A DNA stretch of 64,000 nt from Paracoccus alcaliphilus (GTDB taxonomy: Bacteria > Pseudomonadota > Alphaproteobacteria > Rhodobacterales > Rhodobacteraceae), in contig NZ_CP067124.1 in the NCBI RefSeq assembly GCF_028553725.1, positions 3,296,001 through 3,360,000 of the forward strand, in the 5' to 3' direction. The notes beneath the pieces are model-generated. The model was not told the origin of the DNA, made no database searches, and worked only from the letters and a program-made list of their open reading frames with translations. The translations under genes and the position numbers were made by a program. This document shows, one piece after another, positions 1-64,000 of this stretch. Positions within the stretch are counted from its first letter, which is position 1. Each line of letters starts with the position of its first letter.

Positions 1-1
1 C

Positions 2-232
2 GAAAACTATCAGATCACCCTTGGCGGCGACGGATACGACATTCCGGCCATCGGTCAGCGTGCCGGGGCGGGTTTCCCCGCCGAAGAGGTGGTCCCGGCC
101 ATCGACCGGCTGATGCGGGCCTATCTGGAACTGCGCGAGGAGCCCTCGGAACGGTTCATCGACGCCTATCGCCGCCTCGGCCCCGCGCCGTTCAAAGCCG
201 CCCTTTACCCCGCCGAGGCCGCCAATGCTTGA
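2..232 (+). CDS. cysI: Sulfite reductase (hemoprotein), C-terminal end, partial
   Basis: The reading frame is open from the first bases of the window to a TGA and encodes the last 76 residues of a protein. The tail contains YQITLGGDGYD, a pattern typical of the C-terminus of ferredoxin- or NADPH-type nitrite/sulfite reductases. It overlaps the cysH start by 8 nt, and this gene order is the usual alphaproteobacterial assimilatory sulfate reduction operon. The enzyme would reduce sulfite to sulfide with siroheme and a 4Fe-4S cluster, but those ligands lie outside the window. Identity therefore rests on the tail plus context. Confidence 0.75.
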   Translation, partial: ENYQITLGGDGYDIPAIGQRAGAGFPAEEVVPAIDRLMRAYLELREEPSERFIDAYRRLGPAPFKAALYPAEAANA

Positions 233-956
233 TGACACGCTGGACAACCGCGCCGAGCGGCTGAACCAGCGCTATCGCCACCACGCCGCATCCGAGGTGC
301 TGCGGCGGGCGGTCAACGACCCGGATCTGGGTCGCGTGGCGCTGGTGTCAAGCTTTGGTGCCGAATCGGTGGTGCTGCTGCATATGGTCTCGGTCGTGGC
401 ACCGGGGCTGCCGGTGCTGTTCATCGACACGCAGATGCTGTTTCCCGAAACGCTGGACTATCAGCGCGAGGTCGCGGCACAGCTGGGCCTGACCAATGTG
501 CAGGTGATCCGCGCCAGCCAGCAGGAGGTCGCGCTGACCGATCCCGACGGCACCCTGCACAGGACCAGCCCGGATGCCTGCTGCAACCTGCGCAAGACCG
601 TCCCGCTGGAACGGGTGCTGTCGGGCTATGACGCCTGGATCACCGGCCGCAAGCGGTTTCAGGGCGGCGAACGCAGCGTGCTGGAGTTCTTCGAGCCCGA
701 GCCGCCGACCCGGCTGCGCGTCAATCCGCTGTCGCATTGGCGGGCCGAGGATGTTCAGGAATATATGGTTGAAAACAACCTGCCGCGTCATCCGCTGGTC
801 GCCAAGGGCTATCCCTCGATCGGTTGCGCGCCCTGCACCTCGCCCGTGAAACCGGGTGAGGATCAGCGCGCAGGCCGCTGGCGCGGCTCGGAAAAAACCG
901 AATGCGGCATTCACTTCATCGGCGGACGCATGGTCCGCGGAAAGGTATCGGCATGA
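225..956 (+). CDS. cysH: Adenylylsulfate (APS) reductase, assimilatory
   Basis: 243 aa, cytoplasmic. It reduces APS (or PAPS) to sulfite using thioredoxin. The PP-loop SSFGAES lies at residues 42-48. Cys pairs CC (119-120) and CAPC (201-204) are the four ligands of the 4Fe-4S cluster that marks the APS-using bacterial form. The catalytic cysteine is in ECGIH (Cys227). PAPS-specific E. coli-type CysH lacks the cluster pairs, so APS is the likely substrate. The start overlaps the cysI stop by 8 nt and the stop overlaps the next gene (ATGA), so translation is probably coupled. Confidence 0.95.
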   Translation: MLDDTLDNRAERLNQRYRHHAASEVLRRAVNDPDLGRVALVSSFGAESVVLLHMVSVVAPGLPVLFIDTQMLFPETLDYQREVAAQLGLTNVQVIRASQQEVALTDPDGTLHRTSPDACCNLRKTVPLERVLSGYDAWITGRKRFQGGERSVLEFFEPEPPTRLRVNPLSHWRAEDVQEYMVENNLPRHPLVAKGYPSIGCAPCTSPVKPGEDQRAGRWRGSEKTECGIHFIGGRMVRGKVSA

Positions 957-1324
957 GCGAACAGATCGTCGCCCGCGACGACGGCTTTCACCGCGTGTCC
1001 GACACGGCCGGCGTGACGCTGGCCCCGGACACCGACCCCACCGAGCTGTCGGAACATCTGCATCACGAGTTGATCGACATCGAGTTTCCCGCCTTTACCG
1101 ACGGGCGCGGTTTCTCGCTGGCGCGGCGGCTGCGGGAACTGGGCTTTCAGGGCCGACTGCGCGCCACCGGCAGGCTGATCGCCGATCAATATGCCATGGC
1201 CCGCCGCGTCGGCTTTGACGAGGTCGCCGTGGCCGAGGACATCGCCGCCCGCCAGCCCGAGGAACAATGGCTGGCTCGTGCCGACTGGCAGGACTGGAAC
1301 CACCGGTCCCAGCTTTCCGGCTGA
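953..1324 (+). CDS. DUF934 family protein of the sulfate assimilation operon
   Basis: 123 aa, starting at the ATG that overlaps the cysH TGA (ATGA). The central block FPAFTDGRGFSLARRLRELG is the hallmark of DUF934, a family found almost only beside cysH/cysI. Members are sometimes called oxidoreductase-like or CysX-like, but the biochemical role is not established. There are no cofactor cysteines and no signal peptide, so it is probably a cytoplasmic accessory of sulfite reduction. The family call is firm; the function is inferred from operon context only. Confidence 0.85.
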   Translation: MSEQIVARDDGFHRVSDTAGVTLAPDTDPTELSEHLHHELIDIEFPAFTDGRGFSLARRLRELGFQGRLRATGRLIADQYAMARRVGFDEVAVAEDIAARQPEEQWLARADWQDWNHRSQLSG

Positions 1325-1376
1325 CCGCCCCTTTCGTCCGACCGCCATTGCGCCTAAAAGACTCAGGAATTTTGAC

Positions 1377-2216
1377 ATGACGCTGGATATCCCCGTGGCC
1401 GAAGCCGCTCAGAAACCCGTGAAGACCCTGCCCGATGCGCAGCTCGTGACCTCGGTCAAGCACTGGACCGACCGGCTGTTCTCGTTCCGGGTGGCGCGGC
1501 CGCAATCGCTGCGCTTCCGTTCGGGAGAGTTCGTGATGATCGGCCTGCTGGGCGACAACGGCAAGCCGCTGCTGCGCGCCTATTCCATCGCCTCGCCCAA
1601 CTGGGACGAAGAGCTGGAGTTCTATTCGATCAAGGTGCCGGACGGGCCGCTGACCTCGAAACTGCAACATATCCAGCCGGGCGACGAGATCATCCTGCGC
1701 CCCAAACCCGTGGGCACGCTGGTTCTGGACGCGCTGCTGCCGGGCAAGCGGCTGTGGTTTCTGGCCACCGGCACCGGCATTGCGCCCTTCGCCAGCCTGA
1801 TGCGCGACCCCGAGACCTATGAGCGGTACGAGCAGGTGGTGATGATGCATACCTGCCGCACCGCGGACGAACTGAACTATGGCCGCGAACTGGTCGAGAA
1901 CCTGCGCCACGATCCGCTTCTGGGGGAACTCTATGGCGAGGATTTCGCCAGCCGGCTGCTGTATTACCCGACCACCACGCGCGAGGAATCGCCACTGATG
2001 GGCCGGATCACCGACAACATGACCTCGGGCAAGGTGTTCGAGGATCTGGGCCTGCCCCCGATCAGCGCCGAGACCGACCGGGCGATGATCTGCGGCAGTC
2101 TGGCCTTCAACGTCGATGTGAAAGAGGTTCTGGAAGGCTTCGGCCTGCGCGAGGGCGCGAACTCGGAACCCAAGGAATTCGTTGTGGAAAAGGCTTTCGT
2201 CGGCGACGGGATCTGA
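1377..2216 (+). CDS. fpr: Ferredoxin--NADP reductase
   Basis: 279 aa. FAD-binding motif RAYSIASP (67-74) and NADP-binding GTGIAPF (132-138) define a bacterial subclass FNR (Fpr). It transfers electrons between NADPH and ferredoxin or flavodoxin. Placed 52 nt after the DUF934 gene in the same direction, it plausibly supplies ferredoxin electrons to the sulfite reductase upstream. The start is the ATG at 1377; the frame is open upstream but lacks FNR-like sequence. The C-terminus ends FVVEKAFVGDGI without an added domain. A rho-independent hairpin follows. Confidence 0.93.
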   Translation: MTLDIPVAEAAQKPVKTLPDAQLVTSVKHWTDRLFSFRVARPQSLRFRSGEFVMIGLLGDNGKPLLRAYSIASPNWDEELEFYSIKVPDGPLTSKLQHIQPGDEIILRPKPVGTLVLDALLPGKRLWFLATGTGIAPFASLMRDPETYERYEQVVMMHTCRTADELNYGRELVENLRHDPLLGELYGEDFASRLLYYPTTTREESPLMGRITDNMTSGKVFEDLGLPPISAETDRAMICGSLAFNVDVKEVLEGFGLREGANSEPKEFVVEKAFVGDGI

Positions 2217-2247
2217 TCCTTCCCCTTTTAAGTGCGGAAAATTTTAC

Positions 2248-2275
2248 GGGCGCGGGAATAAATCCGCGCCCTTTT
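2248..2275 (+). terminator. Rho-independent terminator after fpr
   Basis: An 8-bp perfect GC stem (GGGCGCGG / CCGCGCCC) with an 8-nt loop is followed by TTTT, 31 nt past the fpr stop. It would close the cys operon. Confidence 0.8.
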
Positions 2276-2395
2276 CGTTATTTCTGAACCTCTCCGCGCC
2301 ATCACGGCGGGGTCACGCGCTTGTTTGGAACCGCCCCACGCAGCGGATGTTATGGAATACGGCAGCGTCACGCCGCCCAGAGGAAAGGAGCACTC

Positions 2396-4372
2396 ATGCG
2401 CCGGATCATTCACAACAGCACCGCGATCCTGGCCTGTCTGGCGATCCTCGGCCCGGATATTGCACAGGCGCAGGTGCCGATGCCGCAAATCCAGCTGGCC
2501 CAGAACGAGGGCCGGTTGCAGGAAACCGAGCAACGCCAGCGGGAACGCCGCCGTGAACAGCGCCAGCCACAATCCGACCGGCAGGAACGCCGCCAGCAGC
2601 AACAGCGCAACGACAACCAGCAGCAACAGACACAACAGCGCGAGCAGCGCGAACAGCGGCAGCAGCAGCAAGCCCAGCAACGCCAACAGCAAGAACGCCG
2701 CGAACAGCGTCAACAGCAGCAGGCCGAGCAACGACAGCAGCAGGAACGCCGCGAGCAACGGCAGCAGGAGCAAGCCCAGCAACGCCAGCAGCAGGAACGC
2801 CGTGAGCAACGAGAGCAGGAACAGGCCCAGCAACGCCAGCGCGAAGAACGTCAGCGTGAACGGCGCGAGGCGGATCGGGAACAGGCACAAGAACGGCGCG
2901 AACGGCAGGAACGCCGCGAGGAACGGGCCGAACGCCAGCAACAAGAGCGACGCGAACAGCGTCAGCAGCAGCGCCGGGACCGCCCCGCGCTTGCCTCGGG
3001 CGACACCGCGCGGCAGCGGGCCAGCAACATGCCGGGGCTGCATGGCGTGCTCAGCCGAGAGGTGGATGACGGGCTGCGCCTCGATCAGCTGCGTTGCCTT
3101 GGCGGCGGCCGCGCGCCTTGCGCCAATGACGCGCCGATGGTGACGCCGCGCGGCGTGGTGGTGAATACCAACCCGCGCGGAGAACTGGTGCTGGCCCCCT
3201 CGGGCCGCCAGATGAACCGTGTCGATGGCGATGGCCGGATCGTGCGCCGCGCCGCCGAAGAGGATACCCGCCGGACCCAATCCGCGATCGAGGCCGCGCT
3301 GGAACGCAGCGCCCGCCGCGCCAACGCGCTGGACGATCGCCGTGGCGGCGGCCTGTTCGAGCAGCTGATCACCGAAGGCAACAGCCGCCGCTCATCGCAG
3401 GAATTCGGCACCAGCCTGCGTGATGCGCTAAGCGGGAATGACCGCCGCGACCGGCGCAACGACTGGCGCCGCAGCAATGACGACGACGACAGCGGCAGCG
3501 ACCTGACCAAGGCGCTGGTGCTGGGGCTGGGCGCGCTGGCGGTGGGCAGCATGCTGAACAACAACCGGCAGGTCGCGCTCAGTTCGCCCGACCGGGTGGT
3601 GCTGACGCGGCAGGATGGCAGCCAGGAGGTCATCAAGGACGAGGTGGCGCTGCTGCGTCAGCCCGGCTCGACCGTGGCGACCGAAAATTTCGACGACGGC
3701 TCGTCGCGCACCATCGTCACCCGCCCCGATGGCAGCAAGGTGGTCACCATCCGCGACGCCGATCTGCGGGTGCTGCGGCGCACGCTGGTGACACCCGACG
3801 GGCGCAGCACGCAGCTGATCGACGACACGGCCGAGGTCGAGCCGGTCGATATCGCCTCGCTGCCCGCCCCCGCGCCGGTGCCCGTCGATACCTCCAGCAT
3901 GGACGAGGCCGCGCTGGCCGCCGCCCTGCGCCGCGAGGCCGATGTGAACCGCAACTTTACCCTTGGCCAGATCCGCAACATCCCCGAAGTCCGCGCGCTG
4001 GTCGCCCCCATCGATATCGACGCGATCACCTTCGACACCGGCTCGGCCGCGATCACGACGGATCAGGCGCAGCAACTGTCGGTTCTGGGCCGGGTGATTC
4101 AGGACGCCATCGCCGACAACCCGCAAGAGATCTTTCTGATCGAGGGCCATACCGACACCGTGGGCTCGGACGCGATGAATCTGGCGCTGTCGGACCGCCG
4201 CGCGGAATCGGTGGCGCTGGCGCTGTCGGAATATTTCGACGTGCCGCCGGAAAATCTGGTCGTGCAGGGCTATGGCGAGCAGTTCCTGAAGGTCCGGGCC
4301 GAGGGCGATATCCGCGACAACCGTCGCGCCGCCGTGCGCCGAATCACCGACCTGCTGCACCACGAGGGCTGA
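2396..4372 (+). CDS. OmpA-family protein with long Q/R/E-rich repeat segment
   Basis: 658 aa. The start at 2396 is fixed by a strong AGGAAAGGAG ribosome-binding site and a signal peptide ending AQA-Q near residue 25. Residues about 40-195 are almost entirely Gln, Arg and Glu and include a 17-residue tandem repeat (93-143 and a partial copy). A hydrophobic glycine-rich stretch lies around residue 380. An OmpA peptidoglycan-binding domain fills about 537-658 (EGHTDTVGSDAMN, SDRRAESVALAL). It is probably an envelope protein tethered to peptidoglycan, with the charged segment likely a coiled coil or extended spacer. Single gene, with terminators on both sides. No specific function is assignable. 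Confidence 0.85.
   Translation: MRRIIHNSTAILACLAILGPDIAQAQVPMPQIQLAQNEGRLQETEQRQRERRREQRQPQSDRQERRQQQQRNDNQQQQTQQREQREQRQQQQAQQRQQQERREQRQQQQAEQRQQQERREQRQQEQAQQRQQQERREQREQEQAQQRQREERQRERREADREQAQERRERQERREERAERQQQERREQRQQQRRDRPALASGDTARQRASNMPGLHGVLSREVDDGLRLDQLRCLGGGRAPCANDAPMVTPRGVVVNTNPRGELVLAPSGRQMNRVDGDGRIVRRAAEEDTRRTQSAIEAALERSARRANALDDRRGGGLFEQLITEGNSRRSSQEFGTSLRDALSGNDRRDRRNDWRRSNDDDDSGSDLTKALVLGLGALAVGSMLNNNRQVALSSPDRVVLTRQDGSQEVIKDEVALLRQPGSTVATENFDDGSSRTIVTRPDGSKVVTIRDADLRVLRRTLVTPDGRSTQLIDDTAEVEPVDIASLPAPAPVPVDTSSMDEAALAAALRREADVNRNFTLGQIRNIPEVRALVAPIDIDAITFDTGSAAITTDQAQQLSVLGRVIQDAIADNPQEIFLIEGHTDTVGSDAMNLALSDRRAESVALALSEYFDVPPENLVVQGYGEQFLKVRAEGDIRDNRRAAVRRITDLLHHEG
2672..2824 (+). 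repeat. 51-bp in-frame tandem repeat inside the OmpA-family gene
   Basis: Three consecutive 51-bp units encode 17-residue repeats of the type AQQRQQQERREQRQQQQ, with substitutions AEQ and QEQ in units 2 and 3. A degenerate fourth unit follows. The length is a multiple of three, so copy-number change would keep the frame. Confidence 0.8.
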
Positions 4373-4404
4373 TCCGGGGGCCTGACCGGCATCACCTGCG
4401 CAAG

Positions 4405-4431
4405 AAAAAGGCCCCTGCGGGGGCCTTTTTT
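4405..4431. terminator. Bidirectional terminator between convergent genes
   Basis: AAAAAGGCCCC-TGC-GGGGCCTTTTTT forms a perfect stem with an A-run on one side and a T-run on the other. It sits between the OmpA-family stop (4372) and the stop of the convergent CoA-binding gene (4445), so it can serve both. Confidence 0.9.
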
Positions 4432-4444
4432 GACGCAAGGCATT

Positions 4445-4876
4445 TTACAGAAATCGTGGAAATTCGATCTTGGGGCAGCGATCCTGGATCACCGTCAGAC
4501 CCTGCGCGCGGGCCTTTTGCGCGGCTGATTCGCTGGTAACGCCCAGTTGCGTCCAGATCACCTTCAGCGCGGGCAATGACGCCAGCGCCTCATCCACGAT
4601 CTGCGGCACGGCCTCGGACCGGCGGAAGATATCGACCATCTGCACCCCCGCCTCGGTGGGGATCTGCGTCAGATCGGCATAGACCACCTCGCCCAGAATC
4701 GACTTGCCCGCATGGCCCGGATTTACCGGAATGACCCGATATCCCTGCGATTGCAGGTAACGTGCCACGCCCCATGCCGGGCGCGCCTCGTTCGGCGACA
4801 GCCCGACCATCGCAATGGTCCTGACAGTGTGGGCGATTCTTTCGATATCCTCATCTTCCGTGACGGCAGCATCCAT
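4445..4876 (-). CDS. CoA-binding domain protein (YccU-like)
   Basis: 143 aa with a single CoA-binding Rossmann domain. The N-terminal strand-loop IAMVGLSPNEARPAWGVARY and the following VIPVNPG motif match the YccU family, which resembles the CoA-binding domain of succinyl-CoA synthetase alpha. The family binds CoA, but its cellular role is not settled. It stands alone, convergent to the OmpA-family gene. The start ATG at 4876 is the first in frame before the conserved region. Confidence 0.88.
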   Translation of the reverse strand: MDAAVTEDEDIERIAHTVRTIAMVGLSPNEARPAWGVARYLQSQGYRVIPVNPGHAGKSILGEVVYADLTQIPTEAGVQMVDIFRRSEAVPQIVDEALASLPALKVIWTQLGVTSESAAQKARAQGLTVIQDRCPKIEFPRFL

Positions 4877-4983
4877 GATGGGGCCTCCCTACCTCATCCG
4901 TAAGTTGCAACAACCTGTCATAGAAAAGGCGCCCGGTCCAGAAGCTGGCCGGGCGCAAGTCGCGGAACGAGGGACAGTGATCT

Positions 4984-5010
4984 GAACATGACCGTTCCGT
5001 GGTCATGTTC
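4984..5010. promoter_or_regulatory. Perfect 10-bp inverted repeat (operator or terminator candidate)
   Basis: GAACATGACC (4984-4993) and GGTCATGTTC (5001-5010) are perfectly complementary around a 7-nt spacer. The repeat lies in the 214-bp interval between the YHS-protein stop (5091) and the CoA-binding gene start (4876), both leftward. It has no T-run, so an operator or attenuating hairpin ahead of the CoA-binding gene is more likely than a terminator. The interval holds no other feature I can support. Confidence 0.4.
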
Positions 5011-5090
5011 ACAAAGATAAATGTGCATCACCGGCAGAAAGTTCCAGCCCCTTCGCGATTTCGTGATTCACAGTCGCGGGAACGAGAGGT

Positions 5091-5501
5091 CTAGCGCATC
5101 GTTTCCCAGACCGCCGCTGCCCGCGCCAGAACCGCATCGCTTTCCACCTCCATCTGGCGCTGCGCCTGCGCCGAGCGCATCAGATAGAGCGTGCTGCCCA
5201 CAACCATGAAGTAACGCGGATCGCCGCGTTCCATGCGCCCCTCGGACAATGAGACCGGGCAGTTTCCGGCGAAACCGGGGGCATAGCCCTGCGGGTCGGC
5301 CTCGAACCTTGCGCGATTGTCCTCGCTGGCGAAATGCCAGATCTTGCCCTTCCACATGGTGGCAATGTCGCTGCGGCCCGGAACCGGGCGCCCCTGCGCG
5401 ACATAGCCCACGGGGTCATAGCCTTCCAGCGCCCAGTCCTGCGCCACCGCAGCCAGCGGGCAAAGCAGAAGCGCCGTCACAAGAAGAAAAAAGGATCGCA
5501 T
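5091..5501 (-). CDS. YHS domain-containing secreted protein
   Basis: 136 aa from the ATG at 5501, chosen because it opens a clear signal peptide (MRSFFLLVTALLLCPLAAVAQ); longer in-frame starts would bury it. The mature part is one YHS domain: EGYDPVGYVAQGRPVPG, then WHFASEDNRARFEADPQGYAP and GNCP. YHS domains often sense or bind metals or are found in copper-related proteins. Here no partner gene suggests the ligand. It is likely periplasmic. The ribosome-binding site is weak. Confidence 0.8.
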   Translation of the reverse strand: MRSFFLLVTALLLCPLAAVAQDWALEGYDPVGYVAQGRPVPGRSDIATMWKGKIWHFASEDNRARFEADPQGYAPGFAGNCPVSLSEGRMERGDPRYFMVVGSTLYLMRSAQAQRQMEVESDAVLARAAAVWETMR

Positions 5502-5591
5502 GGCATCCGGAAGGGTGAACGTCAGCCTAGATAGGCGCGCGGGCGACCGATTCTCAATCATCACAGCCATATGTCGCAAGGATTTGATGTG

Positions 5592-6395
5592 TCACGCCTG
5601 CGACGCGGCATAAAGTGCCACCGCCGCCGCGTTCGACACGTTCAGCGACCCGAAGTCGGCGGCAAAGGGTATCCGCGCGATGTGATCGCAGCTTTTCATC
5701 GTCAGTTCGCGCATCCCCGGCCCTTCCGAGCCCAGCACCAGACAGATCGCCCGATCCGGCATCTCCGCCAGCACCGCCGGCAGATCCTGCTGCCCGGTCC
5801 CGTCCAGGCCGATCAGCGTGAACCCCATGTTCTTCAGCTGTTTCAGCGCCTCGGCCAGATTGGGCACGCGCAGATAGGGCTGACGCTCCAGCGCGCCCGA
5901 GGCGGTCTTGGCCAGCGCCCCGGTTTCCGGCGCGGAATGGCGGGCCGGCGCGATCACCGCCCTTGCCCCGAACACTTCGGCCGAACGCAGGATCGCCCCG
6001 ATATTATGCGGATCGCTGACCCGGTCCAGCGCCACCAGCAGCGGCCGCCTCTCGCCCGGGGCCTCGCGCAGCACGACATCGCTGAGTCCGCCCCATTTCA
6101 ACGGCCGAACCTCCAGCGCGGCGCCCTGATGAACGCTGTCGGGGGCCAGCGGCACGGCCTTGGCAAAGACCCGCGGATCGGTGATCTCGGGCACGGCGCC
6201 ATGCAGATCGCCCAGCCGGTCCAGCGCATTCTGGGTGATGACCAGCCGCAGCTTTTCCCGGGCCGGATTGGCCAGCGCATCGCGCACCGCATGCAGCCCG
6301 AACAGCCAGACGGTCTCGGCCGCCGAGGCCCGGCGCCCGCGTTCCTTGTCGATCACCCAGGTCGGTTTTCTGGATTTCTCCGGTTTGTCGGACAT
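5592..6395 (-). CDS. rlmB: 23S rRNA (guanosine-2'-O)-methyltransferase, TrmH/RlmB family
   Basis: 267 aa SPOUT methyltransferase. The N-terminal substrate-binding part begins near VWLFGLHAVRDAL. The catalytic SPOUT knot carries DRVSDPHNIGAILRSAEVFG, LVLGSEGPGM and the C-terminal SLNVSNAAAVALYA, the three TrmH motifs. RlmB methylates the ribose of G2251 of 23S rRNA; the exact position here is inferred from family. The gene lies just left of, and diverges from, the tRNA-Tyr gene. Confidence 0.9.
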   Translation of the reverse strand: MSDKPEKSRKPTWVIDKERGRRASAAETVWLFGLHAVRDALANPAREKLRLVITQNALDRLGDLHGAVPEITDPRVFAKAVPLAPDSVHQGAALEVRPLKWGGLSDVVLREAPGERRPLLVALDRVSDPHNIGAILRSAEVFGARAVIAPARHSAPETGALAKTASGALERQPYLRVPNLAEALKQLKNMGFTLIGLDGTGQQDLPAVLAEMPDRAICLVLGSEGPGMRELTMKSCDHIARIPFAADFGSLNVSNAAAVALYAASQA

Positions 6396-6516
6396 GCCAC
6401 GATCCCTTTTCTGCGCAATTCTCTCTGCGCGTCGAAAAGCTTGGACGCAAGCCCCGGAAATGCGCTTGACGCCCCGCTCTTGGACGGATAATCACCCCCC
6501 ACGCCGATGGTGAGGC

Positions 6517-6600
6517 GGGCGACGTGCTGCAAGGTGCGGCAGCGGACTGTAACTCCGCCGGGGAGACCCATGCCTGGTTCGATTCCAGGGTCGCCCACCA
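6517..6600 (+). tRNA. tRNA-Tyr (GTA), class II with CCA encoded
   Basis: Acceptor GGGCGAC pairs with GTCGCCC. The anticodon stem GCGGA/TCCGC flanks loop CTGTAAC, giving anticodon GTA. The extended variable arm GGG-GAGA-CCC is typical of bacterial tRNA-Tyr. T-arm CCTGG-TTCGATT-CCAGG, discriminator A, CCA encoded. Its last 58 nt double as the island attachment core, and integration leaves this copy whole. Confidence 0.97.
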
Positions 6601-6602
6601 TT
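6543..6602. repeat. attL core (60-bp direct repeat, left copy)
   Basis: Identical to 24706-24765. It covers the anticodon arm to CCA of tRNA-Tyr plus TT. The base before the repeat differs (G here, A in the right copy), which fixes the edge. Confidence 0.95.
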
Positions 6603-6664
6603 CTTTCAAATCAAAGACTTAGGTGGAACTTCTCGAAACAGTTTAGGCTGTTTTGGACGCGCCG

Positions 6665-6683
6665 TGTAAGCAATATGTAAGCA
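6665..6683 (+). promoter_or_regulatory. Putative integrase arm-type sites, left end
   Basis: Two direct copies of TGTAAGCA (6665-6672 and 6676-6683) are spaced 11 bp apart. A 26-bp block around them recurs with two mismatches at the right end beside the integrase (24571-24596), in the same orientation. Short repeats inside both att ends are the usual arm-binding sites of tyrosine integrases. Confidence 0.6.
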
Positions 6684-6723
6684 GGATGCTTAGATTTCTC
6701 GCGAACATGTGAGGGCTGACAGA

Positions 6724-6751
6724 TTGACTATGTATCACGCCGCGATACATT
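6724..6751 (+). promoter_or_regulatory. higBA promoter with palindromic operator in the spacer
   Basis: A -35 TTGACT (6724-6729) and -10 TACATT (6746-6751) are 16 bp apart. Between and overlapping the -10 is an inverted repeat ATGTATC (6730-6736) / GATACAT (6744-6750), a good HigA autorepressor site. The predicted transcript start falls at about the higB ATG (6758), so the mRNA may be leaderless. Confidence 0.6.
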
Positions 6752-6757
6752 GAAGCC

Positions 6758-7039
6758 ATGTTACAAAGCACCAGAGGAAAGCTGGCCGCCGATGCGGTAA
6801 AGGATCGGTTCGGCAAGGGCTTCCCTTCTGATCTGGTGAAGCGCACCCGTGCGATGCTGTCGGCGCTTCATGCGGCCACTGTGCTTGAAGACCTGCGGTT
6901 TCCTCCGGGAAACCATCTTGAGGAACTGAAAGGCGACCGGGCGGGGCAACATTCCGTCCGCATCAACAAACAATGGCGCATCTGCTTTGTGTGGACGGAA
7001 ACCGGCCCCGCGGATGTCGAAATCGTGGACTACCATTGA
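6758..7039 (+). CDS. higB: HigB-family toxin (RelE/ParE superfamily)
   Basis: 93 aa. The C-terminal part LEELKGDRAGQHSVRINKQWRICFVW...DVEIVDYH is the conserved core of HigB/RelE-type mRNA interferases, which cleave mRNA on the ribosome. The first residues (MLQSTRGKLAADAVKDRF) are less typical than the usual MIKSF start, and a stop at 6725 excludes a longer form from ATG or GTG. Toxin-first order followed by higA is characteristic of this family. Placed just inside attL, it probably stabilises the island against loss. Confidence 0.88.
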   Translation: MLQSTRGKLAADAVKDRFGKGFPSDLVKRTRAMLSALHAATVLEDLRFPPGNHLEELKGDRAGQHSVRINKQWRICFVWTETGPADVEIVDYH

Positions 7040-7052
7040 AAGGGGAATGCCG

Positions 7053-7343
7053 ATGATCGCTCTTACCAATCCGTCGCACCCCGGCGAAGTGCTTGCCGAA
7101 CTGTTCCTGCAACCGCTCGACATGAGCGCGGGCGCGTTGGCCAAGCGTCTGGACGTCCCGCGCACCCGGATAGAACGGCTTGTGAAGGGCGTGACGCCCG
7201 TCACCGCTGACACGGCGCTGCGGCTGTCGGCGTTCTTCGGGAATACCGCCGAATTCTGGATGAACCTTCAGCGTGCCTATGATCTCACCGAAGCGCGCGG
7301 CCATGTGGACGTTTCCGGTATCAAGCCGCTGCAAGCGGCCTGA
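7053..7343 (+). CDS. higA: HigA-family antitoxin
   Basis: 96 aa from the ATG at 7053; an ATG at 7047 is also in frame, but the AGGGG ribosome-binding site is spaced better (7 nt) for 7053. NPSHPGEVLAELFLQPLDMS, the Xre-type helix-turn-helix (AGALAKRLDVPRTRIERLVKG) and FGNTAEFWMNLQRAYDL are the standard HigA blocks. It neutralises HigB and, with it, represses the operon, probably at the inverted repeat 6730-6750. The gap to higB is 13 nt. Confidence 0.92.
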   Translation: MIALTNPSHPGEVLAELFLQPLDMSAGALAKRLDVPRTRIERLVKGVTPVTADTALRLSAFFGNTAEFWMNLQRAYDLTEARGHVDVSGIKPLQAA

Positions 7344-7413
7344 CGCCTCCAGCGCATCGGAAATGAAAACGCCCGACCGAAGCCGGGCGCTCATGCGTTG
7401 TGTCGGGCGCCGA

Positions 7414-7761
7414 TCAGTCGGCCATCTCGCCACAGATTTCTTGCCCCACGATCAGCAGCCGGGCCGCCGCGGCGTCCGCGATCGCCAGCACCGCTTTGCA
7501 CTCATCCGAAAGGGCGGCCAGCGTGTCCGACAGATCGGTCAGGGCTTCCGGGTCGTCCTCGAAGTCGCGGCGCAATTCGTCTTGCGTCTTTGCGACCGTC
7601 AGGGCCGCCATGCGGGCCCGCGCACCGAACAGTCGTTCGCGATCTGCGCTGAATGCCCCCGCCTGCATGGCGACGGCATCGAAATGGGGCTTTTGTGCCT
7701 GCGCGCCGGTGCTTCTGGTTTCCTCGGGCGTGCCGTGGGTGGTATGATCGTTGGTAGCCAT
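7414..7761 (-). CDS. Hypothetical acidic helical protein
   Basis: 115 aa from the ATG at 7761, preceded by AGGAG at 8 nt; the longer in-frame extension crosses the operator repeats and is unlikely. Alanine- and acid-rich, predicted mostly helical, no signal peptide or recognised domain. It is divergent from the small ribbon-helix-helix gene at 7886, and the two share the inverted-repeat region 7836-7885. That protein may therefore control it. No function is assigned. Confidence 0.6.
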   Translation of the reverse strand: MATNDHTTHGTPEETRSTGAQAQKPHFDAVAMQAGAFSADRERLFGARARMAALTVAKTQDELRRDFEDDPEALTDLSDTLAALSDECKAVLAIADAAAARLLIVGQEICGEMAD

Positions 7762-7835
7762 TCGCGATCTCCTGTCGATCGGGTTTCGGTTAGGGCCGGT
7801 TAAGAGGGGCAAACTCTTGCCCGGCCCGCTTCGAT

Positions 7836-7885
7836 CTACTACACTCTCCAACATAATACAACAACATTGTTGGAGAACGTAGTAG
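7836..7885. promoter_or_regulatory. Large inverted-repeat operator between divergent genes
   Basis: Two 18-bp half-sites in inverted orientation, CTACTACACTCTCCAACA (7836-7853) and TGTTGGAGAACGTAGTAG (7868-7885), match at 16 of 18 positions. A 14-bp AT-rich spacer separates them. The right half-site ends exactly one base before the ATG of the ribbon-helix-helix gene, so occupancy would block its transcription or translation start. Confidence 0.65.
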
Positions 7886-8041
7886 ATGGCTAAGGGCGCC
7901 CCGATCGGGTTTCGCATCGACCCCGAAATCAAGGCGGCGCTTGAGGCCGCCGCGAAAGCTGACGATAGATCGGTTTCGTCGCTGGTGACGATCGTCTTGC
8001 GCGACTGGCTGCGCGAAAACGGCCATCTGCCGAAGGACTGA
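7886..8041 (+). CDS. Small ribbon-helix-helix (CopG/Arc-like) regulator
   Basis: 51 aa, MAKGAPIGFRIDPEIKAALE followed by AAAKADDRSVSSLVTIVLRDWLRENGHLPKD. The strand IGFRIDPEIKAALEAAA followed by two helices is the ribbon-helix-helix pattern of CopG-type repressors. The start abuts the operator repeats, and no ribosome-binding site is visible because that sequence is occupied by the repeat. Likely an autorepressor and regulator of the divergent 115-aa gene. It could also be an antitoxin, but no toxin-like partner is adjacent. Confidence 0.7.
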   Translation: MAKGAPIGFRIDPEIKAALEAAAKADDRSVSSLVTIVLRDWLRENGHLPKD

Positions 8042-8056
8042 CGCTGCCCCGCGGCC

Positions 8057-8677
8057 TTAGCGCGGTTCGTCGATCAGTTGCAGCGTCCCGTCGGGCAGCG
8101 GCCGTTGCATGTCCGGCGCGGGATGCCCCGCCAACCATGCCCGCCATTCGTCCGGCCTGGTCAGGATCACCGGCATGGCTTTGGGATGGACGGCCTTCAC
8201 CTCGGAGTTCGGCTCGCAGGTCAGGAACGCAAACAGGTCGTCCTTCGTCTCGCCGTCCTTCACCTTCCGCACCGATCGCCAGTCCCGAACCTCGATGCCG
8301 GCAAAGAACATCTGCGCGTCAGGATCGGCCGCCGCAAACCATTGGTTGCCCCGGCCCTTTCCCAGCGGCTCGGCGAAGCTGGTCAGCGGAACAAGACAAC
8401 GGTTGTCCGGCCCCAGCCATCGGCGCCAATGGGCAGACCCGAGATTGCGCACGTTCGTCACGCCAGGATCACGAGCGGTTTTCAGGACGCTGGGCGGTGA
8501 CGGCATGCCCCAACGCGCTTTGACCAGTTCCGGCCCGTCCGCGCCGTGCCTAACGATCGGCGCCATCTGGTCGGGATAGAACATGCCCGGTTGCAGGTTG
8601 CCCGCTTGATCGGACAGGCTTTCAATGATCCGGCGCATGGCCTCTTGCGTGGACGTGTTGGAATAAAGATTGCACAT
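8057..8677 (-). CDS. SRAP (YedK/HMCES-like) abasic-site protein
   Basis: 206 aa starting MCNLYS, with the invariant catalytic Cys2 that forms a thiazolidine crosslink with abasic sites in single-stranded DNA. Later motifs RCLVPLTSFAEP (glutamate after RC(L/I)VP) and VHPKAMPVIL (histidine) match the SRAP fold. In chromosomes the family is tied to the SOS response. Here it is inside the island, co-oriented and 4 nt after the zinc-ribbon gene upstream, so both are probably co-transcribed. A role in protecting replicating element DNA is plausible but not shown. Confidence 0.92.
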   Translation of the reverse strand: MCNLYSNTSTQEAMRRIIESLSDQAGNLQPGMFYPDQMAPIVRHGADGPELVKARWGMPSPPSVLKTARDPGVTNVRNLGSAHWRRWLGPDNRCLVPLTSFAEPLGKGRGNQWFAAADPDAQMFFAGIEVRDWRSVRKVKDGETKDDLFAFLTCEPNSEVKAVHPKAMPVILTRPDEWRAWLAGHPAPDMQRPLPDGTLQLIDEPR

Positions 8678-8681
8678 GCGG

Positions 8682-8999
8682 TCACGCCTTTTCGTCGCGC
8701 CATATCCAGCGTTCGACCTTGCGAACAGGACGGCGCACGGTCAAGCCCTCGACCAGTTCGGCCGCCATCGGGTAATGCCACCGCATCACCATGTATTCCT
8801 TCGTCCGGCAGCGCGAACAGGGCCACAGCGGTATATGCGCCTGATGGTCAGGATTGGGGGCCACCTTCACCAGATCGGACGCCCAATAGTTGACCTGTCG
8901 GCGGCAGCCATTGCAGCGCATGACGATCATGAGGCCGTCATGCGCGCATGTGCGGATCGTTCTGTTGACCGTAGGATTGTTTGACGGGACCGCGGGCAT
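8682..8999 (-). CDS. Zinc-ribbon-like hypothetical protein
   Basis: 105 aa. Two CxxC pairs (RCNGCRR near residue 29 and PCSRCRTKE near 61) suggest a small zinc ribbon. The segment between them carries NYWASDLV. No enzymatic motif. The start at 8999 lacks a clear ribosome-binding site; an internal Met (8930) is an alternative. It lies 4 nt upstream of the SRAP gene in the same direction. Function unknown. Confidence 0.6.
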   Translation of the reverse strand: MPAVPSNNPTVNRTIRTCAHDGLMIVMRCNGCRRQVNYWASDLVKVAPNPDHQAHIPLWPCSRCRTKEYMVMRWHYPMAAELVEGLTVRRPVRKVERWIWRDEKA

Positions 9000-9011
9000 G
9001 GTGCTGACAGA

Positions 9012-9260
9012 TTACCGGAAGCGTTCAACCGGCCAGGTTTCTGTAGCGTTGGCCCGGACCTTCTCCAGCGCATGTTCGATCGTATCGACCTGGCCGGAAG
9101 CGCGTTCGTCGGTGATCGTCTGCCATAGCCATTTTAACCCCTTGTCGGGGATATTCTGCAACCGGACACGGCCCACAACCCAACCGTCGCGCTTGACCAA
9201 CCAGTCATCGCCTATGACCCGCCCGTCGATGGTCATCTTCCTGCGCGTCCACTTCGCCAT
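9012..9260 (-). CDS. Hypothetical small basic protein
   Basis: 82 aa from the ATG at 9260, preceded by AAGGAA. The sequence contains WLVKRDGWVVGRVRLQNI and WLWQTITDERASGQVDTIEHAL, a short beta-rich segment followed by a helix, as in small phage-encoded proteins that pair with the downstream zinc-ribbon type. No signal peptide. It is the first gene of a leftward set of three (with 8682-8999 and 8057-8677). Function unknown. Confidence 0.55.
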   Translation of the reverse strand: MAKWTRRKMTIDGRVIGDDWLVKRDGWVVGRVRLQNIPDKGLKWLWQTITDERASGQVDTIEHALEKVRANATETWPVERFR

Positions 9261-9403
9261 GCCTCGATTCCTTTCGAGGCAATGAGAACATAGAGGGAAC
9301 ACTTAGGCAAGGCGCCCGGTAATCAGGTCTTCGCGATTGCGCCGGTTGGGACTGACGGGTGGCGGGGAAGCGGCAGATTTTGGGGTGTGTTCATCGCGAG
9401 GCG

Positions 9404-10147
9404 CTACCAGATAAGCTTGATGCCTGACATCACGAGTAGAAACGACAATATCCCGCGCAGCCAGCGGTCAGATAGAAAACGGCTGCCGATATAGGCCCCG
9501 ATGGTCCCGCCAGCGGCAACAGCAACGAGCCATGCGGGAAGCGATGAGGGGATATGATCCCAAGCGGCATACGCCCCGATTAGCGCCGCGAAGGAGTTTA
9601 TGAGATTGTAAACTGCCGTAGTGGCGGCTGTCTGCCGCGCCGTTCCCCAGTTCATCGTCAGGATAATGGGGGCTAGGAATACGCCGCCGCCTGTGCCGGT
9701 CGTCCCCGAGACGAAACCGATGATTGCCCCCGTGACTAACGCCGCCGCAAAAGGGGGCGTGGCAGGCGCATCCGATCCAGCAGCTTTGCCCATAAACGCT
9801 GTTCGGGCCATCTGAAGCGCAGAAAGGATCAGAACCGCCCCGACCACCGGAAAATAGACGTTCTCGGACAGGTGAACTGCGCCGCCCAGCATCGAGAAGG
9901 GGAAGCCCAGCACAGCGAAGGGCCAGACATTTCGCCATGATAGCCTTCCCGCCCGCAGGAACAGGGCGGTGCCGATGCCGGCAACCAGCAGATTCAGAGA
10001 AAGGGCCGTCGTTTTCATGGCAAGGGGCGCAAAACCTGCCAATCCCATGATGGCGATATAGCCCGAAGCCCCGGCCTGCCCGACCGCCGCATAGATCAGA
10101 GCCGTGGCCAGAAATGCCATCGAGAGCAGAAGTGTTTCGCTGTTCAA
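9404..10147 (-). CDS. TauE/SafE-family sulfite/anion exporter
   Basis: 247 aa, about eight hydrophobic segments. It has the TauE/SafE glycine motif GFVSGTTGTGGGVFLAPI in the middle and a related half-motif near the N-terminus (YAAVGQAGASGYIAIMGLAG), the usual internal duplication. Family members export sulfite, sulfoacetate or related anions across the inner membrane; the substrate here is unknown. A TTG start at 10147 with AAGGGA upstream is better supported than the internal ATG at 10120. It appears to be accessory cargo of the island. Confidence 0.85.
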   Translation of the reverse strand: MNSETLLLSMAFLATALIYAAVGQAGASGYIAIMGLAGFAPLAMKTTALSLNLLVAGIGTALFLRAGRLSWRNVWPFAVLGFPFSMLGGAVHLSENVYFPVVGAVLILSALQMARTAFMGKAAGSDAPATPPFAAALVTGAIIGFVSGTTGTGGGVFLAPIILTMNWGTARQTAATTAVYNLINSFAALIGAYAAWDHIPSSLPAWLVAVAAGGTIGAYIGSRFLSDRWLRGILSFLLVMSGIKLIW

Positions 10148-10448
10148 AGTATTCCCTTAGCCTGCGACAGTCCCACTGTATGCCCCCTGTGAAGGTTTGC
10201 GCCAAGGGCAGATACTGGGTTGAAAGCTACCACCCACAGCAGCGCCCCGCGCGGGATGGACGAAATGGCCTGCTGACCGGCCCCGCGTCACGGGGGATCG
10301 GGCTATTCGGGCTCGGGCCCAAAGTTCCAGAAAACGGCAATTTTGTGCGGGCATGGCACGGCCGTTTTCGGGGTGAATTTGGAGTGATACCGGGGGGGGT
10401 GGGTCCGGGGGTGCGGCCCGGCCCTTCCCGCCTGGGCGCGCGCCGCGA
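10148..10448. other. Intergenic interval without a supported gene
   Basis: Very GC-rich, including a G-run (GGGGGGGTGGGTCCGGGGG) near 10395. Frames on both strands give only proline/arginine-rich shadow translations. I see no hairpin with a T-run and no convincing promoter. Confidence 0.4.
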
Positions 10449-10931
10449 TCATTGCAGAATGGCTGGTGCCTCATGCGTCGGTGCAGGTCTGGCGGCAATC
10501 GCCCGCTGGGCCAGGTCGTGCAGATCGCCTTCAATACAGATGTTGTGGCAGGCGTTGCGCAGCCATCTGGCGATGATCGGCGCCACATGATCGGCGACGT
10601 CCGGCCTCGGCCCCCGGTCCAGCTTGCCCCACAGCGCCGCCATATGCACGGCGCCGCTTATGCCCTTGCTGGCCATGTTCCGCTGTGCGGGATCGGGAAA
10701 CATCGCCAGCACCGGACTGTTCACCAATGCCAGAGCGCCGATGATCTGCAACGCCCATTCCTTGGATATGCGCCCGCGCTCATAGAGCCGATCGAGCGAA
10801 CAGAGCGCATGGGAAACATAATACGCTGTGTTATCGCCCGCTGCGGCGCGTTGCAGAAAGCCGATGATCATCCTGGCCCGTTCGTCCGGCGTCATACGCG
10901 CGCCGTGGTTTATGGGAAAGCCTGTTCTCAT
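10449..10931 (-). CDS. Hypothetical island protein
   Basis: 160 aa, soluble and helical. Blocks include TPDERARMIIGFLQRAAAGD, YYVSHALCSLDRLYERGRIS and MFPDPAQRNMASKGISG. No signal peptide or known catalytic motif. It is the last gene of the leftward cluster that begins with the virion-like gene at 15781 and probably belongs to the same transcript. An internal start (MTPDERARM, 10895) is possible. Function unknown. Confidence 0.6.
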   Translation of the reverse strand: MRTGFPINHGARMTPDERARMIIGFLQRAAAGDNTAYYVSHALCSLDRLYERGRISKEWALQIIGALALVNSPVLAMFPDPAQRNMASKGISGAVHMAALWGKLDRGPRPDVADHVAPIIARWLRNACHNICIEGDLHDLAQRAIAARPAPTHEAPAILQ

Positions 10932-10939
10932 TTCTCTGC

Positions 10940-11359
10940 CTATTGCTGAAGATGTGCCGCGCCCTGATCCGGGTCGGTGTTCAGGCGCCTGCCATGTCGT
11001 TTCAAGATCAGCCCCGACATATCGACCAGCCCCGCGATGTAGCGTTGCCGCAGCGCCCGGCCATCAATTTCGGCCAGCGCCGCGACGGTCAGCAACTCGG
11101 GACTGCGCCGCAACCATATGTCCGCATGGCGCCGGACGGGCTCGCGTTCCCCCGCCGTCAGGCCGGTGCCGTATCCTGTGGCGTCCAGCAACGCGGTTTC
11201 GATCACCCGCGCCCATAGCTGACGACAAGCGGCTGCCTCGACGGGGATCGGTGAAACCGGCGACGCGGGCGGCGCGCGCCGGCCGATGCCCCGGACAGGG
11301 ACGGCCCGGCCCGATCGGGCGGGGCCGCCGGAAAGATCAATCTGCACCGATAAATTCAT
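10940..11359 (-). CDS. Hypothetical island protein
   Basis: 139 aa from the ATG at 11359, which overlaps the end of the 999-aa virion-like gene by 23 nt. A proline/arginine-rich N-terminus precedes a helical part with LWARVIETALLDATGYGTGL and ERHADIWLRR-like spacing (EREPVRRHADIWLRRSPELL). No recognised domain. Tight packing with both neighbours supports it as a real gene in the virion-like operon. Confidence 0.6.
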   Translation of the reverse strand: MNLSVQIDLSGGPARSGRAVPVRGIGRRAPPASPVSPIPVEAAACRQLWARVIETALLDATGYGTGLTAGEREPVRRHADIWLRRSPELLTVAALAEIDGRALRQRYIAGLVDMSGLILKRHGRRLNTDPDQGAAHLQQ

Positions 11360-14336
11360 CGAACGCCTGGTCCGCTTCGCTGTAACCGCCCAATTCCTCA
11401 TTCACGATGTTGGCAAGCTGCGGCACGCGCAGCCCATGAGAGCGCAGGAACCGGCGGCCCATCAGTTGCGCATCATAGGGGTTATGTTTGCGCAGCAGCG
11501 CGGCGGCCAGCGTCGGGTCGTCCATTGCCTTGGTCATCAACTCGTTGATCGCGGCGGCCTGCACCTGCCGGGACCGGCCCCGGACCCAGCCCGCCAGCAG
11601 GTGGATGCCTGCGATCGGTTTGGACATCTGGCCGCGCTGGACGGAACGCAGCGTCGAGGAAACCGACGTGGCGGTAAGCGCCGGGTCGATCTTGCCTTGC
11701 AGGCTGATCGAGGCGGTGCCCGACGATGCCGGGGGCTTGGCGCGCAAGGCGCTTTCGCTGTCGATCAGCGCAGAACCAATCTCGCGCAGGTTCTTCAGGT
11801 GGGTTTCGCTGCCCTGCCACAATTCGTCCATGACGGCCTGAACCTTCGGGTTCTTCAGGAAACCATCCAGCACGCGACCATTCCAGACGATATTGCCCGC
11901 CGCGTCGTGGCCGGAATTGGTGGTCGTCCGGGCCATGTCCTCGAAGAAAGCAGCGCGCGCGTTCTTCAGGTTCTGCGGCGATCGTCCGGCCGTATCCAGA
12001 ACCTCCTTGATCGCCTGCCGGGGCTGCGCAGACTTCCACACGCCCCGCATGGCGTCCGCAACGCCCGTATCATCGTGGCGGGTGAACCGGCCAACGGGGG
12101 AATTGCTGCCCGGTGCATAGCGGCCTTCCTGCGCCTTGACGAACGCCTCGGCCTGATCCAGTTGCGTGCGGCTGACGCCTGCGGCCTCCAGCGCGGCGCG
12201 GGCATCGGGGAAATCGTCAAACTGATAGGCCCGCTGGGTCAGAAAGCGGTTCAGGCTGTCCTGATTGCGCAGCGCGCCGGCGTTGCCCGCATCGGCCAGT
12301 ATCTGGTCGCGAACCGCGCCGCGCGTGCCTTCGCGGGTGCCGGTCAGGCGCATCGTGTCGCGGTATCCGGTTTCGCTGCCGGTCACACGCGGCCCGATGG
12401 CCTCTGTCGCCAGTTTCGGCCGATCATGCGCGGTCTGGTCGAGAATGCGCGACGGCAGGTTGCCGTCCTCGAAATCGGCCGCCACCGACCGGCGCAAGCC
12501 GCGCGCGGTTTCATCCAAGGCCCGCGTCTCGGGCGACATGGCGCCGTCAATCTCGCGGCGCAGCGCATCGTTCATGCGTGAAATGGCGCGATGTTCCGGC
12601 GCGCGCCCGGCGGCCAATGCCTCGCGCTGGCGGGTCGTCAGCCCATGCCGCAATGACAGCGCCTCTGACAGCGGGATTTCTGCGGCGACGTCGGGCTGAC
12701 GCATGACCGGGGCGCCGAACATATCGACCAGTCCTGTCGCCTCGGGCGATGATGCGTCCGGGGCGATCCTGCGGGCGGTCCCCATGACATCGGCCGGCAC
12801 ATAGGCGTCCTGTTCATAGGCCGTCATCCGGTCGGCCTCGCCGCGCAGCGCCCGATATGGCGCCCCGGCCTCGATCCGGTCATTCGCCATTGCAGCGTCG
12901 CGGGCCTCATAGGCCTGACGGTATTCGGCGGTGCGCTCGCCGTGCAGGTTCGTCATGTCGTCGCGGATCATCTGGCCGCGGTCGATCGGCTGCATCCGGG
13001 GGCGCACGGCGTCCAATGCGTCATCCAGTTGCGCGCGGGCGGTGCCTGCGGTGCCGCGGGCGCTGTCGATGATCGCGCCTGCACTGTCGCGCACGGTATC
13101 CAGAAAGGCCGGGGCGTTCCCATCGGGGATAAGGCCGCGGATATGATCGCCAACAGCCGACATGTTCCGTTCGCGGCGCATATTGGCCGCTCCCGGCGCC
13201 AGCGCCTCGGTGTTATAGGCCAGCGATCGGATGCCGCTGTCGCCCGCCCTGTCGGCCGTGCCAGCGCGATAACCGGGCACCAGGTTCTCCAGCGCGGTCG
13301 GGTTGTCCAGCCGATCGGCCAGAACATCCGCGTCCAGCGGCCTGCCCGCGAAACGTTCCGCCTGCATGGTGGTCGAATTGTCCACCAGCCTGTCGGCCAC
13401 GGCCTCGCCCGCAATGCTTTCCTGAAAGCGGGGCGATCCGCTGACATGACGGCCGATATTGGCGACAGATCGGCCGATGCCTTCGGCGGCGCCTGCGATA
13501 CCCAGCCCGCCAAGGCCGCCGACAAGATCGGTCCACCACGTCCCGCCGTCGCCGCCGGTGGCCGCGTCATGGGCCATATTGGCCGCTGCGGCGCCCGATC
13601 CTGCGGCCACGGCGCCCGCCATCTCTCGGGTGACTGCGGCGCGGGGGTTGCGCACGAACGGTTCGACCAGGTTGCGGATGCCCTCATGCGTCGCGCGGCG
13701 CACCGCAGGATTGCCGACGAAGTTTTCGCCATAGCGCAGCGCGGCGCCCACCGGCAGGGCCGATGCGCCGACCTCATTGCCGACGCGTTCCGCGAACCGG
13801 CCCGTCTGGGTCTGGGGCTCATAGTCCAGCGCCCCGAAGCCATTGGTGAAGTCCTGCAACGTGACCGGCGCTGTCCGGGTGCCCTCGGGAACGGAAAAGC
13901 CGTCGCCTGCAATCCAGTTATCGAAGGCCGCCCCCGCATCGGTGATCGAGCCGATATCGGGGTAAGCGTCTTCCATGCCGGGGATCAGTTTCGGCAGGTT
14001 CAGCACGCGGGGCAGATTGTTGATGCCATGCACGGCAGCATCGGGAATGGCCGTCACCCCGTCACGAACGCCCTTGGCCCCGGATGCGGCCACGTCCAGA
14101 AACCAGTTGTTGACCGGGTCGTCATCGGTCGCGCCGGGCGCCACGGTGCCATCGGCATAGATCGGCGGGGCGATCAGCGCGGCCTCTTGCTCCAGCGCGG
14201 ACGGCTCGGCGGGTGCCGGTGCGGCCTGCGGCTGGTCGCGCAGCGTTATCGCGATTTCCAGCAACCGGCGCGCATCGTCCGCTTCGCCCGCGGCATCGGC
14301 CTGCCTTGCGGCGGCCATCACTTCGTCAAAGTTCAT
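11337..14336 (-). CDS. Large virion-internal / ejection-like phage protein
   Basis: 999 aa. The N-terminus (MNFDEVMAAARQADAAGEAD DARRLLEIA) resembles the short helical module that opens many podovirus internal or ejection proteins. It is followed by an alanine/glycine-rich region with possible membrane-active helices (LVGGLGGLGIAGAAEG near residue 270) and a long helical C-terminal half. No lytic-transglycosylase or peptidase motif was found. The start overlaps the stop of the upstream 482-aa gene (ATGA). Such proteins sit inside phage heads and escort DNA into the host. The assignment is by architecture and neighbours, not a definite family match. Confidence 0.6.
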   Translation of the reverse strand: MNFDEVMAAARQADAAGEADDARRLLEIAITLRDQPQAAPAPAEPSALEQEAALIAPPIYADGTVAPGATDDDPVNNWFLDVAASGAKGVRDGVTAIPDAAVHGINNLPRVLNLPKLIPGMEDAYPDIGSITDAGAAFDNWIAGDGFSVPEGTRTAPVTLQDFTNGFGALDYEPQTQTGRFAERVGNEVGASALPVGAALRYGENFVGNPAVRRATHEGIRNLVEPFVRNPRAAVTREMAGAVAAGSGAAAANMAHDAATGGDGGTWWTDLVGGLGGLGIAGAAEGIGRSVANIGRHVSGSPRFQESIAGEAVADRLVDNSTTMQAERFAGRPLDADVLADRLDNPTALENLVPGYRAGTADRAGDSGIRSLAYNTEALAPGAANMRRERNMSAVGDHIRGLIPDGNAPAFLDTVRDSAGAIIDSARGTAGTARAQLDDALDAVRPRMQPIDRGQMIRDDMTNLHGERTAEYRQAYEARDAAMANDRIEAGAPYRALRGEADRMTAYEQDAYVPADVMGTARRIAPDASSPEATGLVDMFGAPVMRQPDVAAEIPLSEALSLRHGLTTRQREALAAGRAPEHRAISRMNDALRREIDGAMSPETRALDETARGLRRSVAADFEDGNLPSRILDQTAHDRPKLATEAIGPRVTGSETGYRDTMRLTGTREGTRGAVRDQILADAGNAGALRNQDSLNRFLTQRAYQFDDFPDARAALEAAGVSRTQLDQAEAFVKAQEGRYAPGSNSPVGRFTRHDDTGVADAMRGVWKSAQPRQAIKEVLDTAGRSPQNLKNARAAFFEDMARTTTNSGHDAAGNIVWNGRVLDGFLKNPKVQAVMDELWQGSETHLKNLREIGSALIDSESALRAKPPASSGTASISLQGKIDPALTATSVSSTLRSVQRGQMSKPIAGIHLLAGWVRGRSRQVQAAAINELMTKAMDDPTLAAALLRKHNPYDAQLMGRRFLRSHGLRVPQLANIVNEELGGYSEADQAFDEFIGAD

Positions 14337-15781
14337 GGCTGCAATCCGTATTTGCGGAACAGATCGTCATTGCCGCCGGCCTGGTTGGCCGGGGGCGGCG
14401 TGGTCGTGCTGCCATCGCCCAGACCCGGAACCGGGCCGGTGCTGGCAACGGAGTTCTGTTCGAGCGACTGGCGCAAGGTGGCCTCGCGCGTGTTCAGCAT
14501 GGTGATAGCTTCATCCAGCGCATTGGTGCCCCGGAAGGCGTTGCTCAAACCGCCGTCGAGGCCCAGCGATTGACGCCAGTTCTTGACGTCTTCATTCGAC
14601 AGCCGTTCGCCAGACTGAACCTTTGCGATCTGGTAGACGAACAGGTTTTTCAGGAAGTCGATACGGGGCAGCGCCGGGTTCAGCACGCCGCCCGCCCCGA
14701 TCAATCCGGCATCTGCGACGCCGTTCTGGATGTCCTGGAAAACGTCGTGATAACCATTGCCGAACAACTGGCCGATTTCGCCGCCGGTGGAAATCGCATC
14801 CTGCGCGGTCCCCTGCAACCAGCCGACCGCGCCCAGCGCACCGGGGTTTTCTTGCAGCAAAGGCAGAAGGCGGTTCGCCGTGGATTTTGCCGCCTCGACC
14901 TCCAGGAGGTCGGTTTGAATGCGGTTCTGTGGCGTCCGGCCCAACCCCATTGCATCGGCGTCGCCGGTCGCATTGGCGCTGAACGGGATCGTGCCTGCGG
15001 GCAGCGGGTTGCCGGTTCTTGCCTCGACATAGCCGCCGTGATCCTCGACCGCGCCGGTCACGCGGCCATCGGGCGTCCGCACGGATTTGATGCCGGGGAT
15101 TTTCGATCTGTCCTCATAGACCCCCATTCCTGCGGCTTCATGCGGCCGGGCCAGAATGGCATTGCCGTCAGCATCCACCGCGTTGACCGGGTCTTTCGAG
15201 CCGCCCAGAACCCAATTCGCAAAGTCCGGGTCGTCCAGTGCCGCCTGCCCGAGAAGCTGACCCTCGACCTCTGTTTTCGACAAGGGTTTGGGCGCGCCGG
15301 CCTGGTCGATACCGCCGACATTGCCGCCGGTCGCCCATGCCGCGACGTCGTCCGGCACCTGTCGCACCTCGCCTTGCGCCAGCGGTGCCGAGACATGGCC
15401 GAAGATATTGCCCTTCAGGGTGTTGTCGCTGGTGTATTTCGTTCCGGCCAGTGCCTGATCGTGGCCGTAAATGGCTGCTTCCCGCGTCAGGTCTTGCCCG
15501 CGCCGATTGGTCGCGTCGCCCATCTGCACCGCGCCCCAGGATTGGTTCGGCGTGTAGAGCCCCGCCGCGATGCCGGCGCGGTCGTCGATCGGGCCCTCGC
15601 CGCTGGCGAACATGTCGATCAACGAAAGCTGTTGCGCCTGCCGAGCGGCCTGCTGCCGGTTCAGATCGGCCGCCGCATAACCGGCCACGTCCGATCCGCT
15701 CATCGGGGCGAACATGCCCGCAAGGCTCTCGAACGCGGCGCCCAGCGACGGATCGTTATATCTGTTGGCCCTGATATTCAT
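14333..15781 (-). CDS. Virion-internal-like phage protein, partner of the 999-aa protein
   Basis: 482 aa, with AGGAG at good spacing before the ATG. An N-terminal helical segment (SGSDVAGYAAADLNRQQAAR) is followed by a beta-rich Gly/Asp region and a C-terminal helical domain (ALPRIDFLKNLFVYQIAKVQ, SGERLSNEDVKNWRQSLG, TMLNTREATLRQSLEQ). This C-terminal pattern occurs in structural proteins of podovirus-like phages next to the large ejection protein. First gene of a leftward operon behind the palindrome 15806-15825. No capsid or tail gene accompanies it, which is unusual. Confidence 0.6.
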   Translation of the reverse strand: MNIRANRYNDPSLGAAFESLAGMFAPMSGSDVAGYAAADLNRQQAARQAQQLSLIDMFASGEGPIDDRAGIAAGLYTPNQSWGAVQMGDATNRRGQDLTREAAIYGHDQALAGTKYTSDNTLKGNIFGHVSAPLAQGEVRQVPDDVAAWATGGNVGGIDQAGAPKPLSKTEVEGQLLGQAALDDPDFANWVLGGSKDPVNAVDADGNAILARPHEAAGMGVYEDRSKIPGIKSVRTPDGRVTGAVEDHGGYVEARTGNPLPAGTIPFSANATGDADAMGLGRTPQNRIQTDLLEVEAAKSTANRLLPLLQENPGALGAVGWLQGTAQDAISTGGEIGQLFGNGYHDVFQDIQNGVADAGLIGAGGVLNPALPRIDFLKNLFVYQIAKVQSGERLSNEDVKNWRQSLGLDGGLSNAFRGTNALDEAITMLNTREATLRQSLEQNSVASTGPVPGLGDGSTTTPPPANQAGGNDDLFRKYGLQP

Positions 15782-15805
15782 GCGTCACTCCTACAGCCCC
15801 GCGTG

Positions 15806-15825
15806 TGTGGTGTTATAATACCACA
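15806..15825. promoter_or_regulatory. 20-bp palindromic operator ahead of the virion-like operon
   Basis: TGTGGTGTTATAATACCACA has arms TGTGGT/ACCACA around a TTATAA centre and lies 25 bp upstream of the 482-aa gene start. A related 20-bp palindrome sits ahead of the HGGxSTG/TerS-like operon (18919-18938), so one regulator may control both. Confidence 0.55.
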
Positions 15826-16193
15826 ATGTCAGCGAAAAACACCCTGAAAATCAGATGAAACGATGAAAAACTGCACTGAATTTGCGCGGAAATGATCGCG
15901 ATACGGTATCTGATTACCTCACCTGCGACAGGATAACTCGACAGGGGGTAAAGCAGGTGCGGATTGGGCGCCGCACACGGCAACGGCCGATGCGGGACAG
16001 CAACCGGCGTTGGCCTCGACCCCTAACGACGGAGGCGGCCAAGTCGCTCGGCGACGGCGACGCGGGCCGGTCAGATGAGTGAAGGTGCCCCGCGCACGGG
16101 GAAAGCGCGGGGCGGGCAGTAACGGCGCACCGGAAGGCAGCGCGCCGGGTTGGTAATATTCGCGCGCCTGGAATGTTCCCAGGTTGCTGCGGG
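15826..16193. other. Intergenic interval without a supported gene
   Basis: About 370 bp between the virion-like operon and the secreted hypothetical gene. Both strands contain only short arginine/proline-rich frames that look like GC-rich noise. I see no clear hairpin or promoter. Confidence 0.4.
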
Positions 16194-16664
16194 TCATCCA
16201 GTGAAGCGGCAAAGGAAGTTGGATATTTGCACGCTGGGCGTTTCCTCTGTCAGAAACAGGCTGAAAGTGTTCAACTCGACGCCCCGCAACGTTCGTCGGT
16301 CAAGGACGATCGCCGTCGGCCCATATCCGCAAGTTATGGAAATGTGGTTCTCTGTGCAGATTTGCTTGCCGCTGCCGATCTGCATCCAATCCGCCCAGCG
16401 GGAAAGCGAAATGTCGGATAACGCCCGGCCGTCGGTCCACATCGTGAATGTCGGCTTGTGGTCACCGCCCAGCGGGATTTCCCGAACCTCGGGGTTTGCA
16501 GGGTCGTCATACGTCAATTCACGCGATGCGCCCCATTCGCAAGTCAGTTGGCGCGCCGGGGCTTCCGGCAGCGGCAGCATGACCTGTTCTGCGCTGACCG
16601 TGCCAACATGGCCGGCAAAAAGAACGTTAGCGCATATCGCCCAAAGCTTCGCTGTCCTTCGCAT
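16194..16664 (-). CDS. Secreted hypothetical protein
   Basis: 156 aa. The N-terminus (MRRTAKLWAICANVLFAGHV GTVSA-E) is a signal peptide, so the protein is probably periplasmic. The mature part has three cysteines (LTCEWGASREL, QICTENHISITCGYG) that could form disulfides and a pattern LDRRTLRGVELNTFSLFLTEE. No known family recognised. It lies between the virion-like operon and the resolvase and has no obvious phage role; it may be cargo that alters the host envelope. Confidence 0.6.
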   Translation of the reverse strand: MRRTAKLWAICANVLFAGHVGTVSAEQVMLPLPEAPARQLTCEWGASRELTYDDPANPEVREIPLGGDHKPTFTMWTDGRALSDISLSRWADWMQIGSGKQICTENHISITCGYGPTAIVLDRRTLRGVELNTFSLFLTEETPSVQISNFLCRFTG

Positions 16665-16801
16665 CGCCCCTCACCGCGTTACGCCGGCTTGATCGTGCGG
16701 CATCCGATATGCGGACGCAACGAATCGCGGACACATTTAGGCGCATGACCGATTGCACAGCGGCCAATCTCGCGCTCGCCGATGGCGCAAGCACGGGGCG
16801 A

Positions 16802-16920
16802 CTGTCTCACTGACCAAGCCCAAGCGGGATGTCTCACGGCGAATGCAGATATGTCTCAAAAGAATGGTGTTGACGCATTGAGACAGTTCACCCTATAACG
16901 TCTTAGAACCTGTGAGACAG
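16802..16920. repeat. res-like array of TGTCTCA/TGAGACA motifs
   Basis: Five copies of the 7-mer TGTCTCA in two orientations lie directly upstream of the serine recombinase: 16803, 16830 and 16852 forward; 16879 and 16913 inverted. The inner inverted pair TGTCTCAA/TTGAGACA spans 34 bp (16852-16885). The outer pair CTGTCTCAC/GTGAGACAG is a perfect 9-bp inverted match. Multiple paired subsites before a resolvase gene are the layout of a res recombination site. Confidence 0.6.
16870..16899 (+). promoter_or_regulatory. Promoter of the serine recombinase
   Basis: TTGACG (16870-16875) and TATAAC (16894-16899) are separated by 18 bp. One TGAGACA motif lies in the spacer, so binding by the recombinase could repress its own gene, as gamma-delta-type resolvases do. 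Confidence 0.5.
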
Positions 16921-16936
16921 TATGAGGGATGGTAAA

Positions 16937-17500
16937 ATGCTGATTGGATATGCCCGCACATCGACCCTGGACCAGAAGGCCGGACTGGACGCGCAAAAGC
17001 GCGATCTGGAAGCGGCAGGTTGCGAGCGCGTCTTTATCGAGGAAGTTTCTTCCGTGGACGTGGCGAAGCGTGAACAACTGGCCGCGGCTCTGGCCTTCGC
17101 CCGTCAGGGCGATACGTTGATTGTCACGAAGCTGGACCGGTTGGCGCGATCAGTCGCGCATCTGGTCGAGGTGCTGGCCCTTCTGGAAGGCAAGGGCGTG
17201 GCCTTGCGCATCCTCGCCATGGGCATTGATACGTCCACCCCCACCGGCAAGCTGATGTTGACCATTCTGGGCGGCGTTGCCGAGTTCGAGCGGGAAATCA
17301 TGCTGGAACGCCAGCGCGAAGGGATCGCGAAGGCCAAAGCCGAAGGCAAATACAAGGGCCGCGCCCCGACCGCCCGCGCGAAAGCTGATGATGTGCTTGC
17401 CCTGCACCGCGATGGCATCGGCGGAACGGAAATCGCCCGCCGCCTCGGGATCGGCCGCGCCAGCGTCTACCGCATCCTGAACGATACCGCGAACGCCTGA
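16937..17500 (+). CDS. Serine recombinase (resolvase/invertase family)
   Basis: 187 aa from the ATG at 16937 (GAGGG upstream); an ATG at 16922 is in frame but lacks a site. LIGYARTSTLDQ carries the catalytic serine. KLDRLARSVAHLVEVLALLE and the arginine-rich NVNT-like segment LMLTILGGVAEFEREIMLERQREGI complete the resolvase domain. A C-terminal helix-turn-helix (GIGGTEIARRLGIGRASVYRIL) binds DNA. It is small-type, so it resolves or inverts rather than integrates. With the upstream repeat array it probably resolves multimers of a circular form of the island. Confidence 0.92.
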   Translation: MLIGYARTSTLDQKAGLDAQKRDLEAAGCERVFIEEVSSVDVAKREQLAAALAFARQGDTLIVTKLDRLARSVAHLVEVLALLEGKGVALRILAMGIDTSTPTGKLMLTILGGVAEFEREIMLERQREGIAKAKAEGKYKGRAPTARAKADDVLALHRDGIGGTEIARRLGIGRASVYRILNDTANA

Positions 17501-17544
17501 CACGCCCTCTCGATCGACCGCCACCCAATAAAAGGACAAAGCCA

Positions 17545-17874
17545 ATGCACGACGAAAACCAATCTGCCGCACGCCGCGAAGCCTCGACCCTTCTTACCAT
17601 CATGAACGAATTGGCCGAAGCAAAGGCCCAGCGCGATCAACTCGAAATCTGGTGGTCATTGGAAGACTTGGCCGGCTTGGCGCTGGACGCCAGCAATGCG
17701 TCCATTCGGAACCGCGCGCGTCGGATGCTGGACGGTTACCGCGATCAATACCGGGTCGAGGGTTGCACCGATCGCTTCAAGGCTCTCGACGTCTTCTGGA
17801 ACCTGCCGCCCGCACCGTTCCCATATATCGAACCGGCAAACGACGATGCGGCACCGGGGACATGGGCCCTGTAG
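17545..17874 (+). CDS. Hypothetical protein downstream of the resolvase
   Basis: 109 aa, AAGGAC ribosome-binding site, 44 nt after the resolvase in the same direction and probably co-transcribed. An N-terminal helix rich in Ala/Glu (LLTIMNELAEAKAQRDQLEI) is followed by WWSLEDLAGLALDASN and a Pro-rich tail. No known domain. Function unknown. Confidence 0.55.
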   Translation: MHDENQSAARREASTLLTIMNELAEAKAQRDQLEIWWSLEDLAGLALDASNASIRNRARRMLDGYRDQYRVEGCTDRFKALDVFWNLPPAPFPYIEPANDDAAPGTWAL

Positions 17875-17993
17875 CGCGGCCCCTGCGCGGCGCTGGGCGG
17901 TTCCGCGGCCGCCTTGCGCGATCCTCGGCGCCCTCGCGTCCTGCGCCCTGCTGGGCGGCCCTGTGGCAGCTATGGCGCCGCCGCGGGGAAGGA

Positions 17994-18335
17994 TTATCCG
18001 AACAGACCGTCTTCGCCGTCCTGGGCCTCCGCATCGAGCGCAGCCGACTGCTTTTGCAGATTGGCAATGTGCGCCTCGCCGTTGCGGATGAATTCGGCCA
18101 GTTCATCGGCCGTCATATCGCCCGGGTTCTTGTCGAGGCCGCCGCCGCCGTCCTTGGTATCGAACAGACCGGCGGCGCGGAATAAGGCCGAGCCGCAGGC
18201 CGCGCGCGCGGGCGCCGGGGCCTTCGGATCGCGGCAGACCTCCAACATCGCCTGAAAGGCAGCCGGGACGCCCTCCAGGTGGATGCGGTCCATGATGTCG
18301 CGCTTGGCGGCGCGGGGGGTTTTCTTTGCGGTCAT
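17994..18335 (-). CDS. TerS-like small phage protein
   Basis: 113 aa from the ATG at 18335, overlapping the stop of the HGGxSTG-type gene upstream (ATGA). RDIMDRIHLEGVPAAFQAML, then DPKAPAPARAACGSALFRAA and GDMTADELAEFIRNGEAHIA, follow the helix-rich layout of small terminase subunits in alphaproteobacterial phages (AxxRxxAxxxLxxxAGL and MTxxEL). No ATPase or nuclease partner (TerL) is present in the island. Satellites often carry a TerS alone to redirect packaging by a helper. The call is by pattern and context, not certain. Confidence 0.5.
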   Translation of the reverse strand: MTAKKTPRAAKRDIMDRIHLEGVPAAFQAMLEVCRDPKAPAPARAACGSALFRAAGLFDTKDGGGGLDKNPGDMTADELAEFIRNGEAHIANLQKQSAALDAEAQDGEDGLFG

Positions 18336-18877
18336 CCGAAAATCCAATCTTCTGCAAGGTGGTCGTCAGCCACGGTTTCGGGTTGTGCCGGCGCCGTGCT
18401 GGCGGCTGCGGCTCGATCGGCGGCCTTGTCGTGTTCCGCCCACCGCGCGCGCGTCTCTGCGTTCTGCTGGCGCTCCAGCTTCTTGCGCTGGCGATACTCG
18501 GGCGTGCCCAGCGGCCGGTCGCGGTGCCATTTGTCATGTGCGGCCCGTTCCTCGGGCGTCATCCGGGCCAGTCGCTTTGCGCGGGCTTCCTGATCCTTGC
18601 GGGCCTTCCACAGCTTTGCCTCTGTTTTCGGCCATGCGTTCGGCGCGGATTTGTCCGGCAATTGCATCCGGTGCCAGTTCTTGCCTTTCGGCGTCTTGCC
18701 GCCATGATATTGGCAACGCCCATTCGCCAACGCCAGATGCCGGCAGGGCTGGCCGCTGTGTTTCGCGATGGCCCCGCATTTGGGCATCAGGTGCCGCTGG
18801 GCCGCCCGGCGGCGCAGAACTTCCCGGCCCGCAGCGATGAGCGCGGGCGGCGCGCTTTTCTTCTTTCGCTCTGTCAT
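18332..18877 (-). CDS. HGGxSTG-type zinc-binding phage-associated protein
   Basis: 181 aa from the ATG at 18877 (GAGGGA upstream). KCGAIAKHSGQPCRHLALAN followed by GRCQYHGGKTP is the Cys/His motif of the HGGxSTG family commonly encoded near terminase genes of alphaproteobacterial prophages. A highly charged helical tail follows (RMTPEERAAHDKWHRDRPLG). The biochemical role is unknown; metal binding through two Cys and one His is likely. It is first gene of a two-gene leftward operon with the TerS-like gene, behind palindrome 18919-18938. Confidence 0.75.
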   Translation of the reverse strand: MTERKKKSAPPALIAAGREVLRRRAAQRHLMPKCGAIAKHSGQPCRHLALANGRCQYHGGKTPKGKNWHRMQLPDKSAPNAWPKTEAKLWKARKDQEARAKRLARMTPEERAAHDKWHRDRPLGTPEYRQRKKLERQQNAETRARWAEHDKAADRAAAASTAPAQPETVADDHLAEDWIFG

Positions 18878-18918
18878 CCGTCGGCGTCCCTCGATGCCAT
18901 AAAATAGAAACAATCTCA

Positions 18919-18938
18919 TGAGGTATAACTATACCACA
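18919..18938. promoter_or_regulatory. 20-bp palindromic operator ahead of the TerS-like operon
   Basis: TGAGGTATAACTATACCACA, with arms GGTATA/TATACC, sits 42 bp upstream of the HGGxSTG-type start. In gene direction it begins TGTGGTAT, the same half-site as in the palindrome 15806-15825. Confidence 0.5.
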
Positions 18939-18960
18939 CCGCTGGCGGCCATAGGAAGCC

Positions 18961-19140
18961 TTATGTTTGTTCGGTGCTGCGCGCCCAAATGACGGCCATG
19001 TCCCATCCCTTGCCAGCGGGTCCGAAAATCAACCAGTGGCCGTCTATCAAACCGATAAGATATGATTGGGCGCAGCCGCACTGGGTCGGGGGGCCTCTCT
19101 GGGGTAGCGAAGCGACCCCGACCCGGTGCGCGCAAGCCAT
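18961..19140 (-). CDS. Possible small ORF, 59 aa
   Basis: An uninterrupted frame from ATG (19140) to TAA. The C-terminal half (SYLIGLIDGHWLIFGPAGKG and WDMAVIWARSTEQT) has a protein-like mix of aromatic and aliphatic residues, while the first half looks like GC-rich noise. A TATATAAG stretch precedes the start, but there is no good ribosome-binding site. It may be a remnant of a longer gene whose upstream part was replaced. Confidence 0.3.
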   Translation of the reverse strand: MACAHRVGVASLPQRGPPTQCGCAQSYLIGLIDGHWLIFGPAGKGWDMAVIWARSTEQT

Positions 19141-19155
19141 CTCTTATATAGGGCA

Positions 19156-19330
19156 GCTTGCACTTGTGTTTGCAAGTCGGGGCTTTCTACTTGTTTAAAT
19201 AAAATCAATAACTTACAAAGGAACTTGTTCTACTTGCAGGCCACTTGCAGGCCACTTGCACTTGCACTTACTTGCACAATGAAATCAATGACTTAGCCTA
19301 GGTCCGAAATCTACTTGCAGGCGACTTGCA
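19156..19330 (+). repeat. Iteron array, candidate replication origin
   Basis: Seven direct copies of ACTTGCA start at 19232, 19243, 19254, 19260, 19270, 19313 and 19324. Several are exactly 11 bp apart, with unit ACTTGCAGGCC. Upstream are an inverted TGCAAGT (19171) and a degenerate GCTTGCA (19156). An AT-rich stretch (19188-19220) lies between the two groups and could be the unwinding region. The array is adjacent to the primase-helicase gene, as iterons are to the replication protein in P4-like satellites and plasmids. Confidence 0.75.
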
Positions 19331-19331
19331 C

Positions 19332-19369
19332 GACATACAAACCTTAAATCGGCCTAAGATTTGTATGTC
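19332..19369. repeat. 10-bp inverted repeat at the edge of the iteron array
   Basis: GACATACAAA (19332-19341) and TTTGTATGTC (19360-19369) are perfectly complementary around 18 bp that contain a nested CTTA/TAAG pair. It could be part of the origin or a terminator-like structure for the leftward primase gene, but it has no T-run. Confidence 0.45.
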
Positions 19370-19472
19370 ACAACGCTAAAATCCGCCCACAGAACGACGA
19401 TCGCCGCGACGATGGCGGGAACCATCGACGCGGCGCATATCGCCTTGAAGGTGGTGGCGTGCGCTCCTGCGA

Positions 19473-21605
19473 TCAGCCGAATACGCCCACGTCATCGAAA
19501 ACACTGGCCGGATCAACCGGCACGAACTGCGGCACCAGCACTTTTGCCCGCTGACCTGGGCTTGTTTCGACGGTCACGATGCCTTCGGCCACCCAGCCAT
19601 CAACCATTTCCTTTGCCCGATCGGCCTTAATGTCAAAGGCCCGGGCCATGATATAGCGGAAGCGCCGGGTGCGGTCGGTAACATTGTTCGCGTATAGCCA
19701 TCCGCGCCCGGCGTCGTAATCGGCCTTCATAAGCTTCAGAACTTCCGGCGCCTGATCGGGACCGCCCTGCGCGGAAGCATCGGGCTTTCCCTTGTCGATC
19801 TGGTCTGTCCCGATATGGTCGAACACCAGCGACGACGGGATTTCGCCGTCTTCGTCGGCGGGTTCGTCCATGAGGACATGGTGGATCAATCTGTAAGGAT
19901 AGGCGATGTTTTCGGGGCCATCCTTCTGTTTCACGACGGTTATAACACCTTCCAACGAACCTCGGGCACTTTCCATCCGTAGGGTGAAATCCACATCATT
20001 CCCGAAGGTGCCAGACCCCCGCATATTCTTGCTGTCATTCTTTGAGGGGTGATGAACAGCCATCACGCAACCGCCCAGATCACGTTTAAGCCGTCCGCAA
20101 GCGTTCACGAACAAGGATGCATCTGCCTGGCTGTTTTCATCCGCGCCGGCCATCGACTGCGACAACGTATCTACAATTATCAAGCTGGGCCTTGCCGACA
20201 AGCTTCTGGCGGTCCGTATCAGCCTGTCTATATTCTTGCTGTCCTTGAAATTAATCGCCATGTCGATGACGAACAATTTTTCATCCTGATAATCAGTAAC
20301 GCCCCGTGCTTGTAGCCAAGCCTTGATCCGGGGTTTCAGCCCGGACGACCCTTCACCGGCGATATAGATGACGCTGCCGTCACCTGCCGGTTTGATCCTT
20401 CGGCCATGCCATTCCTTGAATTCGTGGACGATCGACATAGCCAAGTCGAAAGCCATGAATGACTTTTTCGACCCGGACGGCCCGAACAGTATCCCGACGC
20501 CTTCTTTAGGCAAGAATTCTTTGACCAAGAAAACCGGGCTCGGCCGGGTAATAATGTCGCTGATCCGCTGGACCGGATAGACGTCTTCGCCATCCTCGAC
20601 GTCGGGGGCTCGATCCCGCTTCGCGATCTGGTCGAAGACAGTGGCCAGCGCCGTGTCGTCGGGGTCGTATTTCGCGGGGAACGGAATGGCGTTTGGGTTT
20701 TCGATCACTTCGAACAAGCCAATCACGCGTTTCGCCTGGTGCTTGTGCGACAACGCGGCCAGATCGGCGCCGGCTTCCTTCGCCAGTTTGAACAGTGTCG
20801 CCGCGGTTACGGGCGCGTGCTGCGAAACTTCAGACTTTCCAAAGCCGGCGAATTTCTCATAGACCAGACCTTCCTTGTAGCGGTGCGGCGCGCGGGCGCT
20901 CCATTCGTCCGCTATCGACACGCCCTCGTCGCCAAACTCATGGTGGATGGCCATCAGCACCGGATACCAATCGTCGTAAGAGACATCCGCGCTGATATGG
21001 GACAGGGCTTCCTCGACCTCGGCCATCGACCGTCCCGACGTTCCGTTCGGGTTGCCGAAAGTCTCGGCCGCCGTGCGCTCGGGGCGCTTCAGCCATTCCG
21101 GCGCCTGTGCGGGCGTCATATCGTTCTGAAACCGATAAACGCCCCCTTCAAATGCGGACGGCTCTGCGAGGATATAGCCCTGATGCTTGCCATCCACGCC
21201 TTTGCAGGGCTTGTCCCGGTAACGGGCGCCCGGCTCGGCCCGGAATATCAGATGCGTGCCACCACGGGCGCTGCGTTGCTCCAGTGTGGCCGGCACATCG
21301 CGACCGACGGCGAAGGTCGGCCATTCGCAATCATCCTTGTAAGCGTCGATGTCCACGGCCACCAGACCGGACAAGGAAAGCGCCAGCCCGATATTGGCAT
21401 CCGGCCATCGCGTCCACCATGCCTTGATCTGATCGGTATCGGTGGACGCATCCTTGTAGCCGTGCCGTGTCAGCGGGCCCTTGGCGTTGGGCTCGACGGG
21501 CAAGACGTGGTAGCCGCGTTCGGCATAGGCCAGTGCGGCGGCGGCGAGACGATCTTCCGGCGTGACGTCGCCGGGGGTTTCATGCGGTTCTGCTGTATCA
21601 GCCAT
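19473..21605 (-). CDS. Bifunctional primase-polymerase / RepA-like helicase
   Basis: 710 aa. The N-terminal Prim-Pol domain (about 15-185) has VAVDIDAY with the catalytic Asp pair (85, 87) and RSARGGTHLIF. A linker with a PriCT-like segment (SYDDWYPVLMAIHHEFGDEG) spans about 190-270. The C-terminal RecA-like ATPase has Walker A GPSGSKKS (375-382) and Walker B LIIVDTLSQSM (about 475), as in AAA_25/RepA helicases. This combined architecture replicates P4-type satellites and related islands. It lies next to the iteron array, its presumed target. Confidence 0.9.
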   Translation of the reverse strand: MADTAEPHETPGDVTPEDRLAAAALAYAERGYHVLPVEPNAKGPLTRHGYKDASTDTDQIKAWWTRWPDANIGLALSLSGLVAVDIDAYKDDCEWPTFAVGRDVPATLEQRSARGGTHLIFRAEPGARYRDKPCKGVDGKHQGYILAEPSAFEGGVYRFQNDMTPAQAPEWLKRPERTAAETFGNPNGTSGRSMAEVEEALSHISADVSYDDWYPVLMAIHHEFGDEGVSIADEWSARAPHRYKEGLVYEKFAGFGKSEVSQHAPVTAATLFKLAKEAGADLAALSHKHQAKRVIGLFEVIENPNAIPFPAKYDPDDTALATVFDQIAKRDRAPDVEDGEDVYPVQRISDIITRPSPVFLVKEFLPKEGVGILFGPSGSKKSFMAFDLAMSIVHEFKEWHGRRIKPAGDGSVIYIAGEGSSGLKPRIKAWLQARGVTDYQDEKLFVIDMAINFKDSKNIDRLIRTARSLSARPSLIIVDTLSQSMAGADENSQADASLFVNACGRLKRDLGGCVMAVHHPSKNDSKNMRGSGTFGNDVDFTLRMESARGSLEGVITVVKQKDGPENIAYPYRLIHHVLMDEPADEDGEIPSSLVFDHIGTDQIDKGKPDASAQGGPDQAPEVLKLMKADYDAGRGWLYANNVTDRTRRFRYIMARAFDIKADRAKEMVDGWVAEGIVTVETSPGQRAKVLVPQFVPVDPASVFDDVGVFG

Positions 21606-21700
21606 GTTATTCTTTCCGCGCCGGGCCGCAATCGCGCGAACCTCGGTCAGTTATGGTTTCGGGGCTTGGGCTCGGGGCGGTCAGATTTCAGGGACGGGGT

Positions 21701-22150
21701 TCAACCCGTCTGGGGCAGGCCATCGACGTCAAGGATTTCCAGCAGTTCCACGCGGGCCTTTGCGCCTGCCATGCGGGCGGCTTCGGCGTCAGCCATCCGC
21801 TTGATGCGCGCCGGCATCTTGCGATGTTCCACATAGCCCATGCCCTGAATGGCGTAAGCGCCGCAGCCTGCCGCATCGAGGCCAACAGCCAGCGCATAGA
21901 CCGTGTTCGCGACATGTGGCTGTTGACCGGGGAAGCCCAGCGCCTCGCGCTCTGAAACCTGCATGACGAATGATTTGCCGCCGCGGCGGATCAGTTGCGC
22001 AAAAGCCCGTTCCAGGGCGCCGCGCGCCCGGCGGTTGTCCACCGTCACATTCTTCCCGGTTTCATCGCGACCGTAGCACGCGGCGGCCGCCAAAGACGCG
22101 GCGGTTTTGATTTGCGCACCGGAAATCCGGCGTTCGTTTCTATTGAGCAT
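21701..22150 (-). CDS. Hypothetical protein upstream of the primase-helicase
   Basis: 149 aa, basic and helical, with SVKTAA-like repeats near the N-terminus (GAQIKTAASLAAAACYGRDE), ARGALERAFAQLIRRGGKSF and MGYVEHRKMPARIKRMADAE. No known fold recognised. Co-oriented with the primase-helicase (95-nt gap) and the AlpA-like gene, so likely part of the replication operon. Confidence 0.6.
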   Translation of the reverse strand: MLNRNERRISGAQIKTAASLAAAACYGRDETGKNVTVDNRRARGALERAFAQLIRRGGKSFVMQVSEREALGFPGQQPHVANTVYALAVGLDAAGCGAYAIQGMGYVEHRKMPARIKRMADAEAARMAGAKARVELLEILDVDGLPQTG

Positions 22151-22250
22151 TTCTTGCCTCTTTACTTGCGGGCAAGGTGCAAATGGAATATATCAGCATC
22201 AGGAACACTGATAATGGCCGCCGCTCCTTGTCCCAGGGGTGGCGGTTTTC

Positions 22251-22472
22251 TTATTTTGCGGATTGCAAGTTCGCTTCTATAAAAGCGGCGACATCGCTGG
22301 CGCGATAACGGACCAGACGGCCAAACTTGACGTAGGGAATTCTGGCGCCGACCCAACGGTCACGCTCGAACCACTTTTCTGACAAGCGCGTATACTCTGA
22401 TACCTCTTTCTGCGTCATCAGCCGCGGCACGGTTACCGTGGCAGGGTTCAGAGTTGCGGTTTCCTGTTTCAT
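22251..22472 (-). CDS. AlpA/excisionase-like helix-turn-helix protein
   Basis: 73 aa. PRLMTQKEVSEYTRLSEKWF, then IPYVKFGRLVRYRASDVAAF and IEAN, is the HTH_17 (AlpA/MerR-like) pattern in which a helix-turn-helix is followed by a wing with VRYR. Such proteins act as excisionases or as activators of integrase and replication genes in P4-like islands. It sits upstream of the replication gene and near the integrase, which fits either role. Confidence 0.85.
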   Translation of the reverse strand: MKQETATLNPATVTVPRLMTQKEVSEYTRLSEKWFERDRWVGARIPYVKFGRLVRYRASDVAAFIEANLQSAK

Positions 22473-22566
22473 TTTTGTGCCCTTGCTGATTGCCCGTAAT
22501 GGGCGGATGGCAGCATAAGGACATTTAGTTTCTAATTTGGGAACGTGGGGGCTGGTCAGGTTTCGG

Positions 22567-23304
22567 TCAGGTTTCCGGATGGGGTTTCCGCGCGAGAAAC
22601 TCGGCTGTCATTTGTTTTTCAGCCTTAGAGGATCGCCCGCCAGAACGGGGCAATTGAATTTCTTCGGCTATCGATCGCCAGAATGCCTCGAAACTTTCGT
22701 CTGACGCGCCTGGGTAGCTGCGTCGATATTCTTCGGACACCAGGTCGCGCGTCGGTCGGCCGCCTTGCTCTCGCATTTCTCTGACCCAGAATTTGATTTC
22801 GTCACCTGTTGCGCGGCGGCCGTGGCGCAATTCATAAAGATCAGTTTTGCACGCCTGCCGGTCAAGCACGATCGGGCACCCGATAAAAGGACCGTGGCGG
22901 GCCGCGTGCTGAACTTCGCTTTCGTCCAGCCAATCTTCGGGTCCGCTGAAATCCTCCGGCTCGACCGCCCAACGTGCGGAACCAACCGTCCCGATTGTCA
23001 GGTCAAGCGCCATACCGACGGGCTGGGCCGGTTGGCACACCGTAAAGAGGGAAGGCCAAGCGGGAACGGTTGCGCCGCTGCCCAGCAGCACCCACGCGCG
23101 CCCCTGCGCGTGCTGCTGCACCAGGAAGGGCCAGACACGTTCGCAGGCCGACGCGGACAATGCGTGCTCATGTGCCTCGCGCGCTGCACATGCCGCGAAA
23201 ATGTTGTCTGTCTCCGGTTCCTCGAAGGGCCGCGTATCGCGCAACGCCTCGATCACGCTTTCCATGAATTGCTGAACGTGAACCCATCCCGTTGCGCCCG
23301 TCAT
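22567..23304 (-). CDS. Hypothetical protein coupled to the integrase
   Basis: 245 aa. The start overlaps the integrase stop (ATGA), implying translational coupling. Contains CERVWPFLVQQHAQGRAWVL, RRATGDEIKFWVREMREQGG and a basic C-terminus. No signal peptide or known catalytic motif. It may assist integration/excision or act as a regulator, but nothing specific can be shown. Confidence 0.6.
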   Translation of the reverse strand: MTGATGWVHVQQFMESVIEALRDTRPFEEPETDNIFAACAAREAHEHALSASACERVWPFLVQQHAQGRAWVLLGSGATVPAWPSLFTVCQPAQPVGMALDLTIGTVGSARWAVEPEDFSGPEDWLDESEVQHAARHGPFIGCPIVLDRQACKTDLYELRHGRRATGDEIKFWVREMREQGGRPTRDLVSEEYRRSYPGASDESFEAFWRSIAEEIQLPRSGGRSSKAEKQMTAEFLARKPHPET

Positions 23305-24560
23305 TCCTCGGCCTCCGCTTTTTCCTCTGGTGCCCGCAGCATGTGGTTTTCGATCTTCTGCATGGCCTCGCGCAGATCATCGAATTCCACATCCACATAG
23401 TCCGCGGTCACATCGTTGCCGCTGATGTGGTTGGTCAGACGCTTCACCTTGTAGGACGATATGTCCAGCTTGCTGGCGATGCTGGCGAAGGTGCGGCGCA
23501 GGTCATGGGCCGTCACCCATAACCCGGTGGCCGTCTCCAGTCGCTTCAATGCCGGCCGCAAGCTGAACGGCAAGGTGCCATCGGCCGCGCTGAAAACGAA
23601 CTCGGCCCCAGCCCGCTTCTGGCGGTCCTTCAGCAGCGCCCTAAGCTGCGACGGCAAGGGCAATTCGTGATCCAGCCGGTTCTTGGTATCGGGGAACGTC
23701 ACCTTGTCCTGTCGGAAATCCACGGCCGACCATCGCAAGGGCTCGTATCCGTCCGGTTTCGAGCCCAGCAACTCGCCGATGCGCGCGCCGGTCAGCAGCA
23801 TGAACAGCAGCGCGTCGCGCATCTCTGATCCATGCGCCATGTCGTCCAGGCCGGTTTTCACGGCCTCGACCCACTCGGGAATGATCCGATCGGGGATGCG
23901 GCCCTTGGCCGGGCGCACATCGGCCCATTGGTTCGTCCGGTTCAACCGCGTGACCGGGTTGGTCTTGACGATCGGCGCCGCGCCTTCGTCGGTATCTGCG
24001 ATCAGGTTGTTGATGGCCGCGCGGAAATACCGGAATGCCAGATTGGCCTGTGCCGGGCTGTCCTTGGCAATTTCCGCATGCCGTTCCTTCACCATGCTTT
24101 CGGTGATGTCGGTGACGGGCCGGGCCATCCAGTCGGGAAACTTGCGCTGCATAACCACGCGGATGTCGCGCTGCGTGCGGGCCTTCTTCAGCGCGCCCTT
24201 GCCGACCCCCTTCTTTTTCGGGGCGGCGATATAGGCCTCCATCGCTTCCGCCAGCGTGGTGGCCGCTCGGGCCTTGGCATCCCGCGCCTGCACCGGGTCC
24301 ACTCCTTCCGCGAACTCGGCCGCCAGCACCGTGGCCTTCTTGCGGGCCGCCTCGGCGCTCATGTCGTCGGCCCGGCCGATCGTGACGCGGCGGGTCTTCG
24401 CCCCTGCCCTGCGCTGCATGATATACGCCTTCACGCCGCCCGGCGCGACGCGCAGACCGAAGCCGCGAATTTCGGTATCCCAGACCAGCACCTGCCGGGC
24501 GCCGTCCGCCTCGATCGCGGCCACGCTGGCCTTGGTCAGCTTCATTCTGTTTTGGCTCAT
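23301..24560 (-). CDS. int: Tyrosine site-specific integrase (P4/DUF4102 type)
   Basis: 419 aa. An N-terminal arm-binding domain (LVWDTEIRGFGLRVAPGGVK) is followed by a SAM-like core-binding domain and the catalytic domain with GARIGELL (Arg), HDLRRTFAS (His-x-x-Arg) and ISGNDVTADYVDV (Tyr nucleophile). P4-type integrases use tRNA 3' ends. The gene lies 145 bp inside attR and reads away from it. Arm-site repeats (24572-24590) lie directly before its start, so it is likely autoregulated. It would recombine the 60-bp tRNA-Tyr core. Confidence 0.95.
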   Translation of the reverse strand: MSQNRMKLTKASVAAIEADGARQVLVWDTEIRGFGLRVAPGGVKAYIMQRRAGAKTRRVTIGRADDMSAEAARKKATVLAAEFAEGVDPVQARDAKARAATTLAEAMEAYIAAPKKKGVGKGALKKARTQRDIRVVMQRKFPDWMARPVTDITESMVKERHAEIAKDSPAQANLAFRYFRAAINNLIADTDEGAAPIVKTNPVTRLNRTNQWADVRPAKGRIPDRIIPEWVEAVKTGLDDMAHGSEMRDALLFMLLTGARIGELLGSKPDGYEPLRWSAVDFRQDKVTFPDTKNRLDHELPLPSQLRALLKDRQKRAGAEFVFSAADGTLPFSLRPALKRLETATGLWVTAHDLRRTFASIASKLDISSYKVKRLTNHISGNDVTADYVDVEFDDLREAMQKIENHMLRAPEEKAEAEE

Positions 24561-24571
24561 GCCGCCCCGCG

Positions 24572-24590
24572 TGTAAGCAATTTGTAAGCA
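24572..24590 (+). promoter_or_regulatory. Putative integrase arm-type sites, right end
   Basis: TGTAAGCA at 24572-24579 and 24583-24590, 11 bp apart, match the left-end pair with two mismatches over 26 bp. An inverted TGCTTACA lies at 24663-24670, between this pair and the attR core. The pair begins 11 bp upstream of the integrase start codon. Confidence 0.6.
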
Positions 24591-24705
24591 CGATGCAGAG
24601 AAACAGCGCGTGCTGATGGCTGATACTTAGAACAAAAACAGACGCAATATCAAGATAATAAGTGCTTACACGGCGCCCAAAGTAAGCTTGAGAAGCCATA
24701 GAAAA

Positions 24706-24765
24706 CGGACTGTAACTCCGCCGGGGAGACCCATGCCTGGTTCGATTCCAGGGTCGCCCACCATT
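24706..24765. repeat. attR core (60-bp direct repeat, right copy)
   Basis: Identical to 6543-6602. It is only the 3' part of tRNA-Tyr (58 nt) plus TT, and lacks the acceptor and D-arm 5' half, so it cannot form a tRNA. Confidence 0.95.
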
Positions 24766-24828
24766 TTCCCTAAAATCAAGTACTTAGATACTGCTTTCGC
24801 TTGGTGCGCCACACAAGTGAGCCACAAC

Positions 24829-25807
24829 ATGCGCATTACAGCGTATCTCAGCCGATCCCGGCACAGGGTGTTTTACTTCCGCTGGCCGATTCCTGCCTGC
24901 CTGCATCCTGACCAGAAGTGCAGCCATGTTCGGCTGTCCCTACGAACAAGATGCCCGGCCACCGCACAGCGGCTATCCCGTGCATTGGTGCTAGCTGGAC
25001 AATCCGGCGTGACTTCGGCAATTGCTAAGAACATGCGATACGCAGAGATCAGGCAGCACGTGCTGGAGCATTTCAGGGGAATGCTGGAACGGTTCAAGGA
25101 CGGCATTGCCGATGCCGGGCCGATAGAGGCAATGCGGCTGGATGCGCTCAAGGCGTCGCAGAGCCTCGCAGACGTCGATACCGATAGCTGGGCTGGGTTG
25201 GTGCATCCTGACGGGGCAGACGGCCTGCTGCGCGAGTTCTGCGCCTTGCGGGGCATCCCCGAGGATGATCTATCCGCAGACAATCGAGCTTGGCTGCTGG
25301 ACGCTATGCGGCAAGGCCATCAGGCATTTGCTGATCGCGCCTTGGGGCATGTGGATACGCTCAACAGGTTCGATCTGGATATGCCGCCCCCGGATGCCGC
25401 CCATAGCAATGCTGATCCCGCCCCGGCAGTAGACAGCGCCAGTTATCACGATGTGCAAGACCAGTATTTCACGGAACTGGACAGGACGGGGCAGCTTGCT
25501 GCCAAGACAATGGCCTCCAAGCGCGAAGCACTCGCACTGCTGGGTGAGATCACAGACCACAAGCCCATCGCGGCCATGACCAAGGCTGACGCACGGCAGG
25601 TTAAAGATATCCTGCTGCGATACCCGAAGAACCGGAACAAGCTAGCTGCTACCAAGGACAAACCCCTGTCCGAGATACTGGACTTACCCGGCATTGAGAC
25701 TATCGCACCCCGCACGGTGAATGCGAGTATCAGCAGCCTACAGACATTCTTTGGTTGGGCGGTATCGAACGGCCATGCTTCCGAGAACATCTTTGACGGC
25801 ACCAGAG
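24829..25807 (+). pseudogene. Truncated second tyrosine integrase
   Basis: About 326 codons from the ATG at 24829 to the IS edge. The N-terminus (MRITAYLSRSRHRVFYFRWP IP) is the DUF6538-type start of long integrases. A core-binding domain follows (SASYHDVQDQYFTELDRTG, PRTVNASISSLQTFFGWAVS NGHASENIFDG). The catalytic domain with Arg/His/Tyr is missing because an insertion sequence begins at 25808. It starts 64 bp right of attR and reads rightward, so it is the left end of an older island in the same tRNA. Not functional. Confidence 0.85.
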
Positions 25808-26857
25808 GACTCTGTTGCACAAATCGGGTGATGGCCGAGGTTCCCCCTTCCCCGGACGGACTTATCCCACAGCTTCCGTGACGGGTATGCCGAGCGCGGT
25901 GTAACCGTTCAGGACAGCGATACGGACCTGGAGTTCGGCGACCTGGCGGTCGAAGTCCCGCGCCATGAGGCGCTGGCCCAGCAGTTTCACACAATGCATC
26001 TTTGTTTCGATGCGGCTTCGGCGGTGATATCCGCTCCATCGTCGCCAGAGGGTGCGCCCCAGATATTTCGCGGCGCGAAGGGCTTCGTTTCGGGCCATGG
26101 CTCCGGCTGTGATAGCTTTCCAGGGCTTCGCGTTCTTGCGGGGCGGGATGACGGCATGAGCGCTGCGGTCGGCGATCGCATCGTGGCATTTACGCGTGTC
26201 GTAAGCGCCGTCGGCGGTGACGCTGCCGATCTCCTGGTCCTCCGGGATTTGACTGAGAAGATCGGGCAGAACGGGCGCATCACCGATGTGGCTCCCGGTG
26301 ACCTCGACAGCCCTGACCTCCAGCGTTTGCTCGTCGATCCCGAGATGAATCTTGCGCCAGACACGCCGCTTCGGGCCACCGTGCTTGCGCGCATGCCACT
26401 CGCCTTCGCCCTCGACCTTGATGCCGGTGCTGTCTATCAGCAGGTGCAACGGCCCTTTGGAACCACGATACGGGATGTTCACGGCGAGGGTCTTCTGACG
26501 GCGGGACAGCGTGCTGAAATCCGGCACTGCCCAGTTCAGGCCGACCAGCTGCAGCAAGCTCTCGACGAACCCGGTCGTCTGCCGCAAGGCCATGCCGAAC
26601 AACACCTTCATCGACAGGCACGTCTGGATCGCGGCATCGCTGTAGCTCTGCTGGCGGCCACGCCTGCCTGACGGCGCGGCATCCCAACTCATCTCGGGGT
26701 CAAACCAGATCGTCAGCGAGCCGCGGCGCTTGAGCGCTTCGTTATAGGCTGGCCAGTTCCTGGTCTTGTAGGTCGGGGGCTTGGGTCTGCTCATGAATCA
26801 CAGCTACCACACTGGATTCACAAGATGAATCCCTCACGGGATTTGTGCAACAGAGCC
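25808..26857. mobile_element. IS5-family insertion sequence, IS903-like, 1050 bp
   Basis: Terminal inverted repeats of 18 bp: left GACTCTGTTGCACAAATC and right (inverted) GGCTCTGTTGCACAAATC, one mismatch. Length, single transposase and end sequence resemble the IS903 group. That group makes 9-bp target duplications, but the flanks here (GCACCAGAG left, TCATAGGTC right) differ. The right flank was therefore replaced by a deletion or by recombination between IS copies. Confidence 0.88.
25862..26794 (-). CDS. IS5-family DDE transposase
   Basis: 310 aa, intact. DDE residues are in LLIDSTGIKV (Asp), TADGAYDTRKCH (Asp) and HRRSRIETKMHCVKLLG (Glu with the YREK-like R-x3-E-x6-K). The N-terminus SRPKPPTYKTRNWPAYNEAL is typical of the IS903/IS5 group. 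It reads leftward in the element and spans nearly all of it. It cuts and pastes the IS that interrupts the second integrase. Confidence 0.95.
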   Translation of the reverse strand: MSRPKPPTYKTRNWPAYNEALKRRGSLTIWFDPEMSWDAAPSGRRGRQQSYSDAAIQTCLSMKVLFGMALRQTTGFVESLLQLVGLNWAVPDFSTLSRRQKTLAVNIPYRGSKGPLHLLIDSTGIKVEGEGEWHARKHGGPKRRVWRKIHLGIDEQTLEVRAVEVTGSHIGDAPVLPDLLSQIPEDQEIGSVTADGAYDTRKCHDAIADRSAHAVIPPRKNAKPWKAITAGAMARNEALRAAKYLGRTLWRRWSGYHRRSRIETKMHCVKLLGQRLMARDFDRQVAELQVRIAVLNGYTALGIPVTEAVG

Positions 26858-27034
26858 TCATAGGTCGCTGAAAAGCGGAATCCATTTTGTCAACATAGCT
26901 TAAGCCGGCTTGCCCACCATGCGGCAAGAAAACCAATCCTGCAGGGCGAAGCGGAAACGGCCTGAAATTCGGCCGTTTCGCGGAACTCGGATATCATTCA
27001 GCCGATCACCCACGGAAGCCGGGGACGTGCCCTC

Positions 27035-28645
27035 TCATCCGCGCAACAGCCGGAACCTGCGGGCCAGCTCCCTTGTCGAGGCGTCATGTCCTACTGCGTC
27101 CTCACCCTTCAGCAGGGGCTCGACCTTCAGGGCCAGTTCCTTGCCCAGTTCCACCCCCCATTGGTCGAAACTGTTGATCCCCAGAATCACACCCTCGACA
27201 AAGACCCGATGCTCGTACAGCGCCACGATCTGCCCCAGCGCAAACGGCGTCAGCCGCTCGATCAGCAATGTGGTCGAGGGGCGGTTGCCGGGAAAGACCC
27301 GGTGGCGGGCCTGCCGCTCCAGCTCGGCCCCCTCCAGCCCCTTCGCCGCCATCAGCGCGCGGGCCTCGTCCAGCGAGCGGCCGCGCATCAGCGCCTCGGA
27401 CTGCGCAAGGCAATTCGCGGCCAGCAGGATATGGTGATGGTCCAGCGCGTCCTCGTGCCCGCGCGCGGCAAGGATGAATTCGCAGGGGACCGGGGTCGTG
27501 CCCTGATGGATCAGCTGATAAAAGGCGTGCTGGCCGTTGGTGCCCGGCTCTCCCCAGACCACCGGGCCTGAAGGCAGGGTCAGATCGCTGCCGTCCATCG
27601 CCACCCGCTTGCCGTTCGATTCCATCTCGAGCTGTTGCAGATAGGCGGGCAGACGCAGCAGGCGGTTGTCATAGGGCAGCACGGCGCGGGTCGGGTATCC
27701 GCAGATCTGGTGGTGCCAGATGCCCACCAGCGCCAGCAGCACTGGCAGGTTTTCCGCCAGCGGCGCGCTGCGGAAATGCGCGTCCATCGCGGCACCCCCG
27801 GCAAGGAATTCGTCGAAGCGTTCCGGCCCGATGGCCAGCATCAGCGACAGCCCGATCGGGCCCCAGACCGAATAACGCCCGCCGACCCAATCCTCGAAAC
27901 CGAAAACGCGCGAGGGGTCGATGCCGAAATCAGCCGTCCTGTCCAGCGCCGAGGACAGTGCCACGAATTGTGCCGCCGGGTCAGTGACGGACCCGGCCAT
28001 CCAGTCGCGCGCGGTCGCGGCATTGGTCATCGTCTCGATGGTGGTGAAGGTTTTCGAGGCCACGATGACCAGCGTCGTGGCCGGGTCCAGCCCCTTCAGC
28101 TTGTCATGGATGTCGGCGCCGTCCACGTTCGACACGAAATGGCACCGCGGCCCGTCATGGTAGGGCGCCATCGCCAGCACCGCCATATAGGGGCCAAGGT
28201 CCGATCCGCCGATGCCGATATTGACCACATCGGTGATCCGCCCGCCCTGCCCCGCAAAGCGGCCCTCTCGCAGATCGCGGGCAAAAGCCGCCATGCGGTC
28301 ATGGGTCGCGCGCACACCCCCGATCACGTCCTGACCATCGACCTGAACCGACGCCGACAGATTGCGCAGCGCGGTATGCAGCACGGCGCGGCCCTCGGTC
28401 TCGTTGATCTTCGCGCCGCTGAACATCGCCTCGCGCCGCGCCTCGACCCCGGCGCCAGCGGCCAGTTCCAGCAGCAGATCGCGTGCCCCCGCGTCGATCA
28501 TCGTCTTCGACCAGTCCAGCAGCAACCCATCCGCGCTGGTCGAAAATTCTTCGGCGCGGGACGGGTCGGCCTGAAACAGCGACTCCATTCGCGTCTCGCC
28601 CTGCGCTGCACGGTGATCGGCAAGGCGTTCCCAGATCGTCGTCAT
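27035..28645 (-). CDS. pgi: Glucose-6-phosphate isomerase
   Basis: 536 aa, cytoplasmic; interconverts glucose-6-P and fructose-6-[25 protein letters not shown], the PGI signature [16 protein letters not shown] and [18 protein letters not shown] near the C-terminus are all present. Last gene of the leftward run zwf-pgl-pgi, 42 nt after pgl with GGAAGGA before the ATG. It feeds glucose-6-P to the Entner-Doudoroff and oxidative pentose phosphate routes. Confidence 0.97.
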
Positions 28646-28687
28646 GCGATCATCCTTCCTTCGTCAGATGGCACTTGTCGGATGGGC

Positions 28688-29365
28688 CTATTCGGCCCAA
28701 TGCACGGTGGCGGCGTCCAGAAAGGCCCGGATCGGGGCCTCCAGCGGGTCCAGCTTCTGCGCCCGTTCCAGCGCCTCGCGCTTTTCCGGGCCCATGATCA
28801 GCAGATGCAGATGGATCGCCTTCGACAGGACCGGCCGGGTCAGGGTCAGGCGCGGCTCTTCGGCGCCCGGGGCGTGGATCGCCATCAGCGGCGGCGCATC
28901 GCTGGCCAGCGCCTCGGCCAGACGGTCGCCACCCGGAAACAGGCTGGCGGTGTGCATGTCATTGCCCATGCCCAGCAGCGCCACGGTGATCGGCAGATGC
29001 TCTGTGATCCGCTGCGACAGCGCGTCCGCCGCATCCTCGGGCCGCTCATCGCCGGTATAGAGGTCGATATGGCTGGCCGCCGCCGCCCGGTCGCGCAGCA
29101 GATGCCGCCGCAGCAGCCGCCCGTTCGAGCGTTTATGCTCGCCATCGACCCAGCGTTCATCGCCCAGAAAGATCGTCACCCGGTCCCAGTCGATATCCGC
29201 CCCGCTGAGGGTTTCGAAAACCGGAATCGGGCTGGTCCCGCCCGGCACGCAAAGCGAGGCCGTGGGGCTGGTGCGCAGATGCTGTCCCAGCTGCCCCGCG
29301 ATCCGGTCGGCCACCGAAAGGGCCAGCATTTCCCGATCGGGATATTCCTTGAATTCCATGCTCAT
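28688..29365 (-). CDS. pgl: 6-phosphogluconolactonase
   Basis: 225 aa from the ATG at 29365, which overlaps the zwf stop (ATGA) and has GGGAG upstream. PGGTSPIPVFETLS, FLGDERWV and LLGMGNDMHTASLFPG are the DevB/Pgl motifs. It hydrolyses 6-phosphogluconolactone to 6-phosphogluconate, between Zwf and Edd. Operon zwf-pgl-pgi. Longer in-frame starts fall inside zwf. Confidence 0.95.
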   Translation of the reverse strand: MSMEFKEYPDREMLALSVADRIAGQLGQHLRTSPTASLCVPGGTSPIPVFETLSGADIDWDRVTIFLGDERWVDGEHKRSNGRLLRRHLLRDRAAAASHIDLYTGDERPEDAADALSQRITEHLPITVALLGMGNDMHTASLFPGGDRLAEALASDAPPLMAIHAPGAEEPRLTLTRPVLSKAIHLHLLIMGPEKREALERAQKLDPLEAPIRAFLDAATVHWAE

Positions 29366-30813
29366 GCGCGGATCTCCCTCCATCGGCGGTTGTCGCGATG
29401 CATCAGGCGCAGCGCCTCTTCGGGCCCGGAAGAGCCCGCATCGTAAGGTTCGGGGCGCTGTTTGCCCTCTTCCCAGGCGGCGATGATGGGATCGGTCCAG
29501 GCCCATGCGGCCTCGACCTCGTCGCCGCGCATGAACAGGGTCTGGTTGCCCCGGATCACATCCATGATCAGCCGCTCATAGGCGTCCGGCATGTCCTGCC
29601 CATCCGGCCCCAGCGCATCGGCGAATGACATATCCAGCGGCACCTGCACCAGACGCATCCCCCCCGGACCCGGTTCCTTGATCATCACCTTCAGGTTCAT
29701 ACCTTCGTTCGGCTGCAACCGGATGACAAGCTCATTGGCCTTGGGCGTGCCGCTGTCGTCAAAGATCGAATGCGGCGGCTCCTTGAAGGTGATGGCGATC
29801 TCGCTGGTCCGTGCCCGCAGTTTCTTGCCGGTGCGCAGATAGAAGGGCGTGCCCTGCCAGCGCCAGTTGGAAATCCGCACCTTCATCGCGACATAGCTTT
29901 CGGTCCGCGAATGGCCGTCTCCCGCGTCCTGCGGATAGCCCGGCTCGTCCCCGTCGGCCTGATACTGGCCGCGCACGATATCGCCCGGCGCCAGCGGCTC
30001 CAGCGCACGGATCACCTTCAGCTTTTCATCGCGCACGGCGTCGGGATCGAAGTGATAGGGCGGTTCCATCGCGATCAGGCACAGAAGCTGCATCATGTGA
30101 TTCTGCACCATGTCGCGGATCGCGCCGGACTTGTCGTAATAGCTGCCGCGCCCGGCCACGCCCACGGTCTCGGCCACGGTGATCTGCACATGGTCGATGA
30201 ATTGCGCGTTCCACAACGGCTCGAACAGGACATTGGCAAAGCGCACGGCCATCAGGTTCTGGACGGTCTCCTTGCCCAGATAATGGTCGATGCGATAGAT
30301 CTGATGTTCGTCGAAATGCTGCGCCAGCGTCTGGTTCAGGGCCTTGGCGCTGGACAGATCGCGGCCAAAGGGCTTTTCCACCACGATGCGGCTGTCGGCA
30401 TCGGCGATCCCGTGCCCGGCCAGCCGTTCCGCAATATCCCCGAACAGCGCCGGCGCGACCGAGAAATAGAACGCCTGCACCACGCCGCCGCGCATCTTGC
30501 CCTTCAGCGCGGACCAGCCGCCCTCGCCCTGCGCGTCGATCGCGACATAGCTCAGATGGCGCAGGAAATCCTTCAGTTGCGGATCGTCGCGGGCCACGCC
30601 GCCGAATTCCGCAATCGCCGCCGCCGCCATGTCGCGAAAGGCCGCATCATCCTGTTCGGTCCGGGCGGCGCCGATGATCTGTGCCGATTCGGGCACCTGC
30701 CCCGCGACATAGCGTTTGAACAGCCCCGGAAGGATCTTGCGATGCGCCAGATCTCCGGTTGCGCCAAAGATCACAAGGTCGAAATCTTCGACCGGGATCA
30801 CACGAGAGACCAT
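29362..30813 (-). CDS. zwf: Glucose-6-phosphate 1-dehydrogenase
   Basis: 483 aa from the ATG at 30813, preceded by AAGGAGGA. VIFGATGDLAHRKILPGLF is the NADP-binding Rossmann motif; RIDHYLGKETVQN is the active-site signature with the catalytic His region. It oxidises glucose-6-P to the lactone. First gene of zwf-pgl-pgi. An operator with the core shared by edd lies 36 bp upstream of the start (30849-30864). Confidence 0.97.
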   Translation of the reverse strand: MVSRVIPVEDFDLVIFGATGDLAHRKILPGLFKRYVAGQVPESAQIIGAARTEQDDAAFRDMAAAAIAEFGGVARDDPQLKDFLRHLSYVAIDAQGEGGWSALKGKMRGGVVQAFYFSVAPALFGDIAERLAGHGIADADSRIVVEKPFGRDLSSAKALNQTLAQHFDEHQIYRIDHYLGKETVQNLMAVRFANVLFEPLWNAQFIDHVQITVAETVGVAGRGSYYDKSGAIRDMVQNHMMQLLCLIAMEPPYHFDPDAVRDEKLKVIRALEPLAPGDIVRGQYQADGDEPGYPQDAGDGHSRTESYVAMKVRISNWRWQGTPFYLRTGKKLRARTSEIAITFKEPPHSIFDDSGTPKANELVIRLQPNEGMNLKVMIKEPGPGGMRLVQVPLDMSFADALGPDGQDMPDAYERLIMDVIRGNQTLFMRGDEVEAAWAWTDPIIAAWEEGKQRPEPYDAGSSGPEEALRLMHRDNRRWREIRA

Positions 30814-30848
30814 GCTGTCCTCCTTGTCTGCTGGCCCCCGCATATCGT

Positions 30849-30864
30849 TTGTTAGCGATAACAA
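30849..30864 (-). promoter_or_regulatory. Operator of the zwf operon (shared with edd)
   Basis: In gene direction TTGTTATCGCTAACAA, a dyad with core GTTATCGCTAAC that is identical to the one in the edd promoter (32760-32777). The shape fits a LacI-family dyad. It overlaps the expected zwf promoter. Confidence 0.7.
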
Positions 30865-30871
30865 CAAGTCC

Positions 30872-31399
30872 CTACCCCTTCAGCGCGCGCGCCAATCTGG
30901 GCAGTCGCGCCTTTTTCAGCATGCCGGTCAGATCCATCTCGCCGCCCAGCCGCGCCGCCTTGTCACGCGCCTTCTGCGCCGCGTGACGGACGGCTGCCGG
31001 GTCCAGATCCAGCAGGAAAGCATCGGGATGAACCGCCCTCAGCCCCAACCCGGCCATCAGCCCGCGCGGAAAGTCGCGCAGATTGGCGGTGACGATCAGC
31101 CCGGCGCGGCCCGCCAGCGCCGCCTCGACCACATGCGCATCCGCCGGATCGGGCAGATCCAGGCCCAGCACGATGCCCGCCGGATCGACACAGGCATCGG
31201 GAAAACGGTCCTGCAACAGCGCGATCTCGGCCCCCGCGACCGATGCGATATCGGGGCCGGAACGGGCCGCGACATGACGCCACTCGTCCAAAATGCGCGG
31301 CGACCACAGCGGCTGATACACTCCCGCCGCCGCGACATCGGTCAGGATCTCTCGCAGGATGGTTGGGAACAGGACATTGGCGTCCAGAACCGCCCTCAT
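30872..31399 (-). CDS. PIN-domain protein
   Basis: 175 aa from the ATG at 31399, overlapping the rRNA methyltransferase stop (ATGA). [11 protein letters not shown] (Asp6), ILDEWRHVA (Glu39), [14 protein letters not shown] (Asp84/87) and TANLRDF give the acidic PIN nuclease site. No antitoxin-like gene is adjacent, and coupling is to an rRNA modification gene. So it may be an RNA-processing nuclease rather than a VapC toxin; that reading is inference. Confidence 0.85.
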
Positions 31400-32592
31400 C
31401 CGTCCAGCCGGAAGAACAGCGCCTTGAGATATCCGGTCTCGGCCAGTTGCGGCAGGGTGGGATGGTCCGGGCCGGCCTGCCCGCTGTGGATCAGCACCCC
31501 GCGCCGCCCGCCACGCCCGATCCCGCGCGCGCTGACGTTGCGGAACGCGCTCAGATCGGCGGAATGGCTGCAACTGCACAGCGCCAGATAGCCCCCCGGC
31601 GCCACCAGCGGCGCGGCCAGCTTTGCCACCCGCTCATAGGCCCGCAACCCCGCCTCCAGTGCCGGTTTCGAAGGCGCGAAAGCAGGCGGATCGCAGACAA
31701 CCAGATCAAAGCGGCGACCCTCGCCCGCCAGTTCCTCCATCGCGCCAAAGGCGTCCGAGCGCATCACCGCCAGTCGCGCGCCCACCCCCATCGCCTGCGC
31801 GCCCCCGGCGGCCAGTTCCAGCGCGGCGGCGCTGCCATCGACACAGGTCGCATGCTCTGCCCCCGCCGCCAGCGCGGCCAGCCCGAAGCCGCCCACATGG
31901 CTGAACACATCCAGCACCCGCGCACCCTTCGCCAGACGCTGCGCAAATGCCTGGTTCGGCCGCTGGTCATAGAACAGCCCGGTTTTCTGCCCACCCATCA
32001 GATCGGCCAGATAGGTCGCGCCATTCATCGCGACCTGCACCGGTCCCGCAGGGGCCTGCCCGCGCAGAACCTCCATCCGCTCGCCCAGCCCTTCCAGCCC
32101 GCGCGCCCGCCCCTGCCCGTTCAGGATCACCGTCCCGACCCCGGTGATATCGGCCAGCGCCCCGGCAATCTCCTCGGCCATTCCATCGGCCCATGCCGCA
32201 TTGGGCTGGATTACGGCCGCATCGCCGAAACGGTCGATCACCAGCCCCGGCAATCCATCCGCCTCGGCATGCACCAGCCGATAGAAGGGCGCATCATACA
32301 GCCGCTGCCGCATCGCCAGCGCCCGCCCGATCCGCGCCCGCAGCCAATCGCCATCAATCCGCGCGCCCTCGTCCATATCCATCATCCGCGCGACGATCTT
32401 CGACAGCGGATTGACCGTGACCAGCCCCAGCGGCCTGCGCTCCGCATCCTCCAGCATGGCGAAACTGCCCGGCGGCAGCCCGCGCGTCCGCCGGTCCAGC
32501 ACCACCTCATCGGCAAAGACCCAGGGAAAGCCGTGACGGATCGCCTGCGGCTTCGATTTCGGACGCAGACGGATAACGGGCAATTCGCTCAT
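31396..32592 (-). CDS. Class I SAM-dependent rRNA methyltransferase, RlmI-like
   Basis: 398 aa. An N-terminal PUA-type domain ([31 protein letters not shown]) and a catalytic Rossmann domain with [20 protein letters not shown] and [19 protein letters not shown] place it in the RlmI/YccW family of cytosine-C5 23S rRNA methyltransferases. The exact target is not determined here. Divergent from edd. Its stop overlaps the PIN-gene start. Confidence 0.88.
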
Positions 32593-32653
32593 GACAGATT
32601 TCCTTTCCCCGCCGATCTGACACGCCCCCCGCCCGCATACAAGCCACCTGCCC

Positions 32654-32675
32654 CATCTCTGGTGTCCAAATATCC
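32654..32675 (+). repeat. Dispersed intergenic repeat, copy 1
   Basis: CATCTCTGGTGTCCAAATAT plus CC. It shares TGGTGYCMAAATATCC with the copies at 34623-34653 and 52759-52794. Lies in the divergent region between the rRNA methyltransferase gene and edd. Confidence 0.5.
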
Positions 32676-32755
32676 AGCCGACAGGTCAGCCCCCCAAAAC
32701 CCGCCGCCCATTTTCAGCGTCGAACCGGATCACGCCCCAAAACATCAGGGAATGG

Positions 32756-32784
32756 TTGAACCGTTATCGCTAACGGTCTATATT
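32756..32784 (+). promoter_or_regulatory. edd promoter with operator in the spacer
   Basis: TTGAAC (32756-32761) and TATATT (32779-32784) are 17 bp apart. The spacer holds the 18-bp dyad ACCGTTATCGCTAACGGT (32760-32777), whose core GTTATCGCTAAC is identical to the zwf operator. A repressor bound here would block RNA polymerase directly. Confidence 0.75.
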
Positions 32785-32811
32785 CCGGCGCAAGAGCCAG
32801 AGGAGCCAGCC

Positions 32812-34614
32812 ATGTCCCTTCACGCCACGATCGACCGCGTCACCGACAGGATCCGCGAGCGTTCGGCGAAATCCCGCAGCGCCTATCTCGCCAAGATCGC
32901 AAGGGCCGCCGAGGAAGGCCCGCGCCGCGCCCATCTGTCCTGCGGCAATCAGGCCCATGCCTATGCCGCCATGCCCGACAAGCAGGACATGGCCACCACC
33001 CACAAACCCAATATCGGCATCGTCACCGCCTATAACGACATGCTTTCGGCGCATCAGCCCTATGAGCGCTTCCCCGACCTGATCCGGCAGGCGGGTCATG
33101 CAGCGGGCGCGACGGTGCAGGTCGCGGGCGGCGTGCCTGCCATGTGCGACGGCGTTACGCAGGGCCGTCCGGGGATGGAACTGTCGCTGTTTTCCCGCGA
33201 CGTGATCGCGCTGGCAACCGGGGTTGCGCTCTCGCATGACTGTTTCGACGCGGCGCTCTATCTGGGCGTTTGCGACAAGATCGTGCCGGGGCTGGTCATC
33301 GCGGCGGCGACCTTCGGCCATATCCCCGCCGTCTTCATCCCGGCAGGGCCCATGCCCTCGGGCCTGCCCAATGACGAGAAATCAAAGGTCCGCCAGCAAT
33401 TCGCCACCGGAGAGGTCGGCCGCGATGCGCTGATGGCGGCCGAGATGGCCTCCTATCACAGCCCCGGCACCTGCACCTTCTACGGCACCGCGAACAGCAA
33501 CCAGATGCTGATGGAGTTCATGGGCCTGCACCTGCCCGGCTCCAGCTTCGTCAACCCGAACACGCCCTTGCGCGACGCACTGACGGTGGCCGGGGTCGAA
33601 CGCGCCGCCGGCATCACCCGGCTGGGCAATGATTATCTGCCCGCGGGCGAGGTGCTGGACGAACGCGCCTTCGTCAACGGCATTGCCGGGCTGATGGCGA
33701 CGGGCGGCTCGACCAATCTGGTGCTGCATCTGCCCGCCATTGCCCGCGCGGCGGGCGTCCTGCTGGATATCGAGGATTTCCACGACATCTCGGAATCGGT
33801 GCCACTGATGGCGCGGGTCTATCCCAACGGTCTGGCCGATGTGAACCATTTTCACGCCGCAGGCGGGCTTGGCTACATGATCGGCCGGTTGCTCGATGCC
33901 GGGCTGCTGCATCCCGACGTGAAAACCATCAACGGCACCGGACTGGACGGCTATACCGCCGAGCCGAAACTCGACGGCACCCGCATCCGCTGGGAAAAGG
34001 GCGCCCGCGAATCCCTGAACGACCGGATCCTGCGCCCCGCCACCGACCCCTTCGCGCAGACCGGCGGGCTGAAGCAGCTTCAGGGCAATCTGGGCCGGGG
34101 CGTCATCAAGGTCAGCGCCGTCGCCCCCGAACGCCATATCATCGAGGCGAAGGCCCGCGTCTTCAGCGACCAGGAACAGGTCAAGACCGCCTTCAAGGCA
34201 AACGAATTCACCGAGGACACCATCGTCGTCGTCCGCTTCCAGGGGCCGCGCGCCAACGGCATGCCGGAACTGCATTCGCTGACCCCGACGCTGGCGGTGT
34301 TGCAGGATCGCGGCCTCAGGGTCGCCCTGCTGACCGATGGCCGCATGTCGGGCGCCTCGGGCAAGGTCCCCGCCGCCATCCATGTCTCGCCCGAGGCTTC
34401 GGTCGGTGGCCCGCTGGCCCGGCTGCGCGACGGCGACCTGATCCGCCTCGACGCGATCACCGGCCAGATCGACTGCCTCGCCCCGGATTTTGAGAGCCGC
34501 CAGCCCGCCACGTTCGATCCCGCCACAAGCAGCGAAGGCATGGGTCGCGAACTCTTCGCCGCCTTCCGCGCCGTCGCCGGCCCCGCCACCGAAGGCGCAG
34601 GCGTCGTCGTCTGA
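32812..34614 (+). CDS. edd: 6-phosphogluconate dehydratase
   Basis: 600 aa from the ATG at 32812 with AGGAG upstream; the upstream open frame is a shadow of the opposite gene. The IlvD/Edd-family blocks are present: [69 protein letters not shown] and [14 protein letters not shown]. It dehydrates 6-phosphogluconate to KDPG with an Fe-S cluster. No eda follows in the window; a terminator hairpin comes 38 bp after the stop. Confidence 0.96.
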
Positions 34615-34622
34615 TCCTGCCT

Positions 34623-34653
34623 ATCACTGGTGCCAAAATATCCCGGGGGAGCG
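34623..34653 (+). repeat. Dispersed intergenic repeat, copy 2
   Basis: ATCACTGGTGCCAAAATATC followed by CCGGGGGAGCG. Same orientation as copy 1, directly after the edd stop and just before the terminator hairpin. Confidence 0.55.
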
Positions 34654-34684
34654 AAAGCCGCCCCCATCGAGGGGGCGGCTTTCG
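34652..34684. terminator. Strong hairpin after edd
   Basis: CGAAAGCCGCCCCC - ATCGA - GGGGGCGGCTTTCG is a perfect 14-bp stem. It has no long T-run, but it sits between the convergent edd and lysR genes, whose ends it probably protects. Confidence 0.7.
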
Positions 34685-34705
34685 CGGGGGCAGAGCCCCC
34701 CTGCC

Positions 34706-35569
34706 TCAGGCCGCCGCCGCCACCTCGCATACCGCACGTCGCAGATAGCCAGCAAAATCGGCCGCCTCGCGCCGGGCGGGACCATCTGCGACATAGACGT
34801 TCAGCCAGGTCGGCGGCAAAGGCGGCAGCGCGCCGCCATGATCGACCGGCGCCAGACCCGATTGCGAAATACCGCGCGGCAGGATGGTGATCCCCAGATC
34901 CGCCGCCGCGCTGACCTTCCATGTGTCGCTGCCGCCTTCGGCCACGCCCTGCGCCCATTCGATCCCGGCGCGATCCAGCGCCGCCATCCCGATCGAGTAA
35001 TAGGCGCAATGCGGCGAGTTCGCGATCGGCAGCGGCCGCTGCGTCCAAGCCTGCCCTCCGATCGCACCGAACCACGCCAGATCGACCTTGGCCAGGTGGA
35101 TCGCCCCCGGCGGCGCCTCGAATTCCGTGGTCAGGATCACGTCATGCTCGCCCCGCTTCATCTGTTCGCGCAGATCCTTGCTGCGGGCATCGTTGATGAT
35201 CAGCGCAACTCGGGGATTGTTCTGGCGGAAATCCCGGACCGCCTGCGCCACCTTGGCAAACAGCCAGTCGCTGGTCAGCCCGACACGCAGCCGTCCCTCG
35301 GGCCGGGCATCGGTAAACCGCGCCAGAATCGCATCGTTCAGCGCCACCAGCTTGCGCCCCTCGATCAGCATCTCGGTGGCGAAATCCGAGACGATCACGC
35401 CGCGCCCCTGCTTGATCAGCATCGCCTCGCCGAACAGCTCCTCCAGCCGCTTCATCTGCATCGACAGCGCGCTTTGCGTCATGTTCAGCGCCTCGGCCGC
35501 GCGGGTGACCGAGCCATATTCGGCCACCGCCTGCAACGACCGGATCGTCGCGATATCGAGATTTCGCAT
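34706..35569 (-). CDS. LysR-family transcriptional regulator
   Basis: 287 aa. N-terminal winged helix-turn-helix: [41 protein letters not shown]-terminal ligand-binding domain from about residue 90 ([16 protein letters not shown]). It is divergent from the DUF1127 gene at 35707. LysR regulators commonly control the divergent neighbour, so DUF1127 or a distant target is possible. The ligand is unknown. Confidence 0.93.
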
Positions 35570-35706
35570 CCTTCAATCCCCCTGATGGTTCGGATCAAAA
35601 TCATTCGTTTCACAAATATCACTACCCCGCCTATCTATCAACAACGCAGATGATACGCACACAACAAATCATCACCATTGATGATATCCATCATCGGAGT
35701 TGAACC
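35570..35706. promoter_or_regulatory. Divergent lysR/DUF1127 control region
   Basis: AT-rich compared with the surroundings. Contains GATGAT/ATCATC repeats (35651-35696), including AAATCATCACCATTGATGAT around 35666, which has the imperfect dyad expected of LysR sites. No exact promoter can be assigned. Confidence 0.4.
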
Positions 35707-35934
35707 ATGGCACAGAATTCCCTTGCCGCCGCACATCCCGCGACCCGTCCGGGTATCCTGCCGCGCAAAGGCTGGCGCGCGCGCCTGCTGACCATGCTGG
35801 ATCTGCGGCGCAGCCGTCTCGATCTGGAACATCTCGAAGACAGCCGGCTCGGCGACATCGGCCTGACCCGCGACCAAGCCCGGGCCGAGGCCGGACGCCC
35901 CGTCTGGGACGTGCCCGCCAACTGGCGCCGCTGA
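35707..35934 (+). CDS. DUF1127 small protein
   Basis: 75 aa. RRSRLDLEHLEDSRLGDIGL TRDQARAEA is the DUF1127 core, a short arginine-rich helical family of alphaproteobacteria. Related short forms take part in RNA maturation and phosphate/carbon responses. It is divergent from lysR and 109 nt ahead of the SorC-type gene. Role here unknown. Confidence 0.88.
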   Translation: MAQNSLAAAHPATRPGILPRKGWRARLLTMLDLRRSRLDLEHLEDSRLGDIGLTRDQARAEAGRPVWDVPANWRR

Positions 35935-36043
35935 GGCCCGCGACAGGAAAACCCCACCCGCTATCTGGACGGGGTGGCACCGCCCGCGCTAGGGTCGCAC
36001 CGCACGAAACACGCGCCTTTGGCGCAGGGCGCGGACGGGCCGG

Positions 36044-36973
36044 ATGTCAAATCAGGGACGCAAACTGGAACAGGCGGCACGGGCGGCGTGGCTGTCGCAT
36101 GTCGCGGGCAGAACCCAGGACGAAATCGCCGGGCTGATGGGCATTTCGCGCCAGACAGCACAGCGTCTGATCGCGCAGGCCATGGCCGAGGGGCTGGTCA
36201 AGATCCGCATCGATCACCCCTTTGCCCATTGCCTCGATCTGGCGCGCGACCTCTCGGCCCGCTGGAACCTGCGCCTGTGCGAGATCGCCCCCGCCGACGC
36301 CCCCGAATCCGGCGTCGCCCATCTGCTGGCCGATGAAATGGAGCGCTGGCTGCGCAGGCCAGAGCCGCTGACGCTGGCCATTGGCACCGGGCGCACGCTT
36401 CGCGCCGCGCTGGCCGAGCTGCCGCATATCGACTGCCCCCGGCACCGGATCGTATCGCTGACCGGCAACATCGCGCCCGATGGCTCGACCGCCTATTACA
36501 ACGTGCTGTTTTCGCTGTCGGAACTGGTTACCGCCCGCAGCTTTCCGCTGCCTTTGCCGGTAATCGCCCCTTCCTCTGCGGAACGCGCCGCCATCACCGG
36601 TCAGCCCGGCATCCGCCGCGTGATCGAAATGTCGGCGCTGGCCGAGGTCGCCTTTGTCGGCATCGGCACGCTGGACCGGAATGCGGCGCTGATGAAGGAC
36701 GGATTTCTGAGCGCCGACGAACTGGCCGCGCTGGTCCATGCAGGCGGCGTGGGCGAGATCACCGGCTGGGTCTATGACGCCTCGGGGCGGCTGATCGAGG
36801 GGCAAAGCAATGACCGCGTGGCCTCGGCCCCGATCCCGCCGCGAGACAGAACGCTGGTCGTCGGCGCCGCCTTCGGCACGCAGAAACTGCCCGCCATCCG
36901 CGCCGCCTTGCGGGGCGGCCTGATCAGCGGACTGATCACCGACGCCACCACCGGCGCCGCGCTGCTGGAATAG
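36044..36973 (+). CDS. SorC/DeoR-type sugar-binding transcriptional regulator
   Basis: 309 aa. An N-terminal helix-turn-helix (HVAGRTQDEIAGLMGISRQT AQRLIAQAMAEGLV) is followed by a sugar-binding C-terminal domain with IAIGTGRTLR-like sequence (LTLAIGTGRTLRAALAELP), VSLTGNI and FVGIGTLDRNAALMKDGFLS. Members respond to sugar phosphates and control polyol or sugar catabolic operons. No such operon is adjacent; the nearby ED genes are possible but unproven targets. Confidence 0.92.
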   Translation: MSNQGRKLEQAARAAWLSHVAGRTQDEIAGLMGISRQTAQRLIAQAMAEGLVKIRIDHPFAHCLDLARDLSARWNLRLCEIAPADAPESGVAHLLADEMERWLRRPEPLTLAIGTGRTLRAALAELPHIDCPRHRIVSLTGNIAPDGSTAYYNVLFSLSELVTARSFPLPLPVIAPSSAERAAITGQPGIRRVIEMSALAEVAFVGIGTLDRNAALMKDGFLSADELAALVHAGGVGEITGWVYDASGRLIEGQSNDRVASAPIPPRDRTLVVGAAFGTQKLPAIRAALRGGLISGLITDATTGAALLE

Positions 36974-37158
36974 TCATTCCCAACGGAAGTTCGGCGGATT
37001 GCCCTTTGACAGGAACGCCTGATCGAGGCGAGGACTTCATCGGTGGTCTCCGAAAATTTCGATGTCACCGTCCTTTTCAGCTCCTGTCCCAGCTGGGAAA
37101 CGGCAGCCGAGATCTCCAGCGTCAATCGGGCCGGTTTTCAGCAGGAAGGTCACTCCCG

Positions 37159-37767
37159 CTATCGCAGCACCCGTTCGATCAGACCGTGCAGGATCGCGCG
37201 GGCGGCGTCGCGGTCCGAGAGGCCCGGTGTCCATCTTGCCAGATCGCCCAGCAGCATCTTGCTGGCCACGCCATAGGCATAGGTGTGGGCGATGGCGACC
37301 AGCAGTTGCAGATCCTCGTCCTCGGCGATCGCGCCGGCGGATTGAGCGCGCGCCAGCATCCGCAGCATCACCTCGTGGATGGATTGCTCATACCGCGTCA
37401 GCGTCTCGTTTCCCTCGAACTGGCCGGCGGGCATCGAGCCGATGAAGCGGAACTCTCGGGGGTTGTTATGGGACCACTCGACATAGGCGTCGGCCAGCGC
37501 CGAAAACTGCGCGATCGGGTCGCCCGCATCGGCCGCGACGACCGCGCGCGTGCATTCGTCATGCAGCAGGATCATCGCATTCTCGGCCACCACCATCAGC
37601 AGATGACCCTCGTCGCGGAAAATCCGTCGCAGGGCATCTTCGCCGACCGACATGGATTTTGCCAGCTCTGCCAGGCTGGGCACCTGCCCCGTCCTGTCCA
37701 TCAGGCTGGTCATGGCCTCGATGGCATCGGAACAGATATTGCTGCCGGGACGCGTGGCGGATGGCAT
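37159..37767 (-). CDS. TetR-family transcriptional regulator
   Basis: 202 aa from the ATG at 37767 with TGGAG upstream; the open frame continues much further but without protein-like sequence. The N-terminal HTH (AIEAMTSLMDRTGQVPSLAE LAKSMSVGEDALRRIFRDEG) fits TetR with a slightly degenerate recognition helix (TetR usually TxYxHF; here LRRIFRD). The C-terminal helical domain (FSALADAYVEWSHNNPREFR) is like TetR_C. No divergent target gene within 500 bp. Confidence 0.85.
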   Translation of the reverse strand: MPSATRPGSNICSDAIEAMTSLMDRTGQVPSLAELAKSMSVGEDALRRIFRDEGHLLMVVAENAMILLHDECTRAVVAADAGDPIAQFSALADAYVEWSHNNPREFRFIGSMPAGQFEGNETLTRYEQSIHEVMLRMLARAQSAGAIAEDEDLQLLVAIAHTYAYGVASKMLLGDLARWTPGLSDRDAARAILHGLIERVLR

Positions 37768-38290
37768 GGCAGGGTCTCCAGTAGGTCTTGCCGGCCAAGG
37801 CCGGACGGCGAGCAAACCACACACCAGAAACGGACGAAAGACTGAACCGTACGGAACAGACGCAACGTTTCCACAACCATGCCGCCACGGACCGATGATG
37901 CAAGACAAATTGTTCATAACGCAATTGGTCGGGAACGATTGCGGCATGTCGTCCAATGATCCTGTCGGGATACGCCTTTTCAGGGGTGCGGAATACCTGA
38001 CCAAAAAGTCAGGCTGACATAACGAACAAAAGTTAAGATAAGACTGACATTCCCTAGGGTGTGGGAATAAGTTGGACGGATTGCGGAGCGGTGATTTTCT
38101 TCCCATCCCCGGGTGAAGAGTTGGTTACGAGTGCTCTGTTCGTATTGAGTGACCGCGTTTCGCAATCCGTCCGCTGTTTCACGACCATTCCTGTTCGCGA
38201 CGATTCCAGCTGTCTGGCAAAGTCAACGCGCTGAACAACGCAAGCTGTTGATAATACGTCATATTCGTATGGAAGCCGGGGGATCTTTGA
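37768..38290. other. Gene-free interval with a large inverted repeat
   Basis: About 520 bp between tetR and tRNA-His. It holds a perfect 12-bp inverted repeat GGACGGATTGCG (38074-38085) / CGCAATCCGTCC (38161-38172), 75 bp apart, with weaker complementarity continuing inward (GAGCGGT / ACCGCG). Translations of both strands are not protein-like. It may encode a structured RNA or be a small repeat element; neither is proven. Confidence 0.45.
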
Positions 38291-38367
38291 TGGTACCGCC
38301 TCCCCGGCTTGAACGGGGGACCTCTGGATCCACAATCCAGCGCTCTAACCAACTGAGCTAAGGCGGC
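38291..38367 (-). tRNA. tRNA-His (GTG), CCA encoded
   Basis: In gene direction: acceptor GCCGCCT / AGGCGGT, D-stem GCTC/GAGC, anticodon stem CTGGA/TCCAG with loop TTGTGGA giving GTG, T-arm CCCCG-TTCAAGC-CGGGG, then ACCA. Discriminator A73 and a G1-T72 pair are visible, consistent with the alphaproteobacterial tRNA-His type that differs from the usual G-1:C73. Confidence 0.96.
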
Positions 38368-38469
38368 ACGGATGCGTTGTGTAAACCTGCCGCGTCCGGG
38401 TTGCAAGCCCGACTTGCCGGGATTTTGACAACAGGATAGAGAAAACCTGTCACAACAAGGAAGCGATCC

Positions 38470-38688
38470 GTGGGTATCAACAGCGAAAGCGAAATCGCCG
38501 CCAATCTGCAGGTCGGGCCGACCGATCAGGGCATGGTGCGCATCTATGTCGAGGCCCCGGGCGTCGATCTGCCGCTGGATTTCGACGCGGATGAGGCAAC
38601 CGAAATCGCCGAGGAATTGCTGGCCGCCGCCGAAGTCGTCCGGGGGATGGGCAAAAAGGGCGGCAAGCCTAAAAAGCCCCGCCGCTGA
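38470..38688 (+). CDS. DUF6324-like small acidic protein
   Basis: 72 aa with a GTG start at 38470 and AAGGA upstream. INSESEIAANLQVGPTDQGM VRIYVEAPGVDLPLDFD is a conserved Rhodobacteraceae family that I recall as DUF6324. The C-terminus is lysine-rich (GKKGGKPKKPRR). No catalytic motif, cytoplasmic. Its 3' end overlaps the convergent mmcB by 20 nt. Function unknown. Confidence 0.75.
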   Translation: MGINSESEIAANLQVGPTDQGMVRIYVEAPGVDLPLDFDADEATEIAEELLAAAEVVRGMGKKGGKPKKPRR

Positions 38689-39136
38689 CCCCTTGCGGGT
38701 CCTGCAACCGGTGCAGGCGCAGGGCCGCCGCGCGCCCGAAATCCCGCATCAGCCGGTTGCGTCTTGCGCCGGCCAGTCGCGCCTCGGGCGCCATGCGCTG
38801 GATCTCGGCGCCATAGGGATCGGCCAGAATCAGACCGCTTTCCCCGGGCAGAAGTTCGGCCGGAAAATCGCAATCGACCGCCCAGAAATAGCGGTCGCAC
38901 CAGTCCAGATAGCCCTGCCACTTGCGGTCCCCGGCAAAATCGGCGCGGCAACTTTTACATTCGATGATCCAGATCTCTCCCTTCGGGCCAAGGCTGATCA
39001 GATCGACGCGCAACCCGCGTGCGGGCACGAATTCGGGCAGAACCGCGTGATCCAGGCCGGCCAGCATCCGCGCCACGCCGCGCGCCAGCCTTTGTCCGGG
39101 CAAGGCCGGCAAGGGGATGGGTGGTTCATCGCACAT
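38669..39136 (-). CDS. mmcB: MmcB-family DNA repair protein
   Basis: 155 aa. RVDLISLGPKGEIWIIECKS CRADFAGDRKWQGY carries the D...ECK core of a PD-(D/E)XK nuclease fold, and YLDWCDRYFWAVDCDFP is typical of MmcB. In Caulobacter, MmcB is an SOS-induced factor in DNA repair and mutagenesis with ImuABC. Convergent to the DUF6324-like gene. No LexA box was identified with confidence upstream. Confidence 0.88.
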   Translation of the reverse strand: MCDEPPIPLPALPGQRLARGVARMLAGLDHAVLPEFVPARGLRVDLISLGPKGEIWIIECKSCRADFAGDRKWQGYLDWCDRYFWAVDCDFPAELLPGESGLILADPYGAEIQRMAPEARLAGARRNRLMRDFGRAAALRLHRLQDPQGVSGGAF

Positions 39137-39411
39137 GCCCGCATCCTAGAACAAACAGGAAACGTCAGACAAGGCTTTGCAGGTGCTTGAAAGCCCGGCG
39201 CGCGGGCCTTATCTGCATGCTTGGCGGGCTTCTGCTCTTCTCGCGTGCGGCCATTTTTCCACTGGCCTATAACTTTTCCGAGGGGGCTGGCTCTGACGTG
39301 ACCCTGGTCTCGTTACCTGGCGCCCACCTGGTACTCCAGGCTTTCGGGAAATCTCGTGCCGTCGCGGTTGCTGCGGTTCCCGCCACCCTTCCCCACCATC
39401 GGCGCATACGC

Positions 39412-39440
39412 AAAAGGGCGACCCAAAGGGCCGCCCTTTC
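39412..39440 (-). terminator. Terminator of the DUF481 gene
   Basis: AAAGGGCG (39413-39420) and CGCCCTTT (39432-39439) pair, with AAAA continuing on the left (TTTT in gene direction), 26 bp after the DUF481 stop. The interval 39137-39411 shows no gene. Confidence 0.75.
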
Positions 39441-39465
39441 GAGAGAGACTCTGATCGAGGGAAGA

Positions 39466-40353
39466 TCAGAAGCCGTAAACGATCGACACGCCCAGCTTGT
39501 TGTCGGTGCGGCTGGAAGCCCCGTCGGTGGCTTCCGTGTACTCGGTCAGATAGCTGACACGGGTTGCCAGCTGCTCGGTCATCGCGAAGTTGACTCCCAA
39601 CTCGTTGGTCAGGCGGTAGGGCAGATCCCCGCCGGAATCCAAGTAGTCGGTGTCGTTGGTCAGGAAGATATTCTCGTTGAAGCGGTGATAGAGCCGCGAC
39701 GAAACGATCCAGCCAAATTCCGAGTACGAGTCGCCGTTGAATTCCGGGCCGGTTTCGTATTTGCCATAACGGACACCTACACCACCCTGAACACGCCATG
39801 CGGTCGTGTCGTTGTTGATGACCCGGTAGCCCGGACCGACTGCCAGAATGCCGTCGCGACGCAGTTCATCGGGGCTCGCGATACCGTCGATGTTAAGGCT
39901 GCCCAGACCGAAGGCGTAGAACTGGTCGTTGATGTAATACATCGCGTCATAGATAGCCTTGACGCTTTCTTCTTCCTTGCTGCCGTCGTCGTTCTCAGTG
40001 AACTCGATCAGCAGGCCGACAGTCTGCGCCCATTGCGGCGTAGCGTAGGACACGCGCCCACCGATCAGCAAATCCTGGTTGTCGGTACCTGACTCAGAGT
40101 TGCTGCTGCGGCCGGTATAGCTCAGCGACATCGAGCCCGACAGGCCCTGACGACGCTCGGCCGGACCAAAGCGGTAAGCGTCGCCGCTGCGGGCAAAATC
40201 GTCCTCGACATCGTCCTGAACGTCGGTGATGGCGCGATCAACGTCGCCAAGGCCGGTCACATTGCCGCCGGTGGCGAATTCGGTTTGCGCGTAGGCAGGC
40301 ACGGACAGAGCGGCCAGAATGGCGGCAGTGCCAAGAAGCTTCACTTGTTTCAT
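39466..40353 (-). CDS. DUF481 outer-membrane beta-barrel protein
   Basis: 295 aa from the ATG at 40353 with GAGGAAA upstream. A signal peptide ends AYA-Q. The mature protein has alternating aromatic/hydrophobic strands (GSMSLSYTGRSSNSESGT, LGVSIVYGF at the end) and an aromatic C-terminal Phe, typical of outer-membrane barrels. DUF481 (YdiY-like) is the best family match. The acidic linker after the signal (TDVQDDVEDDFARSGDAY) is unusual. Function unknown. Confidence 0.82.
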   Translation of the reverse strand: MKQVKLLGTAAILAALSVPAYAQTEFATGGNVTGLGDVDRAITDVQDDVEDDFARSGDAYRFGPAERRQGLSGSMSLSYTGRSSNSESGTDNQDLLIGGRVSYATPQWAQTVGLLIEFTENDDGSKEEESVKAIYDAMYYINDQFYAFGLGSLNIDGIASPDELRRDGILAVGPGYRVINNDTTAWRVQGGVGVRYGKYETGPEFNGDSYSEFGWIVSSRLYHRFNENIFLTNDTDYLDSGGDLPYRLTNELGVNFAMTEQLATRVSYLTEYTEATDGASSRTDNKLGVSIVYGF

Positions 40354-40761
40354 CTCGTGTTTCCTCATGAACTCGAGTTTCGTATTGGTGGCCTTGTCAG
40401 TGCCACTGCATCGCTGCTGAGGGATGAATTAATCCGAAGCCCGTCCGGTTCAAAGGCCTGCGAAAAACACGGAAAACTCGCAAATTCGTGAGAGATCGGG
40501 CGCGGCTGTAACAACGGCGGGAAAGCGCCGAAATATATTTGTGATGGCCGTTTTCGGAACTTGCTTGACCCAAAGGTAAGTCCAGAGAAACGGCTGATAA
40601 AATCGCGACATCAAAACCGCGCCGTTCAGGGGCTGAATCGCATGCTAATGAAACAATTGCGTGACTGGTTAAAATTTAGGCAGTCTTAGCATGGCGCGGA
40701 AGGCACAATTCTGTTGCACAATCGACACGGCGCAGGGGCGTTATCGGCACGCTCTCACAGT
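40354..40761. other. Upstream region of the DUF481 gene
   Basis: About 400 bp between the DUF481 start and the stop of the small membrane protein. AT-richer than the genes and likely to hold the DUF481 promoter, but no unambiguous -35/-10 pair or hairpin stands out. The plus-strand frame at 40691 is a shadow. Confidence 0.35.
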
Positions 40762-41079
40762 TCAGCGATCCCTGGAACGGGTCGCAGGCACGCGGATCGC
40801 CAGCGCCGGCGCGCCCATCCGGGGCATGCGTTGCCGCCGCCCGCCCCGGGGAGGGGGCGAATCGGCCATGCGCATGATGACGAAAGCGAACTGGACCCCG
40901 GAAAAGACGATGCCGTTGAAGATCACCAGCATCGCCACCGCCAGCCAGCCGATCAGGGATGACAGGATCAGATGCCGCAGGTGCGCGACATCCAGCCAGA
41001 TCAGCAAGGCGGTGAACAGTGCCGCAAGGGCAAAGCCCAGAACGATACTGCGGATATAGAGGCGGACCAGCGGCTGCAT
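40762..41079 (-). CDS. Small two-helix membrane protein
   Basis: 105 aa from the ATG at 41079; the longer frame upstream is not protein-like. Two transmembrane helices (SIVLGFALAALFTALLIWL and LIGWLAVAMLVIFNGIVFSG) are followed by an Arg/Pro-rich cytoplasmic tail. No known domain. It is 62 nt after nusB in the same direction, so it may be part of that transcript. Function unknown. Confidence 0.7.
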   Translation of the reverse strand: MQPLVRLYIRSIVLGFALAALFTALLIWLDVAHLRHLILSSLIGWLAVAMLVIFNGIVFSGVQFAFVIMRMADSPPPRGGRRQRMPRMGAPALAIRVPATRSRDR

Positions 41080-41141
41080 TGCACGGCTCTCCGAACAGGG
41101 GGAAAAGCCATGATAGCGCCGCGCGGCCCGGTGGGAAGGGG

Positions 41142-41636
41142 TCATTCCGTCACGGAGGGAAAGGCGTCGGGGCGCATCTCTCGTGCGACGTGATCCAGCA
41201 CCGCATTGACGAATTTCGGCTCGCGGCCTTCGGGAAAGAACGCTTCGGCCAGCCGCACATATTCGGTGATGACCACCTTGGGCGGGGTGGATGGCCGGGT
41301 CAGTTCGGCCCCGGCGGCCCGGAACAGCGCCCGCAGCACCGGGTCGATCCGGTCGATGGGCCATTTCGCCACCAGCCCGCGATCCGTCGCCTGATCAATC
41401 TTCGACTGCCACGTCACCACATCGTCGATGATGCGCGAGAACAACGCCTCATCGGCCTCGGGGTGGGGGCCGGATTCATCCTCGACCCCGATGCGATAGC
41501 TGAGGAATTCACGCTGGACGCGATCGGCGCCCTGCCCTGCGGCCTCCATCTGGAACAGCGCCTGCACAGCATAGAGCCGCGCGGCGGAACTGAGCGCGCG
41601 ACGATCAGGGCGGGTCGGTTTTCCGGTCGTGGTCAT
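41142..41636 (-). CDS. nusB: Transcription antitermination factor NusB
   Basis: 164 aa, all-helical. SAARLYAVQALFQMEAAGQG and LRALFRAAGAELTRPSTPPK VVITEYVRLAEAFF are the NusB core; the KFVNAVLDHVARE ending is invariant in the family. It binds boxA with NusE (S10) for rRNA antitermination. Start overlaps the ribH stop (ATGA). Long N-terminal lead and a family-standard position after ribH. Confidence 0.95.
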   Translation of the reverse strand: MTTTGKPTRPDRRALSSAARLYAVQALFQMEAAGQGADRVQREFLSYRIGVEDESGPHPEADEALFSRIIDDVVTWQSKIDQATDRGLVAKWPIDRIDPVLRALFRAAGAELTRPSTPPKVVITEYVRLAEAFFPEGREPKFVNAVLDHVAREMRPDAFPSVTE

Positions 41637-42184
41637 GCCCGTCCCGGTCCTTCCAGTTCTCCGGCCAGCCGGATCAGGTCGGTCTCCTGCGGCGGCGCGG
41701 TGTCGCGACCGCGCCCCGTCCAGCGCCGTTTCAGCGCGATCAGATGCAGCGCGGCGGCGGCAGCGCCCCCGCCCTTGTTCTGCCCGGCGGGATCGGCGCG
41801 AACCTCGGCCTGCGCCTCGTTCTCGACCGTCAGGATGCCGTTGCCGATGGCCAACCCCTGCAAGCCCAGAAGCGTCAGCCCGCGAGAACTGTCGTTGCAG
41901 ACGGTGTCATAATGCGTCGTCTCGCCCCGGATCACGCAGCCAAGCGCCACGAATCCGTCGTAATCCGCCTGCCGCCCGGCGATACCGATGGCGGTGGGGA
42001 TCTCCAGCGCGCCGGGAACCTCGACCAGATCGACGGTCGCGCCTGCGGCCTCGGCCACGGCACGGGCACCGGCAATCTGATTGTCGGCGATGGTCTTGTA
42101 ATAGGGCGCAACCACGATCAGCAGCCGCACCGGATCGTCGAAACGGGGCAAGGGCAATTCGTGATGCTGGGTATTCGAGGCCAT
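41633..42184 (-). CDS. ribH: 6,7-dimethyl-8-ribityllumazine synthase
   Basis: 183 aa. VVAPYYKTIADNQIAGARAV, VEVPGALEIPTAI and ALGCVIRGETTHYDTVCNDS SRGL are the active-site blocks. It condenses the butanone phosphate from RibB with the pyrimidine to make lumazine. A C-terminal extension of about 20 residues (TDLIRLAGELEGPGRA) exceeds the usual length. Follows ribBX after 3 nt. Confidence 0.95.
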   Translation of the reverse strand: MASNTQHHELPLPRFDDPVRLLIVVAPYYKTIADNQIAGARAVAEAAGATVDLVEVPGALEIPTAIGIAGRQADYDGFVALGCVIRGETTHYDTVCNDSSRGLTLLGLQGLAIGNGILTVENEAQAEVRADPAGQNKGGGAAAAALHLIALKRRWTGRGRDTAPPQETDLIRLAGELEGPGRA

Positions 42185-42187
42185 GTC

Positions 42188-43306
42188 TCAGTCCTTCGGG
42201 ATAGGCCGGGTGGAATGGATCGAAAGTCCGTAGCCGTCAAGCCCCACGATCTTCACCGGCACCGAATTGGTCATCAGTTCCAGTTCAGACAGGCCAAGCG
42301 CCGACAGGATCTGCGCGCCGACGCCATATTGACGCAGCGTATGGGGGCCGGCCTCGCCACCCGGACCGATGGTGTTGTTCAGGTCGCGGATCAGCACCAC
42401 GACGCCGCGCCCCTCGGCGGCGATGGCGCGCATCGCGGCAGGCAGGCTGCCGGCATCCTCGCGCCCGATGCCCAGCACGTCATGCAGCGGGTCCAGCGCG
42501 TGCATCCTGACCAGCACCGGCCCCGGCGCGGCCAGATCGCCCTTGGTCAGCACAATATGTTCAGCGCCCTGAATCTCGTCGGCAAAGATGCGCATCATCC
42601 ATTCGCCGCCGTGGATCGAGCTTACCGCCTGCTGCTTGCGTTCCGCGATCAGATTGTCATGGCGGCGGCGATAGCGGATCAGATCGCTGATCGTGCCGAT
42701 CTTCAGCCCGTGCCGCTGCGCGAAGGCGATCAGGTCGGGCAGCCGCGCCATGGTGCCGTCCTCGTTCATGATCTCGCAGATCACGCCCGAAGGGTTCAGC
42801 CCGGCCAGCCGGGAAATATCGACGGCGGCCTCGGTATGACCCGCGCGGACCAGCACGCCGCCATCGCGGGCACGCAGCGGAAAGACGTGACCGGGCGAAG
42901 CGATATCCTGCGGCCCGCTGCCCGGATCAATGGCAACACCGACGGTGCGGGCGCGGTCATGGGCGGAAATGCCGGTGGTCACGCCTTCGCGGGCCTCGAT
43001 GGACATGGTGAAGGCGGTCTCGTGACGGCTGGAATTCTTCGGGCTCATCAGTTGCAGCCCCAGCGCGTCGATCCGCTCGGGCGGCATCGCAAGGCAGATC
43101 AGCCCGCGACCATGCGTCGCCATGAAATTGATCGCATCGGGCGTGGCCATCTGGGCGGGGATGACCAGATCGCCCTCGTTCTCGCGGTCCTCGTGATCGA
43201 CAAGGATGAACATCCGGCCATTGCGGGCATCCTCGATGATCTCTTCGGTCGAAGAAATCGCGTCCGACATGTCACGCTCGACCGGACCGGGTTTTTCATA
43301 CTGCAT
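42188..43306 (-). CDS. ribB: 3,4-dihydroxy-2-butanone-4-phosphate synthase with degenerate GCHII-like domain
   Basis: 372 aa. The N-terminal RibB domain is intact: [35 protein letters not shown] and the RHETAF motif followed by ISAHDRA. The C-terminal GTP-cyclohydrolase-II-like half lacks the three zinc cysteines expected after [16 protein letters not shown] (normally H-S-E-C..CDCG). So it fits the RibBX type, with one active domain, and GTP cyclohydrolase II must be encoded elsewhere. Between ribE and ribH in the operon. Confidence 0.92.
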
Positions 43307-43348
43307 CTGGCATTCCTTCGAAATACTGTCGCCCCCTGCCGCCGCCGG

Positions 43349-43951
43349 TCACGACGCCGCGCCCATCTCGGCCAGCCGCGCGACATAGCGCGCCAGCGTG
43401 TCGATCTCCAGGTTGATGCTGTCGCCTGCGCGCGCATCGCCCCAGGTGGTGACCTCTTGCGTATGCGGGATCAGGTTGATGCCGAAACGGTTGCCCTCGA
43501 CCTCGTTCACCGTCAGCGAGGTGCCGTTCAGCGCCACCGAGCCCTTGGGCGCGATGAACCGCGCCAGTTCCGGCGGTGCGGCGAATGTCAGGCGCAGGCT
43601 GTCGCCCTCGTCATGCATCTCGACGATGGTGGCCACGCCATCGACATGGCCGCTGACGATATGGCCGCCCAACTCGTCGCCGACCTTCAGCGCGCGTTCA
43701 AGATTCACGCGCTGCCCGACCGCCCAGCCATTCGCGCCGATATTGGTTTTCGACAGCGTCTCGGCCGAGACATCGACATCGAACCAGTCCGCGCCCTTGG
43801 CCACCACCGTCAGGCAGACGCCGTCGCAGGCGATCGAGGCGCCGATGGCCACGCCCTCCATGTCATAGCCGCAACCGATCCGGGCGCGCATGTCGCCCCG
43901 CGCCTCGACCGCCATGATTGTGCCGATATCGGTGATAATTCCCGTGAACAT
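43349..43951 (-). CDS. ribE: Riboflavin synthase, alpha subunit type
   Basis: 200 aa starting MFTGIITDIGTI, the family signature. Two tandem lumazine-binding barrels are visible: SIACDGVCLTVVAKGADWFD VDVSAETL and SVALNGTSLTVNEVEGNRFG INLIPHTQEVT. It dismutates two lumazines into riboflavin. First gene of the leftward ribE-ribBX-ribH-nusB run. No FMN riboswitch was seen upstream. Confidence 0.95.
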   Translation of the reverse strand: MFTGIITDIGTIMAVEARGDMRARIGCGYDMEGVAIGASIACDGVCLTVVAKGADWFDVDVSAETLSKTNIGANGWAVGQRVNLERALKVGDELGGHIVSGHVDGVATIVEMHDEGDSLRLTFAAPPELARFIAPKGSVALNGTSLTVNEVEGNRFGINLIPHTQEVTTWGDARAGDSINLEIDTLARYVARLAEMGAAS

Positions 43952-44206
43952 CCGCTGCCCTCGTATCCTTTTCCCGACCTAGGGCATCCACATGCCCCGT
44001 GCAAGCGGTCAGCCGCTCATGCAGCCGCCCTGTCCAAACAGACAGCATGGTCATCGCGATGTTATGCTGGCATTATCCCTGATTGCGAGTCATTCCCTGT
44101 TTTTGCGCCGCCGGTTGGCGCGTCACCGGAACCGACCAGTCAGGACCCGAGTCTGCGCATGTTTCACACGCCTGTCGCCACCCGGCTCGAGGACGCAGGA
44201 TCGGCC

Positions 44207-45505
44207 ATGACCGATGCCCCGGCGAATGGGTCACGAGTCTTTCTGATGTTGCAGGGGCCGCACGGGCCGTTCTTCAACCAGTTGGCCGGGCTTTTGCGCG
44301 ATGCGGGGGCGACGGTCTGGCGCTGCGGCTTCAACGCGGGCGACGAGTTCTTCTGGTCCGACAAGGAAAAATTCATCCGCCACGAGGGCACGCAGGACGA
44401 CTGGCCCGACCATCTGCGCCGTATCGCCGACGACAAGGGCGTGACCGATATCGTGCTTTATGGCGATGTGCGCCCGATCCATGCCGCCGCCCGCGCGCTG
44501 GCCAGCGCGCGCGAATTGCGGCTGCATGTGTTCGAGGAAGGCTATCTGCGCCCCTACTGGATCAGCTATGAACGCGGCGGCTCGAACGGCAATTCGACGC
44601 TGATGCATATCCCGCTGTCGCAGATGCGCAGCGTGCTGCGCGACACATTGACCGAGATCCGCCGCCCGCCCGCCAAATGGGGCGACATGCGGCATCATAA
44701 GTTCTATGGCGCCTTCTATCATTTTCTGGTGCTGGTGGCGAACCGGCGTTACCGCGCCTATCACGGACATCGGGCGATTTCGGTACTGCAAGAGTTCCGG
44801 CTGAACCTGCGCCGTCTGGTGCTGGCGCCGGTCTATAGCGTCCAGCGCTCGTTGCAGTGGCGCCGATTCCGCCGCAGCGGCTCTCCCTATTCGCTGGCGC
44901 TGATGCAGTTGGAGCATGATTCCAACTTTCTTGGCCATTCCAGCTTTCGCCACAATTCCGAATTCATCGAGATGGTGGTCGAGGAATTCGCCCGTTCCGC
45001 GCCGCATCACCATCACCTGCTGTTCAAGGCCCACCCGCTGGAGGATGGCCGCGCCCGCAATCTCAGTTCGATCCGCAACGCCGCCCGCCTGCATGGCATC
45101 AGCGACCGCGTGCATTACCTGCGCGGCGGCAAGCTGGCCGAGCAGCTGGGGCAGGCCCGTTCGGTGGTCACGGTCAATTCCACCGCAGCCCAGCAGGCGC
45201 TGTGGCGCGGCATCCCGGTCAAGGCGCTTGGCAATGCCGTCTATGACAAGCCCGGCATCGTCTCGGATCAAAGCCTGCGCGATTTCCTGATCCGGCCCAA
45301 GACGCCCGACGCACAGGCCTATCGCTGCTTTCGCGACTATCTGTTGCAGACCAGCCAGATTCCGGGCGGGTTCTATTCCGCACGCTCGCGTTCCCATGCG
45401 CTGCGTCTGGTCAGCGATCTGATCCTGGCACCCGACGACCCGTATGAATCGCTGGCTTCGGGACATGCGACCCATCGGCATCAACTGGCGGATTCCGAAA
45501 ACTGA
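44207..45505 (+). CDS. kpsS: KpsS-like capsular polysaccharide protein (Kdo transferase family)
   Basis: 432 aa from the ATG at 44207 (AGGA upstream); ATG 44159 is an alternative with a weaker site. FLMLQGPHGPFFNQLAGLLR, YGDVRPIHAAARALA, VFEEGYLRPYWIS and VTVNSTAAQQALWRGIPVKA LG are KpsS/LipB-family motifs. The family adds the first beta-Kdo to the lipid anchor of group 2-type capsules. First gene of a three-gene plus-strand module inserted in the riboflavin cluster. Confidence 0.9.
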   Translation: MTDAPANGSRVFLMLQGPHGPFFNQLAGLLRDAGATVWRCGFNAGDEFFWSDKEKFIRHEGTQDDWPDHLRRIADDKGVTDIVLYGDVRPIHAAARALASARELRLHVFEEGYLRPYWISYERGGSNGNSTLMHIPLSQMRSVLRDTLTEIRRPPAKWGDMRHHKFYGAFYHFLVLVANRRYRAYHGHRAISVLQEFRLNLRRLVLAPVYSVQRSLQWRRFRRSGSPYSLALMQLEHDSNFLGHSSFRHNSEFIEMVVEEFARSAPHHHHLLFKAHPLEDGRARNLSSIRNAARLHGISDRVHYLRGGKLAEQLGQARSVVTVNSTAAQQALWRGIPVKALGNAVYDKPGIVSDQSLRDFLIRPKTPDAQAYRCFRDYLLQTSQIPGGFYSARSRSHALRLVSDLILAPDDPYESLASGHATHRHQLADSEN

Positions 45506-45593
45506 TCGCATGATATTATGGAAACCGGGGCGAAGTCGCGCTAAGGTCCGGTTCATTAATAAAAACAGACTTCCATGGACAGGAGATCTTGAG

Positions 45594-46724
45594 GTGACAG
45601 CGCTGATGCCCCTGGGCGGGCTTTACCGATTGACGATGCTGGCTGCGCTCTGTCTCGTCACTGCCTGCGGTCTGCCGCGTTCCGGCCCGACCAAGAAAGA
45701 GATTTATTCGGGCGCCGTCGAGCGGGGCGGGAATACCCATGTCATCTATGTGAATGACCATGTGGCCCGGGCCAGCAATTTCGCCGCCTCTTATGGTTTC
45801 TCCAACAGCTTCCGGCAGGCGGCGACCGTGGGCGCCGACGAGATCCGCGCAGGCGATGTGCTGGGCCTGTCGATCTGGGAAAACGTCGATGACGGGCTGC
45901 TGACCTCGCTTGGTACCAGTTCGACCGACCTGACCGAGATTCAGGTGGACAGCGGCGGTTATATCTTCGTGCCCTATGCCGGGCGCATCCGGGCGGCAGG
46001 CAACACGCCCGACCAACTGCGCAACATCATCACCGAACGCCTCAGTTCGCAGACGCCCGACCCGCAGGTCACCGTGGCCCGCGTGGCGGGCGACGGCGCG
46101 ACCGTGTCGGTGATGGGCAAGGTCAACGGACAGGGCGTCTATCCGATCGAGCGTCCGACCCGCAGCCTGTCGTCCATGCTGGCGCGTTCCGGCGGTGTGT
46201 CGATCGAGCCCGAGGTCGCGGTCGTCACCGTCAAACGCGGCAATGATTCCGGCAAGGTCTGGCTGACCGATCTGTATGCCAGCCCCTCGAACGACATCGC
46301 ACTGCGCCCCGGCGACGTGATTCTGGTGGAAGAGGATCAGCGTTCCTTCACCGCCATCGGCGCCCTTGGCGGCCAGACCCGCGTGCCTCTGGGCAACGAG
46401 ATGATCAACGCCATCGAGGCCGTGGCCATGGTTGGCGGGCTGAGCACCAACCTGGCCGATCCCACCGGCGTCTTCATCCTGCGCGACGAGCCGGAATCGG
46501 TCGCCAGCCGGGTGCTGGGCAAGCCGGTCGTGGGCTCGCAGCGCATGGCCTATGTGCTGGACCTGACCCGTCCCAACGGGCTGTTCCTCGCCCGCGACTT
46601 CCTGATCCGGGACGAGGATACGATCTATGTCACCGAAGCGCCCTTCGTTCAGTGGAACAAGCGTCTCTCGGCGATCACAGGCGGCATCAGTTCGGCCGAT
46701 TCCGTGGCATCCTTCGGCAATTAA
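45594..46724 (+). CDS. Wza-like polysaccharide export lipoprotein
   Basis: 376 aa from the GTG at 45594, with AGGAG at 8 nt. A lipoprotein signal ends LVTAC (Cys25). The polysaccharide export (Poly_export) domain has RAGDVLGLSIWENVDDG and VDSGGYIFVPYAGRIRAAGN TP; SLBB-type segments follow (VMGKVNGQGVYPIERP, GAL GGQTRVPLGNEMINAIEA). It would form the outer-membrane exit channel for capsule. 6 nt before kpsC. Confidence 0.9.
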   Translation: MTALMPLGGLYRLTMLAALCLVTACGLPRSGPTKKEIYSGAVERGGNTHVIYVNDHVARASNFAASYGFSNSFRQAATVGADEIRAGDVLGLSIWENVDDGLLTSLGTSSTDLTEIQVDSGGYIFVPYAGRIRAAGNTPDQLRNIITERLSSQTPDPQVTVARVAGDGATVSVMGKVNGQGVYPIERPTRSLSSMLARSGGVSIEPEVAVVTVKRGNDSGKVWLTDLYASPSNDIALRPGDVILVEEDQRSFTAIGALGGQTRVPLGNEMINAIEAVAMVGGLSTNLADPTGVFILRDEPESVASRVLGKPVVGSQRMAYVLDLTRPNGLFLARDFLIRDEDTIYVTEAPFVQWNKRLSAITGGISSADSVASFGN

Positions 46725-46731
46725 GGTCGTC

Positions 46732-48741
46732 ATGCCGCCGACAACAGATCCGGTCGCCGGGGGGATTCCCCGGCGGCTTTTCGTTTACAACGGCGGTTTC
46801 TGGACCAAACCCCGGCTGCGGCGGATCCTGTCGCTGGCCGGGTGGCAGATCGCCGCCGGCCTGCCCCGACGCGGCGGTGCCATCGGCATCTGGGGGGCCA
46901 GCCCGACGGCTTGGCGCGGCCGCCATATCGCGCAGCGGCGCGGCGTCGATCTGGTCACGGTCGAGGACGCCTTCCTGCGATCCGTCCTGCCCGGGCGGGC
47001 CAAGGGTGCGCTGGCGCGGCGCGGTCCTATCGGATTGCTGATCGACCCCCACGGGCTGCATTTCGATCCCGGCCGCCCTTCGCTGATCGAGCATCTGATC
47101 CACGATCCGCAAACCGCCACCCTGACCGATCAGGCACGGCTGGGCATCGACCGGCTGCGGGCGCTGGATCTGTCGAAATACAACGCCCACCGGCCCGATC
47201 TCGATCCGCCCGGCAGCGGCTATGTGCTTGTGATCGACCAGACGCGGGGCGATGCCTCGCTGATGGGTGCGGGGCGCGATCTGTTTCTGCGCATGCTGGC
47301 GGCGGCGCGGGCCGAACATCCGGGCAAGCCGCTGGTGATCCGCAGTCACCCCGAAACCGCCGCCGGTCTGCGCCTCGGCCACCTGACCCCCGCAGACCTG
47401 CAACCGGGTGAAACCTTTTGCGACGGGCCCATCTCTCCATGGAAGCTGGTCGGCCAGGCGGCGGCGGTCTATGCCGTCAGTTCGCAACTGGGATACGAGG
47501 CGCTGCTGGCCGATCATCGTCCGCGCCTGTTCGGACAGCCCTTTTACGCCGGCTGGGGCCTCAGCGATGACGAATTTCCGCTGCCCGCCGACCGCCGCGG
47601 CCGGGCCACACCCGAATTGCTGTTCGCCGCCAGCCATCTGCGCGCGCCGGTCTGGTATGATCCCTGCCGCGATGCGCTGACCGATTTCGACGGCGCGCTG
47701 AACCAGATCGAGGCCGAAACCCGCGCCTTCCGGCAAGACCGCGACGGCCATCTGGCCTATGGGATGCGGCTGTGGAAACGCCCCTTCATCGCCCACATCT
47801 TCGGGAATGGGCGCGGCGTGCGCTTTACCCGCCGCCCCTCGCCCGATGTGACGCTGGCATGGGCGGGCAAGGCCGCCGAGACCCCCGGCGCGATCCGGGT
47901 CGAGGACGGCTTCCTGCGCTCTCGCGGGTTGGGGGCGGCGCTGATCCCGCCCCTGTCGCTGATCGCCGACGATCTGGGCATCTATTACGACCCGACCCGC
48001 CCCAGCCGACTGGAGCATCTGATCGCCGCCCCGCCGCCTCCGGGCGCCACCGGGCGCGCCCGCCGCCTGATCGACATGATCCGTCAGGCGCGGCTGTCGA
48101 AATACAATCTGGTGGGCGACCCCACCCCGCTGCCGCCCGGCGATGGCCCGCTGATCCTCGTGCCCGGTCAGGTCGAGGATGACGCCTCGATCCTTCTTGG
48201 CGCCGGGGTCGAGCGCAGCAATCTGGCGCTGCTGGAACGGGTGCGGGCGGAAAACCCCAAGGCACGGGTGATCTACAAGCCGCATCCCGATGTCGAGGCC
48301 GGGCTGCGTCCCGGCGCCGTTCCGCCCGCCGATCTGGCGCGCCTGACCGATGCGGTGGCCCGCCATGCCGACCCGATGGCGCTGCTGGATCAAATGGATG
48401 CGGTCTGGACAATGACCTCGACGCTGGGGTTCGAGGCGCTGCTGCGCGACCTGCCCGTTACCACACTTGGCGCACCCTTCTATGCCGGTTGGGGACTGAC
48501 CCGCGATCTGGGTCCGGTGCCCGAACGCCGTCAGGCGCGACCGGGGATCGAGGCGCTGGCCCATGCCTGCCTGATCGCCTATCCGCGCTATTTCGATCCG
48601 GTCTCGGGCCTGCCCTGCCCGGCTGAAATCGCGGTGCTGCGGCTGACCGACCCGGCGCTGGCGGCAGGCGGTCCCGCGCTGCGTTTGCTGGCCAAGGCGC
48701 AGGGGCTGATGTCGGGGCACAGCTGGATCTGGCGGCGCTGA
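46732..48741 (+). CDS. kpsC: KpsC-like capsular polysaccharide protein, two Kdo-transferase halves
   Basis: 669 aa from the ATG at 46732. The protein is an internal duplication: VEDAFLRS (77-84) and VEDGFLRS (390-397); HFDPGRPSLIEHLI and YYDPTRPSRLEHLI; SSQLGYEALLADHRPRLFGQPFYAGWGLS and TSTLGFEALLRDL...GAPFYAGWGL. This is the KpsC arrangement of two beta-Kdo transferase modules that build the poly-Kdo linker. Last gene of the capsule module; the ABC export genes are not in the window. Confidence 0.92.
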   Translation: MPPTTDPVAGGIPRRLFVYNGGFWTKPRLRRILSLAGWQIAAGLPRRGGAIGIWGASPTAWRGRHIAQRRGVDLVTVEDAFLRSVLPGRAKGALARRGPIGLLIDPHGLHFDPGRPSLIEHLIHDPQTATLTDQARLGIDRLRALDLSKYNAHRPDLDPPGSGYVLVIDQTRGDASLMGAGRDLFLRMLAAARAEHPGKPLVIRSHPETAAGLRLGHLTPADLQPGETFCDGPISPWKLVGQAAAVYAVSSQLGYEALLADHRPRLFGQPFYAGWGLSDDEFPLPADRRGRATPELLFAASHLRAPVWYDPCRDALTDFDGALNQIEAETRAFRQDRDGHLAYGMRLWKRPFIAHIFGNGRGVRFTRRPSPDVTLAWAGKAAETPGAIRVEDGFLRSRGLGAALIPPLSLIADDLGIYYDPTRPSRLEHLIAAPPPPGATGRARRLIDMIRQARLSKYNLVGDPTPLPPGDGPLILVPGQVEDDASILLGAGVERSNLALLERVRAENPKARVIYKPHPDVEAGLRPGAVPPADLARLTDAVARHADPMALLDQMDAVWTMTSTLGFEALLRDLPVTTLGAPFYAGWGLTRDLGPVPERRQARPGIEALAHACLIAYPRYFDPVSGLPCPAEIAVLRLTDPALAAGGPALRLLAKAQGLMSGHSWIWRR

Positions 48742-48769
48742 CCGGGCCGAAGGTCCGGGCCGCGGTGGC

Positions 48770-48788
48770 GGCCCCCTCGATGGGGGCC
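48770..48788. terminator. Hairpin between kpsC and ribD
   Basis: GGCCCCCTCGATGGGGGCC forms an 8-bp stem between the convergent kpsC and ribD ends. The CCCCC-TCGAT-GGGGG core is the reverse of the edd hairpin (34661-34675), suggesting a recurring terminator-like unit. There is no T-run. Confidence 0.55.
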
Positions 48789-48789
48789 G

Positions 48790-49806
48790 TCAGCGCGATC
48801 CGGCCTGCCAGCGATGGAACAGATCGCCGCCGATGCACCGCGTCTCGATCAGATCGAAGCGCGGCGCATCTGCCAGCCGCTCCAACCCCATCGCCGCCAC
48901 CGCCGCGCTGCCATCGCCACCCAGCGCAACCCCGGCGGTATAGCCGACCAGCTGATCCACCAGCCCCGCCTTCAGCAGCGATGCGGCCAGCATGCCGCCG
49001 CCCTCGCAAAACACCCGCGTCAGCCCCCGCGACCCCAGTTCCGCCATGAAATCCGCCGGATCGCCCGCGACCTGCCACAGCGGGCCATGCGCCGCATCCT
49101 CGGGCGGCAACGCAGGCAGGGGCTGCGCCGACACGATCACCCGCACCGGCTGCCGCACCGCGCCGAAACCCCGCACGTTCAGCGCAGGCAGGTCGGCCCG
49201 CGCCGTGCCGCCGCCCACCATCACCGCGTCATGGGAAAACCGCAGCGCATGGACATGCGCACGCGCGGCGGCTCCGGTGATCCACCGGCTTTCTCCTGAT
49301 GCCGTCGCGATGCGTCCGTCGAAACTGGTCGCCAGCTTCAGCGTCAGCAAGGGCCGCCCGCGCGTGATCCGGCCAAGAAACCCGGCCTGCAAGGCCCGCG
49401 CCTCGGCCTGCCGCACGCCTTCCGTCACCTCGATCCCCGCCGCGCGCAGGATCGCGTGGCCACGGCCCGCCACACGCGCATCCGGGTCGGTCAGGGCCGA
49501 GACCACCCGCCTGATCCCCGCCTGCACCAGCGCCTCGGCGCAGGGCGGTGTGCGGCCGTGATGGGCGCAGGGCTCCAGCGTGACATAGGCGGTGGCGCCG
49601 CGCGCGCCCTGCCCCGCCTGATCCAGCGCCATCCGTTCTGCATGGGGTCGCCCGCCGGGTTGTGTCCAGCCGCGCCCCACGATCCGGCCATCCCGGACCA
49701 GCACGCAGCCCACCGCCGGGTTCGGCCAGACATTGCCCAGACCCCGCCGCGCCAGACGCAACGCATGGGCCATATGGCGCGCGTCGTCGTCAGACCGGGG
49801 CATCAC
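48790..49806 (-). CDS. ribD: Riboflavin biosynthesis deaminase/reductase
   Basis: 338 aa, bifunctional. N-terminal deaminase: [15 protein letters not shown] and [19 protein letters not shown] (Zn ligands His, Cys, Cys). C-terminal reductase: [27 protein letters not shown] and [27 protein letters not shown]. It makes the ribitylamino-pyrimidine. Start overlaps the nrdR stop. It is cut off from ribE by the capsule module. Confidence 0.95.
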
Positions 49807-50267
49807 CCGCTGATATGGCTGGGACGCAGTTCCGATACGAACTTGTCGAAATCGTCCGCATCCTGAAAGTTCTTGTAAACGCTGGCAAATCGCACATAGC
49901 CCACGTTGTCGATCCGCGACAGCGCCTCCATCACGATCTCGCCGATCATCTTCGAGGGAATGTCGGTTTCACCCGTGCTTTCCAGCCGCCGCACGATGCC
50001 GCTGATCATCTGCTCGATCCGCTCAGGCTCGACCGGGCGTTTCTGCATGGCGATACGGATCGAGCGGGCCATCTTGTCGCGGTCGAAATCCTCGCGGCGG
50101 CCATTCGACTTGACCACGACCAGATCGCGCAGCTGCACCCGTTCATAGGTGGTGAAACGGCCACCGCAGGCAGGGCAGAAGCGACGCCTGCGGATTGCGA
50201 CATTGTCCTCGGCCGGTCGGGAGTCCTTGACCTGCGAATCGACGTTTCCGCAAAACGGGCAGCGCAT
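49803..50267 (-). CDS. nrdR: Transcriptional repressor NrdR
   Basis: 154 aa. N-terminal zinc ribbon [20 protein letters not shown] (Cys3/6) with [15 protein letters not shown], followed by the ATP-cone ([29 protein letters not shown]). It represses ribonucleotide reductase genes in response to ATP/dATP. The nrdR-ribD pairing with ATGA overlap is standard in alphaproteobacteria. No NrdR box was found within the window. Confidence 0.97.
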
Positions 50268-50441
50268 GTTCTTGTCCCTTCGGCCCTGATATCCGCAGCG
50301 ACTATAGGAGGGACCGCATGGCTTGGGTAGCCTTATCCACAGGCCACAAGATAGGCTGTCACGAACCTGTGACCTGAAAGTCGCGTTGAGACCGGCAAAT
50401 CCGTCGCAAGATCAAGCCATTGCCGCCCGGGCCAGCCCAAA

Positions 50442-52628
<2,187 letters not shown>

Positions 52629-52758
52629 CGGGCATCCTTCATGCGACAGACCCTAGAAGGTGTGTCCGCGCGCGCGAAAGTCAACCGGGCTGCTGACGGA
52701 AAACGTCAGCAGATGTGACGCAAGCAAGGGGGCTGCCTGCCCCCGTCGCCGTTCCGGC

Positions 52759-52794
52759 GACTCCCCCGGGGATATTTGGGCACCAAAGATGGGG
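52759..52794 (-). repeat. Dispersed intergenic repeat, copy 3 (inverted)
   Basis: On the minus strand it reads ATCTTTGGTGCCCAAATATC followed by CCCGGGGGAGTCG, matching copies 1 and 2. It lies in the 170-bp gap between uvrB and the dehydrogenase gene. Confidence 0.55.
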
Positions 52795-52795
52795 A

Positions 52796-54016
52796 TCAGG
52801 TCTGGCGTTTGAAGCGGGCGGGTTGCATTTCCGCCCAGCCCGGCGCGCCGTCGAGTTCTTCGGCAAGGATTTCGGCGGTGACCGGGCCGAGGGTGAAGCC
52901 CTGATGGCCATGGCCGAAATGCGCCCAGAGGTTGGACTGGTCCGGGACCCGGCCGATCACCGGCAGCATGTCGGGGATGCAGGGGCGGCGGCCGGTCCAG
53001 GGTTCGGCCTCGACCGGGGCGCCGATGTCGAAGAGTTCGCGGGCGGCCTTTTCGCCGTGGCGCAGTTGCGGCGGGGTCAGGCGCGGGTGGCTGGTCAGTT
53101 CCGCCGCCGTGGCGATGCGCAGGCCCCGCCGCATCGGTGAGAGGACGACCGAATTGCCGAAATCGGCGATCGGGTGATTGGGCGGCGTCTCCATCCGGTA
53201 ATGGCGGTGATAGCCGCGTTTGAACACCATCGGCACCTTCAGCCCGTAACGCGCCAGCAGCATCGGCGACCAGGGGCCAAGCGCCACGACGGCGTGTTCA
53301 CCGGTATAGTCATCGGCCCGCCAGCCCGCGCCCTGACGGTGCAGATCGCCCGCATCGCCGTTCACGATCCGCCCGCCGCGACGTTCGAACAGCGCCGCAT
53401 AGGCGGCGACCAGCCCGCCGGGATCGGTGCAGGCCCAGGCATCGGCCCAATGGGTCGCGCCCTCGACCTCGATCTTGATCGTCGGTTCCAGCGCGCGCAG
53501 TGCCTTGCCGTCGATCAGCGTGGCCTCGACCCCGAATTCGTCCAGAAAGCGTTTGGCGGCGGCGCGGGCCCTGGCCATCCGGGCGGGGGTGCGATGCACC
53601 TCGATATAGCCGTCGCGGGTGATGATGTTGTCGGCGCCTGCCGCCTGCACCAGCGGGGCATGGGCCTGGGTCGATTGCCGGATCAACTTGCCCCATGTCA
53701 GCGTCGCCCGGCGATGCCCGGCAGGCAGCGAGTTCAGCGCATAGGTCCAGACGGCGCTGACCTGCGACAACAGCCCCGGCAGGTTCCATTTCACGTCATA
53801 GCCCCGGCCAAGCGCGATCTGGATCAGCGCCGCGGGCGAGAGCGGCATGGCATAGGGTTCGACCGCCTCGGTCTGGATCAGCCCGGCATTGCCATAGCTG
53901 GTTTCACGCCCCGGAATGCCGCGTTCGATGATGGTGACATCATGCCCGCGCGCCTGCAATGCAAGGCCCGTGCTGACGCCGACCATACCCGCACCCAGAA
54001 CCAGAACTTCAGCCAT
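52796..54016 (-). CDS. FAD-dependent D-amino-acid dehydrogenase-like protein
   Basis: 406 aa from the ATG at 54016, with AGGAGG at 5 nt; a GTG at 54022 is less likely. EVLVLGAGMVGVSTGLALQA RGHDVTIIE is the DadA-type Rossmann FAD motif. Later DxxxxLP-like DMLPVIGRVPDQSNLWAHFG HGHQGFTLGP is the DAO family C-terminal motif. It oxidises D-amino acids or related secondary amines, electrons passing to the respiratory chain. Substrate not determinable. Confidence 0.85.
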   Translation of the reverse strand: MAEVLVLGAGMVGVSTGLALQARGHDVTIIERGIPGRETSYGNAGLIQTEAVEPYAMPLSPAALIQIALGRGYDVKWNLPGLLSQVSAVWTYALNSLPAGHRRATLTWGKLIRQSTQAHAPLVQAAGADNIITRDGYIEVHRTPARMARARAAAKRFLDEFGVEATLIDGKALRALEPTIKIEVEGATHWADAWACTDPGGLVAAYAALFERRGGRIVNGDAGDLHRQGAGWRADDYTGEHAVVALGPWSPMLLARYGLKVPMVFKRGYHRHYRMETPPNHPIADFGNSVVLSPMRRGLRIATAAELTSHPRLTPPQLRHGEKAARELFDIGAPVEAEPWTGRRPCIPDMLPVIGRVPDQSNLWAHFGHGHQGFTLGPVTAEILAEELDGAPGWAEMQPARFKRQT

Positions 54017-54116
54017 TATCACCTCCTGACCGATCTGCGGTCAGGGATGCAGATGCTGTTCAATCCGGCAAGAATTTTCGCGCATTCTTCGGCATCTGCC
54101 GAAAACTTTGCAAGAT

Positions 54117-55328
54117 TCAGGCGAAAAGCTCTCGGCAGAAGCTCAAAGCTTCGACAAGCGCATCCACTTCTTCGGTGGTGTTGTACATGGCGAAAGAGGC
54201 CCGTGCGCTGGCGGTGATTCCATAGAACTCCATCAGCGGCATGGCGCAATGGCTGCCCGCGCGCACGGCGATGCCGCGCTTGTCCAGAATCGTGGACAGG
54301 TCATGGGCATGGGCGCCCTCCATCGTCATGGAAAAGATCGCCCCCTTGTCCGGCGCGTCGCCCTGCACGTTCAGCCAGTTCAGGCTGCGCAGCCGGTCGC
54401 GGGCATGGTCGCGCAGGGTGCGTTCATGGGCGGCGATGTTCTCCATCCCCAGATCCATCAGATATTCCAGCGCCGCGCCAAGGCCGATCTGGTTGACGAT
54501 GCCGGGGGTGCCCGCCTCGAATCGCAGGGGCGGGTCGGCATAGTCGATGGCGTCGCGCGTCACCGTGCGGATCATGTCGCCGCCGCCCATGAAGGGGCGC
54601 ATCTCGGCCTGACGTTCCTTGCGGATCCAGATCGCGCCCGAACCCGAGGGACCATAAAGCTTGTGTCCGGTGATGGCGTAGAAATCGACGCCAAGCGCCC
54701 CGACATCGACCGGCATATGGACCGAGGCCTGAGAGCCGTCGGCCAGCACCGGCACATCGGTTCCGCGCGCAATGGCGCCGACATCGACCACGGTGCCGGT
54801 CACGTTCGACATATGCGTGACCGCGATCAGCTTCGTTTTCGGCCCGACGGCGGCCAGCACCTTTTCCGGCGGCAGGCTGCCATCGGCTTCGGGTTCAACC
54901 CATTTCAGCGTCACGCCCTGGCGTTCGCGCAGGAAATGCCAGGGCACGATATTGGCGTGATGTTCCAGCACCGACAGCACGATCTCATCGCCCGGCTGCA
55001 AGCGCGGCGCGGCCCAGCCATAGCTGACCAGATTGATCCCCTCGGTCGCGCCCGAGGTGAAGATCACCTCGTCCTCGTGCGGGGCATGCAGGAAGCGGGC
55101 GATGATCGCGCGGACGCGCTCGTAATTCTCGGTCGCCAGATTGGACAGGAAATGCAGACCGCGATGGACGTTGGAATATTCGTCCTCATAGGCGCGGGTG
55201 ATGGCCTCGATCACCTGACGCGGCTTTTGCGCGCTGGCGCCGCTGTCGAGATAGACCAGCGGCTTGCCATTGACCTGACGCGACAGGATCGGGAAGTCCT
55301 TGCGGACCTTTGCGACATCAAAGCTCAT
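54117..55328 (-). CDS. sufS: Cysteine desulfurase SufS
   Basis: 403 aa, PLP enzyme of the group II desulfurases. FPILSRQVNGKPLVYLDSGA SAQKP, ITGHKLYGPSGSGAIWIRKE (Lys Schiff base in GHKLYGP) and the mobile-loop cysteine in AGSHCAMPLM are present. It supplies persulfide sulfur to SufBCD. Start overlaps the upstream membrane-protein gene stop (ATGA). Last gene of the suf run in this direction. Confidence 0.95.
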   Translation of the reverse strand: MSFDVAKVRKDFPILSRQVNGKPLVYLDSGASAQKPRQVIEAITRAYEDEYSNVHRGLHFLSNLATENYERVRAIIARFLHAPHEDEVIFTSGATEGINLVSYGWAAPRLQPGDEIVLSVLEHHANIVPWHFLRERQGVTLKWVEPEADGSLPPEKVLAAVGPKTKLIAVTHMSNVTGTVVDVGAIARGTDVPVLADGSQASVHMPVDVGALGVDFYAITGHKLYGPSGSGAIWIRKERQAEMRPFMGGGDMIRTVTRDAIDYADPPLRFEAGTPGIVNQIGLGAALEYLMDLGMENIAAHERTLRDHARDRLRSLNWLNVQGDAPDKGAIFSMTMEGAHAHDLSTILDKRGIAVRAGSHCAMPLMEFYGITASARASFAMYNTTEEVDALVEALSFCRELFA

Positions 55329-55918
55329 TGCGGCATCTCGGGCAGAAGGCCGAAACTGGCGGCCATGATTGACAGGACGAAACCAAGCGCGATGGCCGTG
55401 GCGAACAGCCCGACCAGAACCTTGAATCCGCTGGTGAAGCCATGCAGCTCTTTGGTGAATTGCACGGTCAGCCAGAAAAACAGCACGATCGCGATTACCC
55501 CCAGCATCGAGGCCAGCGCGGGCAAAATCAACATCAGAAGGATCTGCAGGGTCTGAATGACCAGCAGCACGACCTCGATCCAGACGGTCAGCAGCAGCGC
55601 GTCCTCGAACCGGCCATGACCGCCGAACAGCCGCCCCACCCCGGACATCAGCCCTGCCGCGATCACCACCGCCGCCAGCTGCATCCCGGCCATCGACAGC
55701 GGCTGCGACACGGCGTCCGAGAAGGGGCTGCGCATCTCGGCCGGGACGGGGGCGATCTGGCCCGCGATCCAGGCCAGCAGACCCGAGACGCTGACCGCCA
55801 GAACCAGCGCCATCCAGCGCGTGGACATGGGCAGGCCCAGCCCGATCAGCAGACGCGCCACCTGCGCCGGGTCGCGCAGGGTCAGCAGCAGCAAGGCCTT
55901 GAGATCGTTACCCGTCAT
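55325..55918 (-). CDS. YIP1-family membrane protein
   Basis: 197 aa from the ATG at 55918, ATGA-overlapping the upstream gene's stop. About five transmembrane helices with an Arg/Pro-containing N-terminus (LRDPAQVARLLIGLGLPMST RWMALVLAVSV). The LRDPAQVARL opening is typical of small Rhodobacterales YIP1-family proteins. No known transport motif. It lies between sufD and sufS and is probably co-transcribed; a link to Fe-S assembly is only positional. Confidence 0.75.
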   Translation of the reverse strand: MTGNDLKALLLLTLRDPAQVARLLIGLGLPMSTRWMALVLAVSVSGLLAWIAGQIAPVPAEMRSPFSDAVSQPLSMAGMQLAAVVIAAGLMSGVGRLFGGHGRFEDALLLTVWIEVVLLVIQTLQILLMLILPALASMLGVIAIVLFFWLTVQFTKELHGFTSGFKVLVGLFATAIALGFVLSIMAASFGLLPEMPQ

Positions 55919-56412
55919 GTCCGCTCCGCCGCCAGGGTGAAGATCCCGGCCCCCCAAATCACCAGAAAGCCGATCCCGGCCAGTGCCTGCGTCAGGGTCA
56001 GTTCCAATCCCGGCCCGATCAGCCCGCCGACAACCCCCGACAGCAGCATCGCCGGACTGACCGCCAGCAGCGCCCAGAACAGCGCCAGCCGCGAATCCTC
56101 GTGGCTCAGCCGCCAGGGCGTCAGCCGCGACAGCGCCGCCACCAGCCCTGCCAGCCCATAGACCAGAACCGGCATCAGGAACATGACCGCCAGCAGCGAT
56201 CCGCCCATCCGCGCCCCCAGCGGGATCGACGGATCGACATAGGCCGCCCGCGCATGGCCGGGCATCTGCGCGATCAGAAAGATCAGCATCGCCAGCATCA
56301 ACACGACCAGCTTGACCCGTTCGGGCATGTCGCGAAGGCCCCGCACCACCCGGCGCGGAGCCCACCAGCTTTGCACCACGCGCGGCAGGATGCCGCCCGA
56401 TGCACGGCCCAT
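55915..56412 (-). CDS. YIP1-family-like membrane protein
   Basis: 165 aa from the ATG at 56412 (8 bp after the sufD stop); an upstream Met at 56448 would overlap sufD. About four helices, e.g. KLVVLMLAMLIFLIAQMPG and LFWALLAVSPAMLLSGVVGG. The amphipathic N-terminus SWWAPRRVVRGLRDMPERVK precedes the first helix. It resembles its neighbour and looks like a divergent duplicate or partner. Function unknown. Confidence 0.68.
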   Translation of the reverse strand: MGRASGGILPRVVQSWWAPRRVVRGLRDMPERVKLVVLMLAMLIFLIAQMPGHARAAYVDPSIPLGARMGGSLLAVMFLMPVLVYGLAGLVAALSRLTPWRLSHEDSRLALFWALLAVSPAMLLSGVVGGLIGPGLELTLTQALAGIGFLVIWGAGIFTLAAERT

Positions 56413-56420
56413 GTCGCGCC

Positions 56421-57755
56421 CTAGCCCTGTGCGCGTTCGGTCAGCCATGCATCCAGACGTTCATAGATCCGCTCGCGCAGTTCCTCGCTCTCGACCTCTT
56501 CCAGCGCGTCGGCAAGGAAGGACAGGACCAGAAACACGATCGCCTGCGCCTTCGGCACCCCGCGCGAACGCAGATAGAACAGCGCCGTCTCGTCGATCGC
56601 GCCGGTGGTCGAACCGTGAGAGCATTTCACGTCATCGGCATAGATTTCCAGCTCTGGCTTGGCCAGAAACTGGCTGCGCTCATCCAGCAGCAGCGCCTGA
56701 CTGATCTGATAGCCGTCGGTCTTCTGCGCGCCCTGCTTGACAAGGATCTTGCCCTGGAACACGCCCTCGGCGCCGTTCTTCAGCACCTTCTTGAACACCT
56801 GCCGGCTTTCGCAACGCTCGGCGCCGTGGGTGATGAAAACGGTGTCGTCCTGATGGAACGGTCCGTTATCGCCATCGCCCAGCACGGCAGCGGCGATATG
56901 GGCCACCGCGTCGTCACCCATGATGTCGATCACGCTTTCCTGCCGCATCAGCGTGCCATTGACCGACAGCGCAAAGCTTTTCAGCTCGGACCGCTCGGCC
57001 ACCCGCGCGAAGATATGCGACAGGCCGACCCGCGGATCGCTGGCCCGTTTCGAGGTGATGTGATGCAGACGCGCACCCGGCGCCAGATCGATCTCGATCA
57101 GCCCGTTCGAGCGCGCACCGCTCATCCCCGTTTCAAGGAAGGTCAGCTCGGCCCCTTCCTCGACGCGGATGACATGGTGCCAGATCGCGTCGGCATCGGC
57201 GCGGGCGCGGCGATGGATGACATGGACCGGGCGCGACGGTTTGCCCGTCACCCGAATCAGCACGCCATCACGCGCGGCCACGGTGTTCAGCGCGGCAAAG
57301 GGACGGCGCACGGGCTTTTGCCCGGCAGCCTCCAGCGTGCCGAACAGCGAAGCCGCCCAGTGATCGCCGGATTCCGCCGCGGCCAGAATGTCGATCTGCA
57401 CGCCATCCAGCGCCAGATCGTCCGAGGCCGCCGCATCGAATGCGCCATCGACAAAGACCAGCTTCAGCCGGTCCACATCGTCGAACAGCGCCGGAGCCGA
57501 ATCGTCACCCAGCGGCAATGCCTGCGGTTTCGACGCATTGAACGGGCGTGGATCGGTATAGCGCCAGTATTCGTCGCGCGGCCCCGGCAGGCCCATCTCG
57601 CGCAGACGCGCCAGCGCGTCACGCCGGGCGGCGGCGGTAAAGCCACCCTCGGGCGGCGACAGCGCGGCCAGATGCTGGGCCAGCGCGTCAGGCGCGGCGC
57701 CCGAACCGCTGACCTGCGGGGTCACGTCCTTGGTCTTGACTGCAACATCCGACAT
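56421..57755 (-). CDS. sufD: Fe-S cluster assembly protein SufD
   Basis: 444 aa from the ATG at 57755, one base after the sufC stop. DALARLREMGLPGPRDEYWR YTD is the SufD N-terminal signature; the C-terminal beta-helix contains SQFLAKPELEIYADDVKCSH GSTTGAIDE and FYLRSRGVPKAQA. SufD joins SufB and SufC in the scaffold complex and supports iron acquisition. Operon sufB-sufC-sufD. Confidence 0.95.
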   Translation of the reverse strand: MSDVAVKTKDVTPQVSGSGAAPDALAQHLAALSPPEGGFTAAARRDALARLREMGLPGPRDEYWRYTDPRPFNASKPQALPLGDDSAPALFDDVDRLKLVFVDGAFDAAASDDLALDGVQIDILAAAESGDHWAASLFGTLEAAGQKPVRRPFAALNTVAARDGVLIRVTGKPSRPVHVIHRRARADADAIWHHVIRVEEGAELTFLETGMSGARSNGLIEIDLAPGARLHHITSKRASDPRVGLSHIFARVAERSELKSFALSVNGTLMRQESVIDIMGDDAVAHIAAAVLGDGDNGPFHQDDTVFITHGAERCESRQVFKKVLKNGAEGVFQGKILVKQGAQKTDGYQISQALLLDERSQFLAKPELEIYADDVKCSHGSTTGAIDETALFYLRSRGVPKAQAIVFLVLSFLADALEEVESEELRERIYERLDAWLTERAQG

Positions 57756-57756
57756 G

Positions 57757-58512
<756 letters not shown>

Positions 58513-58580
58513 TTTTTCCTCATCAGATGGTGGCGGCGGTGCCGAAGCCCGGCACCATCATCAAATCCGTTACTGCGCGG

Positions 58581-60101
58581 TCAGCCGACCGAGCCTTCCA
58601 GCGAAATCGCGACCAGCGCCTGTGCTTCCATGGCGAATTCCATCGGCAGGGCCTGCAACACCTCGCGGCAGAAACCGTTCACGACCAGCGCCACGGCCTC
58701 TTCCTCGTCCATGCCGCGACTGCGGCAATAGAACAGCTGGTCATCATCGACCTTGCTGGTCGTGGCCTCGTGTTCCACGCGGCTACTGGTGTTCTTGACC
58801 TCGATATAGGGCACGGTATGGGCGCCGCATTTGTCGCCGATCAGCAGGCTGTCGCATTGGGTATAATTGCGGCTGTTGGTGGCACGCGGATGCATGGTCA
58901 CCAGCCCGCGATAGGTGTTCTGCGCCCGGCCCGCGGAAATCCCTTTGGAAACAATGCGAGAGCGCGTGTTCTTGCCAAGATGGATCATCTTGGTGCCGGT
59001 ATCCGCCTGCTGATAGTTGTTGGCGATGGCGATCGAATAGAACTCGCCCTGCGATTCATCGCCGCGCAGGATGCAGGACGGATATTTCCAAGTGATCGCC
59101 GATCCGGTCTCGACCTGCGTCCACATCACCTTGGCGCGCGGGCCACGGCAATCGGCGCGCTTGGTCACGAAGTTATAGATGCCGCCCTTGCCTTCCTCGT
59201 CGCCGGGGAACCAGTTCTGGACGGTCGAATATTTCACCTCGGCATCGTCCAGAATCACGATCTCGACGACGGCGGCGTGCAACTGGTTGGTGTCGCGCTT
59301 GGGCGCGGTGCAGCCTTCCAGATAGCTGACATAGGCGCCCTTGTCGGCGATGATCAGCGTACGCTCGAACTGACCCGTATTCTCCGCGTTGATGCGGAAA
59401 TAGGTGGACAGCTCCATCGGGCATTTCACGCCTTCGGGCACATAGACGAAGCTGCCGTCGGAAAACACCGCGCTGTTCAGCGTGGCGAAGAAGTTGTCCG
59501 ATTGCGGCACGACGCTGCCCAGATATTTCTTCACCAGCTCGGGATGTTCGCGGATCGCCTCGGAGATCGAGCAGAAGATGACCCCGGCCTTCGCCAACTC
59601 GTCCTTGAAGGTGGTGCCAAGGCTGACCGAATCGAAAACCGCATCGACGGCCACCCGGCGCGCGTCGGCGGGCGCATCCTCGGCACCTTCGATTCCGGCC
59701 AGAATCATCTGCTCTTTCAGCGGGATGCCCAGCTTTTCATAGGTGGCCAGCAACTTGGGATCGACCTCGTCCAGCGACTTCGGCTTCACTTCCATGCTTT
59801 TCGGGCGGGCATAGTAATACTGATCCTGATAGTCGATCTCGGGATAGTTCAGCATCGCCCATTTCGGCTCGATCATGGTGGTCCAGCGGCGATAGGCCTC
59901 AAGCCGCCATTCCAGCATCCATTCGGGTTCTTCGTTCTTTTTCGAGATCAGACGAACGATATCCTCGTTCAGCCCCTTGGGGGCATAGTCCATCTCGATC
60001 TCGGTATTCCAGCCGTACTTATAGCTGCCCATATTCTGCACGGTCTCGACCGTTTCGCGGTCAACACCCTCGCGAACGTCAAGATCGATGTGAGAAGTCA
60101 T
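58581..60101 (-). CDS. sufB: Fe-S cluster assembly scaffold SufB
   Basis: 506 aa. [61 protein letters not shown] (conserved Cys) and the C-terminal [20 protein letters not shown] are the SufB hallmarks. It is the scaffold on which Fe-S clusters are built. First of sufBCD; the cysteine desulfurase gene lies just upstream (33 nt) in the same direction. Confidence 0.97.
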
Positions 60102-60134
60102 TTCTTGTCCTTCCTCGGTAGGCGAGCCCGTCGC

Positions 60135-61178
60135 TCAGCCGTTCCTGTCGCGCCAGCGTGAATAAGCCTTTTGCCACGCATCCGCAAATTGGTTCAACTC
60201 ATCATCACCCAAAGCGGGGCTTATCGAGACGCGGATCGCCGATTGCGCCTGCTGATCGCTGAATCCCATGGATTGCAACACTCCGCTGGCGCGCACCTTG
60301 CCCGACGAGCAGGCCGAACCGGCCGAAATCGCAAACCCGGCCAGATCCATCTGCATGACCTGCGTCTCGCCTTTCCAGCCCGATGTAAGAATGCAGGTCG
60401 TGTTCGGCAAGCGCTTTGCGTCTTTTCCGGCGATAACTGCGTCCGGTGCGGCCTCCAGCAGCCGGTTTTCCAGCGCATCGCGACGTTTTGCCACCTCATC
60501 CCACAGCCCGGCCGACAGATCACGCTGCGCCGCCGTGGCCGCCGCGGCAAAGCCTGCGATGCCGATCAGGTTCTCGGTCCCGCCGCGCCGGCCCTGTTCC
60601 TGCCCGCCGCCGCGCAGGATCGCCCCGACCTCGGTGCCCTTCCTGACGATCAGCGCGCCGATGCCCTTGGGGCCGCCCAGCTTGTGCGCGCTGACAAAGC
60701 CCGCCGTGATCCCCAGCCAGTTGAAGGCGAAGGGGACCTTGCCGAACGCCTGCGTCAGGTCGCTGGAGGCCAGCCCTTCGGGCAGCTTCTGGATCACGCC
60801 GGTCTCGTTATTGGCCAGTTGCAGGCTGGCGCGTGCGGGGTCGGGCACGGTCACGACACCGTCACCATCCACCGCCAGCACCTGATCGCACCAGACCTTG
60901 ACGGCGCTGTGTTCCACCGGCGCGCATTGGATGTCCCGCCCCGGCAGCACCATCGCCGCCGCCTCGGTCGCGCCCGAGGTGAAGATCACATCCGCCCCCT
61001 CGGCCCCCAGCGCGGTCGCGACGGCCTCACGCGCGCGTTCCAGCAGCATCTTGGCGGCGCGCCCCTCGTCATGCACCGATGAGGGGTTCCCGGCCACATC
61101 CATCGCCTCGATCATCGCCGCGCGCGATTCCGGGCGCAGCGGGGTGGTGGCGTTCCAGTCCAGATAGGTGCGGCTCAT
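60135..61178 (-). CDS. Cysteine desulfurase family protein (NifS/IscS-like)
   Basis: 347 aa from the ATG at 61178, with GAAGGAG upstream, overlapping the coaBC stop (ATGA). TYLDWNATTPLRPESR, VSAHKLGGPKGIGAL (PLP Lys) and SAGSACSSGKVRASGVL (catalytic Cys) mark a group I desulfurase; it is shorter than IscS (about 400). With SufS downstream, the cluster has two desulfurases of different groups. The product sulfur could go to SufB or to thiolation. Confidence 0.92.
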   Translation of the reverse strand: MSRTYLDWNATTPLRPESRAAMIEAMDVAGNPSSVHDEGRAAKMLLERAREAVATALGAEGADVIFTSGATEAAAMVLPGRDIQCAPVEHSAVKVWCDQVLAVDGDGVVTVPDPARASLQLANNETGVIQKLPEGLASSDLTQAFGKVPFAFNWLGITAGFVSAHKLGGPKGIGALIVRKGTEVGAILRGGGQEQGRRGGTENLIGIAGFAAAATAAQRDLSAGLWDEVAKRRDALENRLLEAAPDAVIAGKDAKRLPNTTCILTSGWKGETQVMQMDLAGFAISAGSACSSGKVRASGVLQSMGFSDQQAQSAIRVSISPALGDDELNQFADAWQKAYSRWRDRNG

Positions 61179-62410
61179 GTCAGCTCCTTCGCGATGCGGC
61201 TGGCAAGGATGCGGGCGACGGCGGGCTTGCCCATGCGCGGCCATTCCTCGGGACCTTCGGCGGTGATCAGCGTCACGGCGTTTTCCGCCCCGCCCATGAT
61301 GCCGGTCGCGGGGCTGACATCATTGGCGACGATCCAGTCGCAGCCCTTGCGCAGCCGCTTGTCGGTGGCATGGGCGGTCACGTCATTGGTTTCGGCGGCA
61401 AAGCCCACCACCAGCTTCGGGCGGCGCTTGTTCAGCTTGCTGACCCAGGCGAGGATATCGGGATTCTCGGCCATCTCCAGCGCCGGGGGGCGGCCCGATC
61501 CGTCCTTCTTCATCTTGCGTTCCGCCGCATTGGTGACACGCCAGTCGGCCACCGCTGCCGCCATCACCGCCGCATCGGCGGGCAGCGCGGATTCGACCGC
61601 ATCGCGCATCTGGCGCGCGGTCTCGACCCGGATCACGTCAACGCCCTCGGGCGCGGGAACCTGCGCCGGGCCGGTCACGAAACTGACCCGCGCGCCCAGA
61701 TCGCGCAGCGCCGCCGCGATCGCCGTGCCCTGCGCCCCGCTGGATCGGTTGGCGATATAGCGCACCGGGTCGATCGGCTCATGCGTGGGGCCGGATGTCA
61801 CGATCACATGCCGCCCGGCAAGGGGGCGGGGCTGCACCTGCGCCTCGGGCAACAGCTTCAGCGGACCGGCACCCGCCAGCGCGTCGCGGATCGCGCCCAA
61901 GATCGCCTCTGGCTGGGCCATCCTGCCGGGGCCGTATTCGCCGCAGGCCATGTCGCCCTCGTCGGGGCCGACCGTCAGGATACCATCCGCCCGCAACATC
62001 GCCAGATTGCGCTGCGTCGCCGGGTGCTGCCACATCCGCACATTCATCGCGGGCGCGATCAGCACCCGCTTGTCGGTCGCCAGCAGCAGGGTCGAGGCCA
62101 GATCATCGGCCAGCCCACCCGCCATTTTCGCCATCAGATCGGCGGTCGCCGGCGCGACCACCACCAGATCGGCGGCGCGCGACAGCTGGATATGGCCGAT
62201 CTCGGCCTCGGTCGATATGTCGAACAGCCCTTCATGCACCGCCTCGCCCGCCAGCACCGACAGGGTCATCGGCGTGGTGAACTGCGCGCCCGCACGGGTC
62301 AGGACCGGCGTCACCGCCATGCCCTGCCCCCGCAGCAGCCGGATCAGTTGCGGGATCTTGTAGGCGGCGATGCCACCACCGACGATCAAAAGGACGCGCT
62401 TGCCGTTCAT
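61175..62410 (-). CDS. coaBC: Bifunctional phosphopantothenoylcysteine decarboxylase / synthase
   Basis: 411 aa from the ATG at 62410 with GGGGTGAAG upstream; the longer frame is a shadow of the YifB gene. CoaC half: VLLIVGGGIAAYKIPQLIRL LRG, EIGHIQLSRAADLVVVAPAT (His), APAMNVRMW. CoaB half: VIVTSGPTHEPIDPVRYIAN RSSG and ERKMKKDG. It makes 4'-phosphopantetheine for CoA. First gene of the leftward run that continues into the suf genes. Confidence 0.96.
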   Translation of the reverse strand: MNGKRVLLIVGGGIAAYKIPQLIRLLRGQGMAVTPVLTRAGAQFTTPMTLSVLAGEAVHEGLFDISTEAEIGHIQLSRAADLVVVAPATADLMAKMAGGLADDLASTLLLATDKRVLIAPAMNVRMWQHPATQRNLAMLRADGILTVGPDEGDMACGEYGPGRMAQPEAILGAIRDALAGAGPLKLLPEAQVQPRPLAGRHVIVTSGPTHEPIDPVRYIANRSSGAQGTAIAAALRDLGARVSFVTGPAQVPAPEGVDVIRVETARQMRDAVESALPADAAVMAAAVADWRVTNAAERKMKKDGSGRPPALEMAENPDILAWVSKLNKRRPKLVVGFAAETNDVTAHATDKRLRKGCDWIVANDVSPATGIMGGAENAVTLITAEGPEEWPRMGKPAVARILASRIAKELT

Positions 62411-62536
62411 CTTCACCCCCAAGAGTGCTTCGCGACAGATAGCCATGCTTGCGCCCACCCGCAAGGAAAGCCCGGTTAACCAATTCTTAAGGCTCGCCGG
62501 GTTAGACCTGTGGCAAAACCGGGGGCAGGAAGAAAA

Positions 62537-64000
62537 ATGGTCGCAGTCGCCTATTCGGTCGCCTTTGACGGGATCGAGGCAAGGCTGGTCGAGGTTCAAT
62601 GCGCCGTCTCTGCCGGGCTGCCGGGATTCGCCATTGTCGGCCTGCCCGACAAATCGGTCAGCGAGGCACGCGAACGGGTGCGCGCGGCCTTTGGCGCAAT
62701 GGCGGTGGCACTGCCGACCAAGCGGCTGACGGTGAACCTGTCGCCCGCCGACATCCCGAAAGAGGGGTCGCATTTCGATCTGCCCATCGCGCTGGCCGTG
62801 CTGGCGGCGCTGGAGGTGATACCGGGCGACGAATTGGCCCGCTATGTCTGCATGGGCGAATTGGCGCTGGACGGGCGGCTGCTGCCGGTGACGGGCGCCC
62901 TGCCCGCCGCCATGGCCGCGGCCGAGGATGACCGCGCCCTGATCTGCCCGCGCGATTGCGGGCCCGAGGCCGCATGGATCGACCGGGTGCCGGTGCTGGC
63001 GGCATCCTCGCTGCGTCACGCGGTGGATCACCTGACCGACCGCGCGCCACTGGCCCGCGCCCTGCCCGGCCAGTTGCAGGATCCCCCACCCATCGGCTGC
63101 ATGTCCGAGGTGCGCGGTCAGGAACGCGGCAAGCGCGCGCTGGAAATCGCCGCTGCCGGACGTCACCATCTGCTGATGGTCGGCCCGCCCGGCGCGGGCA
63201 AGTCGATGCTGGCCGCCCGCCTGCCCGGTCTGATGCCGCCGCTGAACCCGGCCGAGGCGCTGGAAAGCTCGATGATCCATTCGCTGAACGGCAGCCTGCC
63301 GCCCGGCGGGCTGATCCGCCATGCGCCATTCTGTGACCCGCATCACAACGCCTCGCTGCCCGCGATGGTCGGCGGCGGACGGCGGGCGCAGCCCGGTCAG
63401 GTCAGTCTGGCCCATAACGGCATCCTGTTTCTGGACGAATTGCCCGAATTTCCCCGGCAGGTTCTGGAAACCCTGCGCCAGCCGGTCGAGACGGGCGAGG
63501 TCGTGGTGGCCCGCGCCAATGCCCATATCCGCTATCCCTGCCGTTTCCTGCTGGTGGCGGCGGCCAATCCCTGCCGCTGCGGCCATCTGGGCGATCCGGC
63601 CAGCGCCTGCACCCGCGCGCCGGGCTGCGGCACGGACTATCTGGGCCGCATCTCGGGGCCGCTGCTGGACCGCTTCGATCTGCGGCTGGAGCTGCCCGCC
63701 GTCAACCTGTCCGATCTGGACCTGCCCGCCAGCGGCGAAACCACGGCGCAGATCGCCGAACGTGTGGCGCGCGCCCGCGATATCCAGTCGCGCCGCTTTG
63801 CCGATCATCCCCGCATCCGCGTCAATGCCGAAGCCTCGGGCGCGGTGCTGGACCAGATCGCCAGCCCCGATGCCGAGGGCCGCGACCTGCTGATAAAAGC
63901 CGCCGAAAAGCTGCGGCTCAGCGCGCGCGGCTATCACCGCATCCTGCGCAGCGCCCGCACCATCGCCGATCTGGACGGGGCCGAAACCGTCCGCGCCCCG
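62537..64000 (+). CDS. YifB/ComM-family Mg chelatase-like ATPase, 3' truncated by window end
   Basis: 488 codons from the ATG at 62537 (AGGA upstream), open to the end of the window. The N-terminal ChlI-like domain (VQCAVSAGLPGFAIVGLPDK SVSEARERV, NLSPADIPKEGSHFDLPIAL) is followed by an AAA+ module with Walker A VGPPGAGKSM and Walker B GILFLDELPEF. A zinc-type Cys cluster follows (NPCRCGHLGD...CTRAPGCG). Homologues (ComM) act as branch-migration helicases in natural transformation. Divergent from coaBC. About 15-20 residues are missing at the end. Confidence 0.93.
   Translation, partial: MVAVAYSVAFDGIEARLVEVQCAVSAGLPGFAIVGLPDKSVSEARERVRAAFGAMAVALPTKRLTVNLSPADIPKEGSHFDLPIALAVLAALEVIPGDELARYVCMGELALDGRLLPVTGALPAAMAAAEDDRALICPRDCGPEAAWIDRVPVLAASSLRHAVDHLTDRAPLARALPGQLQDPPPIGCMSEVRGQERGKRALEIAAAGRHHLLMVGPPGAGKSMLAARLPGLMPPLNPAEALESSMIHSLNGSLPPGGLIRHAPFCDPHHNASLPAMVGGGRRAQPGQVSLAHNGILFLDELPEFPRQVLETLRQPVETGEVVVARANAHIRYPCRFLLVAAANPCRCGHLGDPASACTRAPGCGTDYLGRISGPLLDRFDLRLELPAVNLSDLDLPASGETTAQIAERVARARDIQSRRFADHPRIRVNAEASGAVLDQIASPDAEGRDLLIKAAEKLRLSARGYHRILRSARTIADLDGAETVRAP

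Follow-up and report, generated by a model that had tools for sequence, protein, structure and literature searches.

An 18-kb tRNA-Tyr island of Paracoccus alcaliphilus carries two ejection-type phage genes and may be a satellite reduced from a short-tailed phage

Borders and gene content of the island

The window analysed here is a stretch of 64,000 nt from the genome of Paracoccus alcaliphilus (contig NZ_CP067124.1). ARAGORN placed a tRNA-Tyr gene at positions 6517-6600 of the window, and the 3' end of this gene recurs as a perfect 60-bp repeat on the far side of an island of about 18 kb. With up to 3 mismatches allowed, a search for 28 bases from the end of the tRNA gene hit the two att places and no others, against a mean of 0 in shuffled sequences. 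Two imperfect repeats within the island are possibly arm-type sites of the integrase, a function that we infer. The features of the borders and of integration are as follows.

6543..6602, + strand: attL, the 3' end of tRNA-Tyr (perfect 60-bp direct repeat)
24706..24765, + strand: attR, second copy of the tRNA-Tyr 3' end (perfect 60-bp direct repeat)
6663..6694, no strand assigned: possible integrase arm-type site (repeat family D9, 88% to 24570-24601)
24570..24601, no strand assigned: possible integrase arm-type site, partner of 6663-6694
23301..24560, - strand: tyrosine integrase (Pfam Arm-DNA-bind_3 and Phage_integrase; PHROG)
22567..23304, - strand: ORF overlapping the integrase gene, no match over the cut-off
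22251..22472, - strand: AlpA-like regulator/excisionase (HTH_17, E 5.8e-7; PHROG 66, E 4e-6)

The remaining features, apart from the phage-related genes treated below, concern replication, resolution and cargo.

19473..21605, - strand: replication protein with Prim-Pol, PriCT_2 and AAA_25 (Pfam)
21701..22150, - strand: small protein adjoining the primase (35% over 54 aa in genome G313)
19232..19330, + strand: iteron cluster, candidate origin (7 x ACTTGCA; TRF)
16922..17500, + strand: serine resolvase (PF00239, E 1.7e-43)
16805..16921 (approximate limits), no strand assigned: TGAGACA-type sites ahead of the resolvase (by eye, no statistic)
17545..17874, + strand: protein adjoining the resolvase (70% over 104 aa in genome G200)
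6758..7343, + strand: higBA-like toxin-antitoxin pair, cargo (PHROG 3066, E 1.7e-26; PHROG 1381, E 6.8e-25)
7414..7932, - strand: small protein with a relative in the sister island of G313 (64% over 89 aa)
8057..8677, - strand: SRAP-family protein, cargo (PF02586, E 3.5e-17; PHROG 1599, E 5e-32)
9404..10147, - strand: TauE/SafE-type permease, cargo (PF01925, E 5.6e-26)

The tRNA repeats, integrase, AlpA-like regulator, Prim-Pol helicase, iteron array, serine resolvase and higBA pair had all been named in a preliminary description made from the sequence, and each of them was borne out by the analysis above. The window contains 10 exact copies of the motif ACTTGCA, with 4.2 expected for its whole length, and 7 of the 10 lie on one strand within the iteron cluster, where TRF reported 2.6 copies of an 11-mer. 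PADLOC returned nothing for ten other small or uncharacterised ORFs.

The same description had ascribed to the island a combination of satellite and plasmid logic, of which the plasmid part turned out to be weak. An integrated plasmid-like element with an unknown way of moving, in which the phage-related genes would be incidental, is suggested by the replication protein, the iterons, the resolvase and the toxin-antitoxin pair. Against it, no partition or mobilisation family was found among 30 ORFs scanned against Pfam, none of the 156 plasmid records matching the Prim-Pol protein covers 80% of it, and the island shares its gene order with a phage (see below). We consider this explanation very improbable. 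Relatives of the primase are present in 23 of the 125 genomes of the genus (28-48% over the matched part, the island's own copy excepted); three of these loci that were fetched (G259, G238 and G277) hold no zinc-motif, TerS-like or ejection genes, and a scan of IMG/VR with the single primase sequence gave no relative.

Two ejection-type genes

The two largest genes of the island are both open and are joined by an ATGA overlap.

14333..15781, - strand: first ejection-type virion protein, gp15-like position, 482 aa (RHph_N65 match)
11337..14336, - strand: second ejection-type virion protein, gp16-like position, 999 aa (phage-record homology, synteny)

The first product matches a 'putative injection protein' of phage RHph_N65 (E 7e-20) and is present in 11 IMG/VR records, in 10 of which a gp14-like protein lies upstream, the exception being record L034. 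An alignment of the second product with its relative in phage record L031 gives 33% identity across 927 columns, and further relatives occur in L030, L032 and L035; in all four records the second protein follows the first. The second product is 75% identical to a protein in genome G222. EVC08_011 of RHph_N65 is a counterpart by position alone, with a best BLASTP alignment of no more than 28 residues (E 0.007), and no sequence kinship is recognisable between the second protein of the window and the counterparts in RHph_N65 or L034. For the pair, both homology and synteny to the ejection operon of short-tailed phages were found. The sizes and order of such operons in the available part of PMC8954989 fit the island pair, and gp15-like proteins are there mostly matched by size and synteny. 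On this sequence evidence, we identified the two products as predicted ejection-type virion proteins of RHph_N65-like phages. The layout of the ejection operon also points to RHph_N65 and its relatives being short-tailed.

Neither large protein had a match over the cut-off in Pfam or PHROG; a single Pfam hit of the first (TruB_C, E 0.007) stayed below the threshold. When 10 aligned relatives of each were scanned, an unnamed PHROG was matched by 2 relatives in the case of the first protein and by 1 in that of the second. Sequence searches of PDB with alignments of either protein gave no match up to E 1. In the fold search with the second protein no PDB match was obtained at E <=0.001; of 55 viral matches at that threshold, the 50 in the list have either no name or a name other than ejection protein. 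The structure model of the first protein was unusable (pLDDT 43). Scans of IMG/VR with the single sequence of the first protein and with a two-row alignment of the second gave no relative. The first protein is rare among bacterial genomes, being found in 2 of 198 genomes of the family, 2 of 125 of the genus and 2 of 385 of the class, with the own genome counted each time. The scans with this protein brought up the genomes G126 (partial, E 0.004) and G913.

Comparison with phage RHph_N65

To the extent that head genes resemble a model or RHph_N65 (others would escape these scans), no capsid, portal or large terminase gene was detected by Pfam (30 ORFs, with the exact ORF 17994-18347 left out; E up to 0.05) or PHROG (20 ORFs). 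The preliminary description had stated that virion genes are lacking. Within the reach of these scans this holds for capsid, portal and large terminase, but in substance it is wrong, as the island has two intact genes of the ejection type.

The 293 ORFs of RHph_N65 (>=60 aa) were compared with six islands or blocks. In the island of the window only three matches were obtained at E <=0.001: the first ejection protein, the helicase-primase, which matches the replication protein over residues 328-685 (E 2e-51), and one antisense overlap. On the circular map of RHph_N65 the island is colinear with the phage in the order ejection pair, integrase, helicase and TerS, and the block from the large terminase to the gp14-like protein is missing; the serine resolvase occupies its place. 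That the gene order of the island differs from that of the phage was considered and rejected, as the circular order agrees. Because the island is colinear with the phage genome minus the head block, its descent from a phage is likely. All 7 phage records tested, out of the 11 with the first ejection protein, encode the N65-type large terminase; it was not found in the own genome, in G222 or in the record of L034. The gp14-like protein was found neither in the window nor at the loci of G222, G313, G219, G200 and L034.

The zinc-motif and TerS-like genes

17994..18347, - strand: TerS-like protein (RHph_N65 EVC08_056, tblastn E 2e-6)
18332..18919, - strand: zinc-motif protein, coupled to the TerS-like gene (motif; 40-60% identity)

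A TerS-like gene without a large terminase had been claimed before, and this stands, though the TerS match is weak and the large terminase is missing only as far as the scans reach. The probable start of the TerS-like gene is at 18335, where its ATG shares bases with the stop codon of the zinc-motif gene, and its product lacks the N-terminal region of the phage counterpart. EVC08_056 itself has a weak match to Terminase_2 (E 0.012), and the PHROG scan of ORF 17994-18347 gave no match. Identities of the TerS-like protein are 46% to G313, 48% to G200, 30% to G219 and 31% to L034. The neighbouring motif, C-x10-C-x9-C-x2-H-GG-x-TPKG, is present in 5 of 5 islands or blocks.

The zinc-motif protein had no tblastn match in the phage collection, and a scan of IMG/VR with its alignment found the record of L034 only. 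A scan of genome contigs gave 3 matches, all confined to about 33 residues. Among 292 genomes of the order a match was obtained in 14, strong in 2 (the own genome and G313). Of ten ORFs near 4 of the other 12 matches, 4 matched a family, none of which was a packaging gene; a packaging role of the zinc motif is therefore proposed from its position next to the TerS-like gene.

Related islands

Sister islands were found at the same site, tRNA-Tyr, in two other species (G313 and G219), and a partial third one in G200. The two with both ends known are 15.3 and 9.1 kb long and thus shorter than the island of the window. A longer version of the tRNA-Tyr island with capsid, portal and terminase, named beforehand as the observation that would mark a degraded prophage, was not found. 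The integrase is 76% and 81% identical to those of G313 and G219, the AlpA-like regulator 56% and 63%. The resolvase is 87% identical in G313 and G200 and has a 30% identical counterpart at the same place in L034; TGAGACA-type sites similar to those of the window precede the G313 resolvase in a comparison by eye. All three sisters have the zinc-motif gene adjoining the TerS-like gene, and no relative of the RHph_N65 head genes was seen in G313 and G219. In all three the first ejection gene is absent and the second is truncated, so that the last 287, 619 and about 100 residues (C-terminal) are kept. G222 has a damaged ejection pair beside a tyrosine integrase, with neither zinc-motif nor TerS-like gene.

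The block in L034 shows the same gene order with a full ejection pair from another phage lineage; p-AU values of 4.9e-5 and 3.2e-5 indicated that the pairs of the window and of L034 are independent. No att repeat was found for this block. Its record holds a different, unrelated podophage-type prophage across tRNA-Ser, and the suggestion that the whole record is without head genes was rejected. The excisionase-like gene of RHph_N65 is held in common with G219 and L034 only.

These comparisons bear on two further explanations. The main rival to a satellite is a mosaic, decaying island, i.e. an integrative element that took up a piece of an N65-like prophage and in which the ejection genes are leftovers with no role. 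The losses in the sisters, the damaged pair of G222 apart from the core genes, and the cargo (higBA, SRAP, TauE) would fit. It would not lead one to expect that both ejection genes are open and overlapping in the window, that the same order recurs in L034 with a pair from another lineage, or that the rough dN/dS of the second protein is low (0.12-0.24, a range shared by other core genes), although some of the divergence behind this value is older than the truncations in the sisters. We regard the mosaic island as unlikely.

Alternatively, an N65-like phage may have lost its head block in tRNA-Tyr and become an immobile, plainly defective prophage, the shorter sisters being later stages of decay. 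As regards degradation, the gene order equals that of the phage minus the head block, and the ejection genes are open in the window, with truncation in the sisters. What speaks against it is that the N-terminally shortened TerS-like gene has as its partner the gene of a zinc-motif protein for which tblastn gave nothing in the phage collection; that this pair is retained in 5 of 5 islands or blocks, with a dN/dS of about 0.28 for the zinc-motif protein, which would be unexpected if packaging had been lost; and that a single head-less architecture is shared by three species at the same site and turns up once more in L034. This second explanation seems improbable, more so than the mosaic island.

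A possible satellite reduced from a phage

The satellite part of the earlier proposal is supported by the same-site sisters, the zinc-motif and TerS-like pair, and the want of relatives of the N65 head genes. We suggest, with a probability of roughly 0.5, that the island is a phage satellite derived through reduction from a short-tailed phage of the N65-like type. The truncated sisters, the damaged pair of G222, the weak TerS match and the lack of an N65-type helper in the own genome are points against it. If the satellite reading is right, the island would excise and replicate from its iterons when a short-tailed helper is active. The zinc-motif protein and the TerS-like subunit would replace the small terminase of the helper and bring island DNA to its large terminase and procapsid. 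The two ejection proteins would be built into the particle, either replacing those of the helper or alongside them, with the gp14-like protein supplied by the helper, and would make up the inner section of the channel for DNA in the next cell.

According to the available part of PMC10883804, the exclusion protein SieA, which the resident prophage places in the inner membrane, is overcome in P22 by changes in gp20 and gp16. By analogy, a satellite entering cells that hold its helper might possibly profit from its own version of the ejection proteins. More tentatively, and with the odds against it, the islands could belong to an alphaproteobacterial satellite family which arose from N65-like phages by loss of the head block and which builds chimeric virions: a two-part small terminase would redirect helper packaging, and an own ejection pair, taken from at least two phage lineages, would be swapped in, with the gp14-like protein left to the helper, in order to enter cells closed to superinfection by the helper.

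A search for a helper prophage with a terminase matching the TerS-like protein had been proposed; in the own genome N65-type TerL was not found. Distant relatives of this TerL (33-38%) are found in 4 of 384 genomes of the family at E <=1e-40. The own genome has a different terminase together with a portal gene some 34 kb ahead of the window, as well as a further two portal genes, so that a helper of another kind is possible.

Comparison with known satellites

PICIs have an integrase next to att, an AlpA-type regulator, a primase and their own TerS. The island resembles them in size, in its integrase, AlpA-like regulator and primase, in having a TerS-like gene, weakly matched as it is, and in the absence of a recognised capsid or large terminase gene. 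It differs in that the TerS-like gene is N-terminally reduced and overlaps the zinc-motif gene, in the two podophage ejection genes, and in its colinearity with a phage. P4-like satellites carry genes of the Psu, Sid and Delta type together with a P4-type integrase, an AlpA-like regulator and a primase-helicase. The last three are shared with the island, which, unlike P4-like satellites, has TerS-like and ejection genes; no Psu/Sid/Delta-type family was among the Pfam matches of its 30 ORFs at E <=0.05 with general Pfam models. RHph_N65 and its IMG/VR relatives share with the island the first ejection protein, the AAA_25 helicase-primase, TerS and the circular order, whereas the long records of this type are 46-50 kb and include the large terminase and the gp14-like protein. 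As in satellites generally, no complete virion gene set was recognised in the island, and the element is conserved in several hosts.

Known satellites take over packaging or, in the case of cfPICI, make capsid. If our reading is true, satellites would also supply parts for delivery, and entry into the next cell would be contested between satellite and helper as well. The combination of a head-less island with two ejection-type proteins of short-tailed phages was not met in the literature searched. A cfPICI likewise brings part of its own virion (PMC11389934, available part); the island would bring ejection proteins, in contrast to capsid or terminase, and the cfPICI set of own capsid, portal and terminase was not detected in it. 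The available part of that paper, which makes no use of the word Alphaproteobacteria, discusses the origin of satellites as an open question. The shared gene order of the island and a phage, with the head block left out, would be a direct case bearing on that question, i.e. reduction of a phage versus assembly from unrelated elements. The available text of PMC11773190, in which the words injection and ejection are absent, describes EcCIMP1 as a PICI moved by phage vB_EcoP_Kapi1 and reports similarity between the excisionases of satellite and helper. To judge by its name this helper is probably a podophage, like the helper proposed here for the island.

Organisation of the island in tRNA-Tyr

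The 18.2-kb island (window 6543-24765) is bounded on both sides by perfect 60-bp copies of the 3' end of tRNA-Tyr, and its GC content is not distinguishable from that of the flanking DNA. From the integrase end, and mainly on the minus strand, it carries the integrase, an unknown gene, an AlpA-like regulator, a small gene, a replication protein, iterons, a zinc-motif gene and a TerS-like gene. Beyond these, the plus strand carries a small gene and then a serine resolvase, after which come two large genes and cargo (a TauE-type permease, an SRAP protein and higBA).

23301-24560, integrase
22251-22472, AlpA-like regulator
19473-21605, Prim-Pol/PriCT_2/AAA_25 replication protein
19232-19330, iteron cluster
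18332-18919, zinc-motif gene, overlapping the TerS-like gene
17994-18347, TerS-like gene
14333-15781, minus strand, first large gene (482 aa)
11337-14336, minus strand, second large gene (999 aa)
8057-8677, minus strand, SRAP-family cargo gene, of which phages carry relatives according to PHROG 1599

Just beyond attR lies a recombinase-like ORF (24688-25881, plus strand) with a DUF6538 match and a Phage_int_SAM_1 match below the cut-off. It is perhaps a remnant of another element; despite its presence outside attR, no third tRNA-Tyr end was found in the window.

The two large genes resemble phage ejection genes

Neither large protein matched a Pfam or PHROG family above the cut-off. Among 50,697 phage records searched, the sole match to the first protein at E <= 0.001 was a 'putative injection protein' of the Rhizobium phage RHph_N65 (E 7e-20). 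A two-row alignment of this protein recovered 11 IMG/VR records, and in four of them (L030, L031, L032 and L035) the adjoining gene encodes a relative of the 999-aa protein (26-33% identity over 831-927 columns). The second ejection gene of RHph_N65, EVC08_011, corresponds to the 999-aa protein by place only, with no match in the ORF-against-island comparison. A relative of the gp14-like EVC08_009 (242 aa in RHph_N65) lies upstream of the first ejection gene, at most about 0.75 kb away, in 10 of the 11 records, the exception being L034. In a review, the ejection operon consists of genes for a gp14-like protein of about 200 aa, a gp15-like protein of 431-982 aa and then a larger gp16-like protein of 609-1337 aa, and gp15-like proteins are said to be matched mainly via size and synteny (PMC8954989). 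The layout in the phage records is as described there, and we read the two large island proteins as gp15-like and gp16-like. The predicted structure of the second is all helices (mean pLDDT 65); that of the first was unusable.

Sister islands in the genus

Matches to the zinc-motif protein at E <= 0.001 were obtained in 8 of 125 genus genomes and were strong in four, namely the genome holding the window, G313, G219 and G200; the comparison covers these four, with the four weaker matches set aside. G313 has a 15.3-kb island in tRNA-Tyr with 60-bp repeats, whose proteins are 76% (integrase), 56% (AlpA), 87% (resolvase), 53% (zinc protein) and 46% (TerS-like) identical to those of the window. Its primase is similar in the first part only (29%), the second ejection protein is represented by its last 287 residues (80%), and no first ejection protein was found in the island. 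The 9.1-kb island of G219 (a genome 79% complete and 6% contaminated), in tRNA-Tyr with 63-bp repeats, contains an integrase split over two frames (81%), AlpA, the zinc protein and the TerS-like protein, as well as the second ejection protein from residue 381 to 999 (73%). At a contig edge G200 retains the zinc protein, the TerS-like protein, a small gene, the resolvase and a C-terminal stretch of about 100 residues from the second ejection protein.

Among the genus genomes compared, the pair is whole in the window only. A damaged pair occurs in G222 (contig C55, 2999-10709), where a tyrosine integrase precedes the second ejection gene, split into two frames (a 766-aa part is 75% identical to the window protein), and the first ejection gene, of which the latter part is present; a tRNA-Ser lies further along and the zinc/TerS-like core is absent. 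Rough dN/dS values (NG86) for the second protein were 0.24 against G222, 0.14 against G219 and 0.12 against G313, and those against G313 were 0.20 for the integrase, 0.09 for the resolvase and 0.28 for the zinc protein; synonymous sites are almost saturated, and some of the divergence is older than the truncations.

The motif C-x10-C-x9-C-x2-H-GG-x-TPKG is kept in all five zinc proteins, and in four cases (window, L034, G219 and G313, with G200 as the exception) the stop of the zinc gene overlaps an ATG of the TerS-like gene as ATGA. The TerS-like protein aligns to the TerS of RHph_N65, EVC08_056, past the N-terminal region of the latter, in which its weak Terminase_2 match is located. The zinc protein would supply DNA recognition, and the TerS-like piece would contact the large terminase.

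Colinearity with RHph_N65

All 293 RHph_N65 ORFs of at least 60 aa were compared with six islands or blocks. Leaving out overlapping frames and a single short local hit in L034, the only phage genes with a counterpart were the two ejection genes, TerS, the primase-helicase and, in G219 and L034 alone, an excisionase-like gene. The 51 and 52 ORFs from parts of the L030 and L031 records yielded additional matches to the ejection genes and the excisionase-like gene, and to nothing else. RHph_N65, recorded as circular, has the following order:

7.3-10.9 kb, ejection genes, then lysin
12.6-13.7 kb, integrase
32.8-34.9 kb, helicase-primase
37.0-37.5 kb, TerS
43.8-45.4 kb, large terminase, then further genes
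6.5-7.3 kb, gp14-like gene

The island closed at att reads ejection pair, cargo, integrase, AlpA, helicase, zinc gene, TerS-like gene, resolvase and back to the ejection pair. The circular order is therefore common to both, the island being without the block from the large terminase to the gp14-like gene, and in the window, G313, G200 and L034 the serine resolvase occupies the place of that block. This shared gene order suggests that the island arose by reduction of a phage of the N65 kind. A plain defective prophage likewise gains more from it than we first granted; the reading with the best support is that of a satellite derived from a phage by reduction. An RHph_N65-type large terminase was present at 54-70% identity in all seven records tested as phages (L025, L027, L029-L032 and L035; the test left out L026, L028 and L033 of the 11), and absent from L034's record, G222 and the genome holding the window.

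The excisionase-like HTH gene (L034 7607-7873, minus; L082 12515-12901, plus; L002 13601-13891, minus; L030 17605-17997, minus) adjoins the integrase in RHph_N65 and L030. Relatives (47-51%) occur in the island of G219 and in the block of L034, a hint that phage and satellite might share control of excision.

Origin of the ejection pair

L034 (IMGVR_UViG_2582581304_000001) holds a block with the gene order of the island: a gene judged AlpA-like by eye, a helicase of the AAA_25 type, the zinc protein (42%), a TerS-like gene, a serine recombinase and the ejection pair, whose two proteins share 56% and 49% identity with those of RHph_N65. Searches for a gp14-like gene and for att repeats of this block found neither. 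On the other side of a tRNA-Ser the record carries a podophage-type prophage with a gp3-type packaging protein, terminase, capsid and lysozyme (L070 5412-11719, L071), to which the tyrosine integrase adjoining the tRNA-Ser may belong.

In the trees, RHph_N65 and L027 are the neighbours of the L034 pair; the second protein of the window joins G222, G219 and then L031. Constraining the island rows together was rejected for the first protein (window and L034; p-AU 4.9e-5) and for the second (window, G219, L034 and the core-less G222; p-AU 3.2e-5); the first-protein tree is the better test, because that of the second joins two groups homologous by place rather than sequence. These two lineages are compatible with two separate captures of the pair and also with one pair having been replaced.

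Possible role of the pair and a possible helper

For P22, the ability to escape SieA, an exclusion protein of the inner membrane, has been mapped to gp16 and gp20, and hybrid virions were built with foreign ejection proteins (PMC10883804); gp20 is the gp15 homologue (PMC8954989). By analogy, gp16 and gp20 would be the same two protein kinds as the island pair, which may itself be used in a virion. No satellite with its own ejection proteins is described among the literature matches listed, a scope outside most subscription papers and all preprints, and the literature searched makes no mention of RHph_N65.

No N65-type TerL is present in the genome holding the window. That genome has a Terminase_6N gene beside a portal gene (C1 3260383-3262870), some 34 kb ahead of the window; these two genes, which have counterparts in G313 and G200, may belong to a gene transfer agent or another prophage. 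Of two further portal genes in this genome, one is interrupted by a stop codon. Among 384 family genomes, the nearest TerL relatives were four at E <= 1e-40, with 33-38% identity.
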